Shown: one piece after another, positions 1-64,000 of the stretch
Layout of the letters: each line of letters starts with the position of its first letter
Position numbering within the stretch: position 1 is the stretch's first letter
From: Zingiber officinale
Taxonomy: Eukaryota > Streptophyta > Magnoliopsida > Zingiberales > Zingiberaceae
Length of the DNA stretch: 64,000 nt
Assembly: GCF_018446385.1 (NCBI RefSeq)
Contig: NC_056002.1
Span: 12,472,894-12,536,893, forward strand
Direction of reading: 5' to 3'
Program-made: the position numbers and the translations under genes
Notes under the pieces: generated by a model
What the model saw: the letters and a program-made list of their open reading frames with translations, nothing else
Told to the model about the DNA's origin: nothing
Databases searched by the model: none

Positions 1-1831
1 CATACTCTTTGGATCTCCTAATACAAAGTATTCTGGTTGCACCATATAGATTGTTTCCTCAATGTCTCCATTGGGAAAGGCTGTCTTGACATCCATCTGA
101 TGGAGTTCCATATCGAAGTGTGCAACAAGTGCCATGATTGTCCTTAAAGAGTCCTTCGTTGAAACTGGAGAAAATGTCTCTTTAAAGTCAATCCCATATT
201 TCTGAGTATAGCCTTTAGCTACAAGACGTGCCTTATACCTTTCCACATTACCATTTGAATCCCGTTTGGTTTTAAAAATCCACTTACAACCAATGGGTTT
301 TACACCTTCTGGTAATAGGACAAGTTCCCAAACATTATTGTCTTGCATTGACTTATACTCCTCATTCATTGCCTCAATCCACTTTTGAGAATTTGAATCT
401 TGCATGGCTTGACGAAAGTTGATTGGATCATCCTCCGCCGTACCATCATTTTCCTCATGTTCTTGAAGTAGTACTATGTAATCATACGAAATAGCACTCC
501 TCCTTTCTCTAGTGGACCTTCGTAAAGGCACTTGTTCTACATGCACTGGTTCTTGAGGTTGTTGAGTTTGTTCTTCTGGGAGTTGATTAACAATGTCTTG
601 TTGTTCTAGTATTGCATTCTAATCACTGAAAGGAATAAAATCCTGATCATTATTAGAAGCAATCATAGGAATATAAACCATTTCCTCTTGAAGAGTAGTG
701 GGAATACATTCCTCCTCAAAGACAAGGTCAGTTACTTTATTCTTTCCCCCAAACTCAATATCCTTAAAGAACGTTGCAGTTCCCGTCTCAAAGATGGTCT
801 TTACTTTGGGATCATAAAACTTATAGCCCCGTGATCGCTCAGAATATCCAATAAAATAGCTACTTACGGTTCTGGAGTCCAATTTCTTTTCATGTGGCCT
901 ATATGGTCTAGCCTCAGCTGGACATCCCCAAATATGAAAATGTTTGAGACTTGGCTTTCGCCTTGTCCAAAGCTCAAAAGGTGTTTTAGTAGCTGCTTTA
1001 GTGGGTACTCGATTTAGAATGTAAGCTGATGTCTTTAATGCTTCTCCCCAGAGTGACATTGGTAAGGTTGAATGACTAATCATACTCCTTACCATATCCT
1101 TAAGAGTTCGATTACGTCGTTCAACTACACCATTCATGCTTGGTGAGCCTGGCATGGTGTACTGTGGGACTATTCCACACTCCTCTAGGTATTGAGCAAA
1201 AGGTCCTGGACGTTGCCCACCTGAACCGTCATATCTACCGTAGTATTCACCACCACGATCAGATATGACTTTCTTAATTCTTTTGTTTAGTTGGTTCTCA
1301 ACTTCAACCTTAAATGATTTGAAAACATCCAATGTTTGAGCCTTCTCATAAATAAGAAATAGGTATGCATATCAAGAATAATCATCAATGAATGATACAA
1401 AATATTGTTGACCATTCCAAGAAGGTGTTGGAAATGGTCCACAAACATCTGTATGTATCAATTCCAATACTTCTGTAGCTCTATATGCACCCTCTTTCTT
1501 TCTTTTGGTCTGTTTGCCCTTAATGCATTCAATACAAACATTTAGGTCTGAAATCAATGGAATGTAAAATTCCATCTGATACAAGTCGTTCAACTCTATT
1601 TCTAGAGATGTGTCCTAAACGTTTGTGCCATAAGGCACCTGAATTTTCATTATTAAATTTACGCTTAGTACCACGTGATTCCACATTCAGGGTTTCAATA
1701 TAAGAAGCATTTATATCAAGCATATAAAGATTGTCATAAATTATAAGTGAACCAGTTCCAACAATAATAGAGTTAATAGATAAACTGAATTGACCATTTC
1801 CAAACGAACAACAGTAACCTAATTTGTCCAA
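1..1831 (-). pseudogene. copia pol: gag-pre-integrase, integrase and start of reverse transcriptase, broken
   Basis: Gag-pre-integrase is visible at 1831-1529 (motif LWHKRLGHIS). The integrase core follows at 1593-619: HTDVCGPF carries the first Asp, VISDRGGEY the second, and [14 protein letters not shown] the catalytic Glu. The same frame runs on to base 1 into RT, where MDVKTAF and the following NGD are seen at about 97-63. Two in-frame stops interrupt it: TGA at 1372-1374, just after FIDDYS where Arg or Trp is usual, and TAG at 619-621. Gag-pre-integrase is in a different frame from integrase, so there is also a frameshift near 1530-1590. A protein from this copy is not expected. Confidence 0.88.
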
Positions 1832-1889
1832 ATTAGAACAAAAACCAAATTCCGTCTAAATGACGGTACAACAAAAGTATCTATTAAGT

Positions 1890-2933
1890 CTAAATAAAAT
1901 GCCCTATTGCTTCCACCTCAACCGACTTGCCATCACTCACATAAATGCATCTTTCAGCATCAGTTGGCTTTCGGTAGCTCAGGCAACCCTGCATTGAAAC
2001 ACTGATGTTAGTAGTAGCACCAGAGTCTAACCACCAAGTGTTTCTAGGTACTGAAGCTAAATTTACTTCAGAAAAGACCAAAGTGAAAAATGTACCCTTT
2101 TTCGCATGCCATGCATGGTACTTAGGACATTCTTTCTTGATATGGTTAGGCTTGTTACAGAAAAAACAACCTTTCTTGTCAATATCTTGCTTTTGTTTCT
2201 TCACATAAGGACCTTTAGTAGCCTCATTCTTTCTTTTGTTGCCCTTATCTTTAGGGGTGCTTGTCAAATAGGCACTTTCAGGCTTGATTTGCTTCAACCT
2301 CTCTTCCTCTTGAACACAGTATGAAATGAACTCATTAAGAGTCCATTTCTCCCTTTGACAGTTATAATTGATTTGGAACTGACTGAACTGGTTCGGGAGA
2401 GATATAAGCACTAAATGCATAAGCATGTCATCTGACAATTCAAGATTAAGTGCCTTCAACTTTGATGCAAGGTGGGACATTTCCATGATATATTCCCGAA
2501 TATTTCCCTTGCCTTTATACTTCATGGAAATCAAGTTCTTCAGAATTGTGCTTGTTTCCGCCTTATCGCTTTTGGCAAAGCGTTTTTCAATCTCATCGAG
2601 ATATTCCGTAGCTTTGGTGACACTATTAGACACCGCGCCCCTGAAAGCCTCAGGTATGCCGCGCTTGATGATCATAAGACTCATGCGGTTAGAGCGATCT
2701 CACTTCTCATATTTAGCTCTCTGTTCAGAGGAACTAGTATCTGTAGGAGCAGTGAGTTGCTCTGTCCGAAGTGCAAGGTCTAGATCCATGCAGCCAAGAA
2801 CAATTAAAATGTTCTCCTTCCAATCCTTAAAATTTGTACCATTAAGGATCGACACTGAACTTAAGTTAACAGAAATAGTAGCAACATTTGCTGAAAAGAG
2901 AACACAAGAATTTAACATAAATAACATGCTCAT
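1890..2933 (-). pseudogene. copia gag and protease start, one internal stop
   Basis: The N-terminal part (2933-2700) has the NGTNFKDWKENI region of the DUF4219/UBN2 gag family. The second part (2684-1890) continues in the same frame through the UBN2 domain to a CCHC zinc knuckle (CFFCNKPNHIKKEC, spacing CX2CX4HX4C) and the protease motif WWLDSGATTNIS. The only break between the parts is TGA at 2700-2702, where the family has Trp (TGG), so it is a single G-to-A change. Gag would form the virus-like particle and protease would cut the polyprotein. The frame ends at 1890, before gag-pre-integrase resumes in another frame. Confidence 0.85.
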
Positions 2934-4078
2934 ATTGAATTAATTAAAAAACAAATGGCAAATCTCATCTAAAGATACCTAGTGCAACAACAATATCAAG
3001 TCTTTGGACAGTAATATTATTTGCAAGTGGTACTCTTTTCTGTAATAATCAAACACTAACAATAATGCATGACAAATAATAAACCTATCTTTGGATCGAT
3101 TTATTATATGCATGAACTAAAGAAATCCTTATAATTGTTACGTGTTTATTATCACAAGTAAATGTATAATTTGTTAAGTATAAATCTTCCTTTGGGCCGA
3201 TTAATACTCACAGAAATATACACATTTACACTTTATTTAATATCTCAATATTTCAAATAGAATTAAATTCAAATAATAGAGGTCACTTTGGCAACATATA
3301 ATTCGAATTTAATTTAATTAAAATAATAGATATTAATAGAATCCATACAATCCAATTAAAATTTAATTTTATAAAATAATTTAGTTAAATTATTTTATCC
3401 AAATAATTAAATTTAATGAAGTATCATTAAAGGGAATAAAATAAAGACAATTTAATAAAATATCCCCTAACTGTTACTTTTATTTAATTAAGTAAATAAA
3501 TTATTTATTTACTCAATTAAATGCTTGTATAGTATTGATTTAAAAATTAATGATCGTGGCCATGCACGACAAACCACCATCAAAACATGGCATTCACAAC
3601 AGAACGTGAAAATTGGACGTGGCCACGCACGAAACCACCCACGTTATTTTCTGAAGTGGTGCAAAAACCACCCACTGTTCATCGTTGTCAAAACTGATGC
3701 ATGATTTCTGAAATTTCGATTCGCCGCCGCCGCCATCTGTTCCGCCGAACCACCATTAAACGACAGCAGCCCATAAGGGAGCGAAAACGACGGCATACCG
3801 TAGCAGTCAGTCGCCGATTTTCCAATATTGGAACGCCGGTCACCCTTGTCGCTGGTGTCTGCTTGTGCAGAAACAACGAGAGGCAGCCAACTCGCTGTAG
3901 GAATTTTTATTTATTTTTCTCAGCCAGTTGCGACACTGTTCATAGTGTTCGGCTTGGGAGCTAGCAACGAAAATTGCGATGATAAAATAAAATCGCAATC
4001 GAACCAAAATCGAAATTATACAAAGATAAAACTTTGTACCCAGAATAAAAAAGTTTTCCTAAGAAATTGGAATAGAGG
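2934..4078 (-). other. long non-coding leader of the copia element
   Basis: About 1.1 kb separates the primer-binding site from gag. The gag-proximal half (about 2940-3540) is very AT-rich; the PBS-proximal half is mixed. Short ORFs here show no recognisable domain. Long leaders are known in some copia lineages such as BARE-type elements, but an insertion could also explain it. Confidence 0.5.
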
Positions 4079-4090
4079 GCTCTGATACCA
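4079..4090 (-). promoter_or_regulatory. copia primer-binding site (initiator tRNA-Met type)
   Basis: The minus strand reads TGGTATCAGAGC, the usual plant copia primer-binding site complementary to initiator methionine tRNA. It starts two bases after the CA end of the LTR, as expected. Confidence 0.9.
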
Positions 4091-4092
4091 AT

Positions 4093-4528
4093 TGATAAAA
4101 AATTAAGTTGAGAAATCTCAACACAAAATATATGCATTCTATTCAAATTCTTAAGAAAGTATAAACTGGATAAACAAAAATTACGGAAACGTACCAGAAT
4201 CCATAGTATGCAGTTGATTTTGGACAAAATCTTCAATTTGCAGATCTTCCTTAGTATCCAGAGAGTTTTGTCGATGAGGAAATAAAACAAAAGCACCATC
4301 TGCAAACTGGGACCATAACCCTTATTTATAGAAGCCTAAGTTGCTTATTTCTAATTTGGCTCCTCAACAAATTAGAAATTGCACATGGTATCCACATTAA
4401 TTTATTCATAACAATTAAACCCTTAAGTCATATTCCTTAATCATAAATTAGATCACATTAAACTATGACTTCTTTAATTGATGACATTAGACATTTATAA
4501 TTACAATTATGGTCCCAAAATTCTAACA
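4093..4528 (-). repeat. copia 5' LTR, 436 bp
   Basis: On the minus strand it starts TGTTAGAATTTTGGGACC and ends TTATCA, with a short terminal inverted repeat (TGTTA/TATCA-like) next to the PBS. A TATA-like box lies at 4330-4324 on the minus strand. The partner LTR is outside the window. Confidence 0.85.
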
Positions 4529-5104
4529 CATAGTAGGTTTCCTTTTATTCTGCTAAGTTCATTTTTACTTCCTCCCTAACCCAAACACTTTAATTATGCC
4601 AATAGAAAACTTTTTTTTAGTTCCTTCCTTACCCAAACACTTCTAACCCTAATTTATTTAACTTGCAAAATTATAGGAGCTGGTTATCTTTTATGCGTAT
4701 GTATATATATTACCTAAAATGTTGTCAATTTATCCTTTTATGATAATGCCAGTATATATCATATTATATATGAACGCCAGTCGGAAGGTTCATCATTCTT
4801 ATATTGCTTGTTTGATTAGCAGATAATCTAGTTGAGAATCTTTTGGGAGATTTTGAGTATGAAGTTCAGGTTCCATATCTTTTTTACCGAAATGCTGCTC
4901 AAGAAGTCAATGGCATTTGGTTATATAATTCACCTGATTGTGAAGCAGTGACAAATCTTTTTCTCAGGTACTAATTTGTTATTTTTTCAAGGTGCTGCTA
5001 AAGTGATTTCTGATACGACATTTTGCTATGCATCATTTCTGTAAGAATATTCTTGTTTATTCCATTATATCTAAATGCTTAAAGGACTTATAGCTGGTTA
5101 TTGC

Positions 5105-5190
5105 CAAAGGGCAACCCGGTGCACGAAACTCCCACTATGCGGGGTCCCGAGGAAGAATCTATTGTGCGCGGTCTTACCCTGCTTTTTACC
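5105..5190 (+). repeat. short plant repeat fragment, SINE-like (GGTGCACGAA... type)
   Basis: The motifs GGCAACCCGGTGCACGAA, ATGCGGGGTCCCGAGGAAG, TCTATTGTGCGCGG and CTTACCCTG are in the order of a dispersed plant repeat that I recognise as SINE-like. Only the core is present. It lies in a DCP1-like intron. The family name is not certain. Confidence 0.5.
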
Positions 5191-7914
5191 AAAACAAAGA
5201 AAAAAAATTCTAATTCATAACTAGCCATTGTGATTCATACGACAAGATTCAGGACAAATCTTGGAGGAATCTAGAATCTTATAATTTCTCTTCTTTATGA
5301 TTGCATCCCTATCTTTTTAAAAGAATAAAGATTCAGGACCTCCCTGCATTTACTTTTTGCGCTTTTTGGCTTGTTGTGCATTTGATGGTGAATGTTTACG
5401 CAATGTTGTTGGAGTATCATTGTTTTCTTAATTGGTTGGCAAATTCAGCCATACACATATGTGCGCATATGATTATACAGCAGAGGTCCATCTGGAATAT
5501 AGCATATACAATTAGTTTCAGTATATGGGATCAAATGATATATGCATCCGCATATGTAGGCTATGCAGGCATATATGCAGCCAATGTGGCCATATTCATG
5601 TTTGAACCAGCTCGGTCTGAAGCAAATCAAATAAACAACCCTAGTTATCACTTTTTTATTCTCTTCTCCAATTAATTTTGAAATTGTGAAATACATTTAT
5701 AAACTAAATGACGCTTTACGATAATAATATTTGGTATCATTTGTAAGAATAGGTTATTAGCTAGGAATCAAGTCAGCAAAGACATCATTAAAAGGCATCA
5801 AGTTTATTATATGACACTTAATGATAGTACGTCAAATGTTTTGCTGATGGTATTTGTAACAAGTACCTTTAGGAAGCATCTAACTTGTTTTGGGGTGGGG
5901 AGGGGGGAAGGGGGAGGGGGAGGATTGAATGTCTTGCGAAAGGAAGATGCGAAGGATCATTTGTTAAGATGTATAAGCATATGTCATTCCTATTTCATTA
6001 GCTATGAATGGGGAAGATGTGAATGATCATTTCTTATGATATACAAGCTTAGGTCTTTCCTCTGCATTGGCTATGCAGGCCTTTCTCTATTAGCTATAAG
6101 TTTTTCTTTTGTACATGATTAATTATTACTGGATATGCTATTCAGTGTTACTCTTTCTTGATGTCCTTTTATGTGTTGTACTTCTAATTTCATTAATTAT
6201 GATACATTAAGCTGATACATTTTTTATCCAGGATACTAAATGCTTATTCTAAAGTGCCTCCAAAGCCTAAGGTAACTTCTAAAAGGTATTTCTCATATCA
6301 TTCTGATCCTGGTATACAAATTTTTAGTTGTCTTATCAGAGTGATACTAGTATTCTTTTGCAATGCATTCATCCCTTGTTTAACATGCAGTTTCTTGTTT
6401 TATTTGGCTTCCCTTGAATTCCTAGGAGATGATGAATTATGGTCTTTTGTTTAGGCTCTTTTGAATAATGGACACTACCATGATTAGTATGGTTCTGAAT
6501 TAGTTAATTACTTATGTTCATTTGAATGAGAATATTCACAGTGGATTTTAGGCCTGGTTCTACTTGGTCCAGTGCTAGAAAAAATTCTCTGTGGCTGACC
6601 ATGGGCCAATTTGTTCCTTTCTCCTGTTGCTTGCTTAGATTGTCATCACTTACGATGCTCAGTTTTAGTGATCCACTGGTGTCTAAATCAACAAATTGAG
6701 TCTAAATCAACAAAATTTTTGTGCTTGCAAGTGTGGATTTCGTTTTAAATGAATTATGGGTGTGATTGCTGGTGAATTTATTTCATTAGCACTTTTGGTT
6801 AAATTTATGTCTTCTCTCCTTCTCACATGTTTGCTCCAATCATGGTAGATGATGATAGCCTCCTCCCCTTTTCCATTTGCTTTCATATATGATATACAGT
6901 AGACGGTGAGAGTATTTCTCTTGGCTGTTTCCATGAGCTTTTTCTTATTGCAACAGTGAATTTGAAGAGCTTGAAGCTGTGCCTACTTCATCAATCATTG
7001 AAGGCCCTCTTGAGCCGACATCAGCTGCTACGCCAACTCCCGATGTTGCTGATGAGACATTTGTGAAGTTCTTCAGTGTATGTTTTCTGCTGAATAATTT
7101 CTTTCATCATATTTCCTATCAATTGCGACATTTTTTTAAAAAAATTCTCACTTGGTGTCTTCTGTTAACGTTTTAACCGCTTTTCTGGATTTAAAATTTT
7201 ATTGAATAACTGTTTCTGACATTTTATTTCTTCAGAATGCTGTAAATATCGATAACGCATCAATTGCAGCAATTAGCGACCAGTCACCTCTTGCTTCTGT
7301 ACCTGTTCCTGTAGCTGCGCAAGCATCAAGCCTCAATCCTCAATCCTCAATCCACCTGTTTTACCAACTGTTCAGTCAGTATCCGTTCCGTCAGTTCCAT
7401 CCACTCCCCAATTGCTGACTTTGGATAATCTTGAATCTAGCAATGGAATCAGCAGGCGCCCTACAAATCTGGTGAAACCTTCATTTTTCTTGCCTGCATT
7501 TGCACTGTTAATGCCTGCAGTACCCTCCTCTGTTCCAGCAGCTCCTCCCCTCCATCCTCCGGCTACAATGCAGCTGCCTTTTGGAACTCCACTACTACAA
7601 CCCTTTCCCCCGCCCACTCCATCTGCATTTCTTGCTCCTACTCAAAGCTTTGGACCAGTTATCACAAGAGACAAAGTCCGTGATACTGAGGATTTTTCAG
7701 GTAAATTTCTTCCCATTACATTTCTCATCACTTATTTTCATTTCATTGTTTGATCACTTTTGGCTTAAAAAAGTGTTTTTCCCTTTAATTTTGTCCTATT
7801 TAAGCTGTATCTTTTATTGATGAGGCACCTAAAATCATTTATCCATAACTCAAAATCTTAATCACCTAAAAGTCACGAGACAAAAACTTTTTAAATATTT
7901 AATTTTAGTTCATG

Positions 7915-8123
7915 GTGGCAAAAGGTGAGTACGTTCGTTTTCAACGCTTTCAGCACCTTTGTTAATTCGTCTCAGGGTCAATACGAAGGAGGTTAATCTT
8001 TGGAATAATGACTGACTCATAAAAAAGATATTTACTTTGGCTATATCGAAATTCGAATCCTAGACCTTATGATGATAATATTTTATGTGCTAGTCACTAG
8101 ACCGTCTTGAGAAGATACTAATC
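7915..8123 (-). mobile_element. tRNA-derived SINE in the DCP1-like last intron
   Basis: The minus strand begins with a tRNA-like head: CTAGTGACTAGCACATAA resembles an A box and GGATTCGAAT a B box. It is the same family as 42225-42436 (shared blocks near the A box, B box, CCTCC and the 3' tail). Imperfect 11-bp direct repeats flank it: TTTAGTTCATG at 7904-7914 and TTTAGTTCACG at 8124-8134. Confidence 0.7.
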
Positions 8124-8361
8124 TTTAGTTCACGACACACGAAATGGACTGCTTTCCAAAAAATGTCTATGGAGCCTTGTTCTTATGTCATCTATTCATG
8201 GATTAGAAAGTATGAACTAAAATCTTACCTCCAGGATTATATAAAAATAAGTACGAACTAATATCTTTTTAATTATTATTTTTTTACAGAATAATGATTC
8301 CATTGACATTGTATATCGGGAGCTCCTAAATGCACATTATTCGTTACAAACAAGACAGTAG

Positions 8362-8925
8362 CAGACGGTCTTAGGGTTGGTCGATATAGTTGCTAATTGT
8401 GCAGCTTTTCCTGTCGAGTTATTGCAGCAAAAAAATAATAATAATAAGTGCCAGCCGACCCGGCATCTCCGTCAGCCCGTTCTTGCCAACACGGGACATG
8501 GAGCTTTTGTTTATATTGTCAGTTGGGTTGTATATGAATGGGATTTATTTCCGCTTTTACTTTTGGTCTGCCATTGATATTTAGCAGGAATCAATATAGA
8601 GATCGTGCTCTCATTTCTGCTCCCTGATCTTTCAGCAGCGGCCACTGTAAAATTGATGTAACAGATTCGCTGTTTGGATGGTGATTCGTTCGGAACAATG
8701 ACCTGGTTCGGCGGGTCACTGAGAGTACGGCGGCTGTCTGAATCTGAGTAAAAGCAAGGCCTAGGGGCGACAGAGTGTCAGGATCGTGTTATCTTGGGTT
8801 GGAGATTTACGTGGCATTTTATAGGCTTTGTGATGGTACGAGAACGATGATCCTTGTCAAAGAGTACGAATATTTAATAAGTTTTAAAATTAATTTTATT
8901 TTGATTCCATTGTATTCGTTCATGC
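8362..8925. other. 3' flank of the DCP1-like gene, no gene seen
   Basis: This stretch contains no convincing ORF. It is probably the 3' UTR and downstream spacer of the DCP1-like gene, up to the MULE insertion point. Confidence 0.4.
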
Positions 8926-8934
8926 CTAAATCAA

Positions 8935-9100
8935 CGACAATTTACCAAAAGACGTACTAAGATTAATGTATTTATCAAAAAGTGTATCACGATTTTGTAT
9001 TTACCAAAAGACAGAGTTTACCAAAGTCAAGTCTCAGATTATCCCTCTGGCTAACCTGGCAATCGTCTTTTTCAAACACATTTTTCTAAGCATCCAAGCC
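8935..9100 (+). repeat. left terminal inverted repeat of the MULE
   Basis: It is strong over the first 80 bp and weak to about 165 bp. It is built from short sub-repeats of the form TTTACCAAAAGACG / TTTATCAAAAAGTG / TTTACCAAAAGACAG about 28 bp apart. The flanking 9-bp repeat is at 8926-8934. Confidence 0.82.
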
Positions 9101-9852
9101 GAAAGTAGAATAGAAAAATAATTTGTGGTTCGGATACATGTCTTCTCACCGTCTCTCTCCCTTCATCCCTCTGTGTGGTGTTATAAACTTGAAAGAAAAA
9201 AAAAATATATGAACCCTGCGCTTGCCATTACTGCTCGTGGTGGTTGGCGATTACAATAGACCAGTTAGAGGACAAATTAAGTTAAGAAGGTCAGCCGAGA
9301 AGGACAAACTTCTTGCAAGAGGGAAATTAGTAGAAGCACACATTTAAAGATTTAGACATGTATGTATTGATTTTTTTACTGTAAAATAGGGTAGTGAAGA
9401 TAAATAAAAAGTACATCATTTGTGTGTGAAGGGTGGCAGCAAAAAGTGGTTTTATGGTTAATTTTGGTTGTGTGGGGAATAATATTCAATAACACCTGAA
9501 TTATGATGTAATAGAAGACTTAATCAATTTAATTCATGTTAGTTTTTGACGTAGATAGTTAAGTTTGGCTAAAAATTGTTTATTTATGGTTTAAGGTTTA
9601 GTCAGTGGTGGGCCTAGTTTACAAGAAGTATCTGCTTCAAAAGTTGTCTGATATCATAGATATCATGCCCAACGTGGGCCTGATATGTATGATATCAGGC
9701 CCACCTTGGGTCTGATATCGATAATGTGTTATGTGGTTAAAACTTTGCTTTTACATCAGACCCTTCCTAGTTTGAGCAAAATTATAATTTAACTACGGAA
9801 AAAGATTATGGAGTTGCAAATTTACTAAAATAGTTTGTAATTTATTTATCAG
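9101..9852 (+). other. MULE 5' region before the transposase exon
   Basis: No reliable first exon is visible. The stretch ends in a splice-acceptor-like TTATTTATCAG, so it probably holds the transposase promoter, 5' UTR and an intron. Confidence 0.45.
9647..9720. repeat. subterminal GGCCCA palindromes of the MULE, left side
   Basis: The sequence includes ATGCCCAACGTGGGCCTGAT and then ATCAGGCCCACCTTGGGTCT, framed by GATATC. This is the same palindrome core as in the arrays at 22.4-25.1 and 28.4-31.6 kb and at 34665-34693. It lies about 0.7 kb inside the left end. Confidence 0.8.
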
Positions 9853-12019
9853 GGATGATCATATAACTGACGAAATTCTATCTGAGATATGGAATACTCT
9901 TAATGCAACTTCTAGCATTGGACATGCAGATAATGTAGGAGAAGTATCCAGAACAAATATTCCATCATCTTCACAATATAGTTGTGTGCATAACACAAAT
10001 AGAAATACAAGCAGTAATTTCACATTTGATCTAAATGAAGAAGCTAGTATTCAAGAAGATGAGGTTCTGAACCCGTGTGCAACACTTGTTGATTACTATG
10101 AGCCTAGTTGGAGTGAGGAGGAAGGGTATTATAACCGAAATGGAGAGGAAATGCAATGCAATACAGATGTACAAGAATTCTTTGCTGATGATATGCAGAT
10201 TGAACAATATGAAATATCTCAAGAGCAGTATAGTGACTTAGAGGAGGAGTTCCCAATAGCTGATGATCCATATATTCTAAATTCTCGATTGCTCCAAAGG
10301 CCAATTGAAGAGGCAACAGATCAGCATGAATTTTTTGTAGGACAGATATTTCAGTCTCGACAAGAGTTCAAGAATCAACTTGTGAAGCATGCCATGGTTA
10401 AACATATGAGATATAACCCAGTTGACACTAGGAAAAATAAAGTAAAAGCTGTCTGCTTCAATCAACCGTGTAAGTGGAGAGTAGTTGCCAGGGGGGATGT
10501 CGAGTTCATTGTTACGAAATATATAAAGGAACACCAATGTGGCACCATTAGGGAAAGTGCTGATCATCAAGCATGCTCTTCATCCTTTGTAGCTTCTTTT
10601 GTTGAAGAGCAATTTCTTGCTAATGAACAATACAAGTCAAGTATGATTATAGCAGATATAAAAGCCAGGTTCGGAGTGACCATATCCTACAGAAAAGCTT
10701 ACATAGCTCGAGAGAAAGCAATGAAGAAAGTTGTTGGAGATTATGATCAAGCATATAGAGATCTTCCACTATATCTGCGTGAGTTAAGAGTAAGGGATCC
10801 TGAAACCTATGTTGCACTACACAGGAATGGGGATAATCAGTTCCAACGATATTTTTGGGGTTTTGGAGCTTGTAGGAGAGTATTCAGATCTTATCTGCGT
10901 AAATTAATTGGAATTGATGTCACACACCTAAGAGGCAAATATCCGGGTGTGTTGTTGATGGCTACATCAATAGATGCTAATGACAATGTACTCCCAGTAG
11001 CCTTTGGTATCGCTGAAGTTGAATGTGGGTCTGCATGGGAGTGATTTCTGGATCATACGAAGAGATTCTTTAATGTTGATCCAGAGTCAATGAGTATAGT
11101 ATCAGATAGACATCGTGGCATTATAGCAGCAGTTAGGAAAGTCTACCCTACTGCCCATCATGCTTTTTGTTGCCACCACATGTCTTGCAATATGGTAACA
11201 GATACTGGCAGTAGGTCAGGTTTAGGGTTGTTTTGGGCAACTGCTCGAGCAAACACAACACTACAATATGATCTCATAATGCAGTCCATGCTTGAAAAAC
11301 ATCCAGATGCTCATAAGTGGCTTCAGAACATTGACCCTAAAAGATGGGCTAATGCACACTTTAGTGGGAGAAGATACACAATGCTAACCACCAATTGTGT
11401 AGAGAGTTTAAATGCTTTGTTCAAGAAGATGCGTGAACTTCCGATAAACAGGTTAATTGATAATACCAGAAGAAAGGTAGCTCAATGGTTCTGTAACCGT
11501 AAGGAGGAAGCGTCGAAATGGTATGTACCGTTAACACCTCATGCTACCAAAGAAATGCAATCAAGGAGGGAGAAAGCTAGACGATATAAAGTTCACCCCT
11601 ACTCTCAATCCGAAATGGAAGTAGAGACATGGGGTGCTTCATACATTGTTGATTTGGAGAGGAAATATTGTAACTGTGGGGAGTTTCAAATTTCAGGATT
11701 GCCTTGCTCACATGCAAATGCCGTCATAATTCACCGGAACATGGATACACTCCCATATTGTGAGCATTACTTTCATTCACATAATTGGAAAACGACATAC
11801 ATGGATCGTATTTACCCCTGTCGAAGCAAAGAATTTTGGCCTAAGGGTGTCAACAACATTATAGTGCTATGTCCCCGTAGCCTTGTGCAGCCTGGTAGGC
11901 GAAAGAAGGCAAAGATCGAGTCAAAACATAATGGTAAGGTAAAAATCAAATGCAGCAGGTGCAAATAACTGGGCCATAATCGGAGGACCTGTAGAATGCC
12001 GCTAGCCCCTGGATCTTGA
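9853..12019 (+). pseudogene. mudrA-like MULE transposase, two in-frame stops
   Basis: The exon opens after the acceptor at 9851-9852 and stays in one frame to 12019. Order: an acidic N-terminus; a MuDR-type DNA-binding region (about 10330-10560, with conserved Cys/Trp around FNQPCKWRV and KEHQCG); then the MULE DDE domain with GIDVTHLRGKY (first Asp about 10915), SDRH (second Asp about 11105) and NCVESLN (Glu). A SWIM zinc finger CNCGEFQISGLPCSHA follows at about 11670-11720. A CCHC knuckle (CSRCK-stop-LGHNRRTC) is at the end. Stops: TGA at 11042-11044 in place of TGG, and TAA at 11966-11968 inside the knuckle where CAA is likely. It would cut and join the element ends in the nucleus. Apart from the two stops it looks well preserved. 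Confidence 0.9.
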
Positions 12020-12207
12020 CTGAATTGTAAATTGGAGGAGTTGAGGCATATGTTTTGTATGAAGTACATAAATAGGTTTGTAAGACAAACAGTTGTTAAA
12101 AGTGATGTTTGTGTTATATACGTTTATGGAGTATTTAGTTTGTGTTACAGTTTTATGGTAGGTATGAGAAGTGTAAACCATCACCTGCAAGGCAGAAATA
12201 ATACTTC
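12020..12207. other. MULE spacer between transposase and gypsy insertion
   Basis: This is short AT-rich DNA, probably the transposase 3' UTR. The target duplication ACACC at 12208-12212 ends it. Confidence 0.4.
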
Positions 12208-12212
12208 ACACC

Positions 12213-12820
12213 TGATCCGGCGGTAAGAATGGGGGACCCACAGATGGGGTCCCGTCCGAGCGGAACCAGAGATTACCCAGCCAAAGGTTTGGGTTTCCGA
12301 CGCCAAAGCAGAAGAACCGGAGCCGAATGGCCGAGCGGAGGTGTCCGCTCGGCCGGAATCATGGCGAGGGAACAGTGGTTAACCGAGCGGCCTATTCAAT
12401 CGGCTCGGGATATGATATGTCAGCAAAGGCATGATGATTAGACTGTATGCAAGATGGCATTATTAAAGGCCCCACCATCACGTCACGGACAGGTTGATAC
12501 AGTAGCAGTATGGTCTTATGGATGCCCTTTTGACAGGCCCACACCTAGGCATGGTCGAAAGCAGGTGATCGCTTCGATTGGTGTGCCCAGGCGCCTTCGA
12601 GAGGTCTATATAAGGCCTCCATTTCTTCAACCGGAGGTACACAAGTCTACATTTTCTAAGCCACTTTCTTATTCCTTCGCCTAACTTGAGCGTCGGAGGG
12701 TCGTCGCCGGGACACCCCCCCCCCCGGCTCGATTTTGTTGCAGGTTCACCGGAGCACTCGAGGATACAGCAGGGAGCGCCACATCTCCAGCGTCCATTGA
12801 TCCTAGTTCGGACAGGATCA
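12213..12820 (+). repeat. gypsy 5' LTR, 608 bp
   Basis: TG...CA ends; TATA box TATATAA at 12607-12613, so transcription should start near 12640. A C-run of about 13 bases at 12715-12725 differs in length from the 3' LTR. Confidence 0.93.
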
Positions 12821-12821
12821 A

Positions 12822-12840
12822 TTTGGCGCCGTCTGTGGGA
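12822..12840 (+). promoter_or_regulatory. gypsy primer-binding site
   Basis: TTTGGCGCCGTCTGTGGGA follows the LTR directly. TGGCGCC is the 3'-end complement typical of plant gypsy priming tRNAs. I cannot name the tRNA with confidence. Confidence 0.7.
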
Positions 12841-12865
12841 ACGCACCTGCATCCGAGCAGAGGCA

Positions 12866-13870
12866 ATGGACGAGACTGGAAGACTACATACCGTGGCACT
12901 CTCACAAGAAGAGTTTGATGCTATAGTCGAGGCGAGGGCAGCCAAGACAGTGACGCAGCAAAAGGAGAAAGCACAGGCTGAGCGAGCGCAACAGCAAACA
13001 ACCTCGGCTTCAGCAGGCCGGGCGGAATATGTTTCAACAGGAGGGTTCCCTCAGGCACTCTTCCGTACTCCCCCAGAAATCGCGCCCGCTCACGAGGAGC
13101 AAGGATCTTCATCCGATGAGCCTCCCGTTCGGGATCATAGGAAGGGCAAAGCTCCCCGAGCGAACGCACCACCCGAGCAGGTTCACCGACAGTTCTCTGA
13201 AGCCATACATCGGGATCCGTTACCAAAAAACTATACACCACCGTCGATCGGAGCTTACAATGGGACGACCGACCCCGACGACCATTTGGGGAAGTTCGAC
13301 AGCATCGCCACCTTGCATCAGTACTCCGATGGCGTAAAGTGCCGGGTATTTCTCACCACTCTATCGGAATCTACACATAGGTGGTTTCGGAGGCTGCCGG
13401 ACGGCTCTATCACTAGTTTCCAGGAGTTCAGAAAGGCATTTCTTCATCACTTTGCGAGCAGCCGACGTTATCAAAGGACAAGCGTCAGCCTGTTCACCAT
13501 CAAACAAGAACCAAGAGAATCTCTCCGGGCGTATATACAGCGATTTAATCAGGTAGCGATGGACATCCCCACAGCCACCTCGGAGACAATGGTAAACGCC
13601 TTCACGCAAGGTCTCGCGGAAGGGGACTTCTTCCGTGCGCTCATTCGCAAACCGCCAAGAGACTACGACCACATGCTACACCGGGCGAATGAGTATATAA
13701 ATGTGGAAGAGGCGGAGGCTGCCCGGCGGAAGGGAACTCATGCCGAACGTCCGGCCCATGCCGAACGTCCGGCCCATGCCGAACGGAAGCAGCCCGCTGC
13801 CCATCAGCCACCAAGAGGACCAAGAGTTGAGGCATCCTGGGCACATCATGCGAAGTCCCCGGTGGTTTAA
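12866..13870 (+). CDS. gypsy gag (capsid)
   Basis: The start is the first ATG after the PBS (MDETGRLHTVALSQEEF); the frame is open further upstream but that lies in LTR and PBS. The retrotransposon gag domain is about residues 110-230 (HRWFRRLPDGSITSFQEF, then SLFTIKQEPRESLRAYIQRFNQV). Near the C-terminus a 6-residue repeat HAERPA occurs in tandem (13738-13790). The frame stops at TAA 13868-13870, and the same frame reopens after it, so a readthrough stop or a recent nonsense change are both possible. Gag packages the RNA in virus-like particles. Confidence 0.8.
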   Translation: MDETGRLHTVALSQEEFDAIVEARAAKTVTQQKEKAQAERAQQQTTSASAGRAEYVSTGGFPQALFRTPPEIAPAHEEQGSSSDEPPVRDHRKGKAPRANAPPEQVHRQFSEAIHRDPLPKNYTPPSIGAYNGTTDPDDHLGKFDSIATLHQYSDGVKCRVFLTTLSESTHRWFRRLPDGSITSFQEFRKAFLHHFASSRRYQRTSVSLFTIKQEPRESLRAYIQRFNQVAMDIPTATSETMVNAFTQGLAEGDFFRALIRKPPRDYDHMLHRANEYINVEEAEAARRKGTHAERPAHAERPAHAERKQPAAHQPPRGPRVEASWAHHAKSPVV

Positions 13871-13894
13871 GAGGTAGCGGCCGAGCGGTCAAAG

Positions 13895-14700
13895 ATGAAG
13901 AAAAAGAGGGTATGGACCCCAATGTTTTGCTCTTTCCATAATAATGACTCCCACAACACCCGCGACTGTCGGGGCCTGCCTTCAATCACCCATCCCGTAC
14001 GACGGAGTGGCCCTCGTCGATCGCCTTCACCCGGCCGCCGACAGCGGCATCAAGAGCGTTTCCCTCCAAGGCATGAAGATCGCTCTCGAAGGTCCAATGA
14101 GCGACCTAGGCAGTCCGCTCGGGAAGAGGAGAACAGAAACAACACCTCCCGGGGAGAAATCAATATTATTGCGGGTGGGCCGACCGGAGGAGATTCACAC
14201 AGGGCGAGAAAGGCAAGCGCCCGACAGCTCAGAATCCATGAGGTGGGTTGCAGCCAAGAAAAGGCGAGCGGACCCGAGATCAGTTTCGGGCCCAAGGATC
14301 TTGAGGGAGTTGAAGTGCCGCATGAGGATGCCCTTATCATCAAAGCGGTGATAGCCAACTACACCATCCACCGTATCTTCATTGACACTGGCAGCTCGGT
14401 CAACATCATCTTCAGAAAGGCTTTTGATCAACTACAAATCGATCAAGCCGAGCTGCTGCCCATGACAACCCCCCTCTACGGGTTTACGGGCAATGAGGTT
14501 CTTCCGGTCGGACAGGTAAGACTGGCTATCTCCTTAGGGGAAGAACCGCTCCGGAGAACGAGGACAACAAACTTTGTGGTGGTCGACTCCCCTTCATCCT
14601 ACAACGTGATACTGGGGCGACCGGCGTTAAGCGAATTCCGAGCTGCTGTGTCAGAAGATCAAATTCCCGGTCGAGGACAAAATCGGTGAAGTATGAGGAG
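13895..14700 (+). pseudogene. gypsy gag C-terminus and aspartic protease
   Basis: In frame with gag after its stop. A Cys/His stretch (MFCSFHNNDSHNTRDC) resembles a degenerate knuckle. The protease motif IDTGSSVNIIF is at about 14380-14415, with NVILGRPALSEF near 14600-14640. Soon after, at about 14650, the frame shifts: family-like sequence continues in another frame and quickly meets stops. The protease would process the polyprotein. Confidence 0.8.
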
Positions 14701-17700
14701 ATCGGTTAGCCGCTCGGAAATGCTATGTGGAAATGGTCCCAGCCGAATCCAGCGCAGCGTGAAAGGCTCCACGGATCGAGGTACACTCCATAACCGAGAA
14801 ACCTCCTGCTTTAATTTATGATGAAAAGGAGGAGGTTCAGATCCATCCGAGCCGATCGGAGGCTACAACCTTTATTGCCGCCGACCTGGAGGACGAACAG
14901 AAAGAAGAAGTGGTCAAATGCCTCCAGATGAATCATGACGTCTTCGCTTGGTCGACGCATGAGCTGCCCGGTGTCTCCCCTAGCATAGCCCAACATAAGC
15001 TTCACGTCCGGCCGGACGCTCGGCCAGTAAAACAAAGGAGAAGAGATTTCAGCGCCGAGCAGAATATTATCATTCGAGCGGAGGTAGAAAGACTCTTAGA
15101 GGCCGGCCACATACGGGAGGTTCAATTCCCAAGCTGGTTAGCAAATGTGGTGCTCGTCTCCAAGCCGGGCAACAAATGGAGGGTGTGCATCGACTTCAGA
15201 GATCTGAACAAAGCTTGCCCGAAGGATTTCTACCCTCTGCCCCGAATCGACCAGCTCGTAGATTCTACAGTCGGATGCGAGCTTATATGTATGCTGGACG
15301 CCTACCAAGGCTATCATCAAGTGCCGCTCGCCCCGGAGGATCAGGAAAAAGTTAGCTTCGTTACACCGGACGGGACGTATTGCTATACGGTGATGCCGTT
15401 CGGACTGAAGAATGCTGGAGCAACATATCAAAGATTGATGAATAGGGTCTTCCGCGAGCAAATCGGACACAACCTGGAGGTCTATGTAGATGACATCCTC
15501 ATCAAATCCTTCCGAGCGGCCACTTTATGCAAAGATATGGAAGAAACCTTCCGTACACTCAGAAAATATGGGGTCAAGCTAAATCCTCATAAGTGTTTGT
15601 TCGGCGCCAAAGGAGGACGTTTCTTGGGCTATATTGTGACCGAACGGGGTATTGAAGCTAATCCTAGCAAGGTGAAGGCTCTTCAGGACATGCCACCGCC
15701 CAGAAACATGAGGGAAGTACAGAGGCTGACCGGTCGGATTACAGCGCTATCACGCTTCATCTCCAAGACTGCCGACTGGAGCCTTCCGTTCTTCAAAGTC
15801 TTCCGCAAAGCTACAAAGTTCCAATGGAATGAAGACTGCGATCGGGCCTTTGAAGAACTGAAGACGTACTTAAACTCCCTACCTGTGCTGGCCAAGCCAG
15901 CTGTCGGCGAATCGTTGCACATTTATTTATCCTCAACCGAGCAGGCAGTGGGATCAGCGTTAGTCCGGTCGGGAGGTGAGGAGCAACCTGTATATTTCCT
16001 TAGTCATATCTTGAAAGATGTTGAAACCCGCTACACCGGACTCGAGAAGTTGGCCTTTGCTCTGATCCTGGCCGCTCGGAGACTTCGTCCTTATTTCCTG
16101 GCGCACACGATTATCGTCCAGACCAATAGCCCGTTGGGACGAGTGCTTTTTCCAGACGGCTCATCAAATGGACAACCGAGCTAAGCGAATTTGATATCCA
16201 ATATCAACCTCGCTCGGCTATCAAGGCATAAGCCTTAGCCGATTTTGTGACGGAGGTGCAGGACCCGGAACCCGAAGCTGTGTGGAAAGTGTTCGTGGAT
16301 GGATCGTCCACTAGACACGGGAGCGGAATTGGCATAGTTTTGCTGTCCCCACAAGGAGAGCGGATGCAGCTCTCCGTCCGGCTAGATTACCGAGCGACCA
16401 ACAACGAAGCAGAATATTATTGCTGGATTGCAGGCCGCTCGGCACGTTGGAGCCGTCCGGGTCATCCTCTATTCAGATTCCCAGTTGGCTGCTCAGCAAA
16501 TCTCGGGGATTTTCGAGATAAATAGTACAAGGCTCAAGCTCTACGTGGAGGCTATTGAAAAACTTAAGCTCAACTTTAGGGAGGTGATTATTCAAAAGAT
16601 CCCCCGGGCGGAGAATCAAGTGGCGGATGAATTGGCCAAGCTGGCAAGCGCGTTATCCCCGGTCGGCTCTCAGAAGCCGATCGAGCAAGTATCTTTAGTA
16701 GCACATGTCGATCGGATGGAGGGCATCACATACCCGAGCGACTGGAGGACAACTATTGTGGAGTTTTTGCGCTCGGGAGCTACCCCCTCCGACCGGGAAG
16801 GAGCTCATTTACTGAAGAGAAGGGCTAGTCGGTTCACCCTCGTAGGAGATCAACTCTACAAGAAGGCCTTCTCCTGTCCGCTCCTAAAATGCGTCAGCTG
16901 GGAAGATGCCGAGTACATCCTTCGAGAAGTGCACCAAGGTTCGTGCGGTGGACATCCAGGCGGACGGTCGTTAACCAGGAAGATTTTGCTAGCCGGGTAT
17001 TTTTGGCCAACACTTCAAAAGGATGCTGCCCGGACCGTTGCAAATTGTCTATCCTGTCAGAAGTATCACAGCATGTCCCACCGACCGGCAGATGAGATGA
17101 AAGCATCAACTGTGGCCTGCCCGTTCGACCAATGGGGGATGGACATCGTGGGACCCTTTCGGGCAGCGGAAGTTCTTATTGGTGGCGGTCGACTACTTCT
17201 CAAAATGGGTAGAAGCTGAGCCACTTGCAAAAATATCCGAGCAGATGGTTAAAAAGTTCATATGGCAAAATATCATCTGCCGCTTTGGCATCCCAAGACG
17301 ACTCGTGTCCGACAACGGACGTCAATTCACTCGGAAGCTGCTCGGGAAGTGGTGCGAAAGTTATGGCATCGAGCAGCACTTCACATCGGTGGCATACCCC
17401 CAGAATAACGGTCAAGCCGAGGTAACCAACCGAGAGATTCTCAGAATTTTACGGGCTCGGCTCGACCATGAAGGAGGCAGCTGGGTAGACGAGCTGCCGG
17501 GCATCCTATGGGCTCTCCGCACGACACCAAAGGAGGGAACGAGCGTCACTCCATTTCACTTGGTATATGGAGGCGAAGCAGTCATCCCGATTGAAGTTAG
17601 GGTGGAGTCCGTTCGGGTACAAAATTATGATGAAGATAACGCCGAACGGAGGAGCATGGAGCTAGACTTGGTCGAAGAGGAAAGAGCTAAAGCGTCCGTC

Positions 17701-17958
17701 CGGCTGATGACGTACCGGCAACGTATGAAACAGAACTACAACCGGCGCGTGATCCCCAGAGCCTTTCAAGTAGGCCACCTAGTTTGGAAGAAAGTCAAGC
17801 CGGTCGGAGATGTCGGCAAGTTGGAAGCTCCCTAGGCAGGACCCTTTGAAGTGGTCGAGAAGCTCCGTTCGGGCGCTTATTACCTCAAGGATGCGGAAGG
17901 TCGGATGCTGGATCGGCCATGGAGTGCAAATCACCTTCAGCCATATAGAGCTGGGTGA
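14700..17958 (+). pseudogene. gypsy pol: RT, RNase H, second RNase H, integrase, broken
   Basis: RT spans about 14910-15700, with VCIDFRDLNKACPKD, the catalytic LDAYQGYHQV and the YVDD box (about 15484-15495). RNase H follows to about 16150. A second, archaeal-type RNase H starts with FVDGSSTRHGSGIG at about 16290 and has SDSQLAAQQISG near 16475. Integrase has an HHCC zinc-binding region (HQGSCGGH ... CLSCQKYH, about 16930-17070), then Asp in VAVDYFSKWVE, Asp in VSDNGRQF and Glu in NNGQAEVTNRE. Frameshifts lie near 16150, 16425 and 17165. Nonsense codons include TAA at about 16229 and TAG at 17833-17835. The natural end is TGA 17956-17958. Confidence 0.88.
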
Positions 17959-18235
17959 GAGGTGCGCTTTTGCTCTATTTTGTGTAAATTCAAAATAGCT
18001 GTACTCCTTTTATCGCAGGAGACAAATTATTCCCAAGGCATTCTGTGTTCATAGCCGAACGGTTGGTTATCCGAAGGCCCCATGCCGTTCGGCCGGAGGT
18101 AAATTATCGGAGCCAAGCGCTCGACGACGAAGGCCCCGAGCTGCTCAGCCGGAGGTATATTGTACGAGCCAAAGGCTCAATTCCGAAGACCCTGTGCCGT
18201 TTGGCCAGGTAAACGTTGTCCAAATTAGGCTTAAA

Positions 18236-18595
18236 AGCCCGACGAGCTCCGTCGTTAAAGATCGAGAGCCGCGCCGACCGGCTATAAATATCCGCGCCGA
18301 CAAGCTCCGTCGTTAAAGATCGAGAGTCGCGCCGACCGGCTATAAATATCCGCGCCGACGAGCTCGTCGTTAAAGATCGAGAGCCGCGCCGACCGGCTAT
18401 AAATATCCGCGCCAACGAGCTCCGTCGTTAAAGATCGAGAGCCGCGCCGACCGGCTATAAATATCCGCGCCGACAAGATCCGTCGTTAAAAATCGAGAGA
18501 CGAGCCGGCGTCTATAAAAACCGAGCGGAAAACCGACGAGCACCATCGTTAAAAATCGAGAGTCGGTCTGGCGACTATAAATACCCCGGGCGGAC
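18236..18595 (+). repeat. 58-bp tandem repeat, six units, each with a TATA-like box
   Basis: Four near-identical units and two diverged ones, each of the form CGACGAGCTCCGTCGTTAAA, GATCGAGAG, CGCGCCGACCGG, CTATAAATA, TCCGCGC. The TATAAATA is kept on the plus strand in the good units, with CTATAAAAA or CTATAAATA in the diverged ones. It lies between pol and the antisense ORF. Tandem arrays at this place are common in Tat elements. Whether the TATA boxes are used is unknown. Confidence 0.9.
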
Positions 18596-18967
18596 GAACG
18601 AATATCAAAGAATAAGAAACCGCAGAAACCACAAGTATTAAAACATTTAGGCCCGCTCGGGCGTTGGTCCTTCGATACTTGGCGTTTGTTGACTTCACAC
18701 AGGCTAGATACGTGCAGAGCGAGTAGGTCCTCCCGCTCGGACTTTGTTTAATGGGTTAAGCTGATCGGCCGTGTGACGGAGAACACTTAGAGCATGACTG
18801 ACTCTAAGCATAAGCGTTAAGCAAACAGAAGAATATTATGGATAATGATCAGGAAGACGCAAGTAAAGACATAATTGCATTAAAGGGAAAGCATGCCGGA
18901 CGACAAGTACAAAAAGTTGCGCTGGGCGTAAGAAACGCAAAAACAAGATAGAGACGAGGAACACTCT

Positions 18968-20975
18968 TCACTCGGGGTCTTCGAAGTTGAAGAAACCGTC
19001 CGGAATGTCGTCTGTCATGGCCGCCAGATCGGAGGCGGGAATGTGCATTCCTGTAGGAAGGTGGCCACCCTTCTTCAAGTAGGCCATAGTGACCTTAACG
19101 GCCTTGGCAAAGGTTGAAGAGACGCTGTCGCCAAATTTCGTGCCGAACCTCTCCGAGCGGAGGTAATCTTGACGTGCAGCAGCCAGACGACTCGGCTCCC
19201 CTTCCTTGTACTTTCTGAGCGCCGCCCGGGAGGCAATTAGTGAATCTTGAAGAACTTTCTAGTCCACCTCCGCTTTAGTGCGTTCAGCTGAGCGCCCATC
19301 CCGTTCGGTAGTTAGTTGGGCTTCCAGCTCCTTAGATCGCTGATCTAGGGCTCGGACTTCAACTTTCATCTTGTCCAGATTAGCGATCGCCCGCTTCTTC
19401 CGGCTACTGGCGCGCTTCACGTCTTCGTCACGTTTCTTCACCAAGCTTTCAAGTCGAGCCACCTCTGTAGGCCTCGCGGGCTTGTTTCTCCCGCTCGGCC
19501 GATGGACCCCCCGAGACTTGGAGCTTTTCCATAAGATCCTCCAGCTCGGCCAGCCGATGGCTAGTGGCGATTTGCTCAGCCCAATGCTGTAAGGGAAATA
19601 ATAAAATCAGGAACCGAACAGTAGCATGACACAGGAAGAAAAATGAACCTACCTGAGTGGCCTGCTGCATGTGGTTATCCGAGTTGCTTGGCGTCATGAG
19701 GGCCACCCGAATCTGGGCGTCCTCGAAAGTTTGGCGAGCGCACCCGTCAAGGTTATTCATGAACGGGGCTTGATGGCCGATCGGCAGACAATAAATATTC
19801 CTCCGACGGAATCGAAGGGTAGTCTTGATGGTCGGGTGGTCGGCCGGCACTGCGTCACCTGCCCGAGGACTCCCTATGGTTGAAGTTTCGCCCAACCGTC
19901 ATAGCGACGAGTCCGTGGAGGAGAGCCGAGGGTTGTGCGGTGGGCGAGGCCACGGGGTCCTCTGCGAGGCGTGCGATCCGGTGAAGCGATCTCGATCGGC
20001 GCTGCGGTTCGCCCTCAGGGGTCGGCTGGACTCTCTTGACGTTTCGGGAACTTCCGTGGTGAATCCGGCACTGGGGACTCCAGCTCGGTGGAGCGGAGGA
20101 AGCAGGATCCGCCTCAACCTCCGTTGAGGCGGGTTGGGTAACTTCTGTTTCGGGGCAGACCTGCATCTGCCGGGCGGTAGGGATAAGACCCCGCTCGGCG
20201 AGTTCTTTTTGGTAGCCGCCTCAATTTCCACGGCCTTCAATCTCGGATGCTCTGTTGCCCTAAACAAGTCTAGAAGAAATTAAAATTTAGACAAAAAGGA
20301 AGGCTTACATACAAGATTAGGGTGCAATTTCAAGTCGTAAAAGAAGATAAGAACACAAAGTTGATAATCGATTTTTGTATTTTTCTTTGGAGACGGAAGC
20401 AAGCAATTGAACTTATTAACATATTACTTTTTGATCTTCACCCACAAGGTGTATGCCATTTGGTTCGGAATCTGGCCGCTCGGAAGTCGTATATAGAAGA
20501 AGAACTCCCTCCAGTGCTTGTTGGAGGTCGGCATGTTCTCAAAAAATTTGAAGCCTATTCTACTTTGGAAAATAAAAGTACCCAACTCGGATTGTTTGGG
20601 GTAGAAGAAGTAGTGGAATATTTTGGGGTCAAGTGGGATACTGTGCAGCTTAAAGAGGACGACAACCCCGCTCAGTAGCCTAAAGGAATTCGGCACAAGT
20701 TGGCCGAGCGGGATGCGGAAATAATTACAAACTTCCAAAATAAATGGATGAGTAGGAAATCTAAGGCCGTCCTGGAATTGGTCCAGAAAAAAACAAATAG
20801 TACCGATCGGCGGGTTATGGGGCCGGTCGATCGGGCCGGCTACAACTATTTCATGGTCGTGCGGGATCCCGTAGGTCCTAACAACGCGTCGGGCGCGCTC
20901 CTCATCTAACCTACTCTCCATACTCATATACCACGGACCGTGAACCTCGGTAGCGGGGGCAGAAGTGCTCGCCAT
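18968..20975 (-). pseudogene. gypsy antisense ORF (Transposase_28-like, with coiled coil)
   Basis: It starts at 20975 (MASTSAPATEVHG). The first exon has GTICFFLDQFQDGLRFPTHP and FILEVCNYFRIPLGQLVPNS, as in the 'putative gypsy type transposon' domain (PF04195). Downstream on the minus strand come a basic and proline-rich stretch (20267-19899) and a coiled-coil segment rich in Lys/Glu/Arg (19462-19259). An intron with a GTAGGT donor and a TTACAG acceptor is seen at about 19653-19588. It ends DDIPDGFFNFEDPE-stop at 18968. Frame changes near 19470 and a stop at 19259 suggest decay, though exons could be mis-read. Antisense ORFs of this kind are known in the 3' region of Tat elements; the function is unknown. 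Confidence 0.72.
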
Positions 20976-21591
20976 GACTAAAGAAGGGAAGGAAGCCTAG
21001 CAATACTCGGAAACAAGGGGACGAGAGAAGAGAAGAAGCTTACTGAGGGAAGATCAAAGGAAAGAAGCCCAGGAACTCGAAAACCACCAGAAAGCAAGCA
21101 CGGGGAATCGCCGGAGTAAGCTAGCAGCAGGCAGCTTCGACAGAGGACGCGCGATGAAACAGAGAGTGCGGCGTGAAGGCCAGAACGAGGGCTTTATACA
21201 AACGAGACCGCTCAGCCTCGTCCGTCGGATGAAGGGCACAAGAGACGAGGTCATCATCTAGCCGTTCATTTCAAAACAAAGGGCGTCCCATCGTACGGAG
21301 CGTCACCGCCACTAGAGACAAGCCACGTGGCGCTCTGTCACCAAGCGTAATTAATGCGCCCATACCGCGCATGCTTCGGCTTAATGAAAAAGACTTGCGT
21401 GATTTTCAAGAGGATTTAGACAAGCAAACATCCACGTTGGGCGCCAAGGCATACAAAGCGAAGAGCCGAGTGGATAAATTTGGCATGAGGGCCGAACGGC
21501 TCAAGGGATATCAGCAGCAGCGATAAGGCGACGACCGCCCGCTCGGACACACAGTCCAGTCAGTCGAACTCACTGCCTCCTTCGACTAGAC

Positions 21592-21607
21592 TTGAAGAGG
21601 AGGCAAG
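21592..21607 (+). promoter_or_regulatory. gypsy polypurine tract
   Basis: GAAGAGGAGGCAAG sits directly before the 3' LTR, the normal place for plus-strand priming. Confidence 0.75.
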
Positions 21608-22212
21608 TGATCCGGCGGTAAGAATGGGGGACCCACAGATGGGGTTCCGTCTGAGCGGAACCAGAGATTACCCAGCCAAAGGTTTGGGTTTCCGACGCCA
21701 AAGCAGAAGAACCGGAGCCGAATGGCCGAGCGGAGGTGTCCGCTCGGCCGGAATCGTGGCGAGGGAACAGTGGTTAGCCGAGCGGCCTATTCGATCGGCT
21801 CGGGATATGATATGTCAGCAAAGGCATGATGATTAGACTGTACGCAAGATGACATTATTAAAGGCCCCACCATCACGTCACGGACAGGTTGATACAGTAG
21901 CAGTATGGTCTTATGGATGCCCTTCTGACAGGCCCACACCTAGGCATGGTCGAAAGCAGGTGATCGCTTCGATTGGTGTGCCCAGGCTCCTTCGAGAGGT
22001 CTATATAAGACCTCCATTTCTTCAACCGGAGGTACACAAGTCTACATTTTCTAAGCCACTTTCTTATTCCTTCGCCTAACTTGAGCGTCGGAGGGCCGTC
22101 GCCGGGACACCCCCCCCGGCTCGGTTTTGTTGCAGGTTCGTCGGAGCACTCGAGGATACAGCAGGGAGCGCCACATCCCTAGCGTCCATTGATCCTGGTT
22201 CGGACAGGATCA
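21608..22212 (+). repeat. gypsy 3' LTR, 605 bp
   Basis: It is collinear with 12213-12820, with the TATA box at 22002-22008. It is followed by the target duplication ACACC (22213-22217) and then MULE sequence. Confidence 0.93.
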
Positions 22213-22385
22213 ACACCATATCTCCATTGTGTCAAATAAAAATGCGATACATTTCAATTCAACAAGAAGTGGTTCGTAATTTCAAAGTCACATTAATATG
22301 TAGTGAAATATAGATGTGTTAAAACATGCACAAAGGGAGTGTAGTAATCCTTGCAAAATAAGATACAGCAGTTCTAGGTCATTGA

Positions 22386-25102
22386 AATGGGGTATAAATA
22401 TGTTTTGACACCAGATATACCATCTTCCCAGGTAGACCTTTACAGGGGACTTGATTTCATGTAGATCCAAATAGGGGAAGGCCATCAATGAGTTTAGATC
22501 AAAACCCACTGATGGACCTTGACACCTCTGATTGGACCCATTTCAGCTATAGTGGTATTCTGGAGCTGCAAGGACTCCAAATATGCTGGCAAATCATTAT
22601 TTATATATCTATAGGTGCTGGGAAAAAATAATATAAAATCAGGCTTCGTTAGGCTTGATATGCTTGAATATCAGGCCCAACGTGGGCCTGATATGACTAT
22701 CATTTAATAAAGCATTATTCTATCTCCCCCTAATATAAACTCCAAGCATTCTTACAGGGGCATGATCAAAATAATAAAATAACATCAATTTTAATAGTCA
22801 CATTCTATAGGGTAGAAAAGAAAAGTTGTGCACTGTTCCGTGCCTACTGGCACGGAGTCATACTTCCTAATCCATAGTGTATAAATTATGTTTGACACCA
22901 TTAATACCATCTCCCCACCAAGACCTTCACAAGGGACTTGATTTCATGAAAATCCAAGTAAGGGAGGGCCATCAGTGGGTTTTGGTCAAAACCCACTGAT
23001 GGACCTAGACACCTCTGATTGGACCCATTTCAGATCTAGTGGTATTCTGGAGTTGCAAGGACTCAGAATCTGGTGGCAAATAATTATTTAAATATTTATA
23101 GGTGCTGGAAAAATTTAAAATACAATCAGCCTCCGTTGGGCCTGATATGCTTAGATATCAGGCCCAACGTGGGCCTGATATGAGTGCATATCAAGCCCAA
23201 CGTGGGCCTGATATCCAAGCATATCAGGCCCAAAGTGGCCTTGGTATGGTATCCTTTCTTATAAATTTATACTATCTCCCCTTTTCTATAAACTCAAAAT
23301 GTGCTACCATGATCCTTATGAAAAAATAAATGGCAACTGGCACGGAGCCATACTTCCTAATCCATGATGTATAAATTATGTTTGACACCATAAATACCAT
23401 CTCCCCACCAAGACCTTCACAGGGGACTTGATTTCATGAAAATCCAAGTAGGGGAGGGTCACACACTGATGGACCTAGACACCTCTGATTGGACCCATTT
23501 CAGCTCTAGTGGTATTCTGGAGTTGCAAGGACTCAGAATCTGGTGGCAAATAATTATTTAAATATTTATAGGTGCTGGGAAATATTTAAAATACAATCAG
23601 CCTCCGTTGGGCCTGATATGAGTGCATATCAGGCCCAACGTGGGCCTGATATGAGTGCATATCAGGCCCAACGTGGGCCTGATATCCAAGCATATCAGGC
23701 CCAAAGTGGCCTTGGTATGGTATCCTTTCTTATAAATTTATACTATCTCGCCTTTCTATAAACTCAAAATGTGCTACCATGCTTCTTATGAAAAAATAAA
23801 TGGCAACTGGCACGGAGTCATACTTCCTAATCCATGGTGTATAAATTATGTTTGACACCATAAATACCATCTCCCCACCAAGACCTTCACAGGGGACTTG
23901 ATTTCATGAAAATCCAAGTTGGGGAGGGCCATCAGTGGGTTTTGGTTAAAACCCACTGATGGACCTAGACACCTCTAATCATACCCATTTCAGCTCTAGT
24001 GGTATTCTAGAGTTGCAAGGACTCAGAATCTGGTGGCAAATAATTATTTAAATATTTATAGGTGCTGGGAAAAATTTAAAATACAATCAGCCTCCGTTGG
24101 GCCTGATATGAGTGCATATCAGGCCCAACGTGGGCCTGATATCCAAGTATATCAGGCCCAAAGTGGCCTTGGTATGGTATCCTTTCTTATAAATTTATAC
24201 TATCTCGCCTCTCTTTAAACTCAAAATGTGCTACCATGCTCCTTATGAAAAAATAAATGGCAACTGGCACGGAGTCATACTTCCTAATCCATGGTGTATA
24301 AATTATGTTTGACACCATAAATACCATCTCCCCAGCAAGACCTTCACTGGGGACTTGATTTCATGAAAATCCAAGTAGGGGAGGGTCATCAGTGGGTTTT
24401 GGTCCTAGACACCTCTGATCGGACCCATTTCAGCTCTAGTGGTATTCTGGAGTTGCAAGGACTCAGAATCTAGTGGCAAATAATTATTTAAATATTTATA
24501 GGTGCTGGGAAAAATTTAAAATATAATCAGCCTCCGTTGGCCTGATATGCTTGGATATCAGACCCAACGTGGGTCTGATATGAATATCATTTAATAAAGT
24601 AGTATTCTATCTCCCCCTAATATAAACTCCAAGCATTCTTACAGGGGCCTGATCAAAATAATAAAATAACATCAATTTTAATAGTCACCTTCCATTTGGT
24701 AGAAAAGAAAAGCTATGCACTGTTCCATGCCAACTGGCACGGAGCCATACTTCCTAATACATGGTGTATAAATTATGTTTGACACCATAAATACCATCTC
24801 CCCACCAAGACCTTCACAGGGGACTTGATTTCATGAAAATCCAAGTAGGGGAGGGCCATCAGTGGGTTTTGGTCAAAACCCACTGATGGACCTAGACACC
24901 TCTGATTGGACTCATTTCAGCTCTAGTGGTATTCTGGAGTTGCAAGGACTCAGAATCTGGTGGCAAATAATTATTTAAATATCTATAGTTGCTGGGAGAA
25001 ATTTAAAATACAATCAGCCTCCGTTGGGCCTGATATGCTTGGATATCAGGCCCAACGTGGGCCTGATATGAGTGCATATTAGGCCCAACGTGGGGGCTGA
25101 TA
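22386..25102 (+). repeat. hairpin array A: six units of about 460-490 bp
   Basis: The marker TGTTTGACACC recurs at about 22400, 22889, 23379, 23849, 24306 and 24776. Complete units hold three stem-loops. One is TATCAGGCCCA..TGGGCCTGATA, often repeated as a 33-bp minisatellite. One has 16-bp perfect arms, CCATCAGTGGGTTTTG..CAAAACCCACTGATGG (for example 22969-23002). The third is TCCGTGCC..GGCACGGA. The outer end AAATGGGGTATAAATA matches, inverted, the outer end of array B near 31600. It lies upstream of the inner Ulp1-like gene. Short in-frame ORFs across the units (GPDMSAYQAQR repeats) are by-products of the 33-bp period. Confidence 0.93.
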
Positions 25103-25463
25103 ATATAAAAAGTATTAATTCAAAATAATAATAAATAATCTTACACATAAATCGAGGCAATTAAATAAAATAAAATAATGAGATATCAGACCCAAGTTTC
25201 AATCTGCAAAAGCGCACACTCTCCTGCTTCGGTCTTCATCTTCTTCTCGAAGCCATTCTACGCAGCTCCGGTCCAGGCGTCACTCTTCCTTCACCGGCAT
25301 TCAATAATCATTTCCGTACGTAGGTCGGTTGCTCATTTAGTTAAGTTTTCTATAACCGGTTAACCTAGGGTTTGTGTGGGTGTGTTAGAATAAGAGCGTA
25401 GTCGTTATTACAGGAACTAAGAGTTGTTTTTCTGTGTGTGGTTATACAGTACGTAGGTTCGCA
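25103..25463 (+). other. leader region before the inner Ulp1-like gene
   Basis: It is AT-rich at first, then mixed with CT-rich patches; probable promoter and 5' UTR. No domain is seen. Confidence 0.4.
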
Positions 25464-28304
25464 ATGGCAACAAAAGAAGTCTCGACAAGTGTGTGTGCTG
25501 ATCGACCAAATTATCAAAGTTACGTCAACAGAGGAAGAACTAAAAGAATGAACTGGAAAAATACCATTTGCCACTTCAGAAAGTTTATCTCTTATGTTAA
25601 CCCGACTGAAGAACAAGAATAGATGATTCGAGGCACACCTTTTTCCTGGATCCTCGACCTCCCTGATAGTTTCTTTTGTAAGAGCTCAAGTATAAAATAT
25701 GTTTGATAACTGGGATCATGAGGAAAAAAACTTTATCTTCCATGGGAAGAAGCTCAATTTTACAAAGGTAGATATGGGACTGATTCTTGGCCTACCCGAC
25801 AATGGAGATATAGTTCGTCTCGATTTAAATGAGGCTTCAAGCGCACTGTACATGGAGTTTTTCCGAGAATCGGATTGTTCTGCCAAACATTTAGAGAAAC
25901 TGATTAGGAAGTCTAGATCAAACGACAAGCTGTACTGTCAGCTTTTTATCCTGTATTTTTTTACAACTGTTCTATTTTGTGGGAGTAGCAGTGTTCTCAG
26001 AATACCTGTGCTCTCCCTAATTGACTATGTAGATGATTTTGACAACTTAGCTAGGTTTAACTGGTGCAATGCAGTATACAGTTTCATGGCTCAACAATTA
26101 GACTCCATTGGATTGGAGCTTACATTAAGACCAAAACCACAGGTTGCTGATGCAACGCCCAAGGCCCCCTTGCTAAAGGGATTTCCAAATATTTTAGCTG
26201 TAAGTCCGATTACATATATAGCAAGATATGTGTAAAGATTATGAATTATTTTTATAATCATATTGTAGGTATGGGTGTGTGAGCACATCAGCATTATTGA
26301 TCCAGACCATTCAGAAAAATTGCCAAGAATACTACGATGGAGGTGGCCTAACTATCATGTTGACACAGTAAAAAAAATGATAGACCGTGTAACTGCAGAT
26401 AAAATTTTAGTAGATTTAATTCCGACAGAATCAGAGTTGAATTTACTACCAAACCAGCCTCAGCCATCTGAGTATCTTGAGTTGGTTGGGCAAGGATCTT
26501 TACATCAAGCCGAAGAAGGCCAACTCCAATGTGACGATACCGTAGATTGTAGTTTGTGCAAGGAAAATGATAACAAAATTGAGAGTTTAAAGCAAGAATT
26601 ACATAAAGCTTCTCAAAATTTGGAGGAAGCTAATAAAAACCTGGCAACGATGATAGAAGAAAAGGATAGTCTAGTAGCAGCAAAGGATATTGTGATTGCT
26701 GATATGGAAGCTATGCTTAAAGAAAAGGATCAACAAATAAGTGAACTGCGTAAAGAACGGGATACGAGTGACAACAAGGCTGACACTATAAATTCTGACG
26801 TGGATAACAGAATTTTAACTGTAAAAGACAAAATCATAGCCGATGCCGAAAATAAGATTAAAGATCTCCAACAAGTCATACAAAGCATATCAGGGGAGCC
26901 AAGAGCATCAGAAGGCATAGACCCAGCATCAGAAGGCATAGCCCCTAATCTGCCTATAATTCCAACTAATTTTCGGGTAGGCCCCAAAAGAAAGAGAACT
27001 CAGAGAAGGTTGATATCCCAATGCACCAAAAAAAAAAGGCAAACAGTTTGTTCTTAGTGTCGAACCAGATGCTCCTGCACCATCAAAGACAGAAAATACA
27101 AGTTCATCACAGATAGAAACACAATGTCATGAAATTAACAAGGTCAAAACCAAAATATTGAAGGTACGGTCGAGAGTAGGTAAGTTGTTATTTTATAATC
27201 CTTAATGACATAGTATTATTTTAATTATCTCAGCAAGCGAAAACATTTTTTAAAAAGAGCAAAGATGATGTGATAGCCGATGCATTGTTGAAGCTCAGTC
27301 AGTTAAGGTAACGTAGTTGTCAACCTAAATTCTTAACCCACATGTCAACAAAGGATTATTATTGGAGTTTAATGATATTTTTTTATTTTTAATTTATTAA
27401 ATACCATTGACTGTATACTTGTGTGTAGGGTGACGGTGCAACCAATATGGGCAAATGATAATTTCTCCTTAGATATGCAATATTTTATGACAATATTTGA
27501 TTGGACACAATATACCAATGGGGATTGCATAAATGTTTATTGGAATATTCTTGCTAATGAAGCCAAACACTCTAACTCACCATACCACCCATCCATATTT
27601 TGTGGGGTTGGATTCCCAGTATGTCCCTTATCTCATTGTAAATTGTTTACATTATATATTGGATGCAGTCACCATAATAGCTCTATTATTTGCATAGGAC
27701 TTGTTCGGAATGATGCACGTGGATGCATTGAAACAAACTGCAAAAACTGATGACGACAAGGACATTAGATATATTTTTTGTCATCTACATAACCAAGATG
27801 ATCATTGGCATCTAATAGTCATGGACCTGGAGGAACGTCAAATAATTCATTATAACTCTCTTGGCACCACAGAAAATTACACTTCTGTTTTTAATCAAAC
27901 TGTAAGTAACAAATTTCTTATATCCAATAATCATTGTTTATGACTTAATTACTATGGTTTGGTATTTGTAGCTGTTGTTTTTTAAGGAGCTGAACTGGTC
28001 ATACTATCACATATGACATAAAGGTTTAGAACCATTCTCCGGGAGAGAGTATAAAACGATGCAAGTTATTGGCCCCACACAAAGCAAATCGTAAGTATTA
28101 GTGTATGTTCCATAATAATTCTATTTGCCTTTTTTATGATGGATTGTGCATTTGTTTTGTAGGTTGAATTGTGCTTTTTTTATAATGCGCTATGCAGAGA
28201 GTTTGATGTTCCGGAGATCTACAGACTTTGTACAAGCTGATATGAGAGCTTATAGATTTAGACTTGGACACAAAATCATGTCTGACAAAAACTTTAAACT
28301 ATAG
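25464..28304 (+). pseudogene. inner Ulp1/C48-like protease gene of the MULE, multi-exon, degraded
   Basis: Order: a short N-terminus; a DUF1985-like region (TPFSWILDLP, NWDHEEKNFIFHGKKL, MGLILGLPDNGD, RFNWCNAVYSFM, LLKGFPNILAV); an intron at 26199-26268; a further domain (CEHISIIDPDH...VDLIP); a coiled coil (about 26560-26890); and a C-terminal Ulp1-like fold with DDHWHLIVMDL (His, Asp) and NCAFFIMRY (Cys). The usual DCGFF is NCAFF here. Ulp1 enzymes cut SUMO from proteins; in MULEs their role is unknown. Damage: TAG at 25620-25622, a frameshift before 25699, a run of ten A near 27030 that changes frame, and a TGA near 28015. Later exons were placed by eye. It is homologous to but clearly diverged from 31998-35168. 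Confidence 0.78.
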
Positions 28305-28430
28305 AAATAGTGAACAATTGTAATAATTTATTCTAGTAATGATTTACTGTTTGTGTAACTAAAATTTATGGTGAATAAAATTATTGTAAATTAAATTTAT
28401 GGTTACTTAATACCTTCTTTAAATCCCTTT
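28305..28430. other. 3' flank of the inner Ulp1-like gene
   Basis: AT-rich, with AATAAAATT-like signals near 28374; a probable polyadenylation region. Confidence 0.35.
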
Positions 28431-31400
28431 TCTAATAAGGTATTGCTCCATGGCAGTTGGCACGGAACAGTGCACCGATTTTCTTTTCCACCCTATGGGA
28501 AGTGAATTTAAAAAATGATCTTATTTTAATTTTTTTTTTCATAAGGAGCATGGTAGCACATTTGGAGTTTATAGAAAGGGGGAGATAGTAATTATTTGCC
28601 ACGAGATTTGGAGTCCTTGCAACTCCAGATTACGACTAGAACTGAAATGGGTCCAATCGGAGGTGTCTATGTCCATCAGTGGGTTTTGACCAAAATCCAC
28701 TGATGCCCCACCCCTACTTGGATATACATGAAATCAAGTCCCCAGTGAAGTTCTTGGTGGAGAGATGGTATATATGGTGTCAAACATAATTTATACACTA
28801 TGGCTTAGGAAGTATGGCTCCGTGCCAGTTGGCACGGAACAGTGCCAAGGCCACTTTGGGCCTGATATGCTTGGATATCAGGCCCACGTTGGGCCTGATA
28901 TGCACTCATATCAGGCCCACGTTGGGCCTGATATCCAAGCATATCAGGCCCAACGGATGCTGATTGTATTTTAAATTTTTCCCAGCACCTATAAATATTT
29001 AAATAATTATTTGCCACCAGATTCTGAGTCCTTGCAACTCCAGAATACCACTAGAGCTGAAATGGGTCTGATCAGAGGTGTCTAGGTCCATCAGTGGGTT
29101 TTGACCAAAACTCACTGATGACCCTCCCCTACTTGGATTTTCATGAAATCAAGTCCCCTGTGAAGGTCTTGGTGGGGAGATGGTATTTATGGTGTCAAAA
29201 ATAATTTATACACCATGGATTAGGAAGTATGTCTCCGTGCCAGTTGCCATTTATTTTTTCATAAGGAGCATGCTAGCACATTTTGAGTTTATAGAAAGGC
29301 GAGATAGTATACATTTATAAGAAAGGATACCATACCAAGGCCACTTTGGGCTTGATATGCTTGGATATCAGGCCCACGTTGGGCCTGATATGCACTCATA
29401 TCAGACCCACGTTGGGCCTGATATCCAAGCATATCAGGCCCAACGGAGGCTGATTGTATTTTAAATATTTCCCAGCACCTATAAATATTTAAATAATTAT
29501 TTGCCACCAGATTCTGAGTCCTTGCAACTCCAGAATACCACTAGAGCTGAAATGGGCCCAATCAGAGGTGTCTAGGTCCATCAGTGGGTGACCCTCCCCT
29601 ACTTGGATTTTCATGAAATCAAATCCCCTGTGAAGGTCTTGGTGGGGAGATGGTATTTATGGTGTCAAACATAATTTATACACTATGGATTAGGAAGTAT
29701 GGCTCCGTGCCAGTTGTCATTTATTTTTTCATAAGGAGCATGGTAGCACATTTTGAGTTTATAGAAAAAGGGAGATAGTATAAATTTATAAGAAAGGATA
29801 CGATACCAAGGCCACTTTGGGCCTGATATGCTTGGATATCAGACCCACGTTGGGCCTGATATCCAAGCATATCAGGCCCAACGGAGGCTGATTGTATTTT
29901 AAATTTTTCCCAGCACCTATAAATATTTAAATAATTATTTGCCACCAGATTATGAGTTCTTGCAACTCCAGAATACCACTAGAGCTGAAATGAGTCCAAT
30001 CAGAGGTGTCTAGATCCATCAGTGAGTTTTGACCAAAACCCACTGATGGCCCTCCCCTACTTGGATTTTCATGAAATCAAGTCCCCTGTGAAGGTCTTGG
30101 TGGGGAGATGGTATTTATGGTGTCAAACATAATTTATACACCATGGATTATGAAGTATGGCTCCGTGCTAGTAGGCACGGAACAATGCACAACTTTTCTT
30201 TTCTACCCTATGGAAGGTGACTATTAAAATTGATGTTATTTTATTATTTTGATCAGGCCCCTGTAAGAATGCTTGGAGTTTATATTAGGGGGAGATAGAA
30301 TACTGCTTTATTAAATGATATTCATATCAGGCCCACGTTGGGCCTGATATGTACTCATATCAGGCCCACGTTGGGCCTGATATCCAAGCATATTAGGCCC
30401 AACGGAGGCTGATTGTATTTTAAATTTTTTCCAGCACCTATAAATATTTAAATAATTATTTGCCACCAGATTCTGAGTCCTTGCAACTTCAGAATACCAC
30501 TAGAGCTGAAATGGGTCTGATCAGAGGTGTGTAGGTCCATCAGTGGGTTTTGACCAAAACCCACTGATGGGCCTCCCCTACTTGGATTTTCATGAAATCA
30601 AGTCCCTAGTGAAGGTCTTGCTGGGGAGATGGTATTTATGGTGTCAAACATAATTTATACACCATGGATTAAGAAGTATGACTCCGTGCCAGTTGGCAAG
30701 GAACAGTGCCAAGGCCACTTTGGGCCTGATATGCTTCGATATCAGGCCCACGTTGGGCCTGATATGCTTCGATATCAGGCCCACGTTGGGCCTGATATCC
30801 AAGCATATCAGGCCCAACGGAGGCTGATTGTATTTTAATTTTCTCCCAGCACCTTTAGAAATTTAAATAATGATTTGCCACCAGATATGGAGTCCTTGAA
30901 ACTCCAGAATACCACTAGAACTAAAATCGGTCCAATCCGAGGTGTCTAGGTCCATTAGTGGGTTTTGACCAAAACTCACTGATGCCCCTCCCCTACTTGG
31001 ATATAAATGAAATCAATTCCCCTGTGAAGGTCTTGGTGGGAATATGGTATATATGGTGTAAAACATAATTTATACACCATGGATTAGAAGGTATGGCTCC
31101 GTGCTAGTTGGCACGGAACACTGCACAGCTTTTCTTTTCTATCGTATGGAAAGTGACTTTTAAAATTGATGTTATTTTATTATTTTGATCAGGCCCCTGT
31201 TAGCATGCTTGGAGTTTATATTAGGGGGAGAAAGAATAATGCTTTATTAATTGATACTCATATCAGGCCCACGTTAGGCCTGATATGCCCTCATATCAGG
31301 CCCACGTTGGGCCTGATATCCAAGCATATCAGGCCCAACGAAGGCTGATTTTATATTATTTTTTCCCAGCACATATATATATATATATATAATGATTTGC

Positions 31401-31641
31401 CACCATCTTCTGAGTCCTTGCAACTCCAGAATACCACTAGAGCTGAAATGAGTCCAATCAGAGGTGTCAAGGTCCATCAGTGGGTTTTGACCAAAACCCA
31501 CTAATGGCCCTCCCCCACTTTGTTCTACCTGAAATCATGTTCCTTGTGAAGTTCTAACTGGGAAGATGGTATATCTGGTGTCAAAACGTATTTATACCCC
31601 ATTTCTAATAAGGTATTGCTCCGTGGCAGTTGGCACGGAAC
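28431..31641 (-). repeat. hairpin array B: seven units, inverted relative to array A
   Basis: The marker GGTGTCAAAC (the reverse of array A) recurs at about 28776, 29191, 29661, 30119, 30639, 31054 and 31578. It carries the same three stem-loops. Both its first and last units carry CTAATAAGGTATTGCTCC and TGGCAGTTGGCACGGAAC, so the array is bounded by two copies of one edge sequence. One unit holds a (TA)n run at 31372-31391. With array A it forms an inverted repeat of about 2.7-3.2 kb around the inner Ulp1-like gene. Confidence 0.93.
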
Positions 31642-31997
31642 CTAGTGACGTGCTCTTGAAACCGACTGTTGGTCCGAGCCTATTTGATTTTTTAAACAAT
31701 CCCAACCGTTACCATGTTTTCAGTTTTGAGAAGATAGAAATGGTGTGCATTACAACTTATATATATTGTCTCTTTCCACTGATAAGCACCAGCATTGCAT
31801 TTTGTATATTGTGATTTATATTTGACTAATCACTATGCAATATTATTAATATTCCAGTGACAGTTTCTAATATTCTCATACACTACATACCACCGTATTA
31901 TACAACAAAGACTACATACAAAGATATTAAAAGTCCTACACTACGTAATAAGTGCATTTACATACTATACAAGTTTTTGCCTTACAAGACTAGATAT

Positions 31998-34900
31998 TTA
32001 ATCCAATGTTTGAAAATACTTATCCCTCAAAATTGCTACCATTATATCAATTCTAATCTTTTTCATGTCTCCTTGTTTGAAGTCCATCTTCATATCATAT
32101 AGGAGACATCGAATGTATTGCATCACAAAGAAGCCACAGTCAACGCTGTAAAGAACAACAACATTTTAATTGTCAATATTTTTTTATCAATTATTTATAT
32201 TCATAGGTTGTGCTCGATTTACCTTACTTGTTGTTGTGGACATTCAATTGTGTGAGATACCAATCTATCAAACGGATAATGCCTTTCCAAGTTTGGATGA
32301 ATAGCAGCAACGTCCTCACGACTATATAATTTAAAATCTGATACCTGAAGATTGAAGAGGAAATTTCCATTTTCCATCAAATAGCATTTATATTAAAATA
32401 CAAACCTACACATTATTATTAGATGCTCACCGCTGCTTCAAATTCATATTTGTATTTACTTCCACTTGTAAGAGAATTGTACTGATTGAACGTCATTGAT
32501 TTGATGTCCACCACCAGCAAGTGAAAGTGTGCATTATCACTGCACAAAGGTTTAAATATATACCTTACCTCTTCATCTCGTCTATCCGTCTTTATCATGT
32601 GTTGGAAGGCAAACTTACTTAACGATTTCATTAATGACTACAAATATGCAAAGTCATACATACATAACCAACTAATAAAAAGAATTCTATTTTTTATTAT
32701 AATCAAATCAATTCCTTACTGTGAAGAATATTGAACAATATATTGACTTGTTGTATGTGCTTCCAGACGGGAATGCCCCCCTAAATAAAATTTTACAATA
32801 CGTGTCGATTACATCCCCTCTTGTCAACATTTCTCCATTCACACCAGATAAAAGGAAATACAAATTTAAACAAAAGGGTGGTTCCTCCCAAACTATATCA
32901 TTTGTAAACCTACAAAGTAAACAAATCACAGATTATTTTTACAAATTTCTTTTTGATAACCTTAGCTCAGATAAGCATATATTATACTATACTATTCAAC
33001 TATTTAATTTACATACTTTATTTCCTCCAAGGCTTTTAACAAGTACGCCACCTCTTCGTCTTGTTTTTTTTTTCTTGGAAGACTTAAATTGCTTCTTCAC
33101 ATACTATGCATACAAACAAATAAGGCAATTAGATAATCCATTATATCTAACAAATTGCAAAGAAATTTGCATATATCGTCTTACAGCAATTGCTTGTTTC
33201 CTCATTTTGTCATATTTGGCAAACATTTCTACATCCTTGTCTGCCTTTTCATCAGATTTGTCTTCCATCAATTGTACAATATTAATTTCTTCTTCCATTT
33301 CATCCAAACCTATTTTTCCTTTCCCCTTGCCCACAACAACATATTCTTTGACAAATTTTTTTCCTTCTCCTATACTTGTAACTTTTTCCGCAGGCTCACT
33401 TATATGTATATTTCTACGCTACCTCTTAGGCAAAGTTTTGAGTCACAATGGACGACTATCAATTGGAGTATCCCTATAATCATAGCGACTTCTGTCACGT
33501 CCTCTCCTACTTCTTGTTGTAACACCTACAGGTTCAATTTGAGGATCGTCTACAGGCTCGCTATATTGAGATTCCATGCCTTTTTTTTCAACTATTTTAA
33601 GTAACTCTTTCACCCTCTCCTTCAATTGCATGTTCTCCATTGTTTGCTCTTTATTTATGTTTGCTTGAATAATGCAATTACAACAATCCTTATTAATCTG
33701 CTTTCCTCCTACACTCACTTCAATTTATGATGCCTCCATTGCATGTGGACTATCATCAACGCCAGCAAGGTTCTCAACCAATGATCTTTCATCTTGGTTA
33801 GGGATTAGGTCAATCACAACCTGTAAGAATATTAAACCACATGTTAAAACCATACTTTTTAACCAAACTATAGTCAAAGTATTCTAAATTTACCTCTTCA
33901 GATGAAACTTGGTTAATCATTTCTCTCACCTTACTAATATGTGAAGGAATATTCCTCCACTTATTTATTCTTGCTCCTTTTATTTTGTATGATTTTTGGA
34001 TTGGAACATGCTCCAAAAACCATGCCTGATTCACCATGACAAGGGTTAACTATTTTATAATTGTTCGCAAAATATTAAAAATTTTCACACAAATTAAACA
34101 CTTACTGCCAAAAGACCAGCAAATCCCTTTAGGTAAGGGAGGTTGGTGTTAGCATGTTTTGTCTCAGTTGATGAAAATATGTCCCCAATCTTAGGTAATT
34201 GTGGAGCCATAAATTCATGGATTGCTTCAACCCAGTTGAATCTATCAAGATTCTCAAAATCATCTACTATATCTATAAGACTTAATGAGACCTTATATGT
34301 ACTAGAAGAAAATAAGACACAAACAAATATATACAAAATATAGAATTTGCAAAATAATAAAACATCATCTTCGCCTTCAACGTGATTGCCATAAAATTTA
34401 AGCAACTCTTCAATTCTTGATCTAGTAGCTTCTTTTTTATTTGAGAAGTAAGTTAGAAAAAGGTCACTGGATGCTTTAGCTGAATCAATCGGAATTGAAG
34501 CTCCTCGGTCTGCAATACCGAGCAGCAATGAAACGTCTCCTCTTGTGAAGCAAACTGGAACACCTGACCAAGTTAAATTATTATTAAACTTCTACCAACA
34601 CATACAAAAGTATTAGAAACACCGTGGACATGATACAATGTCATATCAAGCACTGATACTCCATCGTATCAGGCCCACGTTGGGCCTGATACGGCATCGT
34701 ATCAGCGCCACCTTTAGCAAAAGCTTAAATTTTACCATACAACTACTTTGTAATTAAAATACAAAATTATAAATTGTACCTGAGAATCTAAAGGTTTGAC
34801 TAATTAAATCCCAATTTTCAAATATATTTACCAAAATCCCACGGATGTGCTGCATATCTTCTATGTCCAAAAAAATACGAAAGGGTGACTGTTTGATCAG

Positions 34901-35168
34901 CACTATGTGTCGGTCATGCAAAATAACACAGCCTCCATGCGTTCCTTTCTTCGTGGATGGTTGAAAAAAATTTTTAAAGTGATCGAGGACACTGTTCCAA
35001 TGCAGTTTCTGTCCAACATCAACTGAACCCTATACTTTATAAAAATAAAAAAAAATTAAATCATACTAGTTCAGCTTCTCAATATCACAGAGTTTGTAAA
35101 ATGATAACCTTTACAGCTAATTGATGTGGAGAGGATGATGATTCACCCGATCGATGTCTTTGCGCCAT
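31998..35168 (-). pseudogene. right-end Ulp1/C48-like protease gene of the MULE, multi-exon, with stops
   Basis: It starts MAQRHRSGESSSS at 35168, about 400 bp inside the right terminus, and reads inward. Exons by splice sites: 35168-35109, 35029-34780 (KQSPFRIFLDIEDM, IFENWDLISQTFRFS), 34563-34106 (DVSLLLGIADRG, RFNWVEAIHEFM, YLKGFAGLLA), 34025-33894 (AWFLEHVPIQK), about 33822-33440 and several more. The Ulp1 part has NAHFHLLVVDI (His, Asp; about 32520) and DCGFFVMQYIRC (Cys; about 32130), and ends at TAA 31998-32000. In-frame stops at about 33726 and near 33443 break it unless those exons are read differently. The catalytic triad residues are kept. The position matches that of the second gene in two-gene MULEs. 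Confidence 0.8.
34665..34693. repeat. subterminal GGCCCA palindrome of the MULE, right side
   Basis: Arms CGTATCAGGCCCA and TGGGCCTGATACG are perfect over 13 bp with a 3-base centre. It lies in an intron of the right-end Ulp1-like gene, about 0.9 kb from the terminus. Confidence 0.85.
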
Positions 35169-35407
35169 TATGATACTAGCTGATTAATGTAATGTAAACC
35201 CTAGAATCGTTCACTGATGGCTCACGAACACTCCTGGTTTTTAATTAAACTGAAATGCTAGCTAGATGCCACTTGAGAAAAACTCGAACTGATGGCTCAC
35301 GAACACTAAACTAGGGTTTCACAAGACCGAGCTGCACTCGCATGTCACGAAGGAGGGAGGTACCCTAATGATCGTTTTTTTTTAATATCTAAGTTTTTTA
35401 AAAATGT

Positions 35408-35570
35408 GGTTCGGATGCCTGGGAAATGATGACTGATCAGAGGAGTTGGTTGGCGGTAGGGTTATATTCGGTAATATACATCACTTACCTGCGCCTTTTG
35501 ATAAATACAAAACCGTGATACGTTTTTTGATAAATACATTAACTTTAGTACGTCTTTTCATAAATTACCA
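35408..35570 (-). repeat. right terminal inverted repeat of the MULE
   Basis: Reverse complement of the left end; strong over about 80 bp, weak to about 160 bp. The 9-bp duplication CTAAATCAA follows at 35571-35579. Confidence 0.82.
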
Positions 35571-35620
35571 CTAAATCAATTGTTAAAATATAACAATTGA
35601 TTTGAATATTATTCATCAGC

Positions 35621-35692
<72 letters not shown>
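35621..35692. repeat. (ATA)24 microsatellite
   Basis: Uninterrupted 72-bp trinucleotide run just outside the MULE. It creates a spurious poly-Asn ORF. Confidence 0.97.
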
Positions 35693-35693
<1 letters not shown>

Positions 35694-36775
35694 AGAGAGT
35701 TTATATCTTCAAATATTATTTTCATACGTCTTGTTAGACATAATAATTTTTAAACACGAATTCTTTAATCCATGGTTAAAATTGCAGCGAATATATAATT
35801 TGATAATTTTGAAATTTATATACCGGATTTGAGTATTGGATAACTATGAGTATGGTTCAGTAATTTGTCAATTTTTCTATTTGACTTGTTAGTTCATGAG
35901 GGTGAAAGTTTTCAGTGTCTGTATCGGTCAAATCATGGTAGATGTGCGTCATTAAGTAAAGTCAACTTCCAATAGTATCTACTCATTTATGCTCTCTTTA
36001 TGGGATGAAAGGAAAGAAAGGAAAGAAATACAGGTGGAGTGGAGAAGGAAAAAAAAAAAAAACCCTAGCCGAGAGCTCACAACTATTATTATTACTATTT
36101 TATTAATCCAGTATCCAAATTCCTATTAATTTTAAAGGTGAGTGACGTTCCATAGTTCGTCCATCGATAAATTTAAAGATGTTCAGATGTCTTTTAGATA
36201 TTCAATTTATAACTAAGGGATAATAAATTTTTACGCTGTCCGTCACAAGTGCAAGAACGGAGTTAAGTTATTAGTTTAGTGTAGGTAAATTACAACTACT
36301 GCCGATGGATACATTGTAGAGGATGTCTCCCTCAGTCTAATTTTGATGGCAAACCCGATAGTATTGTAACGGTTGAAGCTCTTCACTTTACAAGTCGCTT
36401 ACGTAATATGAAGGTAGTATAGTCAAAATTATATATTATATTATTTCAGAGACATCACTTTTAAAATGTGAAAATCATACATATGTAAAGTTAACATGAT
36501 CAAAATCATATATTGAGATCATGTGACATTATAATTTTAGCAAGGAATCCTGCACAAGGTAATAAGGATAGTATTTTCATTGATTAGTTATGACACCCAC
36601 ATAAGGTCAATCTAGCTAGAGCATTACAATAGTTTAGACTATCGATAACACAATTTGATTTTTTTTTTTTCCATTCTTCCCTCCTAGAATTTAATAACTC
36701 CAGTAAATTTTTAATTTACTCAATACTACACTGGGAAAAGAGGTATGATATGACATGTACCTTGAATTCGCTTTG
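35693..36775. other. AT-rich intergenic DNA
   Basis: No ORF, domain or clear repeat boundary is seen. Confidence 0.4.
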
Positions 36776-36783
36776 GTCTCAGG

Positions 36784-37316
36784 TAGGGATGTAAATGAAC
36801 TGAACCGAGTCGAACAGTATTAGGCTCGAGCTCGATTTGTTTAAGTTATATATCGAGCTTTTATCACAAGGCTCGAGCTCAGCTCGTTATTAGCTCGATT
36901 ATCAAAGTTAACAAGCTTAACTCGTTAAGCGAGCTCGGATTCGTTTTCAGACTCGTTTAGAGCTCGTTTTTTACTCATTTTAGAACTCATTTTTTGACTC
37001 ATTTTAAAGCTCATTTTAAGGCTTGTTTTAAAGTTCGTTTTGGAGCTCGTTTTTTTAGCTCGTTTTAGAGCTCATTTTTTGACTCGGTTTAAGGCTCATT
37101 TTAAGGTTCGTTTTTTGGCTCGTGAGCCTATAAACGAACATGTTCGCGAGCTCACGAGCCAAATATCCTTAAGCTCGAGCTCAGCTCGATAAAACTGTCG
37201 AACTCGAAATCGAACTCGAATTCGGCTCGATAAAATAAACGAACGAACTCCAACGAACTTTTTACCTAATCGAGCTCCAAACAATTCGCAAACCGTTTGG
37301 TTCATTTACATCCATA
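36784..37316. mobile_element. hAT-type non-autonomous element 1, 533 bp
   Basis: Ends TAGGGATGTAAATGAACTGA and, inverted, TATGGATGTAAATGAACCAA. Exact 8-bp target duplication GTCTCAGG at 36776-36783 and 37317-37324, the hAT length. The interior is a degenerate array of GAGCTCGTTTT / GCTCATTTTAA motifs. Confidence 0.9.
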
Positions 37317-37324
37317 GTCTCAGG

Positions 37325-38020
37325 ACTAGACCCAAAAACTATGAATATGGAGCATGAATAACAGTGAGCTGTGAGCACTCTTCTCCCTCTCTCTCGTTGA
37401 CATTTTTTCAAACACCTAAAGATTGTATTATTTCTGTATAGTATTTTTAGCTGCCGACACTGGGCCGGGCTGGCTCCATCCTAGTGCAAGTGTTTTCTGA
37501 TTTATTTGGTGGTAGATGAAAAATTTTTATGGAATCGAATCAGTTCACTCCAACTTCGATATTATCTAATCTGATTAATTATTTTTTTCCATCGATAAAT
37601 TTAAAAGTGTACATAATAATTCGTCCAACAGCTGACTTTCACAGCTAGAGTTCACGGTAAAGCCAGTCTTGTCCCAGTTCGAGCTCACAATTATGAATTT
37701 ATGATTCCTAACTAGGTCATGAATTTACTCTGGGCACGAATGATTCGCAAGATGGCCAGCGGCTACAATTTACTATCAGACGAAGCTTGCAACCGTGATT
37801 CATGGCTGGACTAGAGCTCGCAGCCACGATTTTTGTAACAGGGAGCTCACAGTTGCGAGTTTACCAGGAGTTAGTTTTGTGAGAGAAAGGGTAAAAATCA
37901 GAAGGTCTGTTTTTTTATTTCCAAATCATTAAAAAGTGTTCTATTTTAATTTTTTAATCAAAAGAATGTCTTCTCAAGTATGTACAATTACTTAACTACT
38001 CTAATTCTCATTTTTAGAGA
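37325..38020. other. intergenic DNA
   Basis: It holds loose repeats of GAGCTCACA/GAGCTCGCA (37640-37860) and no gene. Confidence 0.4.
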
Positions 38021-38029
38021 AAATTTATA

Positions 38030-38880
38030 TGCAGTCCCTAATAAATTTTTTTTTATATATAGTCTCTATTGATAAAAATTTTTGTTTTCACTTCTCAATC
38101 AAATAAATGGACATTAATTTACCTAATTACTTATGATATTTTTAGATATAAAAAGTCTAAAAATATGTATAATTTTTTTTTAATTCATCATATTAAATTA
38201 GAATTTAGTATATTTTCTATCAAATCGAACAGACTCTTTTCAGGATGAAAAATATATTAGATTTTCTTTAAATAATACTCAATTGGATAGAAAACATATT
38301 AAATTTTCTTTAAATGATGTTGAATTTAGGAGAAATTATATTAAGTAGGAAAAAATCATGCTCAATTTGATAGAAAATACACTTGATTCTAGTTTAAAGT
38401 GCTGAATTTAAAAGAAATTATACCCACTTTTAGGCTTTTTGTACTTAAAAATATATAAGGGACAATTTTGATAGAAAATATACTCAATTCTAGTTTAAAG
38501 TGCTTATTTACGAGTAATTGTACTCATTTTTAGATTTATTGGACCTAAAAAATCTGAGGGCCAATTAAAAAGATATGCTCAATTTGATAGAAAATATATT
38601 CGATTCTATTTTAAAGTGTTAAATTTAACATGAATTATATCTATTTTTGAACTTTTTGTACCTAAAAATAATATGAGCAGTAATTTTGATAGAAAATATA
38701 CTCGATTCTAGTTTAAAGTGTTGAATTTAAGAGGAATTATACTCATTTTTAGACTTTTTGTACCTGAAAAATCTGAGAGACAATTAGATAATGATATTTG
38801 TATGAGGGAGTTGAAGCAAATAAAATTTTACATGCAGAGAGTGAAAATAAAATTTTTTGGACACAAGGATTGCATGTAAA
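38030..38880. repeat. AT-rich element with internal tandem repeat of about 110 bp
   Basis: TTTGATAGAAAATA recurs at about 38360, 38465, 38580 and 38685, with AGTTTAAAGTG and ACTCATTTTTAGA following at fixed distances. The two outer parts look inverted to each other (GCAGTCCCTAATAAA...TTTTGTTTTCAC against the reverse of GTGAAAATAAAATTT...GGATTGCATG). No transposase is present. Confidence 0.65.
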
Positions 38881-39003
38881 GTAAATATTGTGATTAGAGA
38901 TTTTTCTCTAATTTACCGTCATTTTTATCTCTTGTCTAAATCTTTCATTTAATTTCTAAATCGACTATATATATTATAACAACTACTATTTTATAACTAT
39001 TAC

Positions 39004-39637
39004 TAGGGCTGTAAATGAATCAAGTGTTCGTGAACAAGCTTGGTGTTCGGATTGGTAAGAGCTTGTTTATATTCGTTCACTATACATAAGATTGATTAAA
39101 CAAACAAGCTTGAACATCTCGTTAAGCTAAACAAACAAGCTTGAACACATATGTATTCAGCTCGTTGACGTTCGTGAACAACGTTCATGAACAATGTTCA
39201 CGAACCATATTTATTAATAAAGTCTTTTCAATATGCTAAATAAATAATAAAATAAATAAATAAATTTAAATGATCAATCTTAATAACCAATCAAACAATT
39301 AAAAGTTTCAAACAATCAAACAAGCTTGAATTGAGAGCTTGATAACATCTAAACGAATCAAGCTCAAACCAAGCTCAAGCCAAACTCGAACCAAGCTCAA
39401 ACCAAGCTCAAGCCCAGCTTGAATTGAGAGCTTGATAACATCTAAACGAACCAAGCTCAAGCCAAGTTTCAAACAAGCTCAAGCTCAAGCTCAAAAAAAA
39501 AATAAACCAAGCCAAGCTTGAACACTCATTTCAAAAGCTTAATTCATTTTAAGCTCGGCTCGGCTCGGCTCGGTTATCTTATCAAACAAGCTTGAACACC
39601 CCAAAGTTCGGCTCGGCTTGGCTTGTTTACAGCCCTA
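39004..39637. mobile_element. hAT-type non-autonomous element 2, 634 bp
   Basis: Ends TAGGGCTGTAAATGAATCAA and, inverted, TAGGGCTGTAAACAAGCC. Exact 8-bp target duplication ACTATTAC at 38996-39003 and 39638-39645. The interior is rich in CAAGCTTGAAC / AAGCTCAAGCC repeats. Confidence 0.9.
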
Positions 39638-40088
39638 ACTATTACAATAATATGTATCATCAAGTTGTGTTAGTCTCAGCTATTGACTCAAAAAATACGT
39701 TTAAAACTTTTAAGATAGATGAATATAGTTGAATCTATATTATAGTAATTATAAAATTATATCTACTGTATTGAATATTTTTAAATAAATTAAGTTTGTA
39801 TTGTAACAATTACGATTTTGTAGCTGCTATAACATGTATAATAACTATAAAATACTAATAATTCCATATCCATGGGGTCGATACTAGGGGGTCGCTAAGG
39901 TAACAGATTTATCTTTTTATAAAATACTAACAATACTGAACAGTACTTGAAAGCAATTAAGTAATTTACATATGATTGAATAGTGGAATGAATTTTTTTT
40001 TAAAATGAGACGTCTTTGATGATTTAGAAAAACAAAGACACCCTTTTTAACTTTGGTGCAAATTTCATTACGTCTGATTTCATACGGG

Positions 40089-40596
40089 TAGGGGGTGTAA
40101 TTGAGCCGAGTCGAGCCGAACTTTTGAATGTTTGAACTTGACTCGTTTATAATCGAGCCGAGCTCGAGTTTTATTTAACGAATATATTCATGGCTCACAA
40201 GCTTATTCGAGCTTTTATCGAGCTAAACGAACTTAATAAGTATAAATTATAAATTTAAATATTTATTAAAAATTAAATTATATATTTAGAGAAAATCATA
40301 ATATTTTTATTAAAATTTATAATTTTATTCTAATAAATAAATTTAATATATTTGTCTATATTTTTTATAAGTAGAGTATAAAATCTATAAATTTAATATT
40401 AAAACTATTAATTTTTTTTAATTTAAAAATTGATTCATGAGCTTAACGAACGTGTTCACGAGCTAACGAACCGAGTATTACGAAGCTTGAGCTTGGTTTA
40501 TTTATCTTAACGAGCATCATTAAACGAGTTCAAATGAGCTTTTATCGAATCGAGTTTCGAATAGCTCACAAGCGGCTTGGTTCATTTACACCCCTA
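40089..40596. mobile_element. hAT-type non-autonomous element 3, 508 bp
   Basis: Ends TAGGGGGTGTAATTGAGCCG and, inverted, TAGGGGTGTAAATGAACCAA. Flanks CATACGGG (40081-40088) and CATACGGA (40597-40604) match in 7 of 8 bases. The interior has GAGCTTTTATCGAG-type repeats. Confidence 0.87.
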
Positions 40597-40604
40597 CATA
40601 CGGA

Positions 40605-42030
40605 CAATAAATATATGTACGGATTCTAAACAAACAATTTAGATCAATTTTAAATTTTAAATTTTAAATTATTTTAATTTTATTTATTTTTGATTTTTTT
40701 AATTATATATCTTATTTTTTAAAAACCCAATTGATTCTTTCTTTTTTTAATTTGATCTCTAAAAAACATACACCCTAATAATTATCAATAATATCTTAAT
40801 TTTTTATTTTTTCATTAGCATTCTCTTTTTTTTTTCTCTCACCCGATGATCTCGTGTGTTTTCTCTCTCTTGTCAATAATACTTTCAAAGGACGTCATTT
40901 TTCTTTCTCATTCTTTCTTCCCATTTTAGATAAGAACATAAAGAATAAGGATTTTTATTCATTTGATTTGATACAAAATAATATATTAATTTTTTAAAAC
41001 ATTAAATTTATTCCGAATATTAAAAAGACATTATTCAATAAAAATATGAACTATATAGATTTATTATTAATATTAAAAATAAAATCTCAAAAGAATCAAT
41101 TGAACATTTAAATGAAAAATCACTTAAATTTTTCTTAGAAGATAATATACTTTAGAAAAAAATATAAATAATAAATTCAAATTAAAATCAATACTTGAGA
41201 TATTAAAAATATTTTTTATACAATAACTTATAATACTACTAATAATATTTATTAATATAAAGTTATCATAAAAAAGCTTTCAAAATTAAAATTAATAAAA
41301 TTTTATTTATGTCCAATAATATCGTATAAAAATAAATAATTTAATAATTTTATCCCCGGAAAAAATTATTATCAAGCTTAAATATAAAATTTTAATTAAT
41401 TTTTTTGATCTCAAAAAATTAAAAAAATTATATAAAATAAATTAATAATATTTTTTTAAAAAAAAAATTGCCTAAGGCCTCCGAACCATTTGAGAAGGGC
41501 CTGGGCGCTCCAAATTTCCCTGGCTGATTATTGCTCGGCTCTATAAATCGTGGGCACCATGCTACACTCACTCTCTTCACAGTCTTTTGATTGCTTCCTC
41601 TTACATAGCACAACGACAACTTTAGCAACTTCCGCGCGCGCAGAGAGAGAGAGAGTCTGTCGACAACTAAACTTTCTCATACCAACTCAGGTGCACTCAA
41701 CCAGATCCTTGGTCCACCTTAGTCGAAGTGGATCCACCTTAGGCAGCAAGCTCAACCACCTCTCGATCTATCTCGACTAAGTACATCTACCTCATACCAA
41801 AACAAGCTCACTAGGACACTACTACTCATCTTCCTAAGTTTCGAGTATAGGTTCGAGCCAAGTTAATCTAACTGGTACATGTGTTTGCAAATACCCATGC
41901 TCATGCACACAATTTCTTTCACACCAACAAATTAACCAAGATGAGATGAAGCAAAACTCTAGATCAAAAAGCATTTTCTGATCCACTGCCTTCATTATTT
42001 ATCATATGATAAAAGACGATTCGTTCACCT
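40605..42030. other. AT-rich intergenic DNA with one promoter-like patch
   Basis: Most of it is very AT-rich without ORFs. At 41540-41546 CTATAAAT is followed by a CT- and GAGA-rich stretch (41560-41660) that looks like a TATA promoter and leader, but no coding sequence follows. It may be a decayed LTR or a non-coding transcript start. Confidence 0.35.
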
Positions 42031-42039
42031 CTCGTGCCC

Positions 42040-42207
42040 CAATTAACTCATCTTTAAATTAATATGATGGAGATAAATCACGGATGACTACTAGTCATTA
42101 ATGCAAATGGTAAAGCATGAGAAAATGTATGCTCGAACACACCGAATTTCGATCCAAGACCTCGTGTGACAATACCTTATATCTTAACCATTGCTACGAA
42201 GAAATGC
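42040..42207 (-). mobile_element. degenerate tRNA-derived SINE
   Basis: It shares GGAG.TAAATCACGGATGACTACTA, the B-box-like TTTCGATCC region and GACCTC.TG.TGACAA with the better copy at 42225-42436; the A-box end is diverged. Confidence 0.5.
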
Positions 42208-42224
42208 TTTCATTGTCTATCATG

Positions 42225-42436
42225 GGGACAAAAGGCGAATACACTCGTCCCTAGCGCCCTCGTCAATCCGTCCCAAGGTCAACACGGAGGAGGTAAATCA
42301 CAGACGGCTACTAACATTTGGAACAGTGACTAACACATAAAGGAGGCATTTATCTCGACTTTGTCAAGATTCGAATCTCAGACCTCATGATGACAACGCC
42401 TCATGCGCTAGCCACTAGACTCGTTCGAGGGGCCTC
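42225..42436 (-). mobile_element. tRNA-derived SINE with 17-bp target duplication
   Basis: The minus strand has A box TGGCTAGCGCATGAGG and B box region AGATTCGAATCTTG, then a unique body and a short tail. It is flanked by TTTCATTGTCTATCATG (42208-42224) and TTTCATTATCTATCATG (42437-42453). It is the same family as 7915-8123. Confidence 0.8.
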
Positions 42437-42453
42437 TTTCATTATCTATCATG

Positions 42454-42494
42454 ATGACAAAAAGATAAATACGCTCATCCTCAGTGCCCCCGTC
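42454..42494 (-). repeat. SINE tail fragment, 5'-truncated
   Basis: It matches the tail region of the SINE at 42225 (ACAAAAAGATAAATACGCTC, then the CCTCAGTGCCCCCGTC part). A third copy of the same 17-mer (42495-42511) follows, so it looks like a second, truncated insertion at the same site. Confidence 0.6.
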
Positions 42495-42511
42495 TTTCAT
42501 TGTCTATCATG

Positions 42512-45500
42512 CTCCTATCACACTGGATCATATTTTTCATTTATTAAATTTTTATGAACTGTCCTCAAGATCCCCCTTCGCTTCCAATTAAAAGCCATGG
42601 TTAATGCCCACCAGTGCCGCATTCTCCTCTTTTTCAGCAGACACAAGCTTGAATGCACTTAAACCAAGCTGCTGCGACCTCACCCGCACTTAACTCAGCT
42701 GTTCACAATTAACCCTGCTCTCTGCCTTCACCCTCTCATGTCAATTTCATGAGTTCATCACTAGCTCTTCCTCTCACTGGCAATTCAGCAAGCAACATAA
42801 CTCCTTCCTCATTAAGACACCATCCCGAGTCAAAGAGACTGCACCATGTCCTCTATGTTGCTATTTCTCCTCCCCTCCAGATGCTGCTCGTGCTTCCTCC
42901 TACGAGAGCCATGAGCTTCTGAATTGCACAATCTGTGGAGGCAGGCAAGTGACAGTGGCCGCCTTTACTGGGACTCAATAGTGAGCAGCCATAGTAGTTG
43001 ATTCTCCCTGCTCTGTGGGAAAAAGATAAGAGAGGAGCATTTAAGCATGAGTGATCACAGCTCACAACCTCATATCATGCAGCTATTTAATGTTCTTGAA
43101 TGAGGAGGTTTAATATCTGTGGCAAGTAGCGTATTCCAATTAAGTTGCCTAGAGTATCAAAGTTGGTTGACGTCCCCTTGAATGGCCTATCAATGCAAAC
43201 TTCAGATAACAAACACCTTTCTACCTCTCTTCTTTCACTTAAATCAACTAACTCAGACTAGATTTGCTAACACTCTTACAGCCGGTGTTTTTGAAACTAG
43301 GCTCGGATAGTTGTGGTCCTTCTCCTTGGCTAAGTGTTAATTCGTAAAGAAAAAAAATACATCCATTAACTTCTCGACCATCCTCTGTTAAAATGTTATG
43401 TGGCATCCATATCTTATCATGCCACGGTAGATTAAAATTTAGTTTACCTGATTGTGATACCTGGTAAAACCAACATAGGCCAAGGCTTTGCTAGTTAATC
43501 AATTAACCCTTTTGAAGGCATTGTCTGTATTAAGGTCCTTTGGAATCTTTCACAAGCTCGCTCTTTAACTTTCACTAATTGAAATATCTAGAGGAACCTC
43601 TAAATCTTGTCAGCAAACATAAAAAATCCAAGTGACAAAAACATTGTGGCCTTTGACTTTGATTTGGTTTCAACCTTCACAAGAGCTTAACTTTTGCAGG
43701 GTGAAAGAGAACTGCAACTTTTTGTGAAAGCTGGAGAGTAATGAAGCCCACAAGCCTTCCAGCTTTGAATCAATCAATGCCTTCTTAATTTCTGATGTCC
43801 ACATGCATGAACAAACACCAAACTGCTTATAAATACTGACTTAACTTACTAATACAGTAATGCGATGTGATCAAGTCAGAACCATTTGCATTGAGTATGA
43901 ACCTTCAATGCTCTCTATTAATTTTTTCCAGCTGTTGCTTAGCAGCTCAAATAAACAATAAAGTAAGCGCATTGTTTAAGGAAGTTGGGACTCTGTATTT
44001 GATCCATTGAAGTAAGTAGCTATTTTGGATATCAAAGAACAGTTCCAGGGATTTGAAAGAGATGCTGGTTAGTTAAAATATTGCATGAATCGAGAACATA
44101 GTAGATGAGTTGCTGACACCTGACATGGAACACTAGTTTTGAGGAGTCAGGTAAATTACAGGTTGGGTGTATCTCATGTTGGCCAAGAATTTTGAGTGGC
44201 GGGGTTTTAACGGTCGTGTTAGTATCTAGAGCTAGTCCTCAAGTTGAATACTCATTCGCACAAGAAAGGGCCGACTCAATTGTCCTCATATCTAAGTAGG
44301 AGAATATTTCTCAGTTTCAAGGGGATTCCTATTTGTGCCATTCGGAAGGAATTAGTAACTGGGAGAGCCCATGAATTGAGCACTCATGGCTAACTTATCC
44401 TCAGACCTAACTAGGAGAACCTCCCTCGGTCTCAAAGAATTCCTCCTATTCGCACCATGACACCTCATCCACACCCGATAGGCCAAAGTGCCCATTCTGA
44501 TCACACCAGAGGTCATTACTGTGACGTGCATCAGATCGTAACAAATGCTCGAGGCCTACTCTTAGGGCAAACAAATAGTCGAACACTATCAGACGTGCAC
44601 AGTTTCTGACGTGCACGGAACCTCACATCAAGGGATGACACTGTTATGCATGCTCCAATTTGATTCTCACCTGTTCTAGAACTAGTGCTAACTGCATTAA
44701 CATCATATGAATTGTGTACCTAGTGCCTTTTCAATTTGTAAGTTTTTCAATCATTTCCATTAGGTCGAATTGACTAACCACCACTCTAAGGTGATGGTGA
44801 AGGTGGGCATCCATTTAGTGGAAGAACTAGATGAATAATAGCTGATAAAATATGTTCAAAGTTGAAATGATCTCAAAATTAGACGCCAAATACAAGAAGA
44901 ATTTTATGATGATCTTCACGTATATAAGAACAGAACGGATAGCTATACCTTTGGCCTTCATCTCATCTTTTGCCTTTCAATTCCTCATTTCTTGTTTCAT
45001 CCTCTCAATTTATGGTTCTCCTTTATAAAAGCCTAAACCATTATACAACAAACAAAACTCACAATAATAACCATAAAATTAAACTGAAGATGAGGGAAAT
45101 GTATTATATATCCAACTCATGCCTTGCCTAATCTTTAATTCATCTACAGTTTGATATAATTATCTTTTACATATTTTTGAAGAAATGGAATACTTCTTTC
45201 AGAATTGGCACATTACATAAATGTCATTAATAGAGATTGGATGTATGAGCCAGACCAGACTGGCTGTAACTTTCATTAATTGGAAATAAATACCATTTAT
45301 TCAAAAGTAGCAGCCATTTAATAGCTCAGTTACTAATATACATGCATAAACAGTGCCCATTTATTCCCATTTACTCTATCAACCACGAAATATTCCATTT
45401 ACTTGACTTCCTTACGAACTGCACTACCCATGCATACAATTAAACTCCTTTCAAATAAAAGCTGAAACATCTGATTCAAATATTGAAAGAAAACTTGTCA

Positions 45501-45930
45501 TTTAAACAATCAAAGAACAAAGCCTGCGAACCTTAAATGCCAATTTATTATACACACTTGTGAATTAGTTTTACTGAATCCATCACAAGTCTGTTTGCTT
45601 TAACCCTTTAACAACCCCCTTAATCCCCTTTAAGGTGCTAAGTGCAAAGTGGAATTCTCACTAGTTCCTGAAGAACTGTACTTTAAAGACAGTTTATTTC
45701 AACAATGAATACATACCCAGGCCTTTCATTAAAGCGTCCGCTGCACCTCTTATTTCTTCTCCCTTCTACATTAAGAGCAGATGAACATAATTAAGGAGAT
45801 GAAAAACAATAACTAAACAAGAGAGAGTGAGTAAGAAGGCAAGCAATTAACAGCCGCAATAAAGAAGTTTCTGCTGTTGTATTAATGGAATCCCATCGCC
45901 CTTCCATTAATTCCCCCCTCTTCTTTATAT
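42512..45930. other. intergenic DNA upstream of the GIR1-like gene
   Basis: No gene is seen. At about 44260-44460 a stretch with CCTCA..CTAA.TAGGAGAA and TTCAA.GG.ATTCCT.TT..CCAT is repeated about 130 bp apart. The short ORFs have no recognisable domain. Confidence 0.4.
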
Positions 45931-45934
45931 AATG

Positions 45935-45942
45935 AAGCAGCA
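45935..45942 (+). promoter_or_regulatory. TATA box of the GIR1-like gene
   Basis: TTTATATAATG lies about 150 bp before the start codon. The 5' leader ends in a GATTAG splice-like acceptor just before the ATG, so a 5' UTR intron is possible. Confidence 0.55.
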
Positions 45943-46089
45943 AGCCGCTTCTGTTGTCCCGCGCTGTGCTGAAGAACCAAGCGTCTCAAGGTTTGCCATT
46001 GCCCAGATCTCTTTCCTTGATCCTTGGCTTAGCTGGTGTTTGTTTATTGCTAATTCGTTGTTTTGGTGGCGATTAGGCGTTCATTGACC

Positions 46090-46416
46090 ATGAGCCTGAA
46101 CCGCGGCAAGAACCCGAAGTTGGAGGTGAAGGTGAACGTGGCCGGGAGGCAGCGGCGGGCGCGAGGGGGGCCCTCGACGCGTGCGGAGGACGATGAGGAA
46201 GCATCGGTGTCGCCGCCGAGCTCGTGTGTGTCTTCGGAGGAGGGCGAAAGCAAGTCGCCGGATGCGACAGCGTCGTCCCCGCCGATGATGCTCGCCGGCT
46301 GCCCACACTGCCTCATGTACGTCATGCTCTCCGAGAAGGACCCCAAGTGCCCTAAGTGCAAGAGCACGGTGCTCGTCGACTTCCACTGCACCGGCAAGTC
46401 GTCCCGGGGGAGCTAG
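46090..46416 (+). CDS. GIR1/GIR2-like small transcriptional co-repressor, 108 aa
   Basis: The family (GL2-INTERACTING REPRESSOR) links an N-terminal EAR-type motif to a conserved C-terminal Cys region and represses root-hair and other genes through TOPLESS-type co-repressors. Here: start MSLNRGKNPKLEVKVNVAG; a Ser-rich middle with SPPSSCVSSE (residues 41-50); then MLAGCPHCLMYVMLSEKDPK and CPKCKSTVLVDF with C71, C74, C87, C90, a likely zinc site. The EAR site reads LEVKVNV, whereas LELKLNL is usual, so the Leu pattern is weakened. A TTG/GTG upstream in frame is not needed as a start; the ATG at 46090 gives the family length. The GC-rich coding part contrasts with the AT-rich flanks, as in many monocot genes. 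Confidence 0.85.
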   Translation: MSLNRGKNPKLEVKVNVAGRQRRARGGPSTRAEDDEEASVSPPSSCVSSEEGESKSPDATASSPPMMLAGCPHCLMYVMLSEKDPKCPKCKSTVLVDFHCTGKSSRGS

Positions 46417-48159
46417 TGGCCGGCCGGCCGGTCGACAAGCGAGCGGGAATTCTATGGAAGGCTTCGATCTGTATGAAAGATGGATCGTGACGAATAAAAA
46501 TGAAGTAGAGAGAGTGGACGGTCAAGATTCATTCTTCTTAGAAATCTTTAAAGCAGAGCCTTCTATAGAATTTTTGTTCTGGTTATAAATTTTGTGATAC
46601 CGAAACGTATTCTTCTCCTCTAATCTCATATTTTAATCTTCTTTGGAGAAATTGATCTCTCTTAATCAGCTACGTAATCTAGTTTAATTAAGTTTCGCAG
46701 TCAGCTTCGTCTTTGTAATCTGTATCTCCCTTAATCTAGTTTAATTATCATGGATGCTAACTATAAAAATATAGAAAATAAGTTGAGACTCATTTCATCT
46801 CACGTATAATTTTTCATAAGAACTAAGGATTTTCAACTTGATTTTTATAACCATAATTGCATAACAAACTTGTATTTGAGATTTTTTCCCCTCATTTTAT
46901 CATGATAATGTGAAAGTCACTGCGTTTATGTGTTGGTTTCTCTATGTTCAACATTGATGATTAATCTTTTACTGACAATAACTTGTGTAGGTTTAGTAGA
47001 GAAGGCTAAAAAGACGTATGGACCTCTCTACTTCCTCCATCCCACAATTCTTTTGTCTGTGAATTCTTTGTTGTTACTTGTGTGTTCCAACCAATCTGTT
47101 GGCCTAATCAGCCAGTTTGGTCTCACTGATCTGACTTGCCCTTCTAGACCCACCATCTCAAATCGCTGAGCCCACTCGTACTCCCTTCCTCCCGAATTGA
47201 TCAATTGACCCGCTCGACCTATCCACCCTATGTGATTTTGTAGCGCAATCACCTAGTCTAACTAGCCACTTGAATCGCTCAAATTGATTGAACTGACCAA
47301 CTAAATTGAACCACTCACATATCGAGACGGATCCGACTGCTGATAACTGATTGGGTTCAATGGCCAAGCCTAATCGACTGGATCATAATTGGGTTGGTAG
47401 ACCTGATACATTGGGGAATTTTGATGACAAGGAATATTGTTATCATATTTGAGATGAGAGGATGCACATAGTAGATATGACATATTTTGAAGACTTGATA
47501 AAGGGTTTAAATACTTTCTATAACTCGAGCATTAGCTAAACTAACTTGTCCGGAGATATCAGATTGTTATTCTTTTCCCATTCATCAAAAACAAAATTCA
47601 AAAAAGAGCTAAAATACTGACCTGAAAAGATGAAGCTAGAGCTTTTCTACGTGGTGATGCCCCTGTCAAAACCACGTGAAAACATGCAGCTATTAGTAAT
47701 AAAATATATACATACATACATGTATCTTTATGCTTCTAGACATTTGACAATGAAATAACTTTGTTGTCACCTGATTGTGACGTGACGCTGCTCATAAATA
47801 TTTCTCAGATGAGGACAGAAACATTTTTTACCAGATGGTATTCAGTAATCTGTATGAAGTTTTACAGAAAAGTATATTGACTGGTGGAACTAATCTGATA
47901 TGAGAAGATAAGATAAAATAAAAGTACTCCATGTAACTGGAAATGAACACAATCTCTAGGATATATGAATGCAATAAGTCACAATCGTTGAACAGCACGA
48001 CAGGAGATTTGCAAAATGCAATTGGTACAAAATTACCATTACTGTATTATTGAGCGAGATCCAAAGTGACATGGCAAGGAACTGCCACTTGTAATCGGAC
48101 TCAAAATCTTCTGAAAGCATATTGATTGGGAAAAAAAGTAACATTCCGAAATTTGTACT
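46417..48159. other. intergenic DNA between the GIR1-like and uL15 genes
   Basis: It contains the GIR1-like 3' UTR and spacer. No further gene is supported; the ORFs at 46930-47370 look random. Confidence 0.45.
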
Positions 48160-51100
48160 TTAGGAAGACACTTTAGCTTTTGCTGCGGCTGCTGCTGCTG
48201 CTGCAGCAGCAGCTTCTTTCTCTTCGGTGGTAAAAGGTATTGGCTTGGTAGGTGCAGGCAAACGACCAACACTATCGACCTTATCTCGCTGCTTTGGTGG
48301 CGGCCTAGCTGCTTTGGGTAGTAGTCGCCCTTTCTTCTCAAACCATTCAGGCTTCAGCAGTGCCCTTAGTCCCAATTTGTTGTAGTGCACCTTCCTCACA
48401 GAGCCACCTGTAGCTTCCACTGCTGCTTTTGCACGGACAGTGACTCTTGATACCTGCAAAGTCCGGATGGAGGATAACAGATAAGAATTCTGATCTGAAA
48501 AGGAAACAGCATAAAGCCACTAAGGTGGCGTTTGGTTAAATAATGGGAATGACTATGGGTATGAGTTTGATAATAAGGTGGAATGAGAATGGGAATGGGA
48601 ATGAAACACACACCTAGTTATATGAGTTTGGTTGATTCCAATAAATCTAGAAATCATTCACAAACCCACAATCCAAACACTATCTTTTACTATCATTCCA
48701 TTCCCTCATTCCTAAACTCATTAACCAAACACCCCCTAAGTGGGATATGGAAGAACGGTCCTATAAGATCGTGGTGATCCTATAGTGATCCAAAGGCATA
48801 ATTTCTTTACTTTAACGGAAAGAATAACTAGTTATGGATTGAGTTAATTTCTTGCTCTAAACTTTGCCTTTTAAAATCTATACAACCTTGTAACAAATAT
48901 AATCTAATTTAAATCTATGATTAGGCTAAAAGTTAGTTGCTGAAACTGGTAGTCTGATGGTACCATGTGACAGTTATGTTGTGTTTAAAAGTAAGGAAGG
49001 AAACGAAAGGAAAAGAGGAGGAATTCAATTGCTTTTGTGAGGGTCATAGTCTATGTTCGGTTAAAAGTTTATGGGATTACCACAGATTTGGCAATTATGC
49101 TCTTCCGGTGATTTAAAATCCTTCTGCTTAACTAAGTACAAAACATTAATTTTTACAAGTATGCATGCCATGTCAGTAAATTAACAACAAAAATATGATT
49201 CGTCCAATCAGTGATGTCTATGACATGACATATCTCCAAAAGATGCCAAGCAGTTGTGCTTAGAAGACTGGAAAGGTTGAAGAGCAAAGGCAAATTTCTC
49301 AATGGACACCCTTGATTTTCAGTTTTCCACAGAGCCTCGCACTTTATATTTAGACAAAGAGTGCACTTTGTCTCACCTCCTTTATTTTTCTTCCTTAAAA
49401 TGCGCCTATTAAGTAGTATATTTCTTTAAATTTTGTTTTTGACGAACCAAATAAACTCCAAATGAAAAAAATAAGACCATTTCCTGTTTTTGGAAGCAGA
49501 TGAATTCAAATATGATCTTATTTTTCTAATTCAAAACATTTTTAGTCCATTTAGTAATTCTGATCAGAATGGCTAATGCATCTAGCAAAATAACAACATT
49601 TTGAATTAAGAAAGAAATAAGACCACTGACAAAATAGTATATTATAGACTAGATCTGTTAGAATCTCTAAAGATTTTTTGCAATGATTATATATTTTTGA
49701 AGAAAAAAATCTAGATGTGTTTCTATGGCAAAAAGATGATGTGAACACAAAACGCATTTGCCAACTCAAACCACTGGTATCAGACCATCACACCACAACA
49801 GCATGTCAGGTATGACTAGGTGAGCATTAGAAAGCAAGAGCAAATAACTGAATCTTAAGATAATGTACTAATAAAAGCGTGTCACAATAGCAATTACTCA
49901 TTTTCAGAAACAGAAGTACTGCATCTGATCAATCCCAATTTAGACAGATTAAGTATTTGAACTACAACATGGAGAAAATCAGATGAGATTAGGATTGTTA
50001 TTCTAATCTAGTATGGCCCTCCTCAATTTAGAGCAATCAATCGTTTGAACAAGATGCACAAAATCACAGAATCAGGATTGTTATTCAAATTTTATATGGT
50101 TGTGTAATAGTTCCTGATATGATATCATTAATCACCAATAACAGACAAACAGGGTGTCTTGATATGATCCAGCAATCAAGGTGGAGATTACATATTACAA
50201 ATAATTGTTTTTCATTTTTTCTTTGAATGCAAGAAGTTGAACTGACCTCTAGGTGAATTGGCCATTTGATATGTTCAGAACCGCGAGCCATTAATCTAAC
50301 ACCATCCTCTATTTGCTTGCCTATAGCACCTGTTTCCTATGACCAAAAAAAAAAAAGAAAAAATTAAAGGGAATCTGCTTTAAGGAAAAATTCTTGGTTA
50401 ATTTCAGTAATTCAAATGGTGATAATTTGAAGATAAAACTGAGTACCTTAAGAGTTTTCATTGTAATAAGTTCTGAAGAATCGATCTTCCCTGCGTTTAT
50501 AAGTTTTGCAATCTTTCCAAGTCCGACAGGCTTTTATAGTAACAAATACATACGAGTAAAATCAGTTACTATTTTTCCCAATTAAATGTGATGATGATTA
50601 CAAGAAGATTGCAAGAGGCCCCTCATGATTTATCAGTAGCTATAATAACAAAAGTAAAAACTGGAAATCAAGATAAAAATGGATAAAAAATCCATAAAGC
50701 TAGCACACAAACAAAAGTTTCTCATTTCTGTAAGAATAATCAAGTATAAGACTAATCAAGTATTATAACCCTGGCTTTGGTATGAAACATCAAAAATGCC
50801 ATTGAATATTTGATCATAAAAATAAAAAGAAACAACAATAGAAACTACTTTATTGTTATAAATCTGAATGGGGCATCGTCTGTTTCTAATGGGCACCAAA
50901 TAATATAGTCATTTAGCATTGATGACTTTAATGTCTACGGCCATGAAATGGTAGCTACATATGAATAAATTTATAATTGTGTTAATTGTCATATATTTTT
51001 AGATTTTAATTTCTTTAACGAACTTGAAACTTTTATATTTTGTGATTGTATTTAAAAGTGATATCTTTGCAGACTAACAAGGTGAATTTTTTTACCTTTC

Positions 51101-53222
51101 TGTAAGAAGAAACTTACAAAAAGGTAAAAAAAATCTAAGAAAAATGAAGTTTATAAAAGTAAGAAGTAATATAATTTCCACTTTGTTAGTCTGCAAAGAT
51201 ATCACTTGATGCAGCACAGATTTCATAATGAACTCAAGAGTTAATTATTCCATAAATCTTAGCAAATTTATGCATGTAATGGGAATTGAATACTTCTTAA
51301 GAAAATTTGCAAGCAATACATAATCATTATGATCGTTCCATTTTCATTCATATCATTTATATTAGTGTTTTCTTTTTTCAACATTTTATTTCCTTTTCTA
51401 AGGAGACAAAAAATTGGAAAACATGTTGGTCTTCAGAAAGTATTGGATGTCTCAGCTCTCATAGTGCATTCTCCTTTGGCATATCTTACCTTTTTCTCTC
51501 AATTAGTTAAACTATGTAAGATGAAGCTTTGGTATTCTACTTGATCTCAATTGCGTGTCATCAGCACAACGATTAGTGTATATATGAAGTATTATTTTTG
51601 ATATGGACTACAAATCATATCTGCCATATAATTTCAATAAACAGTATACACTAATCTCTTGCTCCACAAATGACAATTAAGAACTAATGCACAAAGAGCA
51701 TAAACTTAGCTACTTTCTGAGTAGATTATGCTATGTTTATGAAATGGCACCACCAATCATTGAACTTCACAGAGAGAAGCGTTCATATTGGGCATTCCCT
51801 GTGGGAGTTTGTTAGTTGGTGCTTGTGTATAACTGTGCAAAACTTTACTGCAAAAAATATGTAAGTTCAAAAAACTAAGTCAAGACATCTAATAATTAGT
51901 GAAGAAGTACAATCTGTTCCAACTCAATACTATGAAACTACTTCGACCATTCACAAAAGGTAAAATGTTAATGGCACTCTGCAACTACTTACATCTCAAA
52001 GCACAAAACACCCAAACTAAGCACATCTTTTCAGAAAAACAAAAAAAACATATTATGATCCTAATCAAAGCAGGGCAGACATGACAGTATTCAGGTGAGA
52101 TTACATTCTATCACAAAAAATTCTTGTACACTACAAACAGTTTAGCTTATGAGTATGTGTATGCACAATTGACTAGTTATGAACAAGTTTTGATGTAACA
52201 AGAGTTAGCAATATTAGACATGACTTGACCAGACACAAAACACGATTTATAGAGAAAAAACCTGAAAGTGGCACAACATGACTTGATTATATAAATAAGT
52301 TCCCACAAACTAACCAGTTTATGGAAATATTTTTTTTTTTAAAAAACATTAAAAAAATTTAGGTAACCAAATATTATGGTTTTTTATTTATCCAAATAAC
52401 ATGCCCTCCTATTTATGATAAAATTAACATGAAGTGACACAAATTTCCACTAGAATATCCTTATCCTGATCACCCCTTATCTGGATGGGCACAGTTAGTG
52501 TTTAAGTTCAGAAAACTACTGAGTTTTAAAAGGTACCATGCATGCGATATCTAATAGATTATAGTATCATACTCGCTATCTAGCATTGGGGATGCACGTA
52601 GTGACTCTTTACACTTCCTAAGCGTAAAACAAATAATTATTATCTATCTAAACAACCTAACTGAAGCACCTTGCCATCCCAAAAGATTAGTTTCTTCACC
52701 ATCTCGTCAAACAAACAAGAAGAGAACAAACTTATGAAATCAAAAGAAAACACACGAAATGATCAAACTAAAACAAATAACCACCTGGAAAGTAAGGCTG
52801 AAGCGATTCTTGAAACCTCGCTTGGGTAGAAGTCTGCGGAGCGGAGTCTGGCCACCCTCAAATCCAAACTTCATAGTCCCACGAGCCTTCTGCCCCTTAT
52901 GACCTCTCCCAGCCGTTTTCCCCTTCCCAGAGCCAATCCCCCTACCTTTCCGTTTTTTTTTCTTCGTCGCCCCCTTGTTGTCCCTCAGATCGTTCAGCCT
53001 CAACAGGCTCACCGTCGCCGATGATGATCCCATCGCCATTCCACTGTACGATGACCTAAAGATCCCATTTGGACCCAAAATCACTGCCGAAGCAGCGGAA
53101 GGAGGAGGAGTAACAGTTCTCGAGAGAGGAACGATGGAGGCGGAAAGGGTACGAGAGGCTACCGTCGGGCCTAGGGCAGCGTGAGCGAGGCCAGAGAGGA
53201 GGTGGCGGCGGCACCGCCACAT
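48160..53222 (-). CDS. mitochondrial large-subunit ribosomal protein uL15 (L15), 301 aa, 4 exons
   Basis: Component of the organelle large ribosomal subunit. Exons: 53222-52785, 50530-50447, 50336-50247, 48453-48160; all junctions have GT/AG and phase 0 (146+28+30+97 codons). The N-terminus [19 protein letters not shown] is Arg-rich and without acidic residues, a mitochondrial-type presequence of about 80-90 residues. The uL15 signature follows: [40 protein letters not shown]. The C-terminus has [17 protein letters not shown] (the end of the uL15 fold), then an extension ending in an Ala run. The first ATG in frame is 53222; upstream codons open only at TTG. Introns of 2.25 and 1.79 kb carry a MITE and an inverted repeat. 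It is divergent from the zinc-ribbon gene. Confidence 0.92.
48524..48736. mobile_element. Tourist-like MITE (PIF/Harbinger type), 213 bp
   Basis: Ends GGTGGCGTTTGGTTAA and, inverted, GGGGGTGTTTGGTTAA, flanked by TAA on both sides (48521-48523, 48737-48739). It lies in the last intron of the uL15 gene. Confidence 0.8.
51057..51206. repeat. 150-bp hairpin element in uL15 intron 1
   Basis: The terminal 28 bases (AGTGATATCTTTGCAGACTA...) match their inverted partner at 27 of 28 positions; the AT-rich interior is about 90 bp. This is probably a small MITE. No clear target duplication is visible. Confidence 0.75.
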
Positions 53223-53620
53223 GACTGGTCTTGAGCCGGCGGACGCTGGTGTCTGCTGCTGTTTTCGGAGTGAATGCGGGGAGAAGGAAAATCTCAACCG
53301 TCAAATTGATCAGTCAGGAGATCTTAAATAGGGAGGATGATCAGATTTCTGCACGAATCGTGAGTACTAAAATGATTTTAATGTTTTTTATTTTTATTTT
53401 TAAAAAACGTCCTTTTAATTTTTGCCTTTTTTTAATACTGTAACGGGTCGGATCCGTTTTCACCTTAACAACCGAAACCGGTTTAAAAAAAAAAGGCAAC
53501 GATTACACCGGAGTTTTCTAGAACGAAGGTTCGCCGATCAAGTATCTGTCTACACTTCCCGAGCGCTTTACCTCGCTGATCCAAACTCCGATCGATCGAT
53601 CGAAATCGAATCCTCGGAGG
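53223..53620. promoter_or_regulatory. shared promoter region of uL15 and the zinc-ribbon gene
   Basis: Only 398 bp separate the two divergent start codons, so both promoters must overlap here. No canonical TATA box stands out on either strand, as is common for housekeeping genes. Confidence 0.55.
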
Positions 53621-53956
53621 ATGTTTTTCTTCTTCGTCGGCGGCATCGAACAGCAGGCAGGGCGGGTGCTGAAGGAGGCGGCGGGACGGTGCGTCCGCTG
53701 CAGCTCCACCGCTGACCTAGTCGAAACCGAGCATGTCCTGAAGCTCTTCTTCGTCCCCGTCAAGCGCTGGCCCCGAAATGTCCCCTCCTTCTACTGCCGC
53801 GATTGCTCCTTCCTCTCACCCCACTCTCTCCCCCTGGCCGACGACGACCGCGGCCCAGGCGGGCGCGGAATCTTCGAACCGCTCCGGTGCGGATCCTGCA
53901 GTCGCACCGTTGACCCTCACTTCCGATTCTGCCCCTTCTGTGGCTACCAACTGTGA
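53621..53956 (+). CDS. small plant zinc-ribbon protein, 111 aa
   Basis: A single-exon ORF, MFFFFVGGIEQQAGRVLKEA at its start, of a widely conserved plant family of unknown function. Four CXXC pairs (C24/C27, C59/C62, C90/C93, C104/C107) fit two zinc ribbons, the last in the C-terminal form FRFCPFCGYQL. The conserved core LKLFFVPVKRWP is present. The hydrophobic start is too short to be a secure membrane segment. It is divergent from uL15 mt. It looks intact, with strong GC bias. Confidence 0.85.
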   Translation: MFFFFVGGIEQQAGRVLKEAAGRCVRCSSTADLVETEHVLKLFFVPVKRWPRNVPSFYCRDCSFLSPHSLPLADDDRGPGGRGIFEPLRCGSCSRTVDPHFRFCPFCGYQL

Positions 53957-54363
53957 GATGTTTTGATTTGGGGTATTTTTGGAATGATGCTGTTCGGCTG
54001 CAACTCCAGGTTTAGGGTTCTTTAACTTTCTTGTTCGAGCTACCTTTTGTTTGCTCCTGCATGTAAACTGAAGTCAATAATTCATATCTACTATGTGAAT
54101 TGACAATTAGATGGTAATGGTAATAAAAATTAGTACTTTTTTTTTTTTTTGGTTCTACGCTTTGTTTTCTCTGGGAGATGGTAAATTGAAGGATTGAATA
54201 TATATATAAAAAGATGGAAAGGTGATGAGGGAGGGTTGATGAGAAAGCTATCTTCTAGTCTAGATGAGGAGAAGGGACCATTTTTTTTAACTAACAATTG
54301 TTAACTTATGTTTCGTTTAATTTTGGATGAATTCATCCTTGAGAATTATCTTTTGCTTCGAAT
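53957..54363. other. 3' flank of the zinc-ribbon gene
   Basis: A probable 3' UTR followed by AT-rich spacer with T-runs. No gene is seen. Confidence 0.4.
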
Positions 54364-54516
54364 TTTTCCTGGACTTATCTCTTCAAGGAGTCAAAGAAGA
54401 CAGTAACTGACGATATCATATCAAGCTACTTGCGCGACCATGATTTGGACAGGCCACCAAACTTTCTGAATTTAGGAGTGCTGCCTGCTGACGAGCAACT
54501 CAAATTCCCAACATGA
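54364..54516 (+). other. exon-like open stretch, identity unknown
   Basis: It reads FSWTYLFKESKKTVTDDIIS then SYLRDHDLDRPPNFLNLGVL and ends in PADEQLKFPT-stop. The composition is protein-like but I do not recognise it and no start codon or partner exon is clear. It could be an exon remnant or chance. Confidence 0.25.
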
Positions 54517-56182
54517 AATTAACCAGGTATCGCATCAAATATGCTAACTGTTGTGTGAGAATACTTTTGTTTTGTATCTATACGTAACATCTACACCTGT
54601 TTCCATGGAAAGAGAGTAGACTTGTTTGCTTGGAGTGATGATGCATTAAAAAGATAGATATATAGATAAGATGAGAAAAAATGGAAGGTAGAGATGAAAA
54701 GAAAGCTATCTTTAAGTTGTGTTGTTCAACAAATGAATATAAAGAGGACGACTGACTTTTCTTCATTGGTGTTATTTAAATTTTTGTCTGATTTTGAATA
54801 GATGAGTTATGGAGAAAGTATTTTCAGTTTCATCTTGTTAGATAACCATCTTTCTTCGATTATAGAAACAAGAAAGTGAGATTTCATTCACAGAGTTATC
54901 CTTCGTTTATAATTTCCCGAGTTATTAAAAGTCAAGTCAAAAAAATACATATGATAAGTTGATATTTTTATGATTGCTATCCTGTCACTGTTAGTTTCAC
55001 AAACTCAAGCCATAAAGAAAAAATCCTGAAGTTGGATAGTGATACCTATATATATCCTGAAAATGTTGTAATGGGACAGTATTGCAGTAAGTAAACAAAT
55101 AGTTCCTCCCTTAACCATCTGTAGCAAAGCAAACAGGGGTAGCACTTCTAATTGCACAATCACCAAAGTCATCAATTAAAGTGCTAGTTTTTTTCTTGAC
55201 CAAGAGGTATGTGTTTGGAGGATCATGGAGCACTTTGAAGCTTTGATGAGAAGGCAATCATTTCTCCTTTTTTCCATCCTTGAATATAGTACTTTCACTA
55301 TCTTTCTTCTTTATTCATTCCAATGTAAGAACATTTTATGATCATAATGTTACCTGACCTACCATTCAATCAGCATACCTGCACTAATGAGACATCTCAA
55401 TCACATTAAATGCATAGGGCCAATGCCAGATCTTGCTCATAATAGAACTTCTTTTTACTATTACCCTATTGCTGTTCACTCAAACTCACATATTTATCAA
55501 ATTCAACTCCAAACCCAAACTTAAGCATTAGAGTCACACCCTTTCTCTCGGCATAGTCTTTGATCATTGTCGATTCAAGCGCAAGAAATCAACCTGACTT
55601 TCCGAATTCAACTCCAACTCTGAATACGAACCATACTCAGCACCTGTCAAAGTCAGAACTCATCAATAGCCACGGCAACTAAGCAGCTAGTAGTAGTCTA
55701 GTCTTTCGAAGCAAACCTTTATCCTCCACTGAATCAGGACTTCCCTGATCAACAGGGCATTAGCATTACTTGTGTGCTTCAAGTAGGAACATTTTTCTAC
55801 TATAAAGTAAACCAAACATTCAATGAATGTGGTGGATCACCAAGTGGCAAATAACTCTCGATGTCTCCGAGCTCAATAAGTTCCTTTTGAAATCGACTGG
55901 CAAAGGAATTGGTGACCTCTCCTTGGTTTGAGACTTTTCAGGTCAATTGAAGTTTATCTACTAAATTAATAGAACCGACTTGATCTCCAGGTCTCAATTG
56001 ATCCAGTTGAACCGGCCTATTCAATCTAGTTTTAAAAAACTGATCCCCAGAAATCCCTTCAACTAATTGATTAAGGAGTTGACCCGTCAATAGGAATCAA
56101 CAGAGGCCAAAAAAGGTAAGAGATTACTCTCATGCTCTCTCAATATAAAGGAAGGAGGAGTTCCTCTATGTGCCCATCAACC
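54517..56182. other. intergenic DNA upstream of the MYB gene
   Basis: AT-rich, without ORFs or bounded repeats that I can support; it should contain the MYB promoter. Confidence 0.4.
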
Positions 56183-56977
56183 ATGGGTAGGTCACCTTGT
56201 TGCGAGAAGGCACACACCAACAGAGGAGCATGGACTAAAGAGGAGGACCAATTGCTGATTGCCTACATCAAAGCTCATGGTGAAGGCTGCTGGAGGTCTC
56301 TTCCTAAAGCAGCAGGTCGTCCATGCATGACCGACTCTAAATTTTCTTCCTTGTTCTGGTGGTGTTTAATTACTGATTTCTCAGTTTCTACTTAAACTGC
56401 AGGCCTTCAAAGGTGTGGCAAGAGTTGCCGGCTACGATGGATCAACTACCTCCGACCCGACCTCAAGCGCGGCAACTTCACTGGGGAAGAAGACGAGCTC
56501 ATCATCAAGCTCCACCGCATGATTGGCAACAAGTATGCACTATCTTTGGCTCTACAATTTCAAAACCTCAAACTTTTGTAGTCAGTTTGCGATTACAGTT
56601 TGCTGTTTTGTGTTCACAGATGGTCGGTCATCGCCGGGCGATTACCTGGGAGAACCGACAATGAGATCAAGAACTATTGGAACACACACATCAAGCGCAA
56701 GCTCATCGCCCGAGGGATCGATCCCAAGACTCACCTACCGATTGATGGCTGTTCAGATCACTCTGCCCTTTCTTCTGACCGGCAAACTGTGTCAGTGGCT
56801 GCAGCACCACAATCAGAGGAGACCTTGCAGCCGTCAGTGGAGAACAGACTACAGACGATTTGCTTCTGTTACCGCCTTGGTTTCCAAGGGAGCGAGGCAT
56901 GCAGCTGCCATAAAAGTTATGCCAAAAGCTTTGTTAGCTTCCAGTATCCGCCATTAGAAGAAGGGCAGCAAGCTTAG
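56183..56977 (+). CDS. R2R3-MYB transcription factor, subgroup-4-like, 206 aa, 3 exons
   Basis: Exons 56183-56315, 56403-56532 and 56620-56977, with GT/AG sites at the two positions usual for R2R3-MYBs. The start [22 protein letters not shown] is canonical; ATGs further upstream (56132) are out of the family pattern. R2 (about 14-62) and R3 (about 67-113) keep the Trp spacing and [15 protein letters not shown]. After them comes [15 protein letters not shown], the C1 motif of subgroup 4 (repressors of phenylpropanoid genes). A Cys motif (C169, C171, C182, C184) matches the subgroup-4 zinc-finger-like C3 motif. The LNLEL-type EAR motif (C2) expected between them is not seen, so repression may be weaker or rely on other parts. 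Confidence 0.9.
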
Positions 56978-58623
56978 CCACATGATCAGTTAACTCTGTA
57001 GATGGAATAGTGCATAATTGGCTACAAGGCGATAAGGATCGGTTGGCAAGCAAGAAAATATGATTCTTTAATTAAATCAATGATAATTTGTAATTGTACC
57101 GATCCAGTTGCATGGAGATGTTCTCGGAAGTTTAGTAGCTGTTGGTGTTTAAAACAGTATTTCGTACCAATCAGAAACCCATTGGCCGCATTATCACACA
57201 TATTATTGGCAGTTAATTGCTACACCTTATTTAGTTTTCAAGCAATATTAGCTTAGATTAAAGTTGCTATCAGCAAACATAGTGCCTTCAAGGATGAAAT
57301 GTAGAAGTTCTAGTTTATTGTAGCCCTGTTTTGACTTGACTGTAAATTGTAAATTATAAGACTTCCATTGGCCTTTTGCTTCTTGCAAGAAATTGATGTG
57401 TCCATTAACTTGAATCATATTCCTTGTCACATCTCTTAAGAATCAATTTAATCAAATCTCTTGAGGCCGACTATTTATGTACGAGAGTTTCAATCTCTGT
57501 GTGAGTTTTTTTAAGACTACTAATAGGATAAACATTTGTTCAGTCGTCTTGTTTAATAACTTGAATAGAGAGATAGATCTGCCAAGTTTTTTATCCAAAA
57601 TAATTGAAACAGATTAAATTAAAAATCCTTGATTTGGATGGAATGCCTATCCTTGGTCGAGCATGCAACATGAGGTGTGCTTAATAATTTTCTAACAAGC
57701 TATGGATTTGTTGCATCCTTTCTATGAGAATGACATGTCCCTAGTTGTTAAATAGAACCAAAGCATGTTGTCCCTGTGCTGCTGGAATCAGCACCAAAAA
57801 AATAAAAAGGTACAACATACAAATTAATATGGATGAAAAATTGTGCCTGGCTGATTGCTTATTATCTTCTCCCACCTACCAGCTTTGTCCTTTACAACTG
57901 TTGGTGTCCACTTTACATCTAATGGTATCCAGAGTTGTGCAGTGCAGTAGAACGAAGAAAAGGACTATTGTTGTGATGGCTCGAAGATATGTATCCCGGG
58001 TAATAGTCAGTCCATTTTTCAATTTATCCGGCTCGTGAAAACGTTAATGAAAAAAAATTAAATCACATCAATATTTCCATACGATATCTAAATGAAAAGT
58101 TAAGTTGCCTGATGCTACGTTTTAGCTAAAAGATTTGGAGCTCTGGGTTATTATTATCCTTATCCCCTCACGATCAATAAAAGGAGAGCAGGAATTAAGG
58201 GTAAAAACGATGAGAGTGACTGCTGTATGTTTTTTTAAAATAATAATAATAATGAGAAAACTAAAAGAAACTCCATGGTATTTCTTATACTAAAAATATT
58301 TTTATTTTTATACTATTATAATAATTAAATTATTTTTATTGTTTACTTTAACTACAAAATAATCTTATTTTATAATTGATACGGTCTAAAAGAGGTGGAG
58401 GGGGTTAAATGGGAATGTGACTCTACGGTGGACTAAACGGGCATTCCTCGTTGTCTTGTATAAGATAAAGAGTATTAGTACTGGATCAAGGAAAGAGTAT
58501 CCGGTGTTTGTCTTCTGACACTCAAGTCACTCAAGTTGGTGATTGATTTTTCAGGAGGAAAAGTGAAAGAAATTGTAGCAGCGAGCGTGTAAAATTATAG
58601 AATATTGCATACCTCTGTCTATA
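56978..58623. other. intergenic DNA downstream of the MYB gene
   Basis: No gene, domain or bounded repeat is supported. The ORFs at 57248-58038 look random. Confidence 0.4.
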
Positions 58624-58628
58624 GATAA

Positions 58629-60459
58629 TGTTAGTTAGAACTCTAAGCCAATCATTTGATGATTGTTGTATGGACTCATTGTATCATATTTTTATGTATA
58701 TAAAGGCATTTGTTTATGGTTATTATACTTGCTTGTATTGGTGCCAAATAACTAAGTATAATAGCGTCATTGAGTAGAAGATTCTTACCTATATCAATCG
58801 ATTGGTTGAATCGATAGTGAGATGATATAGGGAACATTACTCTTAATCATTCCTAGTCAAGTATTAACATTCAAGGACAATGTTAATGCGACGAGACTAG
58901 AATGTAGGCCAACTCGATGACTTGATCTCACAAGTCATGGATATAGAGATATCAAGTTGACACATGGGTATACATTGGAGAATGTATACTGAATGACCCG
59001 CCATGAGAAAGTATCATGGATCGTTATATGAGTGTCATATACTTTCTCATGTGGCTATTAGTATGACTATTAGTCCTTGGACCTGAAGTCACCATGATTC
59101 CCTAAATAAGGAGTTGCATACTTTGACTTCGTCAAACGTCACCCGTAATTGGGTGGACTATAAATGCGATTACTGGGTATGTAACAAATTATGCAGAGGA
59201 ATGTGAGTGATGTAGATGAGATCTATCCCTCCTATATGACAGGAGTGACATCATTATTCTTGATAGAGTGAGACCACTAAGTGCATGACCATGCCCAAAT
59301 GAGTCAATATGAGATGTTGAGCTCATTTGATTGAGTGAGTCTACTTGGGATTCAAGATTTAGATTGATTAGAGGATGACATGGTCTATGTCTCATATTGA
59401 TCAATCTAGATATCAAGGATAGAAGGACACTTGTCATATATTGTGAGGAGTCACAATTAGTAGTCACAAGGTGATGTTGAATCTCAACATTCTTGTAACT
59501 TGGGTAGTAATGATGTGTTGCTAGATACCGCTCATTACTTATGCTTCTAAATGAGTTTAGGAGCATTGCCAACGTTACAAGAACCTATAGGGTCACACAC
59601 AAAGGGCAATTAGATGGAGATTAGGTTCATTTGATGTACCTAGAGGATTAGGTTCATATGATGAACCAAATTGGATTAAGAGTAATCCAAAGTAAACTAA
59701 TTGAGTTGGACTCAATTTGGTTCATGTGTTAAATGAGTTTAATTTGGACTTAGACTTATTGAGCAAATTAATTCAATGAATAAAGATTCATTAAATTAAA
59801 ATTGGCTTAAACCAATGGTTAGATTTGATCAACCATGGGAGAGAAGTTGTCAAGTTTGACTTGACTTGAGAGGAAGATGAAAGGTCAAGTTTGACTTGAC
59901 CATTGCCACCTCATTTGTGAGTTAGCATTAAGTGGGCCAATGATGATGTTCCACATCATCAAGGTTGGCTTATGTGTGTGCTACATCATGAGGGAGATCA
60001 AGAGTTGTGACTCTTGATATCCCATGGAGGTATATAACCTCATTTCAATGTGGTCGACCACTTTATGTCAGTGTGAGAGTTTCATTTTGTGTGTGTAACC
60101 TCCTTCTTCTTCCTCTCTACCTTTCTTCTCTCCCTCTCCTCCACCATTGCTGTTCATCTAAGGTTGCTAGCACATCTTTAGAGATTCTCTCCATCAATTT
60201 GTTCGTGTGGATACGCATAGAGGGTTGTACACTTGACAACCTTGAGATCTGACGAACCTTGGGCGAGCGGGATACGTGAAGGGCTTCGCTACAAAGGTAT
60301 AATAAGTCTTTTCCTTGTAGATCTAGTGTAGATCTAGGCTAGAAAACATGTACACAAAGTTTTTTTTACGAAATTTTATTACTTCGCACGGATCCGATGG
60401 CATAGGATTCGGGGTTTCCGCAACGCAAAAGCGGTTTTTGCAGCCCGAAAAACCCAACA
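58629..60459 (+). mobile_element. solo LTR, 1831 bp
   Basis: It starts TGTTAGTTAGAACTC and ends CGAAAAACCCAACA, with an exact 5-bp target duplication GATAA at 58624-58628 and 60460-60464. No primer-binding site, polypurine tract or coding sequence adjoins it, so it is a product of LTR-LTR recombination. A TATA box TATATAA at 60031-60037 on the plus strand and a CT-rich stretch after it mark the likely promoter and R region. The lineage is not certain. Confidence 0.85.
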
Positions 60460-60464
60460 GATAA

Positions 60465-61620
60465 TACTCCTTTTTATAGTGTCACTATTATCTATGCACA
60501 TATCTCCAAGCATTTGCACACTTTCCAAAACACTCATAAAAAAGAATAAGTTATAAAGTGGTTCTGACTCCTTTTCTTAAATAAGCCCACAAATCTTTGT
60601 GATTTTATAGCTTGGAAGCTTTGAAAGCACAATTTGTTTGTAGCATATTCTCTGTCCTTCGTGACACAAACTTTTAAAAAAGAATACGTAAGTCCATGGG
60701 GCCTGCTTTAAGTCGACCGACCACTACTCAGGAGGATCGCCAATGCGGTTCGCCGAATGTAGTTAGTGACCCGGTGTGCATTCAATCATTCTATCTGATT
60801 CGAAAGCTGTCTATCCGATCGACTTGTCTGATCGACCTGTCTGATCGACCTACAACCCCGACTAACTAAGGCAGTCGGTCAATTCACTTAATACATAGTA
60901 ATGAGGTTTGTCCACTTGCCTCAGGCTAGGGCATGATATCCGGCCGATCAAAAGTCTCGGTCGACCACTCGCGCCCAACTGGTCATTCGAGGCCCGCTCT
61001 ACCATGTAGCCGGTTTGGGTACACCCTCTCTCTTGTTGGTGACTTTGACCATTTCTTGATTTTGACTGTCTCGTCAATCGATCTCTCCTGCCTTGACCCA
61101 CCTTTTAGGGTATCCACTTTTATCATTGTATTAATAGTTATTTTGATTATGTCGATATAATTTAATTAAGATAAGTTACCAAACAACGTAAATAAATTTT
61201 TTGAATATTTAAATTATAAATTTAAGTTTCAAAATTATCATATCTCATACCCATTTTGCCCCTCCATATTTACCACAATTGATTACTATAGTGTAGTAAT
61301 AAATTTGAGATATTATTCATCAGCACCTCAAATCGATTGCTACACTAGAGCAATCAATTAAAAAAAATCTAATTTATATTTTAAAAATTCTTAATATAGT
61401 TTGTCAAATTGATGTTTGAAAGTATAGATATAATCAAGAGAACTAGACGAACATATAGAATCTGATTTCATGTCATTCTGAGCTCTTTACGTTCATCAGT
61501 CAGTTTCAGTAAAAATTGACTTATGTACATAGAGAACTCGAAATGATATGGAACTAAGTCATATGTGTTGTTCTTCTAATTATATATATATACTCTCAAA
61601 CATCTATTTTACACACTATA
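60465..61620. other. intergenic DNA with a GC-rich repeat-derived patch
   Basis: At 60700-61110 it is rich in CGACC, GGCCGA and ATCGAC, with short repeats such as CTGATCGACCTGT; it resembles retrotransposon LTR debris but the boundaries are not visible. Confidence 0.4.
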
Positions 61621-64000
61621 TGTTGGGACGAATAGCTCATCGCGCTTGTTCACTTGCTTCAGTGTTGTTGATTTACAGTGGAATAGACTCGAAGCAAACT
61701 CTCCAATGCTAACATGTAAATTTACTTGGTATCTACCTCAAAAAGAGATGACTAATCTAAGGATCCACACATGACACACTCTCCACTATGAAAACAACTC
61801 CTTTGAAATAATCCGGAGGTGGAGAAACCTCGTACAAACTCACACATGCATATAACTCGAAACAAGAAGTAAATACACAAGAATACAAATGAAAAACCTT
61901 CTTACTTGCTTCCTTGTTGCTTATAGATGTCTCTTGAACCTTGGAAGTGCAGCTGTTGGTTGCTACTGAGAATATCGTACTGGTTCCCCTGTACAAAAAT
62001 TTTGTACAAGTCTTGAACCATTCCTAACAACCTATTGTGTTCTTTAGAAATTAAATTTGAAATCGCAAATGGAACTTAACATTATTGATTCCAAATTCAA
62101 CTTATCTGTTCTTAGTGATTTAGACTTAGATCGCAAACGATGCTTAACATTATTGATCCAAATCCACCTATGTTACAAATTCAATTAAATATTAATTTCA
62201 GATATCGACTTCTAGGTTAAACATGGCGAGGCACTAGACCTTCTTGGGTATGGGAGCATCCACCACTTCCTAGACAAAGCCTTTCAACGAAATTTAATAT
62301 TTAATTTCCTTATAGTAATCTTAGGTTTAATCAAAAAGAGCAATCGAATCACAAGTTCGAAAAACAAAAAAAACACAAAATCAAAAACATAAATTCGATT
62401 ACCTAGATTCATTAGCTCTTGTATTTGGTATTACAAGATCTAAATAAAAGGATAAACTAGTTATGATGCGGAAACTAATAACTAATTATACCTTTTATAG
62501 CTTATAGACCTCACGATCTTCTGTCGTATTCCTCTTCTTATCTCGGACGTTGTGTGAGCGACGATCTACCGAGACGAGAATCCACCCAAACTTCCTTCTT
62601 CTCCAAGCAAGTTTCGACCACCACAAGAACTCCAAGAGAAGATGAGGTTCGACCACCACCACCAAGCTCCAAGGTATGGTAGAAACAAAGCCTTCTTTCT
62701 CTCCTTCTTCTCCAAGCAAGATCCGACCACCACAAGAACTCCAAGAGAAGAAGAGGTTCGGCCACAAGAAGAAGAGAAGGGAAGGAAGAGGGCCGACCAC
62801 ACCAAGGAAGAAAAGAGAGAGGAATAGATGATAGGCTATTATTCTTATTATCAGTTGAGGCACATCTACCCTCTCTTTTATATTCCTTGGTATTGGCAAA
62901 TAAGGAAGGTTTTAATAAAAACATCCTTATTTTCCTTGTCATTGAAAAGGAAATTTTAACTAATTAAAAATTCTTTTCTCTATTAATGTGACCGATCATA
63001 TCTAATCCTCCATGGAAGTAAAGTTTTAAACACAAAATTAAAATTTCCTAATTTGTTTATGAAAATTTTAAATAAAAATTTCTCTTTTAAAAATTCCCTT
63101 CATGATTAATCATAAAAGGAAACTTTTATAAATTAAAATATCTTTATTAAAACATGTGGATGATTTACAAAAATGAAAGTTTTCTCTAAAATTAAAATCT
63201 TCCTTTCAATATACAAATAAGGAAAGATATCAAATCTTTTCTTAATCTTTTGTAAAAACTATAAAAGAAAAGATTTAAATTTTAAAACTCTCTTTTAAAT
63301 CATGAGGATGATTACAAAAAAAGAAAAGTTTTATCAAAAATTAAAATCTTCCTTTTAACTACAAATAAGGAAAGATATCAAATCTTTCTCTTAATCTTTT
63401 GTAGAAACTATAAAAAAAAATATTTAAATTGTAAACTCTCTTTTAAAATCATGGCTTCCACATAAGAAAAATTTTAAAAAATAAAATCCTTTTAATTTAT
63501 TGTGACCGACCACACCAAGCTTGGGTTCAAGCTAGGGTCAGCCACCTCTTTAAACCATCTCACCTTGGTTTGGTCGACCCTAGCTTGGGCTCCAAGCTAG
63601 ACTTAGCCGGCCACCTTAAGGTGGGTAAGAAGGTGGGTATGGGTGGGTATAACACTTTATAAATAAGAAGGTACGACAGAGACCGAGAGGAGGAATTGAT
63701 TTTGGTCTCCGATGAACTTAAGCTTCCCGTGTTCACCCCGAACACCCAACTCGAGTTCATCAATAATATCTCATTCCACTAAAGAGTTATTATTGAACTA
63801 CCGCACCAATCCCATATTACTATATGGGCTCCTTCTTATCATGAGTGTGCTAATATCCCTGTGTTTAAGATGTAAAATGAAACACCCCTAGATTTTTTTT
63901 TACTCTCTCTCATTAACTACTATTTGAATGATCATATTGCAGTACTATCAAGAAACTATCATAACCAATAGACATGACTGTATCAACAAATCTTTATCGA
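61621..64000 (-). repeat. probable retrotransposon LTR-derived region, boundaries unresolved
   Basis: No coding domain is present. Near-copies of CTTCTTCTCCAAGCAAG and ACCACCACAAGAACTCCAAG lie at 62600 and 62710. An AT-rich unit with AAATAAGGAAAGATATCAAA is repeated about 135 bp apart between 63150 and 63470. The base composition and CT/GA asymmetry suggest a long LTR on the minus strand, possibly leaving the window on the right. Confidence 0.4.

What the first reader, a model, noticed from the sequence alone, without database searches (positions are those of the whole stretch)
8926..35579. A 26.6-kb Mutator-like element with an exact 9-bp target duplication
The 9-mer CTAAATCAA stands at both ends, exactly where the inverted termini stop aligning, and the left end is followed by a mudrA-like transposase. 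Seen: the repeats and domains. Known: Mutator elements make 9-bp duplications. Inferred: everything between is one element, later split by a gypsy insertion. Even without the gypsy it is about 16.6 kb, well above usual MULE size.
Basis: partly seen in the sequence, partly recalled or inferred. Interest (0 to 1): 0.85.

Follow-up and report, generated by a model that had tools for sequence, protein, structure and literature searches.

The report
Ginger jumping gene with invertible cassette
This stretch of ginger DNA is one very large Mutator-type jumping gene, later split by a second jumping gene, from an abundant family that carries repeat arrays and a gene segment found in both orientations.

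Summary
Confirmed, with more than was reported. The window lies in the haplotype-resolved ginger (Zingiber officinale) genome. Positions 8935-35570 are one Mutator-like element (MULE), inserted once: CTAAATCAA flanks both ends, and the homologous chromosome has a clean empty site with one CTAAATCAA. A gypsy retrotransposon (12213-22212, duplication ACACC) split it later, so the MULE itself is about 16.6 kb. Forty scored places (window included) carry each end or gene; 10 of 12 copies examined have exact 9-bp duplications; copies with the full plan measure 15.0-17.3 kb. The size is not a record: grapevine MULE families reach 17.7 kb. The repeat also sits upstream of mudrA and inside ULP-B's intron, where its number changes in 33-bp steps. 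This is the layout of VANC anti-silencing targets in Arabidopsis VANDAL elements; DUF1985 scores are weak, and an anti-silencing role is inference. The ULP-A cassette between the arrays occurs in both orientations (15 same, 9 inverted, 16 unresolved of 40), probably by repeated recombination between the arrays.

The parts
8926..8934 (+). left target site duplication CTAAATCAA
   Evidence: single copy at the empty site
8935..9010 (+). left terminal inverted repeat (two and a half copies of a 30-bp subrepeat)
9648..9719 (.). 33-bp palindrome cluster upstream of mudrA
   Evidence: interval length differs between copies
9788..11968 (+). mudrA transposase gene, in-frame stop at 11042-11044 in this copy
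   Evidence: that codon is a stop in 2, sense in 9, gap in 1 of 12 copies
12208..12212 (+). gypsy target site duplication ACACC, left
12213..22212 (+). gypsy LTR retrotransposon nested in the MULE (5' LTR from 12213, 3' LTR 21608-22212)
   Evidence: 17 of 605 LTR differences
22213..22217 (+). gypsy target site duplication ACACC, right
22384..25102 (+). left array of ~460-490-bp units carrying the 33-bp palindrome
25103..28400 (+). ULP-A cassette, inverted in some other copies
25696..28304 (+). ULP-A gene: DUF1985-like exon 25696-26235, coiled-coil part 26269-27057, Ulp1/C48 pieces 27698-27943 and 28140-28304
28589..31641 (-). right array, inverted relative to the left one
31998..35026 (-). ULP-B gene: open first exon piece 34780-35026, DUF1985/PMD-like exon to 34094, Ulp1/C48 pieces 32419-32637 and 31998-32165
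34564..34779 (-). ULP-B intron (GT-AG) that holds the 33-bp palindrome at 34653-34714
35495..35570 (-). right terminal inverted repeat
35571..35579 (+). right target site duplication CTAAATCAA

Best explanation
A single MuDR-type DNA transposon of about 16.6 kb inserted here on one haplotype of ginger, making a 9-bp duplication, and was split by a gypsy retrotransposon roughly a million years ago. Its full plan is TIR - mudrA - array - ULP-A - inverted array - reversed ULP-B - TIR. Shown: one insertion event, family membership, nested gypsy, both orientations and losses of the ULP-A cassette. Inferred: it moves by cut-and-paste through a transposase that acts on the TIRs; the two ULP-like proteins most likely act on the palindromic repeats that lie beside the three genes and keep the family from being silenced, as VANC proteins do in Arabidopsis VANDAL elements; recombination between the inverted arrays flips or deletes the ULP-A cassette.
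For: Empty site with one CTAAATCAA on the homologous chromosome. Exact 9-bp duplications at zero offset in 10 of 12 copies (one of them, C22, is a run of T). Paired ends at 19 of 40 left-end places. One motif ties the parts together: 65 of the 67 half-sites of the window lie inside the element, near the left end, in both arrays and near the right end. Constraint: pN/pS 0.33 (mudrA first ORF, 10 of 12 copies) and 0.44 (ULP-A DUF1985-like exon, 27 of 27) against 0.74 and 0.97 for the same stretches in a wrong frame; second mudrA ORF 0.45, 11 of 12, no control. One Ulp1/C48 piece of each ULP gene is above Pfam's cut-off. The ULP-B intron length is 215 + a multiple of 33 bases in 9 of 11 copies. 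Orientation of ULP-A: 15 same, 9 inverted, 16 unresolved of 40; one inverted copy read in full; AU test rejects one clade of the inverted copies, p 1.4e-60, 5 changes on the tree. Copy C4 lacks ULP-A but keeps 115 bp of its cassette edge.
Against: No duplication found in 2 of 12 copies, C12 and C2b. DUF1985 is below Pfam's curated cut-off in 9 of 9 ULP-A sequences scanned and in ULP-B, where PMD scores as well: the VANC link rests on weak scores plus layout. The coiled-coil part of ULP-A shows no constraint (0.64 against 0.68 in the wrong frame) and ULP-B little (0.60, 11 of 12 copies, no control). Starred branches of the tree alone force only one change of orientation. The remnant seen in C4 was not seen in C13 or C22, and C12 was not examined for it. 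No expression, methylation or binding data.
Confidence: 0.88

Rival explanations
1. The palindromic repeats are binding sites of the transposase or promoter elements, and the ULP-like genes are passengers that do not act on them.
For: The motif lies just upstream of mudrA and in the first intron of ULP-B; MULE transposases bind near their ends (recalled). pN/pS of ULP-B is only 0.60.
Against: Most half-sites lie in the middle of the element, not near the ends. ULP-A's DUF1985-like exon is under constraint (0.44 against 0.97), and both genes are kept in most copies examined (ULP-B 11 of 12, ULP-A 8 of 12).
Confidence: 0.3
2. The inverted arrays are a hairpin source of small RNAs, so they trigger silencing rather than prevent it; flips are a by-product.
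For: Arms of about 2.7-3 kb in inverted order; tandem repeats can be siRNA sources and RdDM targets (PMC10398659, passages).
Against: The family is abundant and the half-sites are far more uniform than the spacers between them (98% against 52% in 10 array units), which a mere hairpin does not need.
Confidence: 0.12
3. The two orientations of ULP-A are assembly errors at long inverted repeats.
For: The assembly is from Nanopore reads (PMC8342452, passages), and inverted arrays of several kb around a 3-kb segment are a known hazard (recalled).
Against: The arms are diverged (about 81-95% between them), 9 of 24 resolvable copies are inverted, and orientation follows the ULP-A tree in part (5 changes against 7.8 in shuffles), which random errors would not.
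Confidence: 0.12
4. The region is a chance stack of separate elements: a left MULE end, a nested array element carrying ULP-A, and an unrelated right end.
For: The array pair looks like long terminal repeats of an inner element.
Against: Empty site and duplications; the full plan recurs in other copies; no 9-bp direct repeat flanks the array pair; the same motif occurs in all parts.
Confidence: 0.03

Closest known systems
VANDAL elements with VANC (Arabidopsis VANDAL21, VANDAL6)
   Same: Mutator-type transposase gene plus a partner gene with DUF1985; short motifs in labile tandem repeats upstream of the transposase gene and in introns of the partner genes (PMC5735166, passages; PMC10398659, passages).
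   Different: Here DUF1985 is below Pfam's cut-off, TIRs are clear, the motif is a 30-bp palindrome in a 33-bp period, and large inverted arrays flank one gene. Anti-silencing is untested. The host is a monocot.
Kaonashi (KI) MULEs and KIU proteins
   Same: Ulp1 domain inside a MULE, reversed relative to mudrA (ULP-B); a review describes KIU as VANC genes with a Ulp1 domain (PMC13317346, passages; PMC2528002, passages; PMC6117577, passages).
   Different: KI-MULEs are non-TIR. Here there are TIRs and two ULP genes, one of them in a segment found in both orientations.
Mutavine-1 and Mutavine-18 (grapevine MULEs)
   Same: 17.7 kb with 70-bp TIRs, and 16.2 kb with a ULP region (PMC2528002, section 8 and Table 4 read).
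   Different: No motif arrays or orientation change in the parts read.
Hvu_Abermu (barley MULE)
   Same: TIR-MULE with 9-bp duplications, three ORFs, one reversed, very high copy number (PMC9168764, abstract and sections 13, 15, 23 read).
   Different: 8.2 kb; function of the extra ORFs unclear; no motif arrays or inversion in the sections read.

Membership tests
Mutator superfamily (MULE) | 9-bp target site duplication | tested here: met
   Window and empty site; exact in 10 of 12 copies
Mutator superfamily (MULE) | MuDR-type transposase | tested here: met
   DBD_Tnp_Mut, Transposase_mut, MULE and SWIM at or above curated cut-offs in the two ORF pieces
Mutator superfamily (MULE) | terminal inverted repeats | tested here: met
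   64 of 72 positions; termini of the other copies
Mutator superfamily (MULE) | dispersed copies with the same two ends | tested here: met
   40 of 40 scored places matched in each of five searches, of 621-1159 first-look candidates; 19 of 40 left ends paired
VANDAL/VANC anti-silencing MULE | partner protein with DUF1985 | tested here: inconclusive
   ULP-A 21-29 bits against a cut-off of 35.1, 9 of 9 below it though E is 1.3e-6 to 2.9e-4; ULP-B 18 bits, with PMD at 17.7
VANDAL/VANC anti-silencing MULE | short motif in tandem repeats of non-coding parts, labile between copies | tested here: met
VANDAL/VANC anti-silencing MULE | partner protein removes DNA methylation from the family | not testable with these tools
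   needs methylation or transgene data
VANDAL/VANC anti-silencing MULE | transposase belongs to the VANDAL clade | not tested
   no plant transposase collection at hand
Kaonashi (KI) MULE | Ulp1 (Peptidase_C48) domain | tested here: met
   one piece of ULP-A 31.7 bits, one of ULP-B 23.7, cut-off 20.7; another ULP-B piece 20.2, and the second ULP-A piece no C48 match
Kaonashi (KI) MULE | no terminal inverted repeats | tested here: not met
   TIRs present
Pack-MULE | lacks the transposase gene | tested here: not met
   mudrA sequence in 12 of 12 copies examined, truncated in C14, interrupted in C3 and C4

The most novel reading that the evidence does not exclude
In a monocot, a MULE has placed its VANC/KIU-like gene in a cassette that flips between two inverted arrays of that protein's own target palindrome. 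Recombination across the target arrays would switch the direction of the gene relative to mudrA and change read-through, dsRNA production or target spacing: a switch built into a transposon's anti-silencing system.
Probability: 0.2. Interest if true: 0.8.

Novelty: new variant of a known kind. Interest (0 to 1): 0.55.

Why it matters
The outer finding is a rare case where a giant transposon's boundaries are settled by an empty allele in the same genome. The inner finding is new to me: a very abundant monocot MULE with two ULP-like genes, a palindromic motif in every non-coding interval tested, and one gene that occurs in both directions between inverted arrays of that motif. If the ULP proteins bind the motif, the VANC type of anti-silencing, worked out in Arabidopsis, also exists in a TIR-bearing MULE of a monocot, and the family offers hundreds of natural copies with different motif numbers and gene orientations to test how transposons escape silencing.

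Tried and rejected
Nested inner element: rejected as an active unit, since no direct repeat of 7-10 bases (9- and 10-mers with one mismatch allowed) flanks the array pair. Allelic copies with opposite orientation, which would prove flipping in place: one candidate pair (C5 at 145.7 Mb, C6 at 131.3 Mb) was tested and is not allelic, as the flanks match only inside the element; I did not test others. Structure of the ULP-A DUF1985-like exon: one prediction without an alignment, mean pLDDT 39.8, useless, so no fold search was made. Catalytic residues: ULP-A has Asn where SENP1 has Asp in the YDS motif (alignment, E 0.18; Asn in 27 of 27 copies), so protease activity is uncertain; the ULP-B first block and ULP-A second block were translated in a wrong frame and were not used. 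Literature: nine searches. I saw no paper on an invertible MULE cassette or on a ginger MULE in those listings, which cover only the open-licence library. Sasaki et al. 2022 (EMBO J, VANDAL co-evolution) is not held, so what it says about monocots was not seen beyond a review's summary.
Full report
What was claimed. A 26.6-kb Mutator-like element at 8926-35579 with an exact 9-bp duplication, later split by a gypsy insertion.

Check of the ends. CTAAATCAA stands at 8926-8934 and 35571-35579 and is the only 9-mer shared by the two 45-bp end regions; random 9-mer pairs of the window agree with frequency 2.75e-5. The inverted repeats align over 72 positions at 88.9%, with a score of 104 against at most 82 in 2909 random pairs. 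The outermost 4 bases match at 1 of 4 in this copy only; other copies carry CGGCAATTTACC or near forms at both ends.

Source. The genome has 3.09 Gb in 211 contigs. The contig lengths of C2 (194,392,478) and C22 (88,687,397) equal the largest and smallest pseudochromosomes, 194.39 and 88.69 Mb, of the haplotype-resolved ginger assembly (PMC8342452, passages). I take the species as Zingiber officinale. C17 and C18 behave as a homologous pair at this place.

One insertion. The left flank finds C18:12367095-12367781 and the right flank C18:12367773-12368578. In L010 the two flank alignments (90.5% and 86.9%) overlap by exactly 9 bases that read one CTAAATCAA. This is an unoccupied allele, so 8935-35570 entered as one unit.

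Nested gypsy. LTRs start at 12213 and end at 22212, flanked by ACACC; 17 of 605 LTR positions differ, which gives about 1.1 million years at 1.3e-8 per site per year (the rate is the one used in PMC8342452). In 9 of 12 copies the sequence runs straight through the gypsy site; the other three are the window itself, C14, which lacks the region, and C15, which failed the pattern though its BLAST pieces abut. Without the gypsy and its 5-bp duplication the MULE is about 16.6 kb.

Family. Searches with the left end, right end, ULP-B, mudrA and ULP-A each scored 40 candidates and all 40 matched, the window included; the first-look candidates were 898, 621, 1159, 1107 and 978, which are not verified counts. 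Of 40 left-end places 19 pair with a listed right end, at 7.2-46.3 kb. I read 11 further copies, chosen from these lists and not at random. Exact 9-bp duplications at zero offset: 10 of 12, window included; not found in C12 and C2b; that of C22 is nine T. Copies with all parts, C15, C3, C2a, C2b and C16inv, measure 15.0-17.3 kb.

Plan. TIR, mudrA, array, ULP-A, inverted array, reversed ULP-B, TIR. ULP-B sequence is in 11 of 12 copies (not C10), ULP-A in 8 of 12 (not C12, C4, C13, C22). mudrA sequence is in 12 of 12, truncated in C14 and interrupted in C3 and C4. The window's mudrA has an in-frame stop at 11042-11044; that codon is a stop in 2, sense in 9 and a gap in 1 of 12 copies.

The ULP genes. 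ULP-A: DUF1985 E 5.5e-6 (26.8 bits, cut-off 35.1), 21-29 bits in 9 of 9 sequences scanned; Ulp1/C48 31.7 bits (cut-off 20.7). ULP-B: the DUF1985-like exon is 38% identical to that of ULP-A, DUF1985 18 bits and PMD 17.7 bits on two joined exon pieces, C48 pieces 20.2 and 23.7 bits. So both are Ulp1-like with a weak DUF1985/PMD-like part. pN/pS: mudrA first ORF 0.33 (10 of 12 copies), second 0.45 (11 of 12), ULP-A DUF1985-like exon 0.44 (27 of 27), ULP-A coiled coil 0.64, ULP-B 0.60 (11 of 12); wrong-frame controls 0.74 (mudrA first ORF), 0.97 (ULP-A exon), 0.68 (coiled coil); no control for the second mudrA ORF or ULP-B. Constraint is thus seen for mudrA and the ULP-A exon, not for the coiled coil, and is doubtful for ULP-B.

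The motif. TGGGCCTGATAT-N6-ATATCAGGCCCA recurs every 33 bases in blocks. Of 67 half-sites in the window (at most 2 mismatches) 65 lie inside the element: upstream of mudrA, in both arrays, beside ULP-A, and at 34653-34714. The last lies inside a GT-AG intron of ULP-B (34779-34564); that intron measures 215 plus a multiple of 33 bases in 9 of 11 copies, the others 216 and 240. The interval upstream of mudrA takes lengths of 107, 139, 202, 203, 218 and 234 in 11 of 12 copies measured. In 10 consecutive array units the half-sites are 98% alike, the 6-base spacers 52% and the linkers 84%. The genome holds 15,619 such palindromes at up to 2 mismatches, and none of the same pattern read backwards. 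At two other loci on C1 picked from that list, arrays mostly 68-80% like these (short pieces up to 88%) keep the palindrome; they were picked for the motif, so this is weak evidence.

The invertible cassette. Of 40 ULP-A places, 24 have another part of the element near enough to fix the orientation: 15 as in the window (itself included), 9 inverted, 16 unresolved. One inverted copy, C16, read in full, has 25103-28400 reversed at 97.3% between arrays that keep their own orientation. On a tree of 27 ULP-A sequences (those 24 and three more of known orientation) the label changes 5 times (bootstrap 4-6; shuffled mean 7.8), none of 200 bootstrap trees has one change, and the AU test rejects a single inverted clade (p 1.4e-60); starred branches alone would allow one change. 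Units are shared across arms: best matches of left units lie in left arms 27 times and right arms 7 times, those of right units 18 and 18. Copy C4 has lost ULP-A but keeps 115 bp of its edge. Repeated recombination between the inverted arrays explains all this; exchange between copies could add to it.

How it probably works. Transposase and TIRs give 9-bp-staggered cut-and-paste (known for the superfamily). In Arabidopsis, VANC proteins bind short motifs that form labile tandem repeats upstream of VANA and in introns of VANB and VANC, and strip methylation from the family (PMC5735166, passages; PMC10398659, passages). The same layout here makes an anti-silencing role of ULP-A and/or ULP-B the best guess, not a shown fact. 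A review places capture of the Ulp1 domain near the monocot-eudicot split and stresses its conservation in eudicots (PMC13317346, passages); ULP-bearing MULEs of rice are also in print (cited in PMC2528002, passages).

Novelty. Large ULP-bearing MULEs are known. The combination of two ULP genes, inverted target-like arrays and a cassette in both orientations was in none of the listings of my nine literature searches. I file it as a new variant of a known kind.

Noticed in passing
window 619-2939 (-): Remnant of a copia-type LTR retrotransposon: gag (Retrotran_gag_2, 7.1e-16) and integrase/SH3 pieces.
   Followed up: partly
window 35573-35692: Next to the right target duplication stand a short palindrome (35573-35603) and a pure (ATA)24 microsatellite (35621-35692).
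   Followed up: no
window 46054-56974: Gene-bearing flank: GIR1-like zinc ribbon (46054-46413), Zn_ribbon_15 protein (53522-53953) and a MYB exon (56582-56974), so the element sits near ordinary genes.
   Followed up: no
L062 (C1:27787000-27793000) and L063 (C1:22691000-22695000): Diverged arrays (mostly 68-80% alike) that keep the same palindrome with other spacers, perhaps a sister MULE family.
   Followed up: partly
ULP-A 27698-27943: Asn stands where SENP1 has Asp in the YDS motif, in 27 of 27 ULP-A copies; the Ulp1 domain may not be an ordinary protease.
   Followed up: partly
L010 (C18:12365595-12369281) against the window flanks: The two ginger haplotypes are only 87-91% alike in these flanks, more different than the MULE copies are from each other in their genes (95-99%).
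   Followed up: no
window 8940-9012: The TIR itself is made of about 2.5 copies of a 30-bp subrepeat.
   Followed up: no
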